A stretch of 64,000 nucleotides of DNA from Owenia fusiformis (taxonomy: Eukaryota; Annelida; Polychaeta; Sabellida; Oweniidae), in NCBI GenBank assembly GCA_903813345.2, contig CAIIXF020000012.1:15742020-15806019 (forward strand), written 5' to 3'. The notes beneath the pieces were generated by a model, which did no database searches, had not been told where the DNA came from, and saw nothing but the letters and a program-made list of their open reading frames with translations. The stretch's first letter is position 1; each line of letters opens with the position of its first letter. Shown in pieces: positions 1-64,000 of the stretch. A program made the translations under genes and the position numbers.

Positions 1-938
1 GATGTTCAAATTCAAACTTGTCTCGTGGTCTTCACACTTTTACATAATTTTCCATAACTTTTGTTTGTACCTCTCTCTAAAGCAATTGGATCTGAAGAGC
101 CTTTTGATCAGCAATGAAACTTCTACTTGATGATATGCAGCTTTGAAGTCAATTGTACCCCCATGTAAAGTCAATAACCCTTGCTGAAATCCTCATGATC
201 ATTTTCTGAGAAAAACTCAAGTTTATTGAGTCTAAACAAGTAGATTCATATGGGACAGTATTGATAGAATCTATTTCAATAGTTAGAATAGGGGTTCTAT
301 AAACAGTACATGAGACTTGCTTTTTAGAACTTTTTGTTGGTTCTTACTGCTCAGGGGTCAGTTGAACCATTTTTGCAGGCCTATTTTAGAAGTTAAGCTT
401 TTTGCCAAACCTTTTTTCATATGAGAGTTACTCAGTCCCAAGTCCTGTTCAATACAGAAGGCCTGTCAACTAACTTATTGTAACAGAAAAAAGAATACTA
501 AGCCAATAACATATCGATTGCCACACAGGAAGGTAACTTGGCACAGTGCTAATTTTACCACATCTCATAATGGTCAAGATTGCTCAGTCAAACATGACAG
601 TTACATGATGATCTTTGCACCATTTGATGGAGAATAAATCAGGCTTTTTACTACTACCTTTGTATTTTTTAAAAAATGCTCAGAATTTTAGTATCCTGGT
701 TTTAAAGTTGGGTATACTTTTTTGTGGACGCCCTGTAGATCAAAATAAATATTAAACAAACCGGTTTGTAATGTATTTATCTATTATATTTAGACATTAC
801 ATGTCTATATTTGATGCTGCATAATGAAACATACATGCAAGAATATTTACAAAATATAACAGGTAAAACATAAAAACAGCAATACATTCGTTAATCCTGC
901 ATTTGTAGTTTAACCAGTGCTTTATAACTTTCATAGCT
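1..938. other. No gene recognised; 3' flank of gene A
   Basis: AT-rich sequence with frequent stops in all frames. Around 709-738 a stretch ending in GTGGACGCCCTGTA resembles one terminal repeat of a Tc1/mariner-type element, but no partner end is visible. Nothing else is supported. Confidence 0.5.
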
Positions 939-1992
939 TTATAGCCAGTCCTTGCATAGATTTGGCAACATATGTGGATTATTTTTGCATAGAAATCGTT
1001 TTACTGGTTTGTCATTCTCTGAATTCCCATAAAAGTTTCCCAATAACCACTTGCATTTTTCTGGCAAACTGTCGGTAGATGACGCTCTTGCTTCCTCACA
1101 ATTTATTTTTTGATCTTCCCGAGAAGCTTCGTTCCTAGCTGTACTTGACACAAACGTTGGCGTAGGGTTGGTTTCTGGTCGAGGGTTATCTGTAAAAAGG
1201 ACAATAATAAAATTGGGTGAACTTTTCAAAATGTGCGACCTTGCGACCGTGTTATTATGGTTCTACTTTCCATTGATTTATGTGGTGACCTAAATACAGC
1301 TCTTTCCCTTATTATCGTATCCACAATCAGGGCCAGTAAGAGCCTTTAAGAAAGGGGACCATAATCCCCAGGGGATCATAATTTCTTTCACACCGGTACC
1401 GGTATGCATGTTATAGTAGTAATTGTGATTTTGAAATAATTAAATAGAGTGAGATAAAAGAAAAGGCCCAAGGCCATGGTTCTAATTCCGTACATCCAAT
1501 TCCCCGAATTATGAATGACTATTGTGGAACACAAAGGGGCACCCTAAACCACAAAATACAAATCAAGACCCGTGTAAAACCTACTGAATGCAAGGAGGTT
1601 GATGTTAAATTTCACCCCTCTGATTTTTCTGCATTATGGATAAACATGAACACAACAATAAAAAGAAAGCTATTTGACCCTTCACCTGTCAGATGTTATA
1701 GTCTCTAATAACAGTTTCAAAACTTCGCAAAGTTTAGATTACCTTTTAGCAATATCCATGTAACGCAAGAAGCAACAGCTCCAGTCAGAATTGCAGTAAC
1801 AACAGCACAAATTACGGCAACCTTTAATGTGCAGCGTTTTTCTCGATTCCGTTTTTTCTCAGTGCTCTCATCATAACTCTGAAAGTTTAGTAAAGGTCTT
1901 CTGACATCACCGCCATTCCCGATATTTTCTACTGGCATATGTCCATTTATTTTCCCACCGTTTACGACAGGTCTGTCATTTTCTCCTGGCAT
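939..1992 (-). CDS. Short type II membrane protein A (166 aa, two exons)
   Basis: Two exons on the minus strand: 1992-1743 (donor GTAATC) and 1189-939 (acceptor TTTTTACAG). The junction falls after the first base of a codon and the joined length is a multiple of three. The protein starts MPGEND, has a polar N-terminal tail of about 55 residues with a basic cluster (KKRNREKR), then a membrane segment at about residues 57-82, then a ~84-residue ectodomain with four cysteines. There is no signal peptide, so the tail should be cytoplasmic. The end (CKNNPHMLPNLCKDWL) matches the C-terminal signature of the proteins at 16, 38 and 47 kb, placing it in the same family although its tail is closer to that of long receptor 2 (MPGKGD). 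Function is unknown; a small receptor or co-receptor is possible. The exon model is well supported, the role is not. Confidence 0.72.
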
Positions 1993-3954
1993 TATTGATG
2001 GCTGTTTGTTATATCTTCGACTTGTTGAACTGTGACCTTTCTCGGGAAAGACGGAATCGTTGGTTGCTCCGAGGCACCTTGTGAAAGTTTGAGCTACAAC
2101 AAGACAATGTACAATAATGAACGAATTGGGAAAATATTGTGTTCAAATACTTACGATAAAAATTCTTTATGAAGATTGTTCCTTCGATTCCTTGCAATTT
2201 TCTCAAAAGTTTGCCGGACAAATGATTTTTCTAAATAGTCTTCCTACTTACAAAATGAAGCTTGTCATAACAATGTTCAAATAAAATTGATGTACCAAAT
2301 ATTTAGATTATATTAACTACATTCAAATATTTAGACTGATAATCTAACATATCTGTACAATGAACTTACTTGAGATTTTTATAAAAATCGACGCCACCTA
2401 GTCCCCTATCCAACAAGTTAGCGTTATCTTATCTCCAAACAAAGTATTTGTCAAAATAAGCATCTTTGAAACATTAACCTCGCAGAAATAGGTCTTCTTC
2501 AAATTATGTAACGTGAGGTTTTCTACGTTAACAGTACTGTAGTTAAATGTTAATGTTTAATCTCTTTGATAAAATTTGATATACCCCCTATATAGAGTTC
2601 ACCAACCTGTAAGACTACATACTACAATTAAATAATTATGTTTTTACTTTTACATTGATTTGTGCCGTCCTTACCAATCATTTTTCTTAATTCACAGCTT
2701 GGTTGTTTCAATAAACCTGAAATTCTGAACAACAATCTCACATGATTGGGTAAAGTATTGTGTCAGGAGGGTTTTTAGATTATATTTACATTACATATGT
2801 CCTGAATAACGTTTAAATAATTTAGACCAAGATTTATTAATTTATGTTGCCATAAAATTGTTTTGGTAATAAATTGCAAAGTCGAGGAGTTTTATGGACT
2901 ATTAATGAAAATTTAGTAGATATATAACACCGATTACAGACCAGTAAATCAATTGTATACTTAGTTATTTTGACATCTTATGTAAGATACGGACACTTAG
3001 CATAATAGGTTCGAGGTCTTCACAAAACGAAACTTAATTTAGGCAAACATAAGAAGGTTCTGCTTTAAAAATTGGCGACAGGAAGTGTCTGAAGATAAAA
3101 GTAAACAAACATAAAACAATCAATCACTACAACATGTTTTCGTTTTGTAAAACACTTCAGTAACAATGACAAATCTTACAGAAAGGAGATAGTTTGTTTT
3201 CATCACGTTCACCGTTTTCTTCAAAATGGCCGCTGTTTATTATACTTAGGGTACAATCTCCTGAAAAGACTCCAGTTTGACGACATACAGTAGTTATGTT
3301 CGTTTCTCCCGCTCTGATAGATTTTCAAAACATTTCCAGTCAATTTCTTATAGAAATGTGTACCTTATATAGTAGACAACATATTTAATGTCAGCGTTCA
3401 CACTCCAGTTGATGCTGAATTATATCCATCAATTGTACCCTATTCCATTGTTCTATTCTGTGGCACTGGATTTGTTTACATTACTACGGAATATTACTGA
3501 TAATTTCGGTAAAAATGGTGACCGTACCTTTCGGGAATGGAGAAAACGTTTCATAACAATTCCGCGCTATATACTACAAACCAAGTGCCACGGAATAGAA
3601 CACTGGTAGGGTAGAGGCCTGGGGTGATTGTCTCCAACATTTTCTTTGTGCGTCAGATCATTGTCTGGAATGCTCGGAATTTGTTTCCCTTATGACTGAA
3701 GCTAGAACTTTTGAAGCTGCTTATCAGATGAGCATTTTTCAAATGTTTCTTTTTAGGATTAAGGATTAAAAGTACAGAAGCTGCTCCTTACCTATAATGA
3801 GACGAAATTAGGCCTTGGATTAATGTATGATACTTGTCTTTAAGATTAATTGTAGTCTGACATAGATAATCTAAAACTGTGAAATAGCTAGCTAGGCAGT
3901 CTGCATATCTGAGGCTACACGACTGACATAAATTACAAATCAGATTCAGATTCC
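1993..3954. other. Intergenic region, no gene recognised
   Basis: AT-rich and full of stops. This is the upstream flank of gene A. The only clear structure is a small foldback at 3446-3606, listed separately. No conserved open frame and no motif of the GAAANNGAAA type was noticed. Confidence 0.45.
3446..3606. repeat. Small foldback (MITE-like)
   Basis: TTGTTCTATTCTGTGGCACT on the left is answered by an inverted AGTGCCACGGAATAGAACAC on the right. The inner arms (around ACTACGGAAT and TTCCGCGC) also pair imperfectly. The size and inverted arms suggest a miniature non-autonomous DNA transposon. Confidence 0.55.
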
Positions 3955-4860
3955 AATGTTTTATTGTATTTTCTGTTTTTTGTATATATGTAGATATTGT
4001 ATTTTCCAAATGCATAAATGTGAATATCCACATCAAAGTCATAATAAGCATATTATATAATTTACAACAGTTAAAAATAAACAAACATTATATTTTCTTA
4101 ACGGATACATACAAATCATAGTCATAATTAACAGCTATTACAACATTTTCAAATATACAGATATTATATCTTCTTAATTAATTAACATATATCATTTACA
4201 CTGGTACTCACCTAGTTACGCTGACGATACGTCAGCCTAACAAGATGGAAGAACTTCCGGGCTTCGTTTTCGGTAACATTCTACATGGACAATAATTTGG
4301 CTCAAAATTAAGGAAGATAGTCTAGTTTGAGAATATGCAGGCGGTTCTATGTTCTGTATATTAACGAAGACGCAATGCACATACTGTATTTAGTCCCTCG
4401 CTTTTGTTACGTTGACGATCTTCATGAATATTGTCACACTGGCAAAAATATCTTACCGAAAACGAAGCCCGGAAGTTCTTCCATCTTGTTACGCTGACGT
4501 ATCGTCAGCGTAACTAAGTGAGTACCTGTGATTTAAAACAGTTTCATATATACAGATATTGTATTTTCCAAGTGTACAAATGTAAATATACAAACCATAG
4601 TCATAATTAACAGATATGATTTACAACATTTTCAAATATACAGATATTATATTTTCTTAACGAATACATACAAATCATAGTCATCATAGTTTTTCACATC
4701 AGCCCTTAGCATAGGATTTCATTCTGTGTCTTCATTAACTCATAATTAACAGATATAGTTTACAACAGTTCCAAATATACAGATTTCCCTAACGAATAAG
4801 TGTGAAAATACAAAGCGTAGTTATAATTAACAGATATAATTGAATACACTTTTATATATT
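3955..4860. repeat. Imperfect AT-rich tandem repeat interrupted by a foldback
   Basis: A module of very roughly 90-120 bp recurs several times, recognisable by CATAGTCATAATTAACAG, TTTACAACA and CAAATATACAGATATT. The array continues on both sides of the 4200-4530 foldback, so the foldback inserted into a pre-existing array. Confidence 0.6.
4200..4530. mobile_element. Foldback element with ~75-bp inverted arms (full copy)
   Basis: The left arm reads GGTACTCACCTAGTTACGCT and continues through AAGATGGAAGAACTTCCGGG to the GTTTTCGGTAA region. The right arm is its inverted complement, ending GCGTAACTAAGTGAGTACC. The arms contain an inner palindrome around GACGATACGTC. The core between them holds no coding sequence. 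A one-armed relative lies at 36632-36905. Confidence 0.75.
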
Positions 4861-5034
4861 ACGAAACGCTTATTATAGTATAATATTTCCACAAACTTTA
4901 TTTTATATGTCCGGTTTTGCTATTAAGATATAACGGAAGTATTAAAAAAAGTATTTTAAAAAATATTTTTCCCAGAACATTTCACAGTTACAAACGATCT
5001 TTAATTTAATATTAAGGATATATAAGGGTATATA

Positions 5035-6320
5035 AGGGTATTTATCCCATACTTGGACGTGTTACAGGTACATAAAGCCGGTTTGTAAAAACTTATATTT
5101 TCATCAGCGGGCAGATATAGCTATACGTCCCGCTCCGAGCGGGCAGATATAGTATATCTGCCCGCTACGTCATAATCGCCGCTTGCATATTATGTTCATA
5201 ATTTGTAACGTTCGCGTAATGACTGTACACGACAATGGAGACCAGATGACCAAGATTGGTATGGGATAAACATATTATCCTATAGTCGGTTCAGGATATT
5301 GGGATTATCCCTTGGCCAATATAAAATATTTTCCCTCGGGACCTGCGGCTCTCGGGCAAATATATTATATTGGCCTCGGGATAATCCCAATATCCTGAAC
5401 CTCATATAGGATAATCTCTATTTATCCCATACTTGGACGTGTTACAGGTACATAAAGCCGGTTTGTAAAACCTTATATTTTCATCAGCGGGCAGATATAG
5501 CTTTACGTCCCGCTCCGAGCGGGCAGATATCGTATATCTGCCCGCAACGTCATAATCGCTGTTGCCGTATTGGTTCGTTTTTGTAACGTTCGCATACTGT
5601 AAACGACAATGGAGAAAACGCAGACAATCGCGATCTGTTTGATGCTTTAAAAAGGGAAGGAGCAGTATGCTCCGTTAATAATCAAAGATTTGAACAGGAA
5701 AATCCGGCTACGGAAAAGAATACAAAACTGGACATGAATATTTTGAAATAATTCCACGGTTGGTTGCAGAGTTTTTGAACTGTAACAATTGGACAATGTG
5801 GTTGGTATGTGATAAACAGATCATCTTATAGTCGGTTAAGGATATTGGGATTATCCCTTGGCCAATATAATATATCTACCCTCGGGACCTACGGCCCTCG
5901 GGCAGATATATTATATTATTACCACCTTGCCGGGCCAGTTCTAGGGGTTTTAGTGCTAGTTGAGAAGGCATTCATTTTACTATATCGACCTGAGAAATAT
6001 GTGACGTCATAGTGGTGGTCCATATGGACCGGTCTAGAATATATTCTGGACCGGCAATTTTCCCCGGGAAATTAGATATCGTTCAATGCGTAAGATTTTC
6101 TTGCTGTTTCAGTCCTGGTCGTTAACGGTGGTAATAATACTAATAACGTCATTTCTGCGATCATATAGTGAAATATTGGACCTTGGGCCTTCGGCCCTCG
6201 GTCCAATATTTCACTATATTGCCCTTAGAAATGACGTTATTGTACTATTGGCTTCGGGATAATCCCAATATCCTGAACCTCATATAGGATAATCTCTATA
6301 TCCATACCACTTCAAGTTTA
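5035..6320. repeat. Hairpin-rich repeat block with an internal duplication
   Basis: A ~140-bp segment (beginning TTTATCCCATACTTGGACGT) occurs at about 5040 and again at about 5418. It carries the palindrome around GCGGGCAGATATA and TATATCTGCCCGC. Other hairpins follow: a stem with CCCTCGGGACCTGCGG at 5330-5380, and one near 6170-6230 where AGTGAAATATTGGACC pairs with its complement around GGGCCTTCGGCCC. Flanks repeat GGATATTGGGATTATCCC and its inverse. No gene is supported inside. Confidence 0.7.
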
Positions 6321-6439
6321 AAATGTGTAATGCTGCGTATCATTTTCTATGTTCAAGTATTTTGATAATATTAACTTAGGTATTTCAACTCACTTAGCAA
6401 TTAGTTTATATGAGTGTAATTTACAAACTGCAATACAAA

Positions 6440-9400
6440 TTATGTTTTATCGAGACGAAAGTTGTATGATATTGTGTATTTTGCATACACAGAATTACTC
6501 CCACGGCTATTGTAGATGTTAGAATCAGGCTGTAATGCGTAGACATCGTATCCATAAGTGTCACCCGTGGCTTCGTATCGAAAGTTATAGTCACCACCTT
6601 TATATCTATAACAATTCCTCAACTCACAGACAATCGAGGTCGCGTTACTAAAATAGTTAATGACATTGTAGCCTTTTTCACACGCATGTAGCATGCATTG
6701 TCGTAAATCCCGAGCAGTCGAGACTTTCTTGGAACCACTCGAGTCACAATTTGACTTCTGACAGGATGCTCCCATACGCCTCAGAGTGAACATGTCAGAT
6801 TTACAGTTCGGGGTTCCTGGATAAGGAACAATCCACCATTTTGAAAATGTCTTGTCGCCATAGCATTTATTATCGTAGAATTTCCAATATGTTCCTTCAT
6901 GGTTTGGAGTACACGTATAGGCAAGGAACTTTTTATCTCCATTTACGTATATAAATGTATTGGATCCAGACTCGCTGAAAAAGTTTGATATTTCCCGATC
7001 TGTTGATTTGTGTCCATTGAAGTGTCCTGGAGACCCACACAGTCCAGGAATTTGCATCGGAAATTCAACTGGTTCAGTTTGAAGTAAATTTTTAATAGGT
7101 CTAGTAACATGAGAAAGACTATAAACCACTGAGTTCGAATGCATATCTTCATGAGGTCGAAGATTGAAAACGTAGTCGTTTGTGGTAACATCCCATTGGC
7201 AGTGTTGTGTTTCACAACTGTATCCAGATAATCTATGGGACACGAAGTTCAAGGTATTTGCTTTATCCATACATGCCTTTTCTACACATTCCGATAGGCT
7301 TTTGACAAATGTATCTGATATACGGAAACAAGTAGCCAGAACACTCTTTGTCCATGTCCTTCTCATAAAGTACGAATTATGGCAAGCTTGGATATATGTA
7401 TGTGGCCTGGCATATGTCCTTCCTGTATAAGTTGCGAACTCATCTGTCCACTTGTACGCCCAGTCTATTCCATCGGAGTTTGATTCACATTTATACGCTG
7501 CGCACTCCATTTTTGGATCGTAGTATACAACGTTGGCGTTAACTTTACACGCAAGATAGAAGCAATATTCCGGGGAGTGTAGCATATGTTGTGTCAGTAT
7601 TCCCAAAACTATTTTCTTACAGTTTGGACGAACCTTCCTCACTTTATCAAACATGTGGTCATTACTTCGTACCAGCAAGAAATCTCCAGAGGGACACGCA
7701 TCATCTGAAACTAAAAGGACACTCCCATTTGAAACACCCTATATAGTCCATGGTATGACTTCTGAATATGAAGGATCCGTAGCACACTATAGCGCAGCAA
7801 CATTTGAAGCAATATTTATGGAGGTGCATATGTCTTGATTCTTTCAATATACCATTTGCTGAAAAAACGTGCGCCTTTCGGGTCAAAAAATGTCTTTCAT
7901 CACAAGGGGTCAAAAAACGTTAATATTTTGATTCGAACTTTTATACATTTTATAAGACACAGACAGTTATTCCAAACATACGAACAAAAAATATATTATC
8001 AAAATGCAAAAATATACTTTACTTTACTGTAGATGATGGTGTTCAATTAGTGTAATTACGCAAGTGTATTTTTCAGATTTTGTTTGAATTTTCAATATGA
8101 GCCAAGCAGATTCAACAAAATTGTTTGGAATATTTAGGTAATTTATGATTGGGAACATTTTAATTTTCTTACAATTTAAAACATTTTATTACCAGATTTT
8201 TTCCTTATAATCGCAAGGGGTCAAACAACAAATTATTGTTCAAGTTTTATAAAATATAATACAATAACAAATAGGTAAGATTTATATCTAATTGAATGTA
8301 ACAGAGGTATTGGAATGTTCATATATTCCAAGGGCATGTCTAATAATCAATTAGAGTCATATGCAATCGAACGCCTTACAATTTTTTGTCGACGTTATTG
8401 CTGGCTATTATCAAGTTTTCTGATGGTTGTTTCTTCTTTGACCTTGCCGCATATAATCAAATTTTAGGAGGATAATGACAACGGCTTTTCTCAATTATTC
8501 ATGAATTCGACCAAGTCCCAATTAGTTAAGGAAGAGCAACAGGCCCTCCTTTATTTTTATGTTCACTGCTGAATAAAGGTCCGTATCTCAAAACGTACTG
8601 AAACCCATTTTTCGAAAAACTAGCATAATTTAAGCATTTGTCATTCTAATATAAAAGTGATTCATTTGTAGCATTTATCTTATTAATACCTGAGAAACAA
8701 TGCAAAACGTTGATACACTGATTACATAATTTTTTGGTATTGATAAGAAAAATAACCTCAACTTATAGCTTAGAAACCTAAATCGTATATTTAAAATAAT
8801 TTTGTATTATTTTCTGTTGCATTGTGTAGTCTAAATTGTGAAAAATTGGGATTTTATTTTTTGGTAATTTTTTGACCTCTGTTAATGGCAGGCATAATTC
8901 AGCCCAAAAGCCGGGAGTATATTAAACGGTTATAATAAAAATAATTAGGGAACATAATGTAGGTATGTTAATGTTAGGTCAAATATCGCTGCGCTATAGT
9001 GTGCTACCAGCTCCTTTGTAAGACGTCCTAGAGATTTCATACCATGGACTAATAGGTCTATGTATATATGTTATGTAAAATGAATCGGCTACAATAAAAT
9101 GACCTGATATAGTTTACGCCGTTAGCATAATGTGTATGTCTCCATGAAGTCATTTACATAAAGAATATCACTTAAATTCGTCAATGACACTGTACATGCG
9201 CTTCAGATGCATTTCTTGATTATCTGAGGAATTTGCAATTTACTTATCACAAAATAGATGAATTCTATCATAAGAACACCATAAAACAACTTACACATCA
9301 AAGATGTCATTTTGGTAACGTTTCTCCCAATAGCATCAAAATGATTGTTCTCTTCAAAACAGGTTTCAATTTTCTCAGCCGTTCGTTCTTCGAGTGGATC

Positions 9401-9938
9401 GGATGCAGTCATATTTATGGCATCCAAACAACCACGTACGGTTTTATGTCGTATATCAGGAGAAGTCGGCTCTAAATCGCCTTTTGGACTTACTGCACAT
9501 GGTGAATCTGGATAAAAATAAATAAGCTCAAAAGATAGAGACTTAAATGTATTTAAATGAGAATTTTCAGTTTTAACGATTGTTTTTTGAGGGAAATAAA
9601 GAAATACAGTGTAGTTTGCTACGATGGATGATGTAATTGACCAGTTTGTAGTTTTTGATATTTACATGCAGCATTAATTTCCCTAGATACTTACATTTAC
9701 CTTTTAGGAACATTGTGACAAAAATGACGTTTGCCGCTAATGAAGTCACTGCAACAGCGATAGCACAAATTTTAGCAACCTTTAGTGTGCAATACTTTGC
9801 TCCTGTTTCGACGTTAGAATCGGGAGTACAAGTTCCAACTTCATTGATAGTTGCATATCGAACGTTGTTTGGCAGAAGATATCCTTGGGCATCATGTGCC
9901 TCATCGTGTTCTTGTCTAATCTGTCTAGCAGACGACAT
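6440..9938 (-). CDS. Long Cys-rich type II membrane receptor 1 (573 aa, three exons)
   Basis: Three exons on the minus strand: 9938-9701, 9507-9295 and 7710-6440. Both junctions are phase 1 and the joined length is divisible by three. The tail (residues 1-54) contains GYLLP at 19-23 and VRYATI at 26-31, which fits the ITIM pattern. The membrane segment is at about 55-78. Exon 2 codes a ~70-residue stalk/Cys module with NMT and NVT glycosylation sequons. Exon 3 (from residue 151) codes a ~420-residue Cys-rich ectodomain that opens CPSGDF and has at least three repeats of a C-x3-C...C pattern resembling PAN/apple modules. The last of these contains CMLHACEKGYNVINYF. The domain call is inference from cysteine spacing; a cell-surface binding receptor is the likeliest role. 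The second intron carries a DNA transposon (7744-9051). Paralogues lie at 41.8 and 57.9 kb. Confidence 0.8.
7744..9051. mobile_element. Non-autonomous DNA transposon, copy 1 (intronic)
   Basis: About 1.3 kb bounded by inverted ends TAGTCCATGGTATGA and TCATACCATGGACTA. Inner inverted blocks GTAGCACACTATAGCGCAGC and its complement lie near each end. No transposase frame is seen. A second copy, interrupted by another element, lies at 30132-33135. It sits between exons 2 and 3 of long receptor 1. Confidence 0.78.
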
Positions 9939-11600
9939 GTTCTTTAGAGGGGCAAATTAAGGAATGTTATTTTGGACCTATTCGAGACTTTATCTGGTCT
10001 TGAAATGAAACTTGGCATAATGCCATACGGGTCGACGTGCATGTAATGTTTAACAAAATGTAAACCTGGAGGTATTAGTGTGCGACACAATCAAAAAGGT
10101 GCAATATTATTCAACTACATGTTTTTCATCTATCGAGAAATTAACTTTATTTTAGGTATACAAAACACTATTATTAACTACATAAAAGTATCCAAAGCAA
10201 TACATTTTGGAAGAAATTTAACCAAGTTTTATAGTAGCATTGGATGGCAAAACATTCTCATTAATGTTTAATCCAGAGTGTAGATGGACATGCGCATGCG
10301 CAAATAAGAGCGACATTGCAACTTTGACTTTATTTTATAAAGTTCATATCTTTTCGTATGATTTGGTGTAGTTACTAGTAACGTTCGCGTAAATGCTTTT
10401 GAATTTTATTCATTGCAAAATTAATTTTCTCTTGGTCTTGGTTTTCTCTTTGTGTTTGTGGTCTCTGATTTTGTCCAATCCCTTTGTTCTGGCTGTTGTA
10501 CCATTCCAATATATCCCGTCCTTGCAATGGGGAACGATAAAGAATTTACCACGACAGTAAAACATCAAATAAGTTATTGACAAAATTATATTGTCAGCCA
10601 AGCTAGAAGCGTATTTATATCTAAACTCAAATAATAAACTCTATTAATGCTTGTGATGCAATTTAGTGGTTAGGTCGAATGGATATGAATTGGGTATTTT
10701 TACCAAATAGAAGATTTCGTGTGATTATACAACAATGTGAATTATGTTTACAAATAAAGGACTTCTTTGAAGTTATAAGTCTGTTTTTTGACTTTGTACG
10801 TAATAACAAAGGTTTAACCAAAGTTCATCGATAAAAAATAAACAATTTTAGATTGCATGATCAACATATTCTTAACAAGTAGTTTCGTTTTGTACGTCTT
10901 GAACTATTTCAGTCACGTAAACGTAGAAGTCCACGTTGACTTAAAATCTTAAGTTGACGTTAATAGCTCGACGTTTTGACCTGGCTAACATATGACATCA
11001 GTACGCACATAAAAAGATAAAAAGTATAATTGTTCTTTGCTTGAGAAGACCCAACACAATATAAATAAAAACGTGGTAGTGAAACACCGTCATAACCTAA
11101 ATCAATCAAAAGGTTATTCCTAAATGTTACAAAGGTAGATATTGAAAATGTATTTTAGCACCATCCACTTTGACAAATCACTCTTCAGATTTTTGGACAT
11201 TCTTTTAAGAGAATATGGCATATAATTAAGTGCTTTAATGTTTTTGTTTAATGTTACGCTTGGCACTGCACGTTTGGCCTGAATCAACATTGTAAATATT
11301 GATAACCTGAAGTTTATGTTAGTTGAGGGAGGGCAACGAAGTCTAATTCATTAAAGTACACTAAAGTGTGACAATGACATAAATCTGTCTTGTTTTAAAA
11401 ACTGGTCGAATATGGTAAAGCTTGTTTTATACACCAGTTGATTTAAGTGCCATCTAGCAGTAACAGCGATATCAATCTAAAGCTTTTAAAAAATAGATGA
11501 CAGTTAAATGCAATGGTAATGACTGGGCAACGTGTGTCAAATTCCAGCCAATCAGAACACCGTATTTTATAAAATAGCATTGCATTATATAATCTCCTAC
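9939..11600. other. Intergenic region, no gene recognised
   Basis: AT-rich 5' flank of long receptor 1. Short open frames are present but none has splice context, homology or repeat support. No GAAANNGAAA motif pair of the kind upstream of the short membrane genes was noticed here. Confidence 0.45.
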
Positions 11601-11629
11601 GCATCTACTCTAATCAAACCGGAAAACCC

Positions 11630-13265
11630 TGTCAACGGTAAAGTCAGATACCGTTGTCACAAATAGCGGATACAACCGTAGCTTCCTCTTTAATCAGTTG
11701 GTTCTCATTTCGCAGGACGTTATTCATGGACCTTGTGGAGCCCCCAGAAACTAATTGGAGTTAGAAAACTAAGCTTGATACATAGTACACCAAACATTCA
11801 TCAATATTTCAGAAATATTTCAGGCACAAACATATATGCCAACGTTACAGTTACCATTACAGATAAGCTCTTTTGTGATGGTGTATCATATGAAATCCCA
11901 AATTTTGATCAAATGTGGTCGTGAATTGGCAAAATACACTCCCCTCCATAAGTTTGGCAACCTTTTTTCCCCATTGAACTACGTGTTAAAGCCTCTTTAC
12001 GTTTGAATTTTTATTTACTTAACCGGCGATAAAATAGCTTATAATATTGATGGAAAAGTAACTTGACTTTATTTCCAATACCTCCAAATTTTCTCAATTT
12101 TTTTCCTCAATTACAATAGGTCAACAATTGATGATAAATTTGATGAATTTTTGAAAATCGTCATTCCCATGTAATCCAATGGGAAATGGAGGGTTCGGGG
12201 CAAATCAGAAATCAGGATATCTTTTCAGTAAAAGATTCAGCAAAAAATATTTTTATATAGAAAATTGGATTGTCTAACTTTTTTTAACACTAAGTGTTTA
12301 GTTTATTTGATGAATATTAAAGTTACAGCGCTTCAAACTCATGTTTGAAAATAATTTTTCGCCTCCTGTGTTATTTCAATGGGAGAGGTTTTTTGAAAAA
12401 CAATTTTGACTTTAAAGCCCTATAACTTTGTTGAACCTGAAAAAACATATCAATTTTTTGTTAAATAAAGTTAGCAAATCCAATTGCCTGCCTAACTCGT
12501 ATTTTTTGCAAGGACTCAGATGGATGGATGTTCTGTCATATGACTTGCGGCAAACCTACCTTTTCCCATTGGTTTACATGGGAATGTCGATTTTCAAAAA
12601 TTCATCAAATTCATCATCAATTTTCGACCTATTGCAATTGAGGAAAAAAATTGAGAAAATTTGGAGGCATTGGAATTAAAGTCAAATTACGTTTCCATCA
12701 ATAGTATAAGTATTTTCATCGCAGGTTAAGTAAATAAAAATTCAAAGGTAAAGAGGCTTTAACACGTAGTTCAATGGGGGAAAAAAGGTTGCCAAACTTA
12801 TGGAGGGGAGTGTACACCCGTCTTCCATATCGTGATCAATGACAACGGAATCTGAATTTTTAATAATTAACATAGACAACGACAGATGGTAAGATTTGAC
12901 AACGGACTATGGTGGATGTATTGCATTGGAACTTAGGCAAATGGTAACGTGAACAAGACACTTTACCGTTGTTTTTATAAATGCCGTTGTCAATTATTAC
13001 CGTTGACATCCCGATTTTACCCTCATTGTTGTTATTTATACACTTCCGTTGTCCTCTGTCATATTTTGCTCGGTAAACTGAAGCCTTTATGCTGATAATA
13101 GAAAATATCTAACAATACGATGAATTGAAAACACTTTGTTGGTTGATCGTTGTATCAAAGGAATTTAATCTTGGTGTAGTTAATGAAAATCGAATCGAAT
13201 ACGACGAACCTGTCGCCGCCATTTGTGACAACAATATCTGACTTTACTGTTGTCAAGATTGTCCA
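11630..13265. mobile_element. Outer foldback element carrying a nested foldback
   Basis: The left arm (GTAAAGTCAGATACCGTTGT, near 11638) is answered by an inverted arm near 13225-13258 (ACAACAATATCTGACTTTAC). CCGTTGTC-like words recur inside. The 11937-12812 element lies within, so two insertions are nested. No coding sequence is recognised. Confidence 0.6.
11937..12812. mobile_element. Long inverted-repeat DNA transposon, copy 1, TA-flanked
   Basis: Ends are CACTCCCCTCCATAAGTTTG and its inverse CAAACTTATGGAGGGGAGTG, flanked by TA on both sides as in Tc1/mariner insertions. Complementarity extends far inward: CCTCAATTACAATAGGTC on the left pairs with the right-side GACCTATTGCAATTGAGG. Most of the 876 bp could fold into one long hairpin. 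No transposase frame is seen; a related copy is at 20670-21162. Confidence 0.82.
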
Positions 13266-13780
13266 GTGTCCAATGCGCCTGGGTTATTTTGAGGTTCTAG
13301 TGAAACTGATTACAATAGTTTCATAATTGAGTGAAAATCTATAAAAATCAGGTGGCTAAATGGCCAAATGGTTAGTGTTAAATGTTAAGGTTACAAAATT
13401 GATGTTAGTTTTGACCTAGTAAACTCTAACATTAAAATTTCCTCGCAGGAAATTCATTCTTTTAAGTGATACTAATGAAATATTTTGCAACGTGTAAAGT
13501 GTATTAAAGCCAGAACTCAATGCATTGTGGACGATTAAATCCACCCATGCGTTGTTTCCTGCTTTTTCCCGCCTGTTGCTTCCGCACTCATGTAAAGGTC
13601 TGGAAACAACTCATTAGTGGAGTACAAATCATCCACAATATCCAATAGTACATTGAGTCTTGGGCTTAAATCATCTAGCGTAACGATCATTATAAATTAA
13701 ATTTTTTGAATGCGTTTGGGTTAAAGCCCAATTTATATCCAAAAAAACATGTGTAAGCTTTTATAGAATTTATATAAATA
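13266..13780. other. Intergenic stretch, no gene recognised
   Basis: No sustained open frame, no splice-linked exon and no inverted repeat was recognised here. Confidence 0.4.
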
Positions 13781-14113
13781 CTAGGTGGTAAAAAATGGAA
13801 ACCCTTACGCCATTTTCCTCATATCTTCGTCATTTTAAAAAATTACTCCCTGATATTTGACACATTTGTACATGCTTTAATTGTCACAATGTTACAGCAC
13901 TTTAAAAACATGCGCTGTTAGCCAATATTGCGCTTTAGGCAAACCTGCAAACGTCGTCCAAAATGTCCCTACCTGTGGGGATATGGCAAAGATAGAGTGT
14001 ATGAGAATGACCTCAGGACAATTACAGACCTCAAAAGTGAGATCATCCGTGTCATTCAAAATTATAAATGTATCAGGAAAATACAGGGTTTCCGTCCTTT
14101 GACCACCCTGTAT
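13781..14113 (+). pseudogene. Tc1/mariner-type transposase C-terminal remnant
   Basis: A frame around 13928-14146 contains YLWGYGKDRVYENDLRTI followed by a DLKSEIIRVI helix. This matches the LWG-x-KD-x-VY...LK..I block that follows the catalytic region of mariner-like transposases. The upstream catalytic part is absent. The sequence then runs into GACCACCCTGTA, a typical mariner terminal word. It is a truncated, dead element, and the left boundary is approximate. Confidence 0.62.
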
Positions 14114-14177
14114 AAAGTATTTTACAAAACGTTTTTTCATAGTTGATTTATACTAGTCCGGGGAAACTCTGTACTGA

Positions 14178-14895
14178 TACTGAATGATAATTTCTCGGCA
14201 ACTGATAAACCAAATTCACTGTACAAAGCAGCCTAAGAGTATCATAAGCTGATTGTGGGATTCCTAAGAAATTCAAAATAGCATGTCAAAAATTCCCATA
14301 CCGGAGCTCTGATATGAGACCTCAACTTCGCACGCTCGGTCTTCACTGCGTTCGATCGGAGCCGAGTGATGTCTGATTAATTCTTTTCATTTATTTCAAA
14401 TTTTCAAAATCCAATTCATTCTCAAAATCCATTGGAGGTGATATTGTTAGAATAAATATGGAAAAATATTTTTGCTTGGAAATGGATTAATATGTGGCTT
14501 TCACATTGATATTGGTTATTTTGACATACTGCCTTTAATCTTAAAATGCACCAAACAATAATATGAGACCAATCTCTGACATATTCATGGCACTAGCAGA
14601 AGATACCCTAAAGAGCCCCAGGTAAAGTTTTCAAATAATTTGGCTTATACATTGCTTGTCAAATTGCTTCTCATTTTTTGGTACAAACGCTATAAAGTCC
14701 TTACTGCGTTGCTCCGGTATGGGATATTATGACATGCTATCTTGAATTTCTAAGTTCTCAGATAAAATTTCCTTTACATGTATCTTTTTCATATTTTTTT
14801 TGTACCTTGCTAACGATACATTTGAGTTACTCTGTACAAATGTTAAGTGGATTTGGTTCATCAGTTGCTGAGATAATACTTGTCAATAAGTGGCT
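14178..14895. mobile_element. Foldback (MITE-like) element
   Basis: Left-arm words ACCAAATTCACTGTACAAAG and CCTAAGAAATTCAAAATAGC, followed by CCCATACCGGAGC, reappear inverted on the right as GCTCCGGTATGGG, GACATGCTATCTTGAATTTC and the TGTACAAATG...GGATTTGGTTCATCAG region. The core contains a smaller G+C-richer block near 14330-14360. No coding sequence is supported. Confidence 0.65.
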
Positions 14896-15528
14896 GGTTT
14901 TTGGGACACCCGATATTTCAGTTTTTTTTAGTTTTTACTTTTAATGTCATACAATTTAAGTCATATACTTAATGTGAATTTCAATGCAGTAATACCCCCA
15001 AAACCATATTGACAGCAAAACAGCCTACGAGTAAAACATTCTAATTTATACTCATCGTTATGTGTTGTGATACTCCGATTGTATAGCCGAAGAACTGTCA
15101 AAGTGATTTCATCCACCACATGTCCTAGAGATTTTAAAGTTGCATCATTTATGTCATTTTCACATTGGTCCATTGCCATTTCATCCAACGGTTGTTAATT
15201 AGAAGTTTCTAAAACAATCGTAGACGTCTATCAAACGGTCTTTAAAATATTTGAAAACGTACAATTCATAATCTGTAGGCTGCAGCAATTCCTTTTGTGT
15301 AAGTCCAAACGAACATTTTTCTGATTAAAATGATCAGTCGTGTGCATAAAATCTATGCATAGACGACATTTATTTTCATCATTCAATATATTTTAAGATC
15401 CCAAGTCTGTTAATCTTCGAGTTTCTAAAGTTCATAGGAACGTATCATGATCAACACTTCACACGGTAGAACTTGGGTAGTATAAAGTAAAGCAATCATA
15501 GTAAACCTATTACGAAACATCCATATAT

Positions 15529-15544
15529 GAAACTGAAACCGAAA
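15529..15544 (+). promoter_or_regulatory. Orphan IRF/ISRE-like motif
   Basis: GAAACTGAAACCGAAA is the best match in the window to the GAAANNGAAANNGAAA pattern bound by IRF-type factors. It is preceded by CATATAT, as the motifs in the TIR/short-gene promoters are preceded by CATAT. No gene of either family starts at the expected distance, so it may be the relic of a lost cassette. Confidence 0.45.
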
Positions 15545-15750
15545 GCATTACTCGTTTAAGCTATCTGCTATTCTTAACAACTCACCGATTTTATTGAACA
15601 CTATAACCTCAGTTTAAAAAGTGTAGAGGATCCGACCGCCGCTCCCACAAAGCAAAGGGGAACTTATACTGGTTTACGGCAAAATCGATTCACTCACGGC
15701 TAGAATGAAGATGTCCTATTTGATTTTATTTGATTTTTTGGTAAGATAGA

Positions 15751-16011
15751 TTGAAAGCATTGTTTAAACCATCAAAAAGTGCTGATATTACCCTCAGTAG
15801 TACCTCAAAAAAATTCCCATCTCAATACTATTTATTAGAAGGAAAACCCCTGCCGATTGTAACGTCTTGGATTTTTCTTAACAAAAATATTTCCTTTGAT
15901 CATCGCATTAAAAAGCTTGTCAAGGGGATGGACATTCCTTATGGAATTAATTCTGCCTTGAATAATACTTCTAAGCAAATGAAAAGTCACAGACTTTATT
16001 ATCCTCGATGA
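15751..16011 (+). other. Unrecognised open frame, possible retroelement scrap
   Basis: An 86-codon frame with no confident homology. The stretch NKNISFDHRIKKLVKGM vaguely recalls the region after the LG-x-x-x-D block of non-LTR reverse transcriptases. It has no visible splice context. It may be chance. Confidence 0.2.
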
Positions 16012-16320
16012 AGAAAAACTTTTAACTTAATATATGATCATGTTTAATATTTTGCTATATCTGTACCAAATTGCAACAAAGATACACTACACGTACAATT
16101 ACTAGGTATAATTCATTGAACCCATCAAAATCATGGTTACTCATTTTTCAGAAGTGTGATATCACAAAATCAATCAGATAATTAACGTTTTTCAACGTAC
16201 AATCGGTGACTTTGTACAAAATAAATGTATTTTCATTGTAGCGTTGAGAAAACGTTTCCCAATCGACAATTCAACTTTCTTATACCAATAGCAGAAGTTT
16301 TGTCAATCAATGATATGTTC

Positions 16321-17177
16321 CTAGACACTACTACACAACTTTGGCAAGACATGAGGAAACAGATTGCACATAAAAGTATGTGTCCTTGTGTAGTTCATTC
16401 CAAGTACATCGTGCGTTTTTATTGTGATGATAATATTTTCAGTGTCATCTGGTGAAGATGTGGCTTTGTGAATCGTCAAGTCATTTCCATTACTCCCAGG
16501 CTCGTTACTGTCTTTGTACCTCGTGTCATGATCTTGTCCTTAAAATATAAACAAATGGATAAATGGATATGCAAAAAGTATTATTTCATGAATATCTCAC
16601 AAGTGATAGTTGTAACAGTGGTATTGATGATTTGAGTATTTATCCGTTGGTTATCAGCTGATCAAGCGTGTAAAAAGGTAAGGCCTAATTACTTGTTCTT
16701 ATGTTAATAACACCTAGTTGTTTCTCATTTAACCATAGGTTTAAGGTCGACAGAAAGATAATAATGTTGTTTTACCATTTATTGTAACTGATAAATCAGA
16801 CTAAGAGTCATCTGTCTATCGATCAAGATCCTTTGAAATAAATCAATGCATATAAATCGTCGACGAGTCAACTTTTAAACGAATTTGAAAAGTTAATTTT
16901 CTATAACGTTTTAGCATTTAATCAAATTACCTTTTACAATTAAAACAACTGCAACAAGTGAAACCGTAGCGACGACAGCGGCAATCACTACTAGAATGAC
17001 ACACCTTTTCATTCTCCAAGACCTTTTCTGATTCATCATGGAATTCTTGCCATGGGCGTCACAAACCTTGTCTGCCACCTTGGGCTCCAGGTGATTGCCG
17101 AAAGCAAGACAATCGATAACTTGTCCATTTGCCTCATTGTTCACTTGTCGATACTCATATTTTTCGGTGTTACTCAT
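16321..17177 (-). CDS. Short type II membrane protein C (154 aa, two exons)
   Basis: Exon 1 17177-16931 (donor GTAATT) and exon 2 16538-16321 (acceptor ATTTTAAG) join in phase 1 to give 154 codons plus stop. The protein starts MSNTEKYEYRQV, has a polar tail with a basic cluster (QKRSWRMKR), a membrane segment at about residues 58-80 and a 73-residue ectodomain ending FMCNLFPHVLPKLCSSV. One NYT glycosylation sequon precedes the first ectodomain cysteine. The second exon is too fragmented by short frames to be obvious, but it aligns with the last exons at 37981-38201 and 46738-46955. It is divergently paired with TIR gene 1 across a 585-bp intergenic region. Function is unknown; the pairing suggests co-expression. 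Confidence 0.78.
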
Positions 17178-17762
17178 CGTTCAACCTCAGTCACCCGAAT
17201 GAAAAACAGAAATACAAGAAAAGTTGTTCGTTTTGTATCCTAGATACATACATAGACGAACAAAGTCGTCAAGCATTTTAAATATTTAGTTTAATCATAC
17301 GAAACAGTACATTATATATTGTCTAGTGTCATATGAAACTGAAATCCGAAACTTCTTGAAGAGATAGACAAGATCTTAACGATTTCAAGAACAACAAATA
17401 TAAGTTTTGTATTTCGATTTCATATTATAATATCACAACTGATTTCAACGTTGTGTATAAGATACAATTGTATCTTTGAATTCAATACCAAATCGGAGAC
17501 AAACACCAGCTTCAAATCAAGACACCGAAGAAAAATAATAATGTCAAGTGTTTTTGTAGTTTAAGAGCTAACTGTAGTACAAGGTACACGACAAACTAGG
17601 GTCATCCACATGTCATGAGAGTTTCTTGAAATGGAAGTTTCGAGTTTCGGTTTCAAAAGCTACTGGAACTCATTCATATAGCTATGCGTTTCTGTTATTT
17701 TTCAAATAACATCACAGATATTACCTATGATCATGTATAATACACAAGCAAGAGATTTATGA
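17178..17762. promoter_or_regulatory. Head-to-head promoter 1 with inverted IRF-like motif pair
   Basis: This lies between the start codons of short membrane gene C (minus) and TIR-1 (plus). GAAACTGAAATCCGAAAC is at 17335-17352. In the opposite orientation, GTTTCGAGTTTCGGTTTC is at 17637-17654. GAAANNGAAA is the core of IRF/interferon-response sites. The same inverted pair with similar spacing occurs at 38.97/39.24 kb and 49.46/49.75 kb. Confidence 0.6.
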
Positions 17763-18851
17763 ATGGAAGGTATGTATTTTCTATTTTATACGGCTTATAC
17801 AGGTTTATATGGCTTGCATATATGCAGAACACGTAAGTAACGATTTTTAAACATTTTCAATTTCAATTCAATCCAAAGTAATTTTATTTATTTATCATAC
17901 AGAGAGAAGCAGGCTACGACACCCAGAGGGGTGTAAAACTGGCCACGCAACTTGTGTATAATCATAATCATAATTTTAAAGCATTTTACGATTCTATAAT
18001 AATTGAATGTAACACTTTTTCCTAGCTTCCGATGAAAATTTTTCCTTTTCACAAAGAAATGGCCCATTTTCGTCCCTAAATCTCAGTCATGGCTCATTGA
18101 TTTCTTATTTTCAATTATCCCGGCCCATTGAATAACCTTCATATCATATCATGTAAGTGTAATCGATTGTAATTGTTTATATAAGAAATAAATTGATAAC
18201 ATGAAAAAAATCTCAACAGCATATTATTTTTAATAAATTTCTGATGTTCCCTAATTTTTTTGTACACCCTGTATTTCTGCTAATTTTTTAAAATCTTACG
18301 TTTGCATTCCTTTTTCGACACTTGAACTCAGCTTGAAAATGTTTATCAAAAATTAATACTGAAACCATCCGTTTTCGGGCTAAAGTCATACATTATGGTA
18401 AGACGAAAATCACTCTACAATTTCAGAGCACGCAATGGATTACGGATTTTGGATGATGTGTAACGGCAAGTCGCCGATCTCATACGATAGGGCGACATAT
18501 ATCCTGAAACTTCTCGAAGATAGGGGTCATCGAGGATACTTCACACAACGCGATTCCAAAGATAAAGACTCATTAACGGAAATCTCAGAAGCAGTCGATA
18601 AATGTCAATACATTCTTATCGTCTTTGACGAGGACTTTAAAAAGGACAACTTCAGTATGACGACGCTAGAGAAGGTCTTCAAGAAGCTCATATATACACG
18701 GCGACTTCATCGGATTATTCCCCTAGTAATTGGGATTAAAAGAGACAAAGTAGTCCCAAGTTATGTTCCTAACTTCTGCCTTGAATTCTGTGATAACTGG
18801 AAATCAGATGATAGGCAATTTACCCGACTTGAGAACACTTTGCGGTCGTGA
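17763..18851 (+). CDS. TIR-domain protein 1
   Basis: The main exon is 18427-18851 (acceptor TTTCAG). ATG lies 8 bases into it and gives 138 residues. A tiny first exon is likely at 17763-17769 (ATGGAAG, donor GTATGT): joined in phase 1 it adds MEEHA in frame before MDYGFW. The product is essentially a lone TIR domain. The first strand is DYGFWMMCN; a box-2-like QRDSKDKDS follows at 38-46; then come a helix (LTEISEAVDK), a buried strand (YILIVFDEDF), an acidic residue E79 in SMTTLEKVF where catalytic TIR NADases have their glutamate, and a late strand IIPLVIGIKRD. TIR domains act as signalling adaptors or NAD-cleaving enzymes; which applies here is undetermined. It is over 90% identical in protein to TIR-3. 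Confidence 0.76.
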
Positions 18852-19324
18852 CCTACGTGACTAGAATGCGCTGGTAAATGCAACGCGCGTATCCGTCCCT
18901 CCAGTGATGTATTTAAAAACACATATTGGAATAGTGCAAGAAGGCCAGTATGACAAGAGAATGAATAAATAACATACGAGGACAGCTCAGCCATTTCTGG
19001 ATGGACACATGACGTTACGAACATATGCGAGTGCCACCTTCAAGAAAAAAGATAAACTGTATGTGCATCGAGATGTTTCTCTTGGAATTCATATTTCACA
19101 AAACAAACATATACTAGTTCATTAACATATACTAGTTCTGCACAAATAATCATTGAATCTGCACATTTTCACGTCTATTGGTTCGCGATGACGGAAGTTT
19201 AGTACTGTAAGTTCCGCACCGTTAGCAAAAACAAAATGGAACTACCATAATTTGCTAACATAAATAAAAGTATTGAGCTAAGTGAGTCTATTGATTAAAA
19301 CTTACTCAAGATAAACACTAGAAA
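18852..19324. other. 3' region of TIR-1, conserved with TIR-3
   Basis: The segment around 19151-19320 (from CATTGAATCTGCACATTTTC, including AAGTTCCGCACC and CTACCATAATTTGCTAACAT) is repeated with high similarity after TIR-3 at about 40381-40555. Possible polyadenylation words AATAAA occur near 18963 and 19262. This shows that duplication units extend beyond the coding exon. Confidence 0.55.
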
Positions 19325-20520
19325 AACAGCAACTCCACGGAGTAGCAAATCCCACCGAACAAAACATGTTTTGATAAAAAGCGGCCATATAAAATTTGAG
19401 CAAAATCCATCCACTGGTATTTGAATATTATCAAAGGTTATGTTTTTATGAAACATGGTTGCCATTTTGAAATTCAGCTGTCATATTTAGGTTTCTTCTT
19501 TAGCAGAGCTCCTATGTCCCAAGGCATCAGCATGAAGAATTTAATCAAAATCCGTCAACTGGTACTTGATTTATCTAGGATTACATGTTTAATGAAAAAT
19601 GGCAGAGATTTCGATAAATAGCAGTCACCTTGAAAATTTCTCTCAAGCAGAGCTCCTTTATCTCTAGGCATCAGTATACAAAATTTGAAGTCAATCCGTC
19701 CAATGGTATTTGAGTTATCAAAGATTACCCTTTTATGAAAAATGGAAGCCATTTTTAAATTCAGCTGACGCCTTTGAAATTTCTTCTGAAGCAGATCTCC
19801 CTTTTCCCTAAAAATTGGCATATAAAATTGGAACCAAATCCATCCACTGGTATTTGAGTTATCAATGACTACGTTTTTTACGAAAAATGGCGGCCATTTT
19901 GAAATTCAGTGGCCATCTTGAAAATGTCTTCCAGAGCAGAACTTCTTTATCTCTAGGCATCAGCATATAGAATTTGAACCAAATCTATCAACTGGTATTT
20001 GAGTTATCAAAGGTAACGTTACGTTGAAAAATGACGGCCATTTTGAAATTAGTGGCCATCTTGAAAATCCCTTCTGGAGCAGAGCTCCTATGTACCTAGG
20101 CATCAGCATGTAAATTTTGAACCAAATCCATTGAATGGTATTTGAGTTAACAAAGATAACGTTTTTTACGAAAAATGGCCGCCATTTTAAAATTTGGTGG
20201 CCATCTTGTAAATGTCTTCTTGAGCAAGGCTCTTTTGTACCCAGGCAACAGCATATAAAATTTGAACCAAATTCATTCACTAGTATTTGAGTTATCAAAG
20301 ATTATATTTTTTCCGAAAAATGGCATCCATTTTGAATTTAGCGGCCATATTGAAAATTTCTTCTCGAGCGGAGGTCCTACATCCATAAGGCATACGACTA
20401 TAAAATTTGAATGGAATCCGTCGACCGGTATTTGAGTTATAGCCCGGACACACAAACGGACGGACGAACGGACGGACGGACGGCTTTTCTTTATCCCCCT
20501 CGAACTTCGTTCGGTGGGAA
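19325..20520. repeat. ~144-bp tandem repeat, about eight units
   Basis: The word GGTATTTGAGTTATCAAAG or a close variant recurs at about 19416, 19561, 19705, 19849, 19994, 20137, 20282 and 20427, a period of 143-145 bp. Each unit includes AAAATGGCGGCCATTTTGAA and AGCAGAGCTCC. The array ends in a GGAC/GGACGGACGG run and TTCGTTCGGTGGG. It lies within a region that is contiguous downstream of TIR-3 (AAACATAATACGTCAAACAA at 40549), so it appears to have entered the TIR-1 3' flank. Confidence 0.82.
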
Positions 20521-20600
20521 AATAATACGTCAAAAAATAAATTGTCACCTGACAGAAATTATCAATCTGCTTTTGTTTTGTATTGCGAAATACTCAGTTA

Positions 20601-21162
20601 CGTAGTTCAATGGGGGAGCTAAGGTTGCCAAACTTATGGAGGGGAGTGTAACATCGTTTGTAACACATACACCCTCCATAAGTTTGGCAACCTTAGCTCC
20701 CCCATTGAACTACGTGTTAAAGCCTCTTTACCTTTGGATTTTTATTACTTATTTATTTACTTAACCTAAGATGAAAATATTTATTTCCAATACCTCTAAA
20801 TTTTCTCAAATATTTTCCTCAATTACAATAGGTCGAAAATTTATGAAAAATTTGATGAATTTTTGAAAATCGACATTCCGATGTTAACCAATGGGAAATG
20901 GTAGGTTTGCCGTAAGTCATCTGACATAATATCCATCCATCCGAGTCCTTGCAAAAAATTAGGTAGGCAATTACATGGGAATGACGATTTTCAAATATTC
21001 ATCTTTATCATAAATTCTCGACCTATTGTAATTGAGGAAAAAAATTGGGAAAATTTGGAGGTATTTGAAATTAAGTCAAGCTACATAAAGTTCAAACGTA
21101 AAGATGCTTTAACACGTAGTTCAATGGGGGAGCTAAGGTTGCCAAACTTATGGAGGGGAGTG
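20601..21162. mobile_element. Long inverted-repeat DNA transposon, copy 2 plus a solo arm
   Basis: 20670-21162 is a shorter relative of the 11937-12812 element, with ends CACCCTCCATAAGTTTGG and its inverse. Immediately upstream, 20601-20650 is an extra right-hand arm (TTCAATGGGGGAGCTAAGGT to GGAGGGGAGTGTA). Arms therefore occur three times, pointing to a partial duplication or a second insertion at the same spot. Confidence 0.75.
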
Positions 21163-21864
21163 TATAAATCATTCGTAAAAATAAAAACATGGGTCAATGG
21201 GAAACCGATACTACGATCGAAATTGAAATAGAGATTCTAGTTCTAGAAACACGTCCAATTTTACAAGTGCATTGTACCAAACAGGACAATAGCTGTTTAC
21301 GCAAGCACTATGAAACCACAAGCGAAACAGATACATTTATTTCAGGTAAAAATAGTATTTTGATTATGATATGTCTTGTACATGAAGAGGGATAAATGTT
21401 GGCAAGTATCCAGTGTCAATTGCGTTCAAAAAATATCAGATTCTTGTATTGCTGTAACCGATTTTTGATTGAAAAACGGACAAAACGATAACCTATAGTT
21501 ATATACAGGGCGGGCCAAAAAAGCAATACCCGAGTAAGATGAATATCATATGATATACGTTAAACCATGTTATGTATTTTAAATAGGGATCGAAACCAGC
21601 CATATTTTTCTCCTGATGACCATTGTGAATTGTTGTGTTTTATGGATTATGATGACGGCTTTGCGAACGGATGTTGACCCTTTGAATTGCCTATGTACTT
21701 CGAGACTGGATTTTATCTATCCCACATCATTTGAGACTGCATACTCTATCTTTTATGAGTACTAGTATCTACAACTATTTTTGATGTTATGAGTATTGAT
21801 CACGTTCTCAACTTTTCAGTTACATTCTCAACTAACCCCCTAAGGTCTGTAATATGTCATCTAT

Positions 21865-22068
21865 ACCTTAGGCCCAAGGTCAGTGTATTGAAGTTTTCAA
21901 TGATAAGACCTTAGGCCTAAGGTCAGGAAATATGAATAAACCATTCATTATTGAGACCTTAGGCCTAAGGTCATGTAAACGGTATAAACACGTATATCGA
22001 CGAGACCTTAGGCCTTAGGTCGGGTGTATAAGGAAACCATTCATTGATGAGACCTTAGGCCTAAGGTC
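21865..22068. repeat. Array of five ~18-bp palindromes
   Basis: GACCTTAGGCCTAAGGTC, a perfect 18-bp palindrome, occurs at 21907-21924, 21955-21972 and 22051-22068. There are slightly altered copies at 21865-21881 and 22004-22021. Spacing is 43-49 bp. Spacers share words (CCATTCATT, ATGTAAA), so the array partly derives from a ~95-bp double unit. No cas-like gene or prokaryotic context exists, so this is not called CRISPR. Confidence 0.85.
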
Positions 22069-22370
22069 ATGTAAATCACTAAACGGAATATTGAATTTGA
22101 GAATTTGGCTATCAATTTCTTTCAATTTTTCTTCAACATGTATTGTAATGACTTCAGTATGAATGAAATGTCCCTTGGTGTTCTGGTCCTGGATTGTGAT
22201 ATTGGTTCTCGATTGGAGGGGGGAGGGGGATGTTGGACATTGTTTCTTTTCACATTAGATCATGGTTTTGGGATGTATACGGTCTGCTTTTCTTATGACA
22301 GATTTACACTTACAGTTTGTATATACAGTATATAAGTTGTGATATGAAATAATCAGTTGCTGTCTCATAT

Positions 22371-22801
22371 GAAATTGAAATTCGAAACCTTTTGACGAGA
22401 TAAACAAACATCTTAATGATTTCAAGAACACCAAGTACATGTTTAGAATTCCAGTTTCATATAAGATCACAATTGATTAGCTTGTATAATGTCATGTGTA
22501 AGTTGCATAGATCTATGTTATTCGAATACCATATCAGAGATAACCAAATCAAGAGACCAACTAATTGTTATAATGACAAGTGCACAGTGGTCTTTATAGT
22601 TAACTTATAAAACAAGTGACCTGAGGTTAGTCTCAGATGTGACATACAAGGGTAGTCCAAAGATTCTTGAAAGTATGTATCGGTTTCGGTATCGTATGAT
22701 ACCGCAATACTCTATACAGTATATGTAGCTAGGCATTTATAGTCTTTCATTTAACATTTGATAATATAAGAATACCTGCCATTGAATATAATTTATGAAA
22801 T
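22371..22801. promoter_or_regulatory. TIR-2 promoter with IRF-like motif
   Basis: GAAATTGAAATTCGAAAC at 22371-22388, preceded by CATAT, matches the upstream motif of the other cassettes. A weaker inverted partner, GGTTTCGGTATCG, is at 22683-22695, about 310 bp away. No short membrane gene is recognisable on the minus strand to the left, so this cassette appears to have lost its partner. Confidence 0.5.
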
Positions 22802-25354
22802 ATGATGATGAAAGGTACGTATCTTATATTTTGTATCCTGTATGCTTGCAATAAAATGCTTAAAATAAATTAAGAATGATTCAGTTTAATCAGTTAGGAT
22901 ATATTATTTTTGCGGGGAATTTAGCGCTGATTCTATCTGACACGTCGCAAAAAGGTTCGTGCGTGAATTGTAACTAATTGTTACACATTTTCGCTCTTTA
23001 ACATGATAAAATGTGACGTTTTTGAGAAAAATGTGCACATGGAAATTCTTTCATCCTCCACTACCCTCTAAATCTCAAAATATTTAGGATGAATAACTCT
23101 GATATCATAAATATATTAGCAAAGGGTTAGGAGCATTAAAAACACGAGAGATTTGTTAATTCTAGGGGAAAAGAACAAATGCATTGCTATGTTTGAAAAT
23201 AGGTGAATGGCGAAAATTAGGTCTATTTTTATGTCAGACAACAATTATTGTTTAGATGATGATAATATATTCCATAAGTAAACAATTATAACGTACACAT
23301 ATATACAATGTAATAATATACACTTAAGTTCCATAACTACCGCGCAAATGTGATTAGGCCATATTTGCACTACAAAAATTAGCAAAAAGGTCGCTGTCGA
23401 ATTTTCTATTTTTCATACTATATGACGTCACAATATGGAATGCATATGAGAAATCATCTTTTTGAAATACCACTCCCGTCTTCCTTTATCAATACGAAAA
23501 TTATTTATAATTGTGAAATATTGTTTTAGTTATGAGCGTTTAAAGATGAAAAAATACTCAAATCGAGCGTGTCGACATCGGATATTTGACAGATTTTTAG
23601 GAAAATAATTCTCTTTTAATAAAAACGAACAAGAGATGTGAACGGAGTGTACTCAATTCAAAAAAGTCATAGAGGTAGCTTTAAAATGATATATTATTTT
23701 ATTTAGAATATTATCTTATATTACGGAGAATTAAAGATACATTGGAGAGGTTAAGCTTTGCATATATAATCGAAACTGAACCTGTACGTATCACTGGCCA
23801 TATACAAATTCATGTAGCCTTCTCATATAAATAGCCGTTCAAATCCAGTGTTTGTTTAGACTACACCATAGCGTGTAATGATTCTATAGTATGTCATTGA
23901 TGCGGTTTTATAGCTGGTTTTCTGATACATATTTTAAACGAGCTCGTTTCGTAAGATTTTTGGTGCTAAATCATGCATGACATACATTATCGTGTTCAGC
24001 AAGAATTCAACTGTGCATCGAAATCAAAATTGACAGCATAGTGTTCAATAGACACGAGTAAAATGGTTCCCGTTGACCCAACGTCAAATTTCAAATCTCC
24101 CGTTCTAAACCCGAAACTCTGAAGCTGAAAGAGTATCTGAAGTAGACTAAGCGCGCATAAAACTATGAGCGCTCGATACATTCCTTTGTTAATTTTTGTA
24201 CTTTGCGTTCACGGTTACGTTGTGAAAAACATCGTTAGCTTAACCTCTCCATTAAAGGCAGAATCAGATCTGTAGGGTTGACAAAGTTACAAGCAACATG
24301 TACTTGTACAATTGACCTGACAATCTATTCCTTACAATCTCAAATACAATGTCTCCCAAAAGATTCCTGATATGTTATAAATGGGTGAAGCTATTATGGA
24401 TTCAAAGTGCAAAAATGGGTGAAAATGATTAAATTCTCCCAAAATAATAAGAATGGTAACCACTCTTATAGAAAAATAATACATAATTGTAAAAATCTTT
24501 AGTTTCCCTGAAATAAAGTGTGCACTTTGGGGACTTTTAGAAAATAGACATGACAAGGAATGACATGAGCCAGAAATATTCTCAAATTGAAACAATTTTT
24601 TGTTTGCCTGCCCGCTAGATCTGATTCTCTCTTTAATGCGACACTGTAAAACACACGTGCGCGACCTTTTTGCGACGTGTCTCTCCGTTCATTCCATTTT
24701 TTCTTCTTAGTTTTCAAAGAATTCTTCACCTTCATAAACGTAATTATTTTGCCACTGAATCTTACATTTATTAATCTCTCATTTCAACTTCTTTTCATAT
24801 TCTTTTTAATGAATTTCAAATGCTTTCCCCAATATTAAACTTTCAGAATTAAATAGAAATATCATTTATTTTTTCTGTTTTAAAATGATTCCAATCTTGT
24901 TACTGTAACTATAACGTTCATATTTACAGACCAGTTAATGGATTACGATTTTTTGGTGATGTGTAACGGCAAGTCGTCAACCTCGTGCGATAAGGCGGCC
25001 TATATTCAAAAACTTCTCGAAGATAGGGGTCGTCGAGGAAACTTCACTCATCGCGATTCCAAAGACACAGACTCATTAACGGAAATCCCAGAAGCAGTCG
25101 ACAAATGTAAATACATTCTTACAGTATTTGACGAGGACTTTAAAAAAGACAACTGCAGTATGAAAACGCTGGAGAAGGTCTTTAAGAAGCTCATATATAC
25201 ACGGCAGCTTCATCGGTTTATTCCCTTAGTAATTGGGGTTAAAAGAGACAAAGTAGTCCCAAGTTATGTTCCTAACTTCTGCGTAGAATTCGGTGAGAAC
25301 TGGAAGTCAGATGTTACGCAATTTAACCGTCTTGAGAACACCTTGCGGTCCTGA
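22802..25354 (+). CDS. TIR-domain protein 2
   Basis: The main exon 24930-25354 (acceptor ATTTACAG) codes 138 residues from MDYDFLVMC. A candidate first exon at 22802-22814 (three consecutive ATGs, then AAAG; donor GTACGT) joins in the same phase as in TIR-1 and would add a few residues ending KDQL before MDYDF. All TIR landmarks are kept: HRDSKDTDS (box-2-like), ILTVFDEDF, a glutamate in SMKTLEKVF and FIPLVIGVKRD. Substitutions relative to TIR-1 and TIR-3 make it the most diverged intact copy. It has no membrane segment or signal peptide, so it is expected in the cytosol. The first exon is less certain than the second. Confidence 0.72.
23996..24181 (-). other. Possible small secreted peptide, unverified
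   Basis: A 61-codon frame starting MYRALIVLCALSLLQILFQL looks like a signal peptide followed by about 40 polar residues. It lies inside the long first intron of TIR-2 on the opposite strand. No splice sites or paralogue were found, and the flanks (GGAGAGGTTAAGC near 23746 and its inverse near 24236) suggest it may be inside a repeat. It may well be chance. Confidence 0.22.
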
Positions 25355-25933
25355 CCTAAGACACTAGAATGACTTAAAAGCTGTAGAATCCTTCAGGAGG
25401 AGAAGAAAGAAGCGGAATGTAGAACTTTCAAGCAGGATTTATGACTTTGAATCGAGGTAGTTTCTGAAGTATGGCGAAGCTCATCTGCGACTGGAAACTG
25501 GACTGAACCATCCATCAGTGCCACTTCAGAGAAAATTGACGCGTGTATCTTGATGTGAGTACATGATGAAAAAAATAAATTACTAATTAATATTACATAA
25601 ATTAACATCTATTTATTTTCGTTTTAGTTCGCACTTCAACACAGCATTCAATCTTTAAGATCACTTGTCAATGACATTCAAGTTTTTGTTTATGACACAG
25701 TCACGAATTGTATTCAAAATGGCCGCCGTCAATATATAATTTATTTTATATTTAAGGTATTCATTAAACAAGTGATCATGACATCAACAAAGAATCAAAT
25801 ATTGGATCTTGTTATTTTGTAAAATTCCTCGTATTTCGAACAATTCCCAGTTTAAAATTAATTTTGAAATCCTTCACTTTTTGGATTTGAAGTCTCTCAA
25901 ATTGCCCAAAATTGTATAATTCCAGAACGTGCA

Positions 25934-26115
25934 CTGACGGAAATCTCGGAAGCAGTCGACAAATGTAAATACATTCTATATATGGTCTTTGACGGGCAGC
26001 TTCATCAACATCCCTTGGTGATTTGAGTCAATTTGTAAACTGCCTGGAATTCGGTGATGACTGGAAAACAGATGCTACGCAATATTCCCGACTTCAGAAT
26101 ACCTTGAGATCGTGA
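25934..26115 (+). pseudogene. TIR-domain gene fragment
   Basis: Two islands match the TIR exons: the helix block (GACGGAAATCTCGGAAGCAG and onward to ACATTCT) and the C-terminal block (TGGAATTCGGTGATGACTGG onward to TTGAGATCGTGA). Most of the stretch between DEDFKK and PNFC is deleted and the frame is broken. It has no splice acceptor and initiator of the conserved kind. It is a dead duplicate lying 580 bp after TIR-2. Confidence 0.8.
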
Positions 26116-27185
26116 GTTACATGCTCGTAGAGGCACGAGGGACTTAATAGATGTTACATCTTTATTTGGTGATACTTCTGACTTCTAGTTGAATGTATAC
26201 CCGGTCACTAACGGCGATCTCGAAGCATTGTACAAATACATCATGATGTACCGCCCGAGCCGTGCTCTGGCATCATTGACGTGTGATGCAACTTTTCCAC
26301 TGCTATAATTTCACGAACATTTCGCAGTTCAGTTCTGCGCAGTTCATCAAGAGAACTCACATTTCCTCTCTAACTTCAAGCCTACACGTATTTTTTCAAT
26401 GGGGGATGTACTAAAACCCTTCGACCCTACGACTATACGACCTACATGTGCGACTTACTGGATCAAGAAACTGATGAAGAACATATCACGGGCCTCCACC
26501 TATGAGTTCAAAACATCTTGTGCTCTTACTACGACAAACATATAAGAGAGAATGTCCTACTGGACTGGGATGTTCGGCCATTCTCTACAAAAATAACAAC
26601 AGGAGAGGACATCACCAATGTCATCATCCTAGGATCAATTAAAAATACTCTTCCTGTTACAAAATCACTGACGCTGGTCTCCAAGGTTCCCCAAACGAGA
26701 CTGCTCATCATTTGACGCAGATAGCATGACTTGATGCGTGTTCATAACGGGGTGTCTTAAGACATGATCCAAGTTATCACTTCCAAAACTACCATTTACA
26801 GAATAACTCCTGTTTCTACATTATTATACCGATGTTTGTTGAATTACGATTTGGTTAATTTCGGAATCTATGGGACAGTTTTAAATTGATCTACTTCTCT
26901 TGAATTACCTATCCTTCTTCGGATCATTACGGACTTTTTAGCTTTATTATCCCTACAATGTTACCCGAAGTTATGTTTGGCAACTCAACATTTCCCTACA
27001 TGTATCGTGGCAATTTAACAACTGGTGCTAGTGTAAGCAAAGCTAACTTATTTCTAAATTTATAATTTTCTAACAAATAACTATATTGTAACCGAAAAAC
27101 TACACTGCGATCAATTTACAGAGTAGATGTCACATTACACTTGAAAATTTAACAACTTTAAAATTATTCAAGAGATGAAATTTTT
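26116..27185. other. Intergenic stretch, no gene recognised
   Basis: One 65-codon frame at 26518-26715 has no recognisable motif and no splice context. Nothing else is supported. Confidence 0.4.
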
Positions 27186-27189
27186 GCAA

Positions 27190-28620
27190 TCCTCAAATCA
27201 TTAGATGTTAATAAAGGAACTAGTTTGGATAAGCGAGCCGGTGTCTCATTTGTAAAATAAAATATTTGAAATGCACACATTACGGATCATTTGGAAGGAT
27301 GGCCTCATTATACCACCTCATGAAAATCAGACATATGAAAAGTTGATAACCAGTATCATTGCTTCAAAATATATCGAAAATCTTTGAAACGGTTAATAAG
27401 AAATTTTGACCACATGATAACTAACAATTTATTTTATAAATTTCAATCCAGATTTCATCCTTGACATAACTTAATCGTGAAACTAGATGATATTGTTCAT
27501 GACATCCATGTTGAATTGGCAAATAAAGTTGATTAGAACTGCATTTTTAGATTTAGCGTCAGCTTTTGACGTAGTACTGAACAACCTTATGCTTGGCAAA
27601 CTTAAATCCTAAAGGCATTGGGGGAAATATGCTATATCTAGAGTTAAAGTTGACATGTCGATGATCGATATTTTAAATAAGGTAATTATGTAATTATGAG
27701 GTGATGGCGTTTCGTAGGTTTTACCAAAGACTCGCCACAAGGTTCTCCATCACTTCAGAATGACTTTAGTTTTATAAGCTAAAAGCAATGGGCCAATAAA
27801 TGGAAAATGAAATTCAAAGCTCCTCAAAGCGTTGGCATCTTATTTAATTCCCCCGATCCCCAGCCGGCCAAATATTGAATTCAACAATGAGATCTTCCCT
27901 CACTTCAAGGCACAAACATCTGGGATTATTCCTAGATAATAACTTAAATTTGACGGTACATGTGTCACAATTGGCTAAACGATTACAAACTGTGCTGAAT
28001 CCCCTCAAAACATTTCTCATATCCTCAGTTCTAGACACTTTGAAATCCCCTCTTCATCTTAAGCACTGCTGATGGAGATATTATTAATTATAATGCAGCC
28101 CCTGAATATGCTCATAAAATCTAGATATTATCCATTACCAAGCTACATGCTTAATGGTTGGCTGTATAAAAGGTTACAGTTCTATTAAAGTCTGAAAATA
28201 TCAGACAGAGGTGAAAAGAGCATACTGTCAAAATATTTTTTAAATTAAAGACTAATATGAATACATGGTGTATTAGCAATATCTTTAATAGTTACACGTT
28301 GAACCAAGAGAAAACTTAGACTATCAGATTAATCAGAATACCAGCCAAGGTATCTAGATCTTTAAGAAAGTCAACCATTTTCGGCTATTTCTATATGGAA
28401 TATTCTTTCTGATGATGTAAGAGCGTTTTCAACTATATCCTTTTTAAGTCAAAGGTCAAATGAGAAATACTTTAATGACCCTCGAGTTGATCTTTATAGT
28501 CTTAAAAGCCAATAACATTCCCATAAACTTCGAAATGTAGCCTCTTAACGACAACCTGAGAGACGAACGCATTGCCAGACTATAAGCACTAAGCTGCTTG
28601 ACATAAATAAAAGCCTCAAC
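27190..28620 (+). pseudogene. Decayed non-LTR retrotransposon reverse transcriptase
   Basis: Several reverse-transcriptase landmarks occur in order but in different frames, broken by stops. LDVNKGTSLDK (cf. LDVNKATGPDG) is near 27207. RTAFLDLASAFDVV (cf. AFLDLKKAFDTV) is near 27535. KHLGLFLDNNLNL, followed by a basic helix (cf. LGV-x-LD...), is near 27911. This order is that of jockey/CR1-type LINE polymerases. No intact frame survives and the YADD catalytic region was not found. Boundaries are approximate. Confidence 0.75.
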
Positions 28621-28644
28621 TCAAAAATTGATAAAGTTTCATAT

Positions 28645-30131
28645 CTTTATACAGGGTGTCCCGAAAGTATGTCCCCCCTCTAGGCAGACATATACCAGTG
28701 TCTTCATAGTGTGTGTTATGTATCATTTTAAAGCTTATCCAAAGTTACACATAGATTCGCCAAGTATCATTGTTCAACTCTCAAATGTGAAAAATTACGG
28801 GCGTTTCAAAATTTAGTGTTTGGCCAAAATATTAAGTTTAATTTTACACATAATCACTAGTCATAGAAATGTGATAACTGGTTTATTAGACAACTCTAAC
28901 CAGTGAATCACAGGTCGTATATTATAAGCTGACACTCTCACCTAGGACAAATTGTTTTATTTATTGTTTTGAGCGAACTTGTTGAAGAAGCCTTTGTTTG
29001 CTAACTTAGCCATATAAGATGTTTGTCCGTTTAAGATAAGTTTAAAATATAAGTACGTAATATTATTAACATCTAACACTTAACTACTGACATGTCATCA
29101 TCCAGTAGTTTCGTTTTGTTAGTTTCATTTTATACATTTTCTATTTTTATCACTGAGACCGCTTTTCTCTAAATAAAAAATGGATGTATTTGGAATCACA
29201 AACCAAAAGATACTACAATAATATACACCAATTTGTATATAGCTACTAAACATTTAGCTATAATAAAGGGTCAAAAAGTTATCTAATAATTATACTGATA
29301 TATGACAAGTATAAAATGGAATGTATCGCTGAATATCCTTAAAGCCAAAGACACGATTGCTGACATATTCAATACAAATATGTCTGAATAAGTGAACTAA
29401 TCTGAAATCAATCAAGAAGTGACCAAAAACGCTACGATAAAGCTGGAATGATTGAATATTTTGGCTCACTTAGCTTGATGAATTTTCCCTTAAGAAACAT
29501 ACCCTTATTGACAAATATATAGATTACAAAACACATTATATTTGATCATATTAATAAGTAAATGAATAGAAGAATTTGATCGTGGGCGATTTGCTTCAGT
29601 CAATGTTTGAATACGTTTACTGCGACACCAGGATGAAATGAACGGGTAGAGAAGTGTACTTGAGTTGTGCATAACTGCAGCGACACCCATAAAGCTGTAT
29701 ATTCTACGTGATGTAACAGGTTTAAATATATGAAATGGAAGTTTACACGTTAATATGGAAAGCTTTTATTTCTTATATTGGTAAAATACAATTAACAGGA
29801 CACTGATTTTGAAAGACGATTAAGTACTGGAATATGTCTCAAATAGCGCATGACAAGAGGCACAAAAAGAGGCTCAGAAGAGAGCAAACATACGTTAGCC
29901 CCTTTGTTAAAGTAAGTATATCATTCAAAATTGAAAAAATATGCTGAAAACCTCCTTGTGACCAATTTGCTTTTAAACTGGTATTTAATACCGGTATTAC
30001 AGTGTGAACATTCTAGCAAGGGGCTTTAAAGTATAATATCAATACCTACTTCATGAACGTGCTCAACAACAGCGAGAGCAATATGTATAATTATACTCGT
30101 GAAACATTTTTAATTTTTGAAATGTCTCCTT
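28645..30131. other. Intergenic stretch with a single mariner-like end
   Basis: TACAGGGTGTCCCGAAAGTA at 28648-28667 has the look of a Tc1/mariner terminal repeat. No matching inverted end was located. The rest of the stretch has no recognisable gene. Confidence 0.4.
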
Positions 30132-33100
30132 TAGTTCATGGTATGACTCCGAAATATGAAGAATCCTTAGCACAATATAGCGCAGCAACATTTGAACCAA
30201 TATTTCAGGAGGTATTGATGTTTTGAAATATCGCTTGCTGAAAAAACGTCGAGCTTTTGGGTCGAAATATGTCTCTCAAAAAAATTAAATATATCCATTC
30301 GGATTTTTACACATTTTATTAGATCTAAGACGTTTATCTAGAGATATTTACAATAAATTGGATTAATTTTAATTTCAATGTTATTTTAAGTAGTTAATAA
30401 GTGCTATAACATAAATGTGTTTATTAAATTTTTGTTCAATTTTTCTAATATTGGTCAAATAGATTCAACAAAATTGTGTAAATTATTTGAAAAAAAAACA
30501 ATTTCAAACATTTAGGTTTTTACTATGTGAATATTTTGTTTAAATAATTTATCTTTATCATCGCCAGGAGTCAAACAAGAAATAATAGCTTATGTTTCAT
30601 AAAACAATGACAAATATGTAAAAAAAAATATATCTATTTGAATGTTATAGAGATGTTGGAATATTTATTCATTCAGTCTAATAGTCTATTAGAGACATAT
30701 CAAATCAAACACCTTTCATTTCTCCTTCGGTGTTACTGCTACATATCTTCCTATTTCCTGATGGTTATATCTACTTAGACACCACTTCCGGCTTACCTCA
30801 CATTTTTGGTGAAAATCAAAACCATTTTTCTCTTCATGAGTTCGACCAGGTCTTGGTGGTTGTTTTATAAACAACTTAGTCATATCTAACCTACCTATAA
30901 GGGGCAAAATAGTCCAACCGTAGTCTTAGCCGTAGCCATTGTCAGTCAAGGAAGAGCAACAAGGCCTCCTTTATTGATAGTTGACCACTGGCGATGACAG
31001 TCCATATCTCAAACGTATTGGGACCCATTTTTCAAAAACTACCATATAATTGTAGCATATGTCATTCATTTATTTTTTGGACCACCCTGTATAAAATTGA
31101 TTCATTGATACCATTAACATGACCATATTGAAAAAATAGTTCAAAATAATGATGTGCGTGCTGATTACGTAATTTGCTTGTATTTCTAAGCAAAATAACG
31201 TCAAATTTATAGTTGAAAAACCTAAAACATACTCTTGGAATTTATTTCATATAATTTTCTGTAGCAAAGTGTACAGTGTGACCCCAAAAACAGAACCCTC
31301 TAAAAGTGTAATAATTTCTTAAATAACAGTCCTCTCCACCTAATTGTTTATGAACATGAACTAGAATCTATGGATAATAATATGATATAAAGTTTGTTAC
31401 ACGAATTGATTATTTGTGATACCATTGATGATCTTAAGAATGTGTCCAATTTTCGGAAAATCAACATTGAGACAAAATCATCTCTTTTATTGAGATTTTA
31501 TGAGAAATTCACTAAAAGGAAATTCCAAAGAAGATATGAAATGAAAGTCTCATTTAATATTTGAATTGAAAAACGAAGAATAGCCAATGGTAAAACACCT
31601 AGTAAAAGATCAGATGACTGAAATTCCTGTCCTCTGAGCAAGAACATTTCAACTGGTCATTAATTGGATGAATTCTCAGGAATGATCCATCAAAACCATT
31701 GCAATACATGTGATTTCAAGTCAAATGCTAAATTATGAGTTGGAAGAGGAAGAAAAGAAAACTGTTAAACACCTGAATGGAATAGATGGTCAGCTAAAAA
31801 CTATCTAGGGAGGTTTCTGTGAATGGGGGTATGAGAACACATGAAATCATTGTGTGTAATTACATAGAACACAGTTCCAAAATATCGCGCAGAAGGCGCT
31901 ACAACACTCAAAGGTGACTAAAAGGTTGCTGGAAGACTTCCTCATATAATCACAATTGCAAAATGCAGCTAAACAAGAAGCTAAAATAATGTGATGGGCT
32001 TAAACAAACTATGTGTAACCTTTTGGTGGACATGAAAATCTTTCATTTTCTTTTCTTTCAGAATTGGGCACATTTTTAAAATGCCCATTACAAAACATTA
32101 CAATATTAAATGTTATGTAACAAAGGAGCAGGTAGGTTATCGCAAACAATTTCAAACAACTTGAATTATGACTATTTTCTGATCATGAATATGGGTGTAT
32201 CTTTTAAATCCATTCATTATCTTCAAGAAAAGTATATACAATGATAATTTAGTTAATCAGACCTAAATGATATTGAAGGGGCAATGGACCAATCAACATA
32301 CTTTTTCAAAAATGGTGACCTAATTTTCACCAAAAATGCAACCTTTTATTATATTGTCGAATGCATAATTAGAATGTGCTTTGAGACATGTTCGATTTCC
32401 TCAAAGGAAAAGTTGATTGCTCCAGGGACTTTAAAGATACTGAATTTGGATGACCAAAATGGACTGAAACCAATGGATAGCATGAGCTTTTTCAATTGCG
32501 AAATAACATGGGGAACACTTATCTTAAAGCAATTAAGTTTTTCTTTCAAGAACTATTTGATGCATCAAAATAGAATAGTAATGCATTAAACATTGAACAA
32601 AAATGATTGCATTTTTGTTGAAAATGGGGTCAACATCTTTGAAAAAGTGTGTTGATGGGTTGATTGCTAGTTAAATATCTCCGAGTTTGTTCGATTTTAT
32701 TATTACTGTATATTATTTTCTTTGAGATAATGAATTGATAAACCTGTCTTCTCATTGTCAGAAAATAGTCATAATCCAAGATATAACCATCTGAAATTGT
32801 TTGCGATAACCTACGTGCTCCTTTTGTCTCATATTGCCATCCATTGATTGTAATTTTTGTACATAAAAATGAAGCTGATTACATATGTACTAAAAAAATT
32901 ATTTAATTTTTGGAGGGTTCTGTTTTTTTGGGCCACACTGTACTCCAAATCGTAAAAAGAGGTATTTCGTTTTAACTAAAAATTTTGACCCCTGCTAATG
33001 ATACGCATAATTCAGCCAAAAACCCCGCAGAATATTGAATATGTGTAGGTATGTAATTATTAGGTCAAATATCGCTGCGCTATTGTGTTACCAACTCTTT

Positions 33101-33135
33101 TATTAGGCGTCCTAGGAATTTCACACCATTGACTA
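30132..33135. mobile_element. Non-autonomous DNA transposon, copy 2, with a nested insertion
   Basis: Starts TAGTTCATGGTATGACTCC and ends TTTCACACCATTGACTA, matching the ends of the 7744-9051 element. The internal order is also the same (e.g. AGCGCAGCAACATTTGA, GCTGAAAAAACGT, CAAATATCGCTGCGCTAT). A TA-flanked element (31274-32940) interrupts it. Without that insert the length is about 1.34 kb, close to the 1.31 kb of copy 1. Confidence 0.8.
31274..32940. mobile_element. TA-flanked Tc1/mariner-type element nested in another transposon
   Basis: Ends CAGTGTGACCCCAAAAACAG and the inverse CTGTTTTTTTGGGCCACACTG are flanked by TA on each side. The uninterrupted paralogous site in copy 1 of the host element (near 8826-8833, GTGTAGTC) has a single TA, confirming the insertion. 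The 1667-bp interior has an open frame at 32284-32589 with no recognised domain. No DDE transposase motif was found, so it is probably non-autonomous. Confidence 0.8.
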
Positions 33136-33850
33136 CTTACCCACCCTGTTTCAAGACTGTTACGCCACCTCTGGAAACGAGGTTGGATGGCTGTTACGCG
33201 GTAAACACGATACAAAAAATATGTCATATTCCGCAACGAATATGGCATATTCACTTGCGGTGTATGACAGATTCACCTGCGGTATATGGCATACACACTC
33301 ACCAATGAGAACGTGTTACGGAAGTACGCAATTGTCAATTGCATCGATTGAACGAACAAGTAAAACGTTATAAATTATTATAATGATTACTGAGTCAACA
33401 GTACTGTGTATCGAATATATTAACTTAGCAGAAGTATCAGTCACCAATCTCGCGTAATAAACTTACTCAATCAATTCAGGTCCAGGATTCATATATTAGT
33501 ACTGTACGTACATGTACTAACTATATTGGTAATCCGGAGTAGTTTTACATTTAGAGTCGATTCTCGCAACCAATCAAATCAAGAATTTCTGTATCACGTT
33601 TTCACCTGCGGTATATGTCATATTCACCTTCGGTATATGGCATATTCCGCAAGTGAGTTTGACATATTCAGCAGGTGAGTATTGGGTATTCACTGAAATC
33701 AATGTATCGCATATTCACTGCGGAATATCGCATACTCACCTGCGGAATATGCCAGGTGAGTATGGCATATTCACCCGTATCACAAATACCGCGCAACCAT
33801 GAAAGTATGCCATATACCGCGTAACAGATGGCTACGTTCACTGATTTATC
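33136..33850. repeat. Clustered GCGGTATATGGCATATTCACC-type repeats
   Basis: Variants of TTCACCTGCGGTATATGGCA and its inverse recur in two clusters, at about 33215-33300 and 33595-33830. The outer words (GTTACGCGGTAAACA near 33192 and the inverse ACCGCGTAACAG near 33815) suggest one larger foldback of about 650 bp. No gene is supported. Confidence 0.55.
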
Positions 33851-34879
33851 CAATAAAATGACCGCGATGGAACCGAAAACCGGGCCGAAAACTAAGGTTG
33901 GTGCATTATGTTCTACTACTGTGAATCAATGAAAGGATGAACGATTTATGTAACCCTACTATCACACCAAACTAGTTCTCACTACGTTCTCGAAAACAGG
34001 CTTCAACTGTGTACGAACGGACTGGACGTACTTAGAACCGTTCGGGGTATATTTACAAACTTCATCGAACGTACTTGAACGGTTTGGTCCTCTAGAACCT
34101 AGAACATGCTCAAAATGCTCTCGTGGTCGTCACGTTCTACAATTGACCTTTTGCGATCAGAATTCAGGTATTTTGTTTATTGATATTGTTGTCATATATT
34201 TCTTTTTATTGGTGTGACATCATATAAAAATGATATAAGACATGATGGAATCACGAAATGGCGGACATGTGATAGTTTTGAGCTTAAAATACCTAATTAT
34301 TTTAGACATATTTCCCGACCACAGCCAGAATTAGCCCGTTTTACGACTTTTTCGTACGACTGGAAAGAACGGTTGAGAACTAGTTTGTCGTGATAGGGGG
34401 GGTTACATTTATATGTAGTCGTATTGGATTTGCTGCCAAATAAGTTCTTCTATTCTCCAATGGGTTCATATGGTTCAAACCGGTGAACTAGTTTCGCATG
34501 TGATAATGTAGATATTACAATATTATTAACATCTACTAAACTGAACAAAAGTAAACTTCTATTTCATTATTTAGATTACAATACCTTTTTTAAGAAACCG
34601 TTAACATAAGTTGCCAATACATTAATGGGAGTCTTAAATATGTTTAAAACTAATCAAGGGAGTACTAAAACCAACCGAAAGATGATTCCAAAGTGTCTGA
34701 TCAAATAACTAATTATAAATATAAGATAAAATGTTTGTTTTTATTATTTCATTTTGTGGTTGCAAGTTTCCTTTGAGGTCAGAGGCAGACCCCTGATTAC
34801 TAAATTTAAGTGGCTGATATTTTTATATTATATATTTTTTTATATCATATTTCTATATTTCTCTCTCGTTTCATAACAG

Positions 34880-36299
34880 GACTATCGAAGAAATGTGCCA
34901 TCCTTACAAACTTGTGAAAAGAGCATCTAGAGCACTTTCCTTCCCAAAAAAATATAGACTCACTCAATTTGTCGAAAGAAGTTACGATCGAGCAAAAATC
35001 AACATCCCTGAAAAACTACAAACAAGTCACCTGGAGCACAACGCAAGCTTTGTTAAAGGCCTTGTCGATAAAGTAGGAGATCGCAACCCTATTTTCAAAG
35101 TTCGGAAAATACTCGGAACCGGAAGCTGCTATCAAAATACTAAAATAATAAGACCAGATGAGACGGACTATCTCTTGGTACTGAGTATATCAAACCGTGT
35201 GAAGACGGTTTGGGAATGGGCAAATGTATATTCGATTGAAATATGTGATAAATCTCTGCTGTTTAAACTAGAACAACATGGAATAAGTGAAGACGTCAAT
35301 GGGAAGAATTGTTGTAATAGTTTACATCTAGTAAATGAATTCAAAAATCTTGTGAATGGATGTCTAAATGATCACCAAGATGTGCTCGGAGTATCGTACA
35401 AGGGAGATGATATACTATCTTGGAAACATACCCCTGCTTCTTGGGACGCATTCAAAAAACACAATCATCTACAACAAATATATGGTGAGACACTCTCGAT
35501 TAAGAGTAAATGGCGTAGAGATATACGTGACCCAACTCTTGAGAAGGATCAAGTCGTACTGGATAGAATGAATCATGGCCCCAGTGTAAGAGTTCGAATC
35601 GGAGGACCTCTCTGTACCACAGATCTAGACTTGTGTCTCTGCATTGATTCACCACAAATAGAAAATTCTAGTGAAAGGTATGTTGCAGTACCTGTTTCAA
35701 AACTCGGCGAACCGTATTGGACTCTTTCGTCTTATGAGGATCCAATCAAGCTTAGGCTAGATGAAGATCACAGAAAGATATTAATGGTTTTGAAGGACTT
35801 GTTTTCTGAATGTAAGAATACTCCGAATCCGGGGAATTTAGCAGACTCTCATAATCTGAAAACATTTGTCCTTCACCACCAGGAACGATGTCTGAAGAGA
35901 CCAGCTGAAGAGAGGTGCCTGGGAAATTGTCTGGACGATATAGTGCATCATATGTTTGAGAAGTACAACATGAGAATAGATGAGAATAATATCTCAGTAA
36001 CTAATACACCTAGTAGTCTATCTGACATGATCTTTCCAGGGGTGCCTCTACGCATAAGTGATAGCGATGAATATAGTTCGGGTCTTCCTGTTTTGTTCCT
36101 GTACGCTTTGATGCAGCTTGTGAAGATGGACTCTCCAATCTCGGGACACAAAATCCATTCTATTGATCGCTGGTTGATCATCAATGAAGTAAACAAATAC
36201 ATAATAGAGAAAAGACATAAGTGGATTTTACCATTAAGTGCAATGGAACATATTAAAGAGAGCTTAATTAAATATAAACTTAGATCAGCTATTAGTTAG
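34880..36299 (+). CDS. cGAS-like receptor / Mab-21 nucleotidyltransferase
   Basis: A single large coding exon follows a splice acceptor (CATAACAG). ATG at 34893 opens 468 codons, and the frame is also open upstream to the acceptor, so extra N-terminal residues are possible. GTGSCYQNTKII (Gly77-Ser78) is followed by E90-T-D92, the GS plus E-x-D nucleotidyltransferase signature. The third acidic residue is D246 (or D244) in TTDLDLCLCID. The Mab-21 helical half follows, with NLKTFVLHHQERC at about 321-333, where the family has its conserved HLKT block. Metazoan cGLRs sense foreign RNA or DNA and make a cyclic dinucleotide for STING. The canonical cGAS zinc ribbon (H-x5-CC-x6-C) is not seen; H328/H329, C333, C342 and C346 form a differently spaced cluster. 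The family call is strong, the ligand unknown. Intact catalysis is inference. Confidence 0.85.
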
Positions 36300-36631
36300 C
36301 TCACTTAGGTAGGAAAATATGTACATTTAAACCAAGGTAAAACCCATTTTAAATTGTTTTTATTTTTTTCAAAGGTGGGTGAGGTGTATTTTACATAATG
36401 TTGATCAGCTGAATATTCAGTAAACTGTACAGCTGGCCAGATGTATATCTGGTACAATGCACAGCTGACTAGTTACACATGGTATGATGTGCAGCTAAGC
36501 AAATATTTTTTCCAAAACGGACAGAATATTTATCATCATAGGTCCTGGAAATAGCTATTGTAATCACTCACTCAGTACGTCTGTCAACACATTGGAGCTA
36601 ATTCAAAATCTCAAATAACATGATGTTGTCA
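36300..36631. other. 3' flank of the cGAS-like gene
   Basis: A short direct-repeat tract holds variants of ACAGCTG plus TGGTA-type words near 36420-36500. No gene is seen. Confidence 0.4.
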
Positions 36632-36905
36632 CTGGTACTCACCTAGTTACGCTCACGATTCGTCGCCGTAACAAGATGGAAGAACTTCCGGGCTTCGTTT
36701 TCGGTAAGATATTTTTTTATTTCTCGATTCTACACCACTTATAAGTTAAGTTGTGGACAATACTTTGGCTCATAGTCAAGGAAGATAGTGTAGTTTGAGA
36801 ATATGCAGGCGGTTCTATGTTGGGTATATTAACGAAGACGCAATTCACATATTTAGTCCCTCGCTTTTGTTACGTTGACGATCTTCATGAATATTGTCTC
36901 ATTTG
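36632..36905. mobile_element. One-armed copy of the 4200-4530 foldback
   Basis: It starts ACTGGTACTCACCTAGTTAC and shares AAGATGGAAGAACTTCCGGG, GAGAATATGCAGGCGGTTCT and GTTACGTTGACGATCTTCAT with the 4.2-kb element. The right inverted arm is missing. In this copy the core is better preserved on the left (it keeps a TATTTCTCGATTCTACACC stretch). Confidence 0.75.
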
Positions 36906-37980
36906 CAGATCTAATTAAAACGAGACGTCAACGAGATCTAAAAGCTATTTAGCAATCCTTATGTTGGGTTGGATGAATCGATAAACCTGCTTTGCAGTAT
37001 GAGCTTCAAAAATACAATAAATCAGTGCATTGTTTTCTGAATCATACCATGAACGTGTTGTTTCTAAATCTGCGCATTCTTCTTTTCACAAATTGCAAAA
37101 TATTTTCTACAAAATCATGTAAAAGGAACGAGATCACTAAAAGACATTTTTTGCAAAGGTCAAATTGGCAAGTAGTCAAATCTAATGTGAAAATTCCAAT
37201 CATCACCATTACAACATTGAGTACGTTATTGATTATTTTATGCACTGCTGTCATGTGAAATTCTGTGTTCGGATTGGCTGGAATCAGACACACCTTGCCT
37301 AGCAATGCGTGAATCGTTGATCAAACTTCTGACAACTTCTGTCCGTACAACAAAAGTTCAACCTAAGCTCACCATAGCAACGCTAGCCGTTTTCTCAGAT
37401 TTCTCGATTACATATTCTAAAGAAGTAGTTATCGTTTTGTTCGTCTAGAACCTTATGAAACTTGTCAGAGGATTTCTTATTAACTAATGTCATCAATTGA
37501 CGTTTTAAAGTCGACATTGACATAACTATAATATGACATTAAATTGACACAAAAAATATTGCAATAAAGTACAATTCTACTTGGTCGAGCACAAAGATTC
37601 TTTATAATGTAACAATGGTTTAATACTGATATCCACTGATAGCTACTTTGAAGAATCATTGTTCGAGTTCTGGATATTCTTTTGAAAAGAATATGGCATA
37701 TATGTTTTATTGTTTGACGTTTGCAACATCAAGATACTGCTGATGACCTAGGCCTGTAGTTCATATTAGCTGAGGAGTGGCAATGAAAAATGACGTTCTT
37801 TGCACCAGGGCAAAATGCATAAAAATACACGTGTACTTTCAAGCGTTGCCATGACATAAATCTATCATGTTTGAAAATTGGTCGAACATTAACAGCGATC
37901 GGGTACAAATAACAAAAGAAAGCATATATAAACCCTCCTTCACTGATAATATATGATTTTTGTTTATCAATGATATGTCT

Positions 37981-38807
37981 CTAGGCACTACTACAAAGCT
38001 TTGGTAAGACATGCGGAAACACTTTGCACATAAAATGACGTGTCCTTGTATAGTTCATTACATGTTCATCAGGCGTCTTCATTGTTGCTTGTATTACGAT
38101 ACTGTTTCTTATGTCATCTGTTGTGGCTTTTTTTATTAGCAAATAATCGTCATTATTTTCAGGCTTGATCTCATTTGTATAGTTTGTGTAGGGATCTTGT
38201 TCTTGAAATAGAAAAGCATATTATAAAGAAATGTAAAAAATCAAGTTCCAATCCATGAGTCAACTCGTGAGTGATCTCTCTAATAGTGGTATTGATAGTT
38301 TCGACAATCATAATCATCTGGTCGAGATATTCTAAAGTCTAATGCTCTATTTAATAACACTAATAGTTTTCATTCTACCATACATTTTTATATATACTGA
38401 CAAACCAGACTGCCATCTTTCCATCGACTAATCCATTAATTGCAATTGCCTTTACATTTTTCACACCAAAGAATATTTATATACGGATGATGCACGTGAA
38501 ATATGTTTAACTTTTTCGAGATTTTTACCATTCGATCACCTTTAAGCATTAATTTAATAATCGAAATACCTCTTATAATCAGAAGAGCTGAAACAAATGC
38601 AGCAGCAACGACAGCAATAATCACGACTAGTAAGACGCACACGTTTTCATTCCAAACCGACTCATCCTGGGATTCTTCCCGATGTCTTTACAAACCTTGC
38701 TCGGCATCTGAGGCGTTAGGCGATCGTCAAAAGTATGGTCAGTATGTAGTTTGATAATTTTCCTCACTCTGCACTCGTTTATAGGAATACTCTTCGGTGT
38801 TACTCAT
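37981..38807 (-). pseudogene. Short type II membrane protein D, broken first exon
   Basis: By alignment with gene C, exon 1 is 38807-38570 and exon 2 is 38201-37981 (acceptor TTTCAAG). The start MSNTEEYSYKRV matches MSNTEKYEYRQV, but a stop follows after 22 codons. One extra base lies near 38725, and two extra bases precede the membrane segment (after the MKTC codons). Thus the tail, the middle and the membrane helix are in different frames. Exon 2 is intact and ends HFMCKVFPHVLPKLCSSA, with an NYT sequon. The donor has drifted to GTATTT. The intact exon 2 implies recent inactivation, a use from another promoter, or an assembly error. It faces TIR-3 head to head. Confidence 0.7.
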
Positions 38808-39373
38808 TTCCAGCTGCAGTTGCTCGAATAAAAAAAAAATACAAAAATGTTGTTCTTTTTTATGCCTCACATATAGATAAACAAAGTATTTTACCATATT
38901 GAACACTTACATTTAAATGATGCAAAACAGTACATTGGGAAATATATATACAGTATGTTTTGTCATATGAAACTGAAATTCGAAACTGAAATCAGAAAAG
39001 ATATAATAAGTCTAAAGTCTTCATGATTATAAGAAGCAAGAGCAACTTTTGAAGTCCTGTGTCATATGTATTCTAGTATTTTGTATACGATGCACATGTT
39101 GTTCCTATGGTACTCGAGTACTGTACCATATCAGAGACAGATACTGTACTAGCATCTTCAACGTCTTTGGTCGTAGACCAAATCGAGAGACCGGCGGGGT
39201 AAAATGATAACGATACATGCCCAAAATGTCTTGATATGTTCGAGTTTCGGTTTCGTATGATAGTGATACTAAAGAATACAGTATACACTAATCTAGTAGC
39301 TAAGGAGTATCTGCTATTTTTAAAATATCATTTGGGAAGAAGGTATATCATCTTACAGCAAACGAAATTGATA
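38808..39373. promoter_or_regulatory. Head-to-head promoter 2 with inverted IRF-like motif pair
   Basis: GAAACTGAAATTCGAAAC at 38969-38986, followed directly by another TGAAAT, is preceded by CATAT. The inverted partner CGAGTTTCGGTTTCG is at 39241-39255. Spacing and orientation match promoter 1. It lies between broken gene D (minus) and TIR-3 (plus). Confidence 0.6.
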
Positions 39374-40349
39374 ATGGAAGATAAATTTCTTATTTTATAA
39401 AGCATATTTATAAAGGGCTTGCATATGTACAACACGTAAGTTTATTATTAATATTTTAAAGCTAAAATAAGAAATAAATGAATTAAACTAAAAAAAAATC
39501 TAGATTGATCTTATTAATATTTGGGTATATCGGGTTGGTTGATCTTCGTACTTTTTATATTTAATTAAACAGCTTTCGATCAAACCTTCCTTTCCATAAA
39601 GAAATAACCAGATTTCTCCCCCAAATATTACGTTCGTAGTTTTCTTATTTCTATTTCTGTCAAAATTGATTAAAAGTAAAACTTGCTGTTAAATAAATCT
39701 AATGTTTTTTACCATTTGACCAATCTAGCTGATGATGTTACGCTTATATCACGCCAACTCTTTCTCCTTTGTATTCTTGTAAAACATTCCCCTTCTTCTA
39801 GAGCTGAACGAGGGTTCTTGAAGAATCATATGAAATTATTATTGAAACCAACTGTTCTGGCTGAACCCATACACATTGGTAAACTGTTCCTTTCATTTTG
39901 ACGAAAATAATATAACATTTACAGAACACCTAATGGATTACGACTTTTGGATGATGTGCAACAACAAGTCGTCGATTTCATGTAATAAGGCAACCTATAT
40001 CCTAAAACTTCTTGAAGATAGGGGTCTTCGAGGATACCTCACTCATCGCGATTCCAAAGACAAAGACTCATTAACGGAAATCTCAGAAGCAGTCGATAAA
40101 TGTCAATACATTCTTATCGTCTTTGACGAGGACTTTAAAAAGGACAACTTCAGTATGAAGACGCTAGAGAAGGTCTTCAAGAAGCTCATATATACACGGC
40201 AACTTCATCGGATTATTCCCCTAGTAATTGGGGTTAAAAGAGACAAAGTAGTCCCAAGTTATGTTTCTAACTTCTGCCTTGAATTCTGTGATAACTGGAA
40301 ACCAGATGATAGGCAATTTACACGACTTGAGAACACCTTGCGGTCGTGA
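39374..40349 (+). CDS. TIR-domain protein 3
   Basis: The main exon is 39925-40349 (acceptor ATTTACAG); ATG at 39933 gives 139 residues starting MDYDFWMMCNNK. It carries the same TIR landmarks as TIR-1 (HRDSKDKDS, ILIVFDEDF, the glutamate in SMKTLEKVF, IIPLVIGVKRD) and differs from it at only a few positions. By homology, exon 1 would be 39374-39380 (ATGGAAG), but the following bases are ATAAAT instead of GT, so that donor looks lost. Another first exon ending at a GTAAGT near 39437 is an alternative. The frame is also open from the acceptor back to 39876. It is convergent with long receptor 2. Confidence 0.74.
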
Positions 40350-41449
40350 CCTACGTGACCTACGTGACTAGAATGAATGACATTGAATCTGCACATTTTC
40401 AAGTTTATTGGTTAACGGTGAAGGAAGTTTAGTGCTGTAAGTTCCGCACCTTTATCAAAAACAAAATGGAGCTACCATAATTTGCTAACATAAATGAAAT
40501 AGTGTTAGGGCTGAGTGAGTTTATATTGATTCAAACTGACTCAAGATAAACATAATACGTCAAACAATAAATTGTCAACTGACAAAAATTATCAATCTAC
40601 TTTCGTTTTGTATGATAAAAAGACATGTGTCAAGTAGAATAAAATATTTTGTTTATGTCACATTTGCATTCTTTATTCAAGATGGCCACCGATGATACAA
40701 TGCTTACATGGAAGGTCAAGTGCATCACGTGATCACGTACATGTCAAGGAGACAAGTTTTAAGTAATCATTTCATTTACAGATTGCACAAGTCATATTAT
40801 GTAAACCAAATGTAAAATAATGTAATTTTACAATTTGACTCATCTTTTTAATTCATATTCCTGACCAAGGACGTCTATCATAGCCGTCCTTGCCATGATT
40901 AACGAGATAAACCTATATACATATATATTATTATACTTGTCATATTTATATTATTTACAAATTTTATACTGAATAACATAACATCGTTTGTAACAAATAA
41001 GACATCAACATATGATCACATTAATTGCACTCAGTGAGACAGTTGCTATGATCATAATTTAAAGCTGATTCCAACAGACCAAGTTAGCATAAATGAGGCT
41101 AGGAAGTGAGCGTATAACTTAAATACCACAAACGTTTTATGACATCACGTCCGAAAGTCTTGGACGCCATACTCTAATTTTGTTGGTTTTAACAAAATTA
41201 CTTAAAACCTTCCAATACTAAAGAGCAACAATCTATAAATAATGCCGCTATTTGACTTGTTTTGCTATTCTTGACGAGACGACCATCTCTCTCTCAATTT
41301 TAAATGTTAAACCATGTCAGTTAACTTCCTTTGTTACAGGCAACCAAACTCTGTTTAATTGTGATGCCACATATGACAATGCATATGTCAAAGTCTAAAA
41401 AATGACATCAGACAAGTAAGCCACATTCTGGGTATCATGTTTGCTCCAA
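40350..41449. other. Intergenic; contains the TIR-3 3' homology block
   Basis: 40381-40625 matches the flank of TIR-1 on both sides of the inserted tandem repeat (19151-19320 and about 20522-20582). The remainder is AT-rich with no recognised gene. Confidence 0.5.
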
Positions 41450-41690
41450 GATGGCTGCTGAAATGCAGAACATGCAAGAAATCAGAGTGAAACAAAGAAT
41501 ACTACAAGTATTCTCAGTATCATTGAACTTGAGCAGCTACAACATGCGCCATACAGTCAAAATATGGCTCCGTGTGATTTTTTCCCTTGCCATATTAACA
41601 CGTGTGACGTATTTGAGTTTTTTAAATACCGTTGCGGATGACAGGGTTCTCATATTAAAATCTAGAAAATTACCTAAAACTATTTAATTT
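41450..41690 (+). pseudogene. Mariner-like transposase remnant (catalytic block)
   Basis: In one frame at about 41548-41610 the translation APYSQNMAPCDFFPCHIN matches the PYSPDLAPCDFFLFP motif around the last catalytic Asp of mariner (DD34D) transposases. The frame is soon broken and no terminal repeats were located. It is a short dead fragment between TIR-3 and long receptor 2. Confidence 0.68.
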
Positions 41691-41799
41691 CACCCCTCGT
41701 ACATATCGAGTTCTTATCAGCTTAATGAACTATAATTGATTTTTCCTTTTGCATTAAAAACTTTAGTTATTACTGTTCAAATATGGTAAATAATATATT

Positions 41800-44144
41800 T
41801 TATTTTTTATCAAGAGTGACAAAATACGATGTTGTGTCTTTTGCGTACAAGGATTTACTTGCATGACCTTTACAAATGCTAGCATAAGGCTGTAATGCAT
41901 AGACATCATATCCATGTGTCCCATCCGTAGCTTCGTACCGAAAGTCATAGTCACCATCTTTATATCTGTGACAATTCCTCAGCTCACAGAGAACAACAGT
42001 TGCGTTACTAAAATAGTTAATGACATTGTAGCCTTTTTCACACGCATGTAGCATGCATTGTCGTAAATCCCGGGCAGTCGAGACTTTCTCAAAACGACTT
42101 GGGTTACAATTGGACTTCTGACAGGATGGTGCCATACGTCTCAGTGTAAACATGTCCGATTTGCAATTTGGAGTACCAGGGTGAGGGACAATCCACCATT
42201 TCGCAAATACCCCATCGCCATAACATTTGTTGTCATAGAATTTCCAATATGTGCCTTCGTGGTTTGAATTACATTTATAGGCAAGATATTTATTATCCCC
42301 GTTTATGTGAATAAATGTATTTGATCCCGATTCGCAAAAGTCATTTGGTATTTCTTGGTTTGTCGATTCTAACAGCTCTGCATTGAAATAACCAGGATGT
42401 CCACATTGTCCTAGAAGAAGCACCGGGAATTCGACTGGTTGAGTTTTAAGTAAATTCTTACAAGATTTGATCTTATGAGACAGACTATATACCACTGAAT
42501 GTCCATCTTCATTTTGTCGTAGATCGAATACATAATCGTTCGCAGTGATATCCCATCCACAGTGTTGTGTTTCACATTCCATTCCTCTATAAGATCCATT
42601 GACAATAAAGTTGAAAGTATTTCCTTTATCCATGCACGCTTTGTCCATACATTCTGCTAAGCTCTCAACGATAGTATTTGAAATAGTGAAACACGTCGCC
42701 CGAACATTCGCCACTGTTCTGTTCATGAAATGTGAGTTATGACACGGTTTTGCATAACTATGTGGCCGTGCATATGTCCTCCCCGAACTCGTCGCGGCAA
42801 TCGTCCATGTGTACGCCCAGTCTAATCCATTCAAATCCGATTCACATTTATACGCTGCGCACTCCACCTTTGGATCGTAGTATACAACATTGGCGTTTGA
42901 CTTACATGCAAGGTTGAAGCAATGCTCTCTGGAGTAAAACAACTGCTCTGTCAGAATCCCAATAACCATTCGCTCACAGCTTGGACGAATTAGATCGCTG
43001 CCATTAACTTGATCATTGCGTCGGACCAGCAAGTAGTCGCCAGATGGACATGTATCATCTGTAACTAGAAAATTATATGCTTCATAAGTAAGTCAAACAT
43101 TTATGAAAACATACCATCTTGACCAAAGGAAGTTTTTTATCATCTTATACATGCATGTTTACAATAATTGCCTCTCATTTAAAATTTACCGCCAACGTCA
43201 TAAAAAGCCAAATAATTGTAACATCTAAAGAGTATTCTCTCTCTTCATTGGACTCAGTAAAGATAAAGGTCACATGCATAGGTCAGGGTCACCTACAAGC
43301 CTAGAAGTCACACCATGGACTGCCTAATGATAAAGAAGCTAACGTTTGAACATATTACAAAATGACATTTTGTGAAAAACGGACCTTTAGTGCTGCCAAG
43401 GTACCAGTGCAGTGAATATGATTTTACTATACATAGCTTCAGTTTTTCGATCCGAATTCAATAGATATATTATTATAATGGAAAAACTTACGTAGGAATG
43501 ACGTCGTGTTGGTAGCATTTGTTCCAGTATTATCAGCCATGTTATTCTTTACCAAGCAATTGTTAACGTCGATGTTGTTCGTTCCGAAAATTTCTATTTT
43601 ATCAATTGTGCTTAGGTTTGTTGCACGCAAGCACTCGCGCAGGGTGCTTTGTGGGGACTCTGGATAACCACACCCATTGTTACTTTTTTCAATGAAATGT
43701 GGACATTGTGAACCTGCATACAAATCAATTTATCAAATCAATTTATTCCATCTAATTTAAAAACTTAACTTAATGAGTATTGTCGCTGTGACTGTTAAAT
43801 CAGAATACAAAGAATATATGGACGTCTATTTGTGAAACAATTCAAAAACCACTCCGTTAGGAATAAAGACAACAAAATAGGCAAAATGATTCGACTTCTT
43901 TTTTCAAAATAGTTTAAAGGTATTAAAGGTTACCTCTAGTCAACGAGGCTGTGATAAAAACTATTCCCATTAACACTGCAGTAACTGTACACGCCAAAAT
44001 AACGGCAACATACAATGTGCGGCGTGTTACTGTATTCGTTTTTTTCTCATGTTCTTCCAGAAGAGGGCTTCCGGTATCAGATATTTGCTCATTTCTCTTT
44101 CCGATGTCACTCCCGTCATCTGTTCTATCTCCTTTTCCTGGCAT
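41800..44144 (-). CDS. Long Cys-rich type II membrane receptor 2 (565 aa, three exons)
   Basis: Exons 44144-43934, 43713-43492 and 43064-41800 join in phase 1 at both junctions, total length divisible by three. Start MPGKGD is chosen because it matches MPGEND of gene A; an in-frame ATG lies 14 codons upstream. The tail is ~43 residues with a basic TRR end, and the membrane segment is at about 44-68. Exon 2 gives a Cys-bearing stalk with N-glycosylation sequons. Exon 3 (residue 145 on) opens TCPSGDYLLVRR. It carries PAN/apple-like modules at about 174-218, 269-338 and 459-536, with a separate Cys-rich segment at about 365-445 (FCESGSNTFIHINGD, WKFYDNKC). Unlike receptors 1 and 3, this tail has no GYL-x-P or ITIM-type tyrosine. 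It is convergent with TIR-3. The role as a surface receptor is inferred. Confidence 0.8.
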
Positions 44145-46737
44145 TACGCAATGTTTCTTTTTAGTTTCTCTAAATAATTTTCGCACCGAATATTTGTAAC
44201 TTGTTATTGTATTTCTCTTTTCTTAAAATGAAACCTTGATACTGTTCCGTTCAAAATTAGGTCTCGTAAATCAGCTAGCTATCTTATATACTTTAAACTT
44301 GACTATGCCAATGTAAGTACCACTTGCTAATGTTAAATGGATCATTCCTAAGAAAACGATTTAGCATAGCTTTTATTGCCAACGATGTATCTATCATATA
44401 AATATGTACATATGAAACATTTAATCTGGTGGAATTAAAAGAAATAAAATCATTTCTTCCTCCACAGTAGATTCTTTGAATCTTTTTCGATTTCTGTTAA
44501 TGTTTAATAACCATGATATGCAACTTGAGTTTAGAGATGTATCTTGGGGACATGAACTACTCCAGGCTGAAAGTAAATAAACATAAAAACAATACATAAC
44601 TAATATATCTTGTATATCATTCAAGTGCTTTCGTTTTGGTAAGCAAAACACTTAAAAAACAATGACACATATTTCAAGAACACGTATCAAGGTGATTCAA
44701 TGTTTACGCAACTTTCACCAACATTTGACATAACTACTTCTGTACTCGCCACTCTTACATAATGCCAATGTTTCAAAACATATTTTCTTATCCTATTTTT
44801 ATTGAAATATGTACCTAAATATTCAAACAAATGAAAAGACTAAAAGGAATACAACGAGTCATATAGAAAACAAAAACCCAAATATCCCAAAACTATGATT
44901 TAACGTGTAAAGAAATAGATTGTCAAGGTCAGACTCATTTTTTATCGAATCATACGGGACTCAGATCTGACGTGACAAATATTCTATTGAGGTCATCATT
45001 GTTGAGTTTGATTGGTGAAAACCGTGCTAGCATTGAAATTCTCGTGGCATCCAACAGTATATTAGAAGCGACTTAATCTTTGAACGCACTTTTGACTCTG
45101 CCGACAACAACAAAACGTCAATAGTTCAATTAATGACAATGACTGTCATTATCGTATATTACATGATCAATATATCATCAGGTATAGTTTCGTTTTGTAT
45201 GGTTTGAACTGTTTCACTCACATAATTAGAGGATACGTTTATTGATAACGTTTCGTCTGATGTTGTTTAAGGCCGACTTTTGGACATATCTATAAAATAA
45301 TGAAGTCAGTATCCTCGCAAACGATTGAAATAAATCCTACATGCTCCGTTTATCAATCAATATTATTTTACATTTATTTTAAATATACTTCTGCGTTCTA
45401 TATTTTGCTTCGTGTATATATAATTAAGGAAATGTAATCGGGTATGTTCAGTAGTTATTTGTTTAACAGGCAGGCAAAACAGTAAAAGCGTTACGATTTA
45501 TTAAGGTGGTCTTTGAATTGAGTTTACCTCCTGGTTGGTTCCAACTCAAAATGGTGTCCGAGGAAATGATATACATGCAAGAATATATAAGCACAAATGC
45601 CAAAGGGAAGGGTGACTAAAAACTTTGAAGAAACCCAACAAGAAAAGCAAACCTTAAGTGTAAATCTGTCATAAGAAAAGTAGACCCTATATATCCCAAA
45701 ACCATGATCTAACGTGAAAAGAAACAATGTCTCACATCCCCCTCCCCCCCTCCAATCGAGAACCAAGAAGTTGATACTCATCTACACATACAGTCTGTTT
45801 CTCTTAATTAAACAAATTAAAATTATATATTTAAGATAAAATATTGATTTGTAAAAACTAGGGCTATTGGTGTATCATGAAATGTTGTTACACGTTCTAT
45901 TATAAATTGTATCATGAAAATTATATATCATAGATAAATAAGTAACAGGTAAAAATGAATAGATGGGTCGATGAGGAATATATACAATATCATATTCAAA
46001 ATTGAAATGCCACGATTGTTTACATACCTAACAATATTGTTGCTTTATAATCAAACAATACAACAGTAGTTGTTTTACTTCCTTTTTTATAACAATACAT
46101 ATATAATACCATCTGTAATTGTTACGATCGAGATTGTTTTGATCCGATAGTGCTCTTTAGCAATAAATTATCCTATAGTTCACAGTTGTGATTTAAATAT
46201 ATCCCATCTTCAAGATTTAATTAACAAAGACCAAAAATAAACATTTTTAAAATCACAATTACAGTACATTACAAAAACCTAAAACTAAATATACAAAAAC
46301 TATGACACAAAGGCAAAACCAAGAGATTGATTTCAGGTCAAAATAGCATAAAGGATTTTGACAGTGACACATCAACATGTAGATATGTTGGCAGACATCC
46401 AGTGTCAACTGCGTTGTCAAAAAATCACAAATGACTCATAAAGCACACTAAGCAATATTCCATAAAACAAGAATGTTTGCCTCAGTGTGTGTGACTAATT
46501 TCATGTAAAATGTGCCTCGAAGACAAAACGAAATATATTCTATGCCAATGACCTTTATGCCAGTGACTTTTGGTCACGTGTCGATATGACTGGAATGGTA
46601 TTCATACACTTTCTAGGGCCCACTACACTGTAGTTGATGGCGATGAGAGTTTTACACGGACCGTATCACATCATCATAGCGTTTTGCAACATGCATGGTG
46701 TTATAACAGAAGTGTTTAGCCAGTCAATGGTATGTTC
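44145..46737. other. Intergenic, no gene recognised; dispersed repeat
   Basis: A repeat around 45640-45790 is, on the minus strand, a relative of 22170-22330, including GGTTCTCGATTGGAGGGGGG and TTTCTTATGACAGATTTACA. Shorter relatives are near 44870 and 47400. No conserved exon was recognised. Confidence 0.5.
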
Positions 46738-49337
46738 CTAGACATTACTACATAGCTTTAGTAAGACATGGGGAAACACTTTACACATAAAATGATATGT
46801 CCTTGTGTAGTTTATTCCGAATTCATCATGCGTTTGAATTGTTATAATACTATTGTCTGAGTCATCTCTTGAAGGCGTGGCGTTTTGAATTGTTAAGTCA
46901 TCGTCATCATTTTCAGACTCGTTATTGTCCTTGTACTTTGTGTCATAATCTTGCCCTTAAAATAAGAAAGAAGAATGGTGAAGTTCACTTTGAATAACAA
47001 TCGAGTTTTGTTTTTTTGCATTACTGCCAAGTGATAACTCTGACAGTAGTGTTGATGGTTAGGATGATGAGCTGATCAAGATGCAAAAATGCAAAGTTTA
47101 GGCCTCACGTTCTTTGGGTTTTATTACACACTAATTAGGTTCTCATTTTACCATAGACAAAAGGCTGAAAGAAATATTGCTAGCCAATGTTTTTTCTATA
47201 TTCTAAATTGTTGACAAATTGGACTGCTATTTCTTTCCATTGACCAAGAACCTGTAAATTTTACATGTCAAAGAATCAATACTGTGTGTGAAACATCATG
47301 TTTACTGGTCTTCTTACATCATGGCATTTGAATATGAATGGATGATACGAGTCATATTCACAAGTACAACCATCTTAAGGAAAGCAAACACCAAATATCC
47401 CAATATATGATCTTCAGTGTAAAGAAGCAATCTAGAACCCCTCACCCACAATTCAGGAACCATTATTACAATCGGATACCACAAGACCACGGGTCATTTC
47501 ATTAGTATCAAAAATCATTATAATGTATATTAAAAATAGAATTAAAATTCTAATACGATACGTATGATACGTGACGTTGCAATAGCTAGAACAATTGATT
47601 TACTGGTCGGAGTATGTGTGACTGCTAAAATTAATAAATGCAAATAGTTGTGTTTCTTCTCTGTTATGACATTAGAATCTTAACAAAGACCTCGATTTTA
47701 TGATTTATGTCAAATATATGACGCGATTTAGATCTTTTATCAATGAACAGAATACAATTTTTGGTCATATCGGTCGAAATGTTGAGACATGCGCAGAGCT
47801 CTATTTAGTGATATTTTCATTTCAAATATGGCGGCCAATCCGATGTCTGACGACCCTTACAAAGAATCTAGGCAGTGTACAATTTTTGGTCATATCGGTC
47901 GAAATGTTGAGACATGCGCAGAGCTCTATTTAGTGATATTTTCATTTCAAATATGGCGGCCAATCCGATGTCTGACGACCCTTACAAAGAATCTAGGCAG
48001 TGTACAATTTTTGGTCATATCGGTCGAAATGTTGAGACATGCGCAGAGCTCTATTTAGTGATATTTTCATTTCAAATATGGCGGCCAATCCGATGTCTGA
48101 CGACCCTTACAAAGAATCTAGGCAGTGTGCATTTTTACCTCCTGTGAAATGACAAGTGGAATTTAGTAGTTGTTTTGTGTTTTATTATCATTCTGCATCG
48201 TAATTCTATGTGATGTGGTGTTGAAATGTCAGCAGAAATACATATCCATACGATAATCGAGTGAATCAGATAACAGATTTTTCGAAAACCCGTCTCGTGC
48301 TAAGAGTGTAAAAACTTGTATTAACATGCTCATAAGTGCCAATGTGCACATCAATGTCAAGCTAAATCAATGTTGTGTCTAAAACACGTACCTGATCTAC
48401 TCAAAACAGCTTGTCATTCACGTATATACACGCTTAGTAAACACGGCGAAATGATCTGAATCTTGGAATTTCGTTCGAGAGCTAGTTATGTTTGCTCCGG
48501 TCTTCGTCATAAGTGTTCATCAGACTTCACGCATGCTCATGAGAAAAACCATCAACCAATAACGTTTATAAATCAATTTTGCGCATGCACCTTACAACGG
48601 TAAAGAAATTCGTATTTATAAACGAACCAATTTGAGATAAACCGATGTCAGTCGGAGAAATCTGACGATCTATGAAAGTCACTTCAAAAAATCAAATGCG
48701 GACTGACGGCGTATTCTACTATGCTTGGATCTAAGATTTTCAGTATAGATAATGTCTTTTATGATCTTTCGAATGAGGTAAGTCTCTAGTTCGAAAGACG
48801 TATCAACTTGACCAAAAGTTGAGTTTTGACGAAAAATTTTAACATGCGCAGAAGTCCCATTTTCGTTGTAACATATTGTCTGATATATTACGCCACAAGT
48901 CATAAAATCTCGGTCTTTATCAAATAAAAACCAAAAATCTTGACACCATCGTAGATACTTTACACTAGGAGTCATACAGATAACATTCAGTCTAAAATTA
49001 TGTGGGACAAATTGAATCTAGTCTCGAAGTTCATTAAGAGTATTGCAAATGGTCAACATTCATCCATGTAGCCGAGCGTGCTTTTTATAATCATTTCTAC
49101 CACCGTTCAGTATATAATCAAATTACCTTTTATAATCAAAACAACTGCTACAAGTGATAACGCAGCAACGACAGCGACGATCGCTACTAGAACTACGCAC
49201 TTTTTATTCATCTCGAGATTCTTGCCGCGGGCTTCACAAAATTTGTTTTGTATCTTAGGGGCTTCTCCATCGATGTTGTGCTCATTTTTATGATCCTGTA
49301 CATGTTGATAAACACATTTCCTAGTGTCATTCGTCAT
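46738..49337 (-). CDS. Short type II membrane protein E (142 aa, two exons)
   Basis: Exon 1 49337-49127 (donor GTAATT) and exon 2 46955-46738 (acceptor ATTTTAAG) join in phase 1 to a length divisible by three. Start MTNDTRKCVYQHV is chosen by alignment with MSNTEKYEYRQV; an in-frame ATG 13 codons upstream exists. The tail ends in a basic NKK, and the membrane segment is at about 47-66 (VVLVAIVAVVAALSLVAVVL). The ectodomain is rich in Asp/Glu, has an NYT sequon and ends HFMCKVFPHVLLKLCSNV, the family signature. The 2.2-kb intron is much larger than in gene C and holds a 125-bp tandem repeat. Head-to-head position relative to decayed TIR-4 is preserved but transposons now separate them. Confidence 0.76.
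47754..48128. repeat. Three near-perfect 125-bp tandem copies
   Basis: Units begin at 47754, 47879 and 48004 with ACAATTTTTGGTCATATCGG and include AAATATGGCGGCCAATCCGA. Copies appear identical apart from the final bases. They lie in the intron of short gene E. Such identity points to very recent amplification or an assembly artefact. Confidence 0.9.
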
Positions 49338-49828
49338 TTCAACGAGAGTTACTCGCACAAATTTTTTTAGAAACAAAAACGTAAATGAGGTGCCTCGGAA
49401 TTAGAGCTGTTCTAAGGCCGAGGACCAGAAACAATGGTGTAAGAATCAGTTGCGATCTCATATGAAACTGAAACTCGAAAATTCTTGAAACGAACAAACC
49501 TCTTCATAATTTTGAGTCACAAGAACAAAATTTTTCGAATTCTAGTGTTATATCGCAAATGATTCAAATAGTATGTAGACGATGTAGGTGCAGGATCTAT
49601 GTAATTTGGATACGATATCAGAGGCAAATGTATATTAATTTCTTATACCAACTCAAGACTGAAAAATAGCACTTTTTAGAGCTAAATAACTTAAATACAT
49701 TACAGGGCATATGGAAGTCACCCAAAACGTCTTGAAAGTTTGGGGTTTCGGTTTCGAAAGATACTGATACTAATACATACAAATAGGTGTACCTGTTTTT
49801 TCAAATATCATGCGAGAAGAATATATAG
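49338..49828. promoter_or_regulatory. Head-to-head promoter 3 with inverted IRF-like motif pair
   Basis: GAAACTGAAACTCGAAAA at 49464-49481, preceded by CATAT, and the inverted GTTTCGGTTTCGAAAG at 49745-49760. The distance of the first motif to the start of gene E (127 bp) resembles that for genes C (158 bp) and D (162 bp). The plus-strand side is cut off by the transposon at 49831. Confidence 0.58.
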
Positions 49829-49830
49829 TA

Positions 49831-50839
49831 GCCCGGACAGAATTGTTCAATGGTCACTTTTTCTGTAATAACTTTTTTAATTTTCAGTATTATCATAGTC
49901 TGATCCCATATTTGAAAACTAGAGTAAACTTCTGACATACCAAAAAAATATATTTAATGAACATCTCTGAATTTATTGATATTATAGGCGTTCATAGAAT
50001 GACTGACGCAAATACATAATTCATCATTTTGCCTCATATTTGTTCAAAATGGCGGCATATTTTCTGAATTTGAATGTTCAGTTGAAAGTTAATATTTAAA
50101 GATTGTCAAAGGACTATAGGGCCATGCTGCCCCCATCACAATCCTGATGTAATGCAGCAACTGACCAGTCACCAAATACAAGAAGTCAAATTCCTCCAAG
50201 GGTATTATGAAATCAACTCTATTGAAATGTCTGGGCTTGTGTTCAAGAGGATGTGGAAAGGTGGCGCCCCAATGTGCGGGATGTGATAAGATTAGGTCCG
50301 TAATCTTTTCAAGAGCTCCAAACAGCCATCTCAGAGGCCATTGAAAAGCTGAAGAACAATTCACATGCATGCCAAGGATGGATTAAGAAGCGAGTGACTG
50401 GGAAAGATTTTACAAACTGTGGCAAAGTTACCCTATAGTTACACAGGTTCAACGAACTAGGGTTGCTAATCCACTACGAGTAAAAATGGAATGGCCAAAA
50501 AACGTTAAGTGCTGCGACCTTACCAATATACTTACTGTACATACTTACAAACCTTTTTAGTGCTGGTATACATGTAAGTCAATTTTAAACTAAGGGTTAT
50601 AAATGCAGTCATAACCTCATACAAAGGCAGCAGTCTACATGATTTCGTAGGCCTATGACATTTCTTAAATATTAACTTTAATTTTAACTGAACATTCAAA
50701 CCACAAAACATGCCGCCGTTTTTGATCAAATATGAGACAAAATGTTGAATTAAGTACTTGCGTCACTCATACTATGAACGGCTATAATATCAATAAATTA
50801 AGAATGGAAATAATATCAATAAATTAAAAAATACCGGGC
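49831..50839. mobile_element. TA-flanked inverted-repeat element
   Basis: Bounded by TA|GCCCGG and CCGGGC|TA. Inner arms pair well: GAATTTATTGATATTATAGG on the left and the inverse of CGGCTATAATATCAATAAAT on the right. AATGGCGGCATATTTTCTGA pairs with the inverse region at 50700. The centre (50100-50450) is unlike the arms and has partial open frames of no recognised type, perhaps captured host sequence. It sits in what was promoter 3. Confidence 0.7.
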
Positions 50840-51554
50840 TATACAGTTATGACTTTCATCTGACACTTGTCAACCACACTGGGGGGTATCGTGATGCAAC
50901 AACACCGTGTTGTTGCATCAAGATGGCCAGACTTCCGGTGACCGATTTTCGTACGATATTTAGTTTTCCTAATTTAAACCCATTTCTAGGACGAGTTTCT
51001 CAATAACCATACACGTGCAGTTAGCTCATGATCTATATTTTAAAAAACTCTCATTAGTATGCATGTAGCATCATCAAGAAGCGAGAAATTCGCGGTTTTA
51101 ATTCCTCACTATTGATGCAACAACACCACTCTGTTTATTATCGATGATGCAACAACACCAATGTGCTGATGCAAAAACGCCAATATAATGTATCATTGAA
51201 TATCAAGAGAAACTGTTTTATGTTCTGTTTATAGATGTTGGTTGGGACATGAATAAAACGCGTGAGTGCGTGGTTCATGAATGAAACGTATTTTGTTTGG
51301 TTCCTAATGTATTTGTCTTTATCAAAGTTAAAAGGATTACAAGGTTAACTAAAAACATAGGCTAAGTATTGAATCCCCGGGAGCCAAACTCATTGATATT
51401 GTATCTGAAAAGATTATTCATTTTCTAAATTAAATCCCCTTGATTTACCGTATAGTATGGAAATTGTTTACAAAGAACTAATATAACTAGACTTTGGAAA
51501 TTGAAAAGTTCAATTTCAGACTCCAGATCTAGAATTTTTTAAGCCGAGTCATCC

Positions 51555-51885
51555 AGAAAAAGATGGATGGATGGATGGATGGATGAAATAGGAAGGAGGG
51601 ATAGGACAGAAAAGGATGGAACGATAGGAGAGAATAGAGAAGAAAGATAGGATAGAATAGCAAGGAATGATAAGATAGGAAGGATAGGAAGGAAAGGATA
51701 GGAAGGATAGGAAGGAAGGAAAGGATAGGAAGGATAGATAGATAGGAAGGATTAGGATAGGAAGGAACGGATATAGGGATAAAAGGGATAGGATAGAAAG
51801 GATAGGATAGAATAGAATAAGAAGGAACGATAGGATAGAATAGTAGGATAGGATAGGAAGGATGGATGGAAGGATGGATGGATTT
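51555..51885. repeat. GGATAGGAAGGA-type purine-rich simple repeat
   Basis: About 330 bp of degenerate GGAT/AGGA/GATA tetranucleotide runs, opening and closing with clean GGATGGATGGAT. The strand is almost purely purine. The open frame it creates on the minus strand is low-complexity and not a gene. Confidence 0.9.
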
Positions 51886-52356
51886 TTCAACATTTTCTTC
51901 GTTACTCTTGACTTTCTATCAGGATACCATCAGATCGATTTTTCTCGAAATTTCAAAACGCCATAACTTCCGAACCGGAAGTCGGATCGAAATTTGGTTT
52001 GCAGATTCTGATTCCTGAGAAAATTCTATTCTTTGTTCTCTATTCATAACTTAAACGTTAAATTTGGAGAATGTTTTATTCTGACCTACTTTTTGGACAC
52101 CATATCTCAAAAGTGGGTTAAAATACTTTCTGACGGCAAGGGCTAACACTATAAGTATACTCTTGACTACATGTACATACACAATTTCGAAGAATATAAT
52201 TGAAGTGTAGCGTCAGAATCACAAAAATAAGGAAAACTTTGAATTTGACTTAGATTTTGACCTAGACATTTTGTGTCCAATTTTGAACCTAGATTGCTTT
52301 GAGGTACCCTTCATTTAAAGGCTTTCATTAAATTTAGCTGTACTCTGTCGTATATA

Positions 52357-53422
52357 CGAGGGTTGTCCCAGAAGTAATGCACTATATACTCTAACTTTCT
52401 TTAATATTCTTCAATTCAGCTGAAATTTTGTGTATATAACAGTTGAAGTTTTATCTATTATATCCTGAAGTTTTAGCATCAAGCATTAATATCAAGTCTT
52501 AATATGGTTGCTATAACAACATGGGGGTAGGGGTGGGCGGGGCAGGTACCAATTTTTCTAATTATGAAAAGTTCCAAAGTGTTATTTTATTAATATTTCT
52601 TTCCTTTAAATGGTCAAAATGTTTGCCAAATTGTTAAATTTATTCAGCATGATGTTAACCAAGTACAAATAATGACATTTAGCACTGTGATGTCATAATA
52701 CCACATTTCAATAATCAAGAATTCAAATACAGTCACAGTCAAGAAATTGCAAAAATGGCTGCAATTCTCACCTGATAACAGAAGGCCTTGCGTTTGGTGG
52801 CCTAATTTCATACTTCACTTGGACTCACAGCCACGCAAAACAATGCTACCATGAAGAAAGTATATAAGGAGTATATACCAGATAGAACTACAATTATGGG
52901 GTGGCAGAAGAGATTTAAAAGAGACGATTTGACCCTGGATGACAACTCCAAACATGGGAGGCAAAAACTCCACAAGTCACAGTGGAAGAAATTGCTAAGA
53001 ATGTTTGACCTGACAGGCATCAAAAGTACATAACATGCAAAGGGCAATATTTTAAGAAAATGTGAAATGTGGCACTGTGCAATATACATCCATTAATTCT
53101 AGGATGTGCTCATAGTAATTTAGTATCTTAAAATGTATTTTTGAGCATATCTCTTATAGCTACACAAAATGGTATTTGTTGATTAATTATTTCATATTAT
53201 CAATTTTTTATTCCTTTTGACGTGATTGTATAACCTGCCCCGCCCTACCCAAACTCACCAACTTGATTTTATTACAACATCAATATAGTTTTATCAGTCA
53301 ACATGAAAATTTTTAGAGCAATCAAAATGTCTCTAAGGAACATTTACTGAAAATTTCATGGAAAAAAATCAATTATTGATAAAGTTAGAGCATATAGTGC
53401 ATTACTTCTGGGACAACCCTCG
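52357..53422 (+). mobile_element. Mariner-type element with ~40-bp TIRs, defective
   Basis: Ends CGAGGGTTGTCCCAGAAGTA and its inverse, complementary for about 40 bp and flanked by TA duplications. Inside, 52851-53033 codes RTTIMGWQKRFKRDDLTLDD followed by a basic GRQ stretch, the N-terminal helix-turn-helix plus GRP-like hook of mariner transposases. The DD34D catalytic part is gone. It is nested inside the 50880-54449 element. Confidence 0.85.
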
Positions 53423-54449
53423 TATGTCGTATTTTACACTTCAAAAAAATATTTTTTCCCATTGACTTAACACGGGCCACCAAATTTAGCGATTTTGAGC
53501 TTCAAAACGCCATAACTTCCGATGAGTGTTGGTTTAATGATATTGCAGTTATACAGTGCTATTATATAGAGATTATTTACTGAGAGGGATTCAATATTGG
53601 TTTTATTCCGAGAGACATTATGATATTTCCCGAGGGCCCAGGGGGAATCTGGGATTACTGTACCCTTATCAATTTACCTTTTCGGGACCTAAATCCTATT
53701 ACCTACCTTTTTACTCTCGGGGAGAACGAATCCAAAGAGAAAAATACTTCTACATGTGCGCCGTGCAAGATTTCCAATAGCTCGTCGTGTTTACCGAGAA
53801 CGAAAGATGTTTGCCTACCATTTTGAATGATACTATCAGTAATCAGTAATAACTGGTATCAGGGTCATCAAGCTATGGAATTGGGGTTTATGAAAATAGA
53901 TTGGGTTACTATAGCTTGCAATGTTAAAGGCGAATGAACTATGTTATAAAAACAACTTCCAGTACATTATGATATTTAAAAGTATAAATTTTTGAAAATA
54001 CATATAAAGAATCTTCGTCCGCAGGAAGTGTATTTTGAATGCCTGAGAAGAACGCAAATGGGTACTGGCCCAGTGTTGCAATAGTGTAGCATTAAAAAAT
54101 CTGTTCCTCCCGAGATTTATGGTCTTCTGAAATTATACTATTAATTGGTGTTGTTGCATCATTGCTCAAATCTAGAGGAGTGTTGTTGCATCTTCGGTTT
54201 GGTGTTGTTGCATCAATAGTGAGGAACTAAAAACATGAACTTCTTGCTTCTTGATGATGATATATGTATACTAATGACAGTTTTCTTTAAATATAGATCG
54301 TGCGCTAACTTCACGTGTATGGTTATTGAGAAACTCGTCCTAGAAATGGGTTTAAATTGGGGAAACAACATATCGTACGAAAATCTATCACCGGAAGTCT
54401 GGCCATCTTGATGCAACAACACGGTGTTGTTGCATCACGATACCCCCAG

Positions 54450-56808
54450 GCTGTAAATGTGTCTTCTTAGAATAGGAAAAATACAATTATATGTTGTCTA
54501 GCTACATTGTAGACATTGCCGAGTCAAAATATACATTCCTGAAAGTCCATTGGTGTACTGTCGTCTTGCAATACTGTACTGCAGATTAGGTCAAAAAGTG
54601 CAATGTTGCTACATTGTAGTCTTTGCTAAAAGTTATTCATATCACATTCACTTTAGTCTTCCAAAGATTACTGTCAAGTTCGGAAATTGCCATTATGGTG
54701 TTCAGCAAGACTAAGTCAATAATTGAGGCATGTTTCATTTCCCAATGTTGGAAAGATATCTCCATGGAACAGATAAGGAAGGTCATAAGTTTGTGGAAGA
54801 AAAGGCTTCGAGTAGTGTGTAGTGAGGATGGAGGGCCCATCGATCATTTATTTTAAAGATCTAATAGCAAAGGTTTTGCAAAAATGAATCAATGTAGTAA
54901 AAAACAAATGTATGTATGATGAAGAAATAAATATACAATGAAAAAAATAGATACGTGTTTGTAATATTGGTATTAACTTATGATCAAAAAGTGTCACTAT
55001 CTCTTTCATTTTTCAACAAATATAGGCTCACGTGACATGTGACGCGGGGCAGGTAATTTTGATCTATCGTAGACCATATCAGTATCAAATTGCCGATATT
55101 GCAACCTCGTCTTGCGAGGCCATTTTGATTTGAAACATGATTGTCAAAATAAAGCTGATCACACCCACTTTCATAGTTATCAATGAATCATTTACTACGA
55201 CTACTATATTCATTTAGGAGGCGTGTAAAGCTAACCAATCAGAAAGACAATTGTTCCATACATGGCAGTTCATTAACATATTCAGTGTTTACTACTGCTT
55301 TTCGCGTCATGACAACACGAGTAGTAACCAATCAAGATGCCGTATTTTATCATGCGAGGTTAGAGTGACATATGCACACGACATGTAGTCTGAACTGATG
55401 CGATGTTGAACAATTTCTTCTCGGAATTTGTCCTGAGAAATCAGCAGTTCTAAATTAAGGTAGGATCTGCCATTTCTTCCTGTACAAGTTATAACTTATC
55501 TCTAATGAATACTAAAGTTTTGAATGAAGATATGAAGCATACGTTTAAAAACGAAGCGATTAATTTGACGATCTGATTCTGCAATTTGCAATGGCCAATT
55601 TAACGCAAGTCTGCGTGTATTTGACAAGAGATAGCGCCAAGTCTTGTATCTAAATGCTTGTAGCCTTACTCAAAAACAAGATCCATATTTTCTAAATTTG
55701 ATAACTTTGCAGAAAACCTGTTTTCATAACCTGTTTTCCGTGTCAAAATTCAAACTGAGTAATAGGATCGCTGGGATCCTCCGTCAATGACAACGGGTCG
55801 TAGTACTTGTCTAAAGTCCCCATATCTGCCCTCTTACTGGTTTACTTGGACACATTTTCCCCTGTATTGTCCCCAGTCAAATTACACCCTCACACCGATT
55901 TATAATAGCCATTTCCCAGAACCCGGGAATCAGAATCGCTGATGTTTGCCATATTGAACATGTTCGGAAATATGTACTGTAATATCTGTATTGCCTGCTA
56001 CGCGTAATGGTCACGTGACTAGCGCGATACAGGAAAAATGGTGAATTTCGAAACAACAATTTTTGGGCACTTTTATTACAAATTTCAGGTATCTATAGGT
56101 GTTTGTGGTATAAAACATCATCCCCAGACATAAATGAACATCCAAACTACACATTTCATTAAGTTTTGGAGCCTTTTTTGCTCTTAAATTAACATCTTTA
56201 ACTTTCAAGGTAAGACGTCATAACTTTATAGCCCGGTATTTCATTTTTTGGACCATGCTTTTTATTTTTAACGTTTTGTTGTGAATACAGAAGGTAAGGC
56301 ATTGAAACTTTTAGGTCATAGAGGCAATAGGATGAAGTTATAATACTGAAAGTTTCACTTATATACTGTTTATAGTTTCTGAGATAGCAACTCTCAAAGT
56401 TCGGGACATTTTTTTATCCACCCGATATATTTTTCCCGATAAAATCACCCCCTTCATAAACTCACGTTATTTAATTTATTTTTTCTTCACTACCTATTTT
56501 TTAATGATTTTCAAATGTTTTTCAAGATTTCCGATACCCAACTGCCAATTATAATCAAAAGCACACCCTGTTTTCAAAGCTCCTGTTTTAAACTCCCTAA
56601 ATCATTCTTCCAATGATATCCTGTTGGTTTTTGTGATTATTCATTTTGTTTATCTCCAATGTGCATTCCTCTTTCAATCACACAGCTAGGCAAAAGGGTT
56701 TTTGTATGGCCCATTAATTTTGAAATTCTTCTTTTTTAACTGAAGTCATATAGTATTTTTTTGTTGTTTATCTCGTTCATTTTGTCGAAAACCATTTTAA
56801 AATTTCAG
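54450..56808. other. Former TIR-4 upstream region with a transposase scrap
   Basis: At 54710-54856 the translation ISMEQIRKVISLWKKRLRVV followed by CSEDGGPIDHLF resembles the C-terminal tail of mariner/IS630-type transposases (W-x2-R...C....G...EHL). At 56228, GCCCGGTATTTCATTTTTTG resembles one end of the 49831 element family. No first exon for the TIR-4 copy was identified. Confidence 0.4.
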
Positions 56809-57097
56809 AGCGCGAAATGGATTATGACTTCTGGGTGATGTGTAACGAGAAGTCGCCAGTTTCATGCGAAAAGGCGAACTACATCCTCACGCTCCTCGAA
56901 GAGAAGAGTCTTCGAGGATACTTCACACCACCGTCTTTAAGATTCGGTTTATCCTCTTAGTGATTGGGGTCAAAAGACACACAGTAGTTTACAGCTATAT
57001 TCCTAACTTTTGCCTGGAATTCTGTCGTGATAACTGGGAAACAGATGATAGGCAATTTTTCCGACTAGAGAACACCTTACGGTCGTGCGCGACCTAA
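56809..57097 (+). pseudogene. TIR-domain gene 4, internally deleted
   Basis: The splice acceptor (AATTTCAG), the 8-base spacer and ATG at 56817 are conserved, and the first ~38 codons (MDYDFWVMCNEKS...RGYFTP) align with TIR-1. Then about 150 bp are missing, including the box-2-like motif and the conserved glutamate, and the frame shifts to a stop near 56958. The C-terminal part (LVIGVKR, FCLEFCRDNWETDDRQF, RLENTLRS) continues in another frame. It is convergent with long receptor 3, the same arrangement as TIR-3 with long receptor 2. Confidence 0.85.
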
Positions 57098-57903
57098 CAT
57101 ATATCTACAATAAGTGTTTGTGAATATTGCAGTGGTTTAAATTGACTCAAGAAAAACATAATATAAGAAACAAAACCTAACATTTTTGATATGTTATCAA
57201 TTAACTATCCTTTGTTGCGAAAACACGTTGATAAAATGATTAATTTTTAACATATGTCAATGAGGATAAAGTATCTTGTTATATCACATACACAGTAGAT
57301 ACTCAAAATGGCCGCCAGTAATACATTGAACACGAAAGATGGAACGTTAATGGCAAACTGAACATTTTTTACGATATTCTATATGTCTTTATCATGATCG
57401 CATTCACGCCAAACGAGATAAGGAAACCCTTTCATTTACAGATGGAATAAAGTAAATGTCATAATTTCTTATGATTATTTTGTCATCGTTGATTGATTTA
57501 GATGATAGGTTGCGCATTTGGAAACTTGGAAAATTGCAGATAAACATGAACATTATTATAGTACATTAATTTTTATTTACAAGTACACAAAATAACATAG
57601 TTTACGTCTATGACACGCCTATCATCAACATAAGATCAACCAAAGGGGTAATTGTAATGACCATAAAATCTTGACTCAAGATTATCCTTTTTGATTCATA
57701 ATGATCTCTAAAATAAATGACTTTGGACAAAATCCTCCTTTCCTGGAAATACCGACGCTTGAAACTTGAACTTTGAACTTGTCAAAATACTTAATGTTTC
57801 AACGCTTGATTTAGTTCTCATTCAGTAAATTATTTCCTTTGTCATTTTTCACCCGAGTAAGCATTTTATCATTGCTGTTCTATTTTGGCAAATAATCTAT
57901 TTT

Positions 57904-60205
57904 TCATTTTATATCAAGATTGGCATAATACGATATTATGTCTTTTGCGTACAGGAAGTTAGTTGCATGACCATTACAGATGCTAGAGTAAGGCTGTAAT
58001 GCATAGACATCGTAACCATGGGTTCCACCCGTAGCTTCGTACTGAAAGTCATAGTCGCCACTTTCAAATCTATTACATTCCCGTAGCTCGCAGAGAACAA
58101 CGGTTGCATTACTAAAATAGTTAATGACATTGTAGCCTTTCTCACACGCATGTAGCATGCATTGGCGTAAATCTCGAGCAGTCGAGACTTTCTTGGAACC
58201 ACTCGGGTCACAAGTGGACTTTTGACAGGATGCCCCCATACGCCTGAGCGTAAACATATTCGATTGGCAATTTGGGGTACCAGGATGAGGAACAATCCAC
58301 CATTTCACAAATACCCCATCGCCATAACATTTGTTGTCATAGAATTTCCAATGTGTGCCTTCGTGGTTTGAATTACATTTATACGCAAGATAATTATTAT
58401 CCCCGTTTATGTGTATAAATGTATTTGATCCCGATTCGCAAAAGTCATTTGGTATTTCATGGTTTGGCGATTCTAACAACTGTGCATTGAAATAACCAGG
58501 ATTTCCACATCGACCGGGAAGAAGCACCGGGAATTCGACTGGTTGAGTCTTTAGTAAATTTCTACAAGATTTGATCGTATGAGAAAGACCATATACCTCA
58601 GAAAGTCCATTTTCATTTTGCCGTAGATTGAATATATAATCGTTCGCGGTGACATTCCATCCACAGTGCTGTGTTTCACAAATCATTTCTTCATTTGCTC
58701 CATGATTGACGATTAAGTTGAAAGTGTTTGCCTTGCCCAAACATGCCTTTTCCATACATTCTGATAAGCTCTTAACAATCGTAATTGAAATTTGAAAACA
58801 CGTGGCCCGAACATTCGCCACTGCTCTGTTCATGAAATGTGAATTGTGACACGACTTTGCATAACTATGTGGCCGTGCATATGTCCTCCCCGAAGCAGTC
58901 CCGGTATACGTCCACTCGTATGCCCAGTCTAATCCATTCGAATCTGATTCACATGTATACGCTGCACACTCCACTTTTGGAACGTAGTATACAACATTGG
59001 CCTTTACCTTACACGCAAGATTGAAGCATTGCTCTGGGGTGTGCAACATATGCTCTGTTAGTATACCAAGAACTAACTGTTGGCAGTTTGGGCGAACATG
59101 ACCGTCTCCTTCATCAATTTGGTCATTACGTCGTACCAATAAGTAGTCGCCAGAAGGACATGCGTTATCGGGAACTACAAAACATACACCACGGTTTATT
59201 AGTTTTTCTAAACCCTTGTGTTCAACGGATCATTAATTTGAAGCACATAATTTATACCAAGAATTGAATATCTAAGCTATGTAAGATTTTATGTGAGCAA
59301 TTTTAATGGAGCATCACTCCTGAATGTCCTGGGAAAAACATTAGAGACAATATATTGTTGAGATTCTGCATTATTATAGATAGTGCAATAAGCAAATACG
59401 TAATATCAATCTTACTTGTTAAAGACTTCCCTTTAGTAATATTTTGACCAATGTTAATTGTCTCTCTTAAGCATTGTTTAACTTCACCATTCTCTGGCAT
59501 GACAATTTCAAGTGTCTTGGTTGTAGTAATGTTGGCTGCGTTTAAGCATTTACCAAGGGCCTGTACACGCACATCGGGTGATTTTGATTCCAGATCACAT
59601 TGTGTGCAATTGTCAGTTGATGAACCTGGATAAAATCAAAAGCCTTTGATTGCAAATAACTAGACACTAAAATATATACAGTTATGGATGGATCGCACCT
59701 TCATTTCGGAAAATTAATCAGCCATGAATACGAATCATATATCAAAATGTGTGAACTGTATATGCATTTGTAAGGAATATTGAAGAAACTCGTTTTAATC
59801 TGCCATTTTCTTTTAAGAATGAATACATGGTAATATCCATGCGATATGAAACACTTCGAAATTACCTTTTATAAGCAGTGTAATCCAAACGATGAAAACA
59901 ATGTTAACTGCTACCGATAGCACTACAACGCCTATTGCGCATTTCAGTGAGACATATTTTACTATTTTGGCCTTTTTCTTGATGGTTATCGCATTTTCAG
60001 TATTTGCGTCGGATTCACGATCACCATTCATGTTGGCGATTTCATTAGTATTATTCATGGTATGAACTTCATTGACAGTCGAATATCTAAGATATTCTGG
60101 TTTCAGATATCCTGCAGCATCATGGGCTTCGTCAGGTACTTCCCTTCCACTGGGTATGGGTCCGTACCCATTTCCAGAATTATGGACGCGTCCACTCATG
60201 ATCAA
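57904..60205 (-). CDS. Long Cys-rich type II membrane receptor 3 (606 aa, three exons)
   Basis: Exons 60205-59866 (donor GTAATT), 59625-59416 (donor GTAAGA) and 59174-57904 join in phase 1 at both junctions and the length is divisible by three. The start could be the first or third codon (MIM). The cytoplasmic tail (~88 residues) contains DEAHDAAGYLKP at 25-36 and LRYSTV at 39-44, matching the tail of receptor 1 (GYLLP, VRYATI), and the second fits the ITIM pattern. The membrane segment is at about 89-112. Exon 2 has NIT sequons and paired cysteines. Exon 3 opens ACPSGDYLLVRRND and contains the same Cys-rich PAN/apple-like modules as receptor 2, to which its ectodomain is closer. So tail and ectodomain point to different nearest relatives. 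Function inferred as a surface receptor with possible tyrosine-phosphorylation signalling. Confidence 0.8.
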
Positions 60206-61197
60206 ACTATAATCGTATTCAGTTAAGTCTTTTCAAGATCCCAGTATCAATCTTCTTGCAGAACAGTGACTTACTCAATACGTTGTTTATATATAACCTG
60301 AACATTGTCAATCAAGACGTATTTAATATAACTTGCAACTAACCTTACGTACTGTAAATCTAAGATCAAGTTACGTCGCCGTTTTTGTTATTGAATCACT
60401 AAAATCATCTTTTTCTGAAAATAATGTTTAGCCTTTCTTCGTGAAATAATCCCTGTATATCAGAATATGAAATAAAAAACATCAATTTTACATTCTTTGG
60501 CAAAACTCAGCAATTGTGAAGACATCTTTCCAACCTAGTGAACTTTTCGAATGCCAAACACATAGATTTACAGTAGCTGGTAGTTAAAAACCTCTTTCTT
60601 TTTAATATCTAACCTTCATGCTCCAACTTGACCTGTTTGATCCTTTTGATAATGCAGTGTTCTCCAACCTGCCAAAATGTATAGGTTTCGTTTTGGATGA
60701 TACCTATTGCGTAGAATATAAAGAATGAATTGTAAATCGTTTTCATGTAGGGCTTAAGTGAAATGTTACTTAACATCATCTAAGTCCCCATTATGGGTAG
60801 CACTGTGAGTCATCCGTTGGAACAGTTCTTCTGGATTGTGAAGCATTGTACAAGTCAACAGCAATATGAAAGCGGACTAGGTCTTCTTTCACAGCATCCT
60901 TCAACTGTTTATTTAATTTACCTTCTTCTTTTTCTAGTACCGTTGTATAGTATCTGTGTAGGGTTTGATGGGGATCATGGCATTGTCCATGGCCAATGCC
61001 AGTTGTCCTTATGTTTGTTCTGACAGTTGATTTCTGTTCGCGAGTGGAGAAATATGTTCGGGACCGAGGAAATGGTGGTGCGCGACTAAAGAATTCTCGT
61101 TTGCGACATGAGAATCGTGGTTCGAGCGCAAGGAACGTAGTTCGCGAGCTCAGAACTGATGTTCGCGTTGTTGGAAGTCTAGGAGGCCTGGTTTTGC
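60206..61197. other. 5' flank of long receptor 3, no gene recognised
   Basis: No GAAANNGAAA motif pair like those near the TIR genes was found. Short frames lack support. Confidence 0.4.
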
Positions 61198-64000
61198 AAT
61201 AGAGACCTTAAGATTGCACCAAATAGTAACCTGTACCTGTACCTGTACGTGAAACATGATGCGCGCGCAACAAATCATGTAACTTTATGCTCGATTCGAC
61301 ACGTCTGACTTGTTTTACAATTCCGTTGACGTGTAAATTCAATAGCGCCGGGCGTTTTTGTCGTCTTGTTGTGAACCTGTACGCGAAAGATTGTGATTGA
61401 GATCAGTATTACATAACTATGTACTATTTATTTCACGGTCTCATTCATTTTACACGTGCGGCAAGACGTGAATTTGGCACTTAACAGGTTGGTTGGAACG
61501 TGAGTTTTGAACCATTGATAAATGACTAAAAAAACAATGTGCTGTTTATTTATGTTACTAATTTAAAAGTAACATATCTGTCGAATAGCTGTGTATGTGC
61601 TATGGTTCAATAAATAACGAATGGGTAAAGTTGCAGTTAATTTCAAGTATGAAATAATGGCAATTCATATTGCCATTATTGTATCACTTAAGTGAAAGCC
61701 ATACTGTACCGGCAGACTAGACTATTTCGCTTTCTCCTTTACATGCCAGAGTGTTTTGTTCTGTTGATCAGTTGTTTGATGTAAAGTATGCGAAAATTTT
61801 AAAAAATTGAAACAATCAAATATCACTTTTAAACCATGGAATATCACTTTTAATATAAAAAGTGATATTCAATGCTTTCAAGATTTCTAATATGAAAAAA
61901 TGAGATTCGATGGTTTCAAAAGTGATATTCGATGGTTGTTTTTGCTAAAATATGATATCTTGATCCACATATCAAATATATCTTCAGGTGATATTCGATC
62001 TATATCCTTGCAACCATGGGATAAGTGCGGGTTATGGGAGGTTCTGTATTTGGGATATATCCTATCTTGCTAAGGGGAATATAGATATCTTACGGAGGGC
62101 CCGGACGGTCCGAGGTAAGATACCATATTTCTCGAGGGATATACCCCATATTCAAAACCGAGCATCGCATAACTGATTTATCTCATGACAAGTAAGATTT
62201 CACGAGTGCGGTTTTTAGGACACCAATAGTGCAGATTTGTTTTTTAAAGTGTTCTCATGCTCATTATTTTCGAAAAAACCATCAACATTTTGGTCAAAAG
62301 AAATGCTACCGTCTGCTGCATCCATTTTGACAGTTTTGCTTTTGCAAGATATAACATAAAAATTGACTGTTTCTATGCTGGACAAAAACGTTTTCCCCGG
62401 AATATTGGAGCGAGAGATATACAGCGGGAGATATATATGTATGTACGGACAATCCTATGGTTTTGAAAAAATATAATTTATATCCACTCATGGATATCAA
62501 TATCTTTTCTCATTCACTGCGCTCACTTGTGAAGCTATCATATATCAACTCATGGACATTAATGGGTAATGATTTCCCTGGGATAAACGGACAATCCAAT
62601 GGTTTTAAAAAATATCATTTATATCCATTCATTGATATCAATATCGTCACTCATCAATTGCGCTCACTCGTGAAGATATCATATATCCACTCATGGTATA
62701 AATGATATTTTTACAAAACCATGAGATATTCCTATATTATCCCGTGGTTTCAAGGATACAGATCGAATATCACGTGGAGATATATATTTGATATGTGGAT
62801 TTAGATATCATTTTAGCAAAAAATGTCCCAAACCATCGAATATCACTTTTTAATCAAAATTCTTTTTTTGTTCAAATTTTTTTGTCGCATTTTTGATTTC
62901 TTTTAAATTATTGTTTGAATTCTTTTAAAAAAAATTCAAATAAAACAAAAAAAAGTTCAAATAAAACAAAAAAATTCAAATTTTTCAAATTTGTTTGAGC
63001 CCAAAACTTAGAAATAGAAAGATAATACTTCATGAACGAAAAAAAGTAGGCTGACCTACTGTAGACAGACAGGCGGGGGGGGTGGGCGGGCGGACGGACG
63101 GACGGACAGGCTGGCAGACCGATAGGCTGACAGACAGAACGACAGGCTAAACAGGCTGAACGACATGTTGGCAGGCAGACAGACCACCGTGCTTTATAGT
63201 AAGAACCACTACATAAAACAAACAAGCAATCAAGCGGATTAACACACAAACAAATCTCCTCAAATTATCAAGAGATAAATATCTACATAGTGTAACATAG
63301 TCATTTGAATCATATTATTTTATAATGATCAATCCTCATTCATCTAACAGTTGTACACATTAACAGGTCCCTTCATCTCTTTACATCAGTATTATAATCC
63401 CGTTGTTTTCTTGTCCTTTGTATATGTTTTACTATTCAGTTTCACAATCTATTGTTTCAACCAGTTTTGTTACTTTTCCTTGCTGTGTTTCTTTTTATAA
63501 TGTTTTGTGTCCTATATATGGCAATCGCATTCACTCAGTTGAGTTTGGGTGTTGGCCCAGTAGCAGAAGTAGTTGCCTTGTAGTTTTATGAACTGTACAT
63601 GGACACAGAGTCTTTCAAAATAGATTATTTTAGATATTTTAAATACATTTTTCTGTGACTTTTATCTGCCACCCACGGGCCTTCCATCGCCCATTTACAA
63701 TAGCAACAATTAGAAATAAAAAATCTTTACCTCGCCCAAACACCCATTGGTATATCTGTATGCCTAAAGCAAATTACACTTCCCCATACAGAATCACTAT
63801 GGATATGTGTGTAGGCCGATTTAAAATATCATACTTTCATCACCAGATACCCACTAATTCCTTGTTTCGTACACGTACACGTCGACGAGTGACTAAGGAC
63901 TTGTTTTAGGCGCACAAAAGGAACATTTAAAAAACCTGTACGTGTACGTGTAATTACAGGTACACGTACAGGTCGTCCGTATATCTTAAGGTCTCTATTA
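61198..64000. mobile_element. ~2.8-kb element with inverted ends, reaching the window edge
   Basis: AATAGAGACCTTAAGAT at 61198 is answered by the inverted ATCTTAAGGTCTCTATT at 63983-63999. Just inside each end are CCTGTACCTGTACGTG-type runs (61231-61252) and their inverse (63935-63975). The interior holds palindromic AAGTGATATTCGATGG repeats, a GGACGGACGG microsatellite (63075-63110) and no recognised transposase. The right boundary could extend beyond the window. Confidence 0.65.
61830..62850. repeat. Palindromic block of AATATCACTTTT-type repeats
   Basis: ACCATGGAATATCACTTTT near 61836 and ACCATCGAATATCACTTTTT near 62832 bound a region with many inverted words: TTTTGCTAAAATATGATATC against GATATCATTTTAGCAAAA, and ATCCACATATCAAATATAT against its inverse near 62782. 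Inside, a ~125-bp direct repeat (around CATATATCAACTCATGGACA and CATATATCCACTCATGG) occurs twice near 62455-62700. It is probably an older foldback nested in the 61198-64000 element. Confidence 0.65.

What the first reader, a model, noticed from the sequence alone, without database searches (positions are those of the whole stretch)
16321..57097. Repeated head-to-head cassette: small type II membrane gene plus lone TIR gene
Seen: short membrane genes C, D and E (minus) each lie just left of a plus-strand TIR gene (TIR-1, TIR-3, decayed TIR-4), with ~0.5 kb between starts where no transposon intervenes. TIR-2 keeps the promoter half. Inference: a divergent gene pair was duplicated as a unit at least three, probably four, times and kept its shared promoter, which suggests the two products work together, for example a membrane sensor and a cytosolic TIR effector or adaptor. 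I know of no described animal system with this pairing.
Basis: partly seen in the sequence, partly recalled or inferred. Interest (0 to 1): 0.86.

Follow-up and report, generated by a model that had tools for sequence, protein, structure and literature searches.

The report
IRF-switched immune gene pair, annelid
In a marine worm, a small membrane-protein gene and a lone TIR immune-signalling gene sit back to back around a shared promoter that carries interferon-response-type DNA switches; this unit was copied several times, but only one copy still has both genes intact.

Summary
The window matches the annelid Owenia fusiformis. The head-to-head arrangement is real. Membrane genes C, D and E and TIR genes share one divergent promoter type; a fourth copy (TIR-2) keeps the promoter without a membrane gene. 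The promoters carry facing IRF-E/ISRE-like elements: the window has 6 exact IRF-E matches against 0.1±0.3 expected, 4 of the 6 in the C, D and E promoters; TIR-2's are degenerate. The first 111 coding bases of the TIR exons are about equally diverged in all copies, as expected if a unit was duplicated; the rest of the TIR-1/TIR-3 exon was later homogenised.

Corrections: only C/TIR-1 is an intact pair. D is frameshifted, TIR-4 lacks its middle, TIR-2 has no partner. Start codons lie 1.1-1.3 kb apart. The short genes belong to a type II family whose long members carry a ~420-aa cysteine-rich ectodomain; 2 of 3 long genes in the window have ITIM-like tails. Only 3 of 7 family genes in the window adjoin a TIR.

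Best reading: an IRF-induced divergent immune cassette, now decaying. Co-regulation is supported by sequence only; physical partnership is not shown. New variant of a known kind, moderate interest.

The parts
16321..17177 (-). Short type II membrane gene C, 154 aa; exon 1 16931-17177, exon 2 16324-16538 plus stop; open
   Evidence: Spliced model; annotated partial Owenia protein P0004 has the same exon 1-exon 2 junction and differs from the model in its last residue
17178..17834 (.). Divergent promoter C/TIR-1 with facing IRF-E-like elements at 17335-17346 (+, one mismatch) and 17643-17654 (-, exact)
18435..18851 (+). TIR-1, 138 aa, open; last part (from about 18549) nearly identical to TIR-3
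   Evidence: Pfam TIR_2 29.3 bits, cut-off 28
22345..22750 (.). Divergent promoter of TIR-2, both blocks present but elements degenerate (22371 +, GAAATTGAAA; 22682 -, one mismatch to IRF-E); no membrane gene found beside it
24938..25354 (+). TIR-2, 138 aa, open
   Evidence: (TIR_2 20.3 bits, below cut-off 28)
25931..26112 (+). TIR fragment (two pieces of a further copy)
   Evidence: tblastn
37981..38807 (-). Short membrane gene D, disrupted in exon 1 (38570-38807); exon 2 (37984-38201) open
   Evidence: Three-frame reading
38808..39435 (.). Divergent promoter D/TIR-3 with IRF-E-like elements at 38969 and 38982 (+, one mismatch each) and 39243-39254 (-, exact)
39933..40349 (+). TIR-3, 138 aa, open; model with TIR fold
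   Evidence: (TIR_2 27.7 bits, just below 28)
46738..49337 (-). Short membrane gene E, 142 aa; exon 1 49127-49337, exon 2 46741-46955 plus stop; open
49338..49811 (.). Promoter of E with exact IRF-E at 49464-49475 (+) and 49744-49755 (-); cut off from TIR-4 by inverted-repeat insertions
56817..57085 (+). TIR-4, decayed: about codons 38-92 missing, halves in different frames
939..1992 (-). Gene A, short member of the same type II family (166 aa); no TIR neighbour found in the window
6440..9938 (-). Gene B, long member with Cys-rich ectodomain exon and ITIM-like VRYATI; no TIR neighbour found in the window
   Evidence: (P0008, small junction differences)
41800..44144 (-). Gene F, long member (565 aa); no TIR neighbour found in the window
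   Evidence: P0006
57904..60199 (-). Gene G, long member (605 aa model) with ITIM-like LRYSTV; no TIR in the 3.8 kb to the window end

Best explanation
It is an immune gene cassette under a bidirectional, IRF-type promoter. On pathogen sensing, an IRF would bind the facing IRF-E/ISRE elements and switch on both strands: a cytosolic lone-TIR protein, and a short type II membrane protein that keeps the tail, transmembrane segment and stalk plan of a local receptor-like family but not its large ectodomain. The likeliest role is an inducible signalling module: the TIR as scaffold or adaptor in a Toll/IRF-type pathway, the short membrane protein as a subunit or decoy that adjusts complexes of the long receptors. 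The cassette was multiplied to about four copies; TIR-1 and TIR-3 later exchanged sequence, and most copies lost one half. Shown by sequence: arrangement, shared promoter, element enrichment, homogenised tract, broken copies, family relation. Inferred: IRF binding, co-induction, adaptor role. Unproven: any contact between the two products.
Against: Only 1 of 4 copies has both genes open. 4 of 7 family genes lack a TIR neighbour in the window. The four promoters are paralogous, so their elements are not independent events. 2 of the 6 exact elements (15529, 15535) lie beside no recognised cassette gene. TIR-2's elements are degenerate. IRF binding and transcription untested; no annotated record of TIR-1 to -3 was seen in the protein search. 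The region 71-76 next to the glutamate position is the least confident part of the TIR model.
Confidence: 0.55

Rival explanations
1. Shared regulation only: two independent interferon-stimulated-like genes happen to share a bidirectional promoter; the promoter was duplicated with whatever flanked it, and the products do not act together.
For: Each half persists without an intact partner (T2, T3, E); T1/T3 homogenised apart from C/D (synonymous distance 0.15 against 0.62; Fisher p 9e-5).
Against: The one pair with both genes open keeps the whole arrangement; a vertebrate interferon-responsive divergent pair encodes partners (titles).
Confidence: 0.32
2. A decaying array: the copies are mostly relics of a once useful locus, shuffled by repeats, and the remaining open frames are no longer used as a pair.
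For: Broken D and T4, TIR fragment at 25931, missing partner of T2, inverted-repeat and satellite insertions.
Against: Three open TIR genes and two open short membrane genes with dN/dS below 1; 4 exact IRF-E elements kept in three promoters that are otherwise about 60-62% alike; gene C is annotated, as a partial protein.
Confidence: 0.13

Closest known systems
Interferon-responsive bidirectional pair BAL1/BBAP (PARP9/DTX3L), vertebrates; title seen in a reference list, complex in titles
   Same: Two immune genes read in opposite directions from one interferon-responsive promoter.
   Different: Unrelated proteins; there the products are known to form a complex, here not tested; here the unit is multiplied.
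Hydra split Toll-type system (HyLRR-2 and membrane TIR protein HyTRR-1); passages of PMC8609888, PMC6043800, PMC7654579
   Same: Receptor part and TIR part are encoded by separate genes.
   Different: In Hydra the TIR protein itself spans the membrane and the partner has LRRs; here the TIR is free, the partner has no LRR, and joint action is not shown.
TIR-only proteins of corals and other invertebrates (passages)
   Same: Single TIR domain without LRR.
   Different: No shared divergent promoter with a membrane gene appears in the passages read.
Type II ITIM receptors of the vertebrate NK complex (listing only; details recalled)
   Same: Type II topology, clustered paralogues, ITIM-like motif in the tail of some long members.
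   Different: Ectodomain shows no Pfam or PDB sequence match; no C-type lectin domain found; the short genes lack the motif.
Head-to-head plant TIR-NLR pairs such as RPS4/RRS1 (gene arrangement recalled; their TIR structures appear)
   Same: Divergent immune gene pair involving TIR proteins, thought to be sensor plus executor.
   Different: Both plant partners are TIR-NLRs; no homology to these proteins seen beyond the TIR fold.

Membership tests
TIR-only (TLR-like) proteins | TIR fold | tested here: met
TIR-only (TLR-like) proteins | No LRR or transmembrane segment in the same protein | tested here: met
   138-aa frame is all TIR in Pfam and in the model; a leader exon is inferred to be non-coding because a conserved ATG follows the acceptor
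NADase TIR (SARM1-type) | Catalytic glutamate in helix C | tested here: inconclusive
   Thr opposite the plant glutamate in a weak alignment (RPV1, E 0.67); residues 71-76 are poorly modelled
Interferon/IRF-type bidirectional immune promoter | IRF-E/ISRE elements between divergent genes, above chance | tested here: met
   6 exact against 0.1±0.3 in 60 Markov controls, 4 of 6 in the C, D and E promoters; consensus recalled
Interferon/IRF-type bidirectional immune promoter | Joint induction of both genes | not testable with these tools
   No expression data held
Split Toll-type receptor (Hydra type) | LRR ectodomain protein plus membrane TIR protein | tested here: not met
   The TIR frame has no membrane segment and the short membrane models are not LRR-bearing by inspection; the short proteins were not themselves run against Pfam
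ITIM-bearing type II receptor | [IVLS]xYxx[IVL] in the cytosolic tail | tested here: not met
   For the short genes C, E and A there is no match; met only for long members B (VRYATI), P0009 (VRYATI) and G (LRYSTV; G's second match VKYVSL abuts its membrane segment); not in F or P0010

The most novel reading that the evidence does not exclude
An annelid 'paired receptor' complex: long type II receptors with ITIM-like tails act as the inhibitory arm, while short ectodomain-less siblings, each made from the same IRF-driven promoter as a lone TIR, are the activating arm that brings the TIR to the same receptors. This would be an invertebrate counterpart of NK-complex signalling that uses TIR instead of ITAM, with a constant TIR kept alike by gene conversion and diverging membrane halves.
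Probability: 0.1. Interest if true: 0.85.

Novelty: new variant of a known kind. Interest (0 to 1): 0.5.

Why it matters
Most knowledge of interferon-type promoters comes from vertebrates. A divergent immune pair with facing IRF-E elements in an annelid would give a small, directly testable module for what IRFs control outside vertebrates, and it ties a lone TIR to a membrane receptor-like family for which my searches found only Owenia proteins. The homogenised TIR tract beside diverging membrane halves is also a clear case for studying how an immune array keeps one half constant.

Tried and rejected

Idea that the short genes are simply 5' exons of long genes: rejected for C, D and E. Each exon 2 ends in a stop after FPHVLxKLC, and tblastn found the ectodomain at only three places in the window, none between C, D or E and the next family gene downstream. 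It was right for three other loci: the type II exons at 9.9, 44.1 and 60.2 kb belong to long genes; annotated proteins P0008 and P0006 bear out two of the three.

Idea that 92% identity of TIR-1 and TIR-3 dates the cassette duplication: rejected, because most of the identity lies in a tract with a sharp edge.

Control against over-reading low identities: with a free global aligner, shuffled sequences of this composition reach 63-68% of aligned columns, so the TIR-1/TIR-3 intron (69.1% against 67.6±2.1%) is not distinguishable from unrelated DNA, while the C/D promoter core (71.6 against 65.5±1.7%), C/D exons (71.9 and 72.8 against 63-64%) and C/D intron (73.3 against 66.0±2.4%) are.

Idea that the ectodomain is a known domain: no Pfam family above cut-off and no PDB sequence match. 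The AlphaFold2 model is poor (mean pLDDT 46.4), so I did not search with it; repeated helix-plus-strand units in it are a lead only.

First splice models for B and F had wrong exon edges; re-examined and against P0008 and P0006.

Relic cassette at 15.5 kb: overlapping exact IRF-E matches with weak similarity to the promoters (best E 0.002) and no gene remnant found; left open.

A second element, CAAAACGAAACT, lies upstream of long genes B and F in a 72-column alignment, 78% alike (E 1.8e-10); not pursued.

Literature: listings of 10 searches showed no paper on this pairing. The library lacks most subscription journals; I saw passages of seven papers and otherwise listings.
Full report
What the window is. 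A protein search with TIR-3 returned two annotated Owenia fusiformis proteins (P0001, 74% identical, on a 36.7-Mb contig; P0003, 50%, on another) and a window-encoded entry, P0002: 3 hits at E up to 0.001 among 7 candidates. Searches with the short membrane proteins (2 hits, both Owenia; only the 7994 candidates sharing most words were scored) and with the ectodomain (8 hits among 2043 candidates, 7 named Owenia and one without a source) agree. I take the window to be from this annelid (lineage). No eukaryote genome could be searched; the nine requests for the own genome did not complete.

The membrane genes. All seven lie on the minus strand and have an intron of phase 1 after an exon encoding tail and transmembrane segment (exon edges). 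Short members A, C, D and E end in a stalk exon with the pattern FxCxxxPHxLxxLC (also P0005). Long members B, F and G splice on into an exon of about 420 cysteine-rich residues; annotated proteins P0006 and P0008 bear out F and B, the latter with small junction differences. P0004 bears out the first splice of C and differs in its last residue. The ectodomain shows no Pfam family above cut-off and no PDB sequence match; in Owenia it also occurs in proteins that look type I (P0011, P0013; by eye). Exon 1 of short gene A is 95% identical over 42 residues to that of long paralogue P0010, and A's exon 2 is 80% identical to that of short paralogue P0005, so exon 1 has moved between short and long forms. 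B, P0009 and G have an ITIM-like tail motif; F, P0010, A, P0005, C and E do not, C and E having only YxxV. Gene D is frame-disrupted in exon 1.

The promoter. Self-BLAST links the intergenic DNA of C/TIR-1, D/TIR-3, E and TIR-2, and an alignment shows two blocks conserved well above the rest. Block 1 reads TCATATGAAAYTGAAAYYCGAAA on the plus strand; block 2 contains GTTTCGGT, the reverse of an ACCGAAAC core. The longest run invariant in all four, 10 columns, was reached in 0.08% of 20000 column shuffles. In 60 first-order Markov controls the window should hold 0.1±0.3 exact IRF-E matches; it holds 6, of which 4 lie in the C, D and E promoters and 2 overlap at 15529-15546 beside no recognised gene. 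With one mismatch there are 12 against 4.7±2.3: 8 in the four promoters, the pair at 15529/15535, and single ones at 21201 and 23772. The looser GAAANNGAAA gives 23 against 6.2±2.5 in 100 controls. As the promoters are paralogous, their elements are not independent. The IRF-E consensus is recalled, not from a call. That a lophotrochozoan IRF can use ISREs is shown for oyster IRF2 and IRF8 in human cells (PMC5557890, passages only).

History. Over the core, the four promoters are 60-66% identical in all six comparisons. The first 111 coding bases of the TIR exon differ by 18, 18 and 20 among TIR-1 to -3 and by 24-27 against TIR-4. This star-like pattern fits copies made at about the same time. 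TIR-1 and TIR-3, counted from 33 bases before the ATG, differ by 29 of 147 before codon 38 and by 8 of 312 after it (0 of 1000 permutations as extreme). Within coding sequence from base 150 to 414 they differ by 7 of 264, against 28 and 27 of 264 for TIR-1/TIR-2 and TIR-2/TIR-3, so the low value is special to this pair and not only a slower 3' part. The 3' flank is also alike (89.8%). Their synonymous distance (0.15) is a quarter of that of the neighbouring membrane halves (C-D 0.62 over the 101 codons of D readable in one frame; Fisher p 9e-5 on rounded counts). Gene conversion or a second local duplication is the simplest cause. TIR-2 is also closer to TIR-1 and TIR-3 (0.31, 0.33) than the membrane halves are to each other (0.62-0.68), which may reflect older exchange.

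What it does. The promoter evidence supports joint, IRF-type induction. Whether the products meet is unknown. Against a tight partnership: one intact pair of four, orphan TIRs, and four of seven membrane paralogues without a TIR neighbour (tblastn found TIR matches at five places in the window at E below 0.001). For it: the one pair with two open genes keeps the whole arrangement, and a divergent interferon-responsive pair, PARP9/DTX3L, is known in vertebrates to form a complex (titles). I put 0.55 on an IRF-induced cassette and a good deal less on direct binding.

Known or new. TIR-only proteins, split Toll-type systems in Hydra (passages) and interferon-responsive bidirectional pairs are each known. 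The combination, in an annelid, with this membrane family, was not in the listings of ten library searches; that library is incomplete. I rate it a new variant of a known kind.

Noticed in passing
34818-36299 (+): Open single-exon frame, about 467 aa from its likely ATG, resembling cGAS-like receptors: 24 PDB sequences at E up to 1, all named cGAS, cGAS-like receptor 1 or Mab-21 protein, best E 0.019; the GS...ExD stretch is kept. No Pfam family at E up to 1. It lies between TIR-2 and TIR-3.
   Followed up: partly
6440-9938, 57904-60199 (-): Long type II proteins with ITIM-like tail motifs (VRYATI, LRYSTV) and a cysteine-rich ectodomain found in 7 named proteins, all Owenia, some of which look type I.
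   Followed up: partly
939-1992 (-): Exon 1 of short gene A is 95% identical over 42 residues to exon 1 of long paralogue P0010, while its exon 2 is 80% identical to that of short paralogue P0005: exon shuffling between short and long forms.
   Followed up: partly
15529-15546 (+): Overlapping exact IRF-E matches (GAAACTGAAACCGAAAGC) 0.8 kb beyond the end of gene C, with no recognised gene beside them; possibly a relic promoter.
   Followed up: partly
10881, 45186, 3023, 29107: CAAAACGAAACT recurs upstream of long genes B and F (72 columns, 78% alike) and near gene A, and at 29107 away from any recognised gene.
   Followed up: no
19386-20440; 47753-48136: Tandem arrays of about 145-bp and 125-bp units, the second nearly perfect (99% matches, 3.1 copies), the latter inside the intron of gene E.
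   Followed up: no
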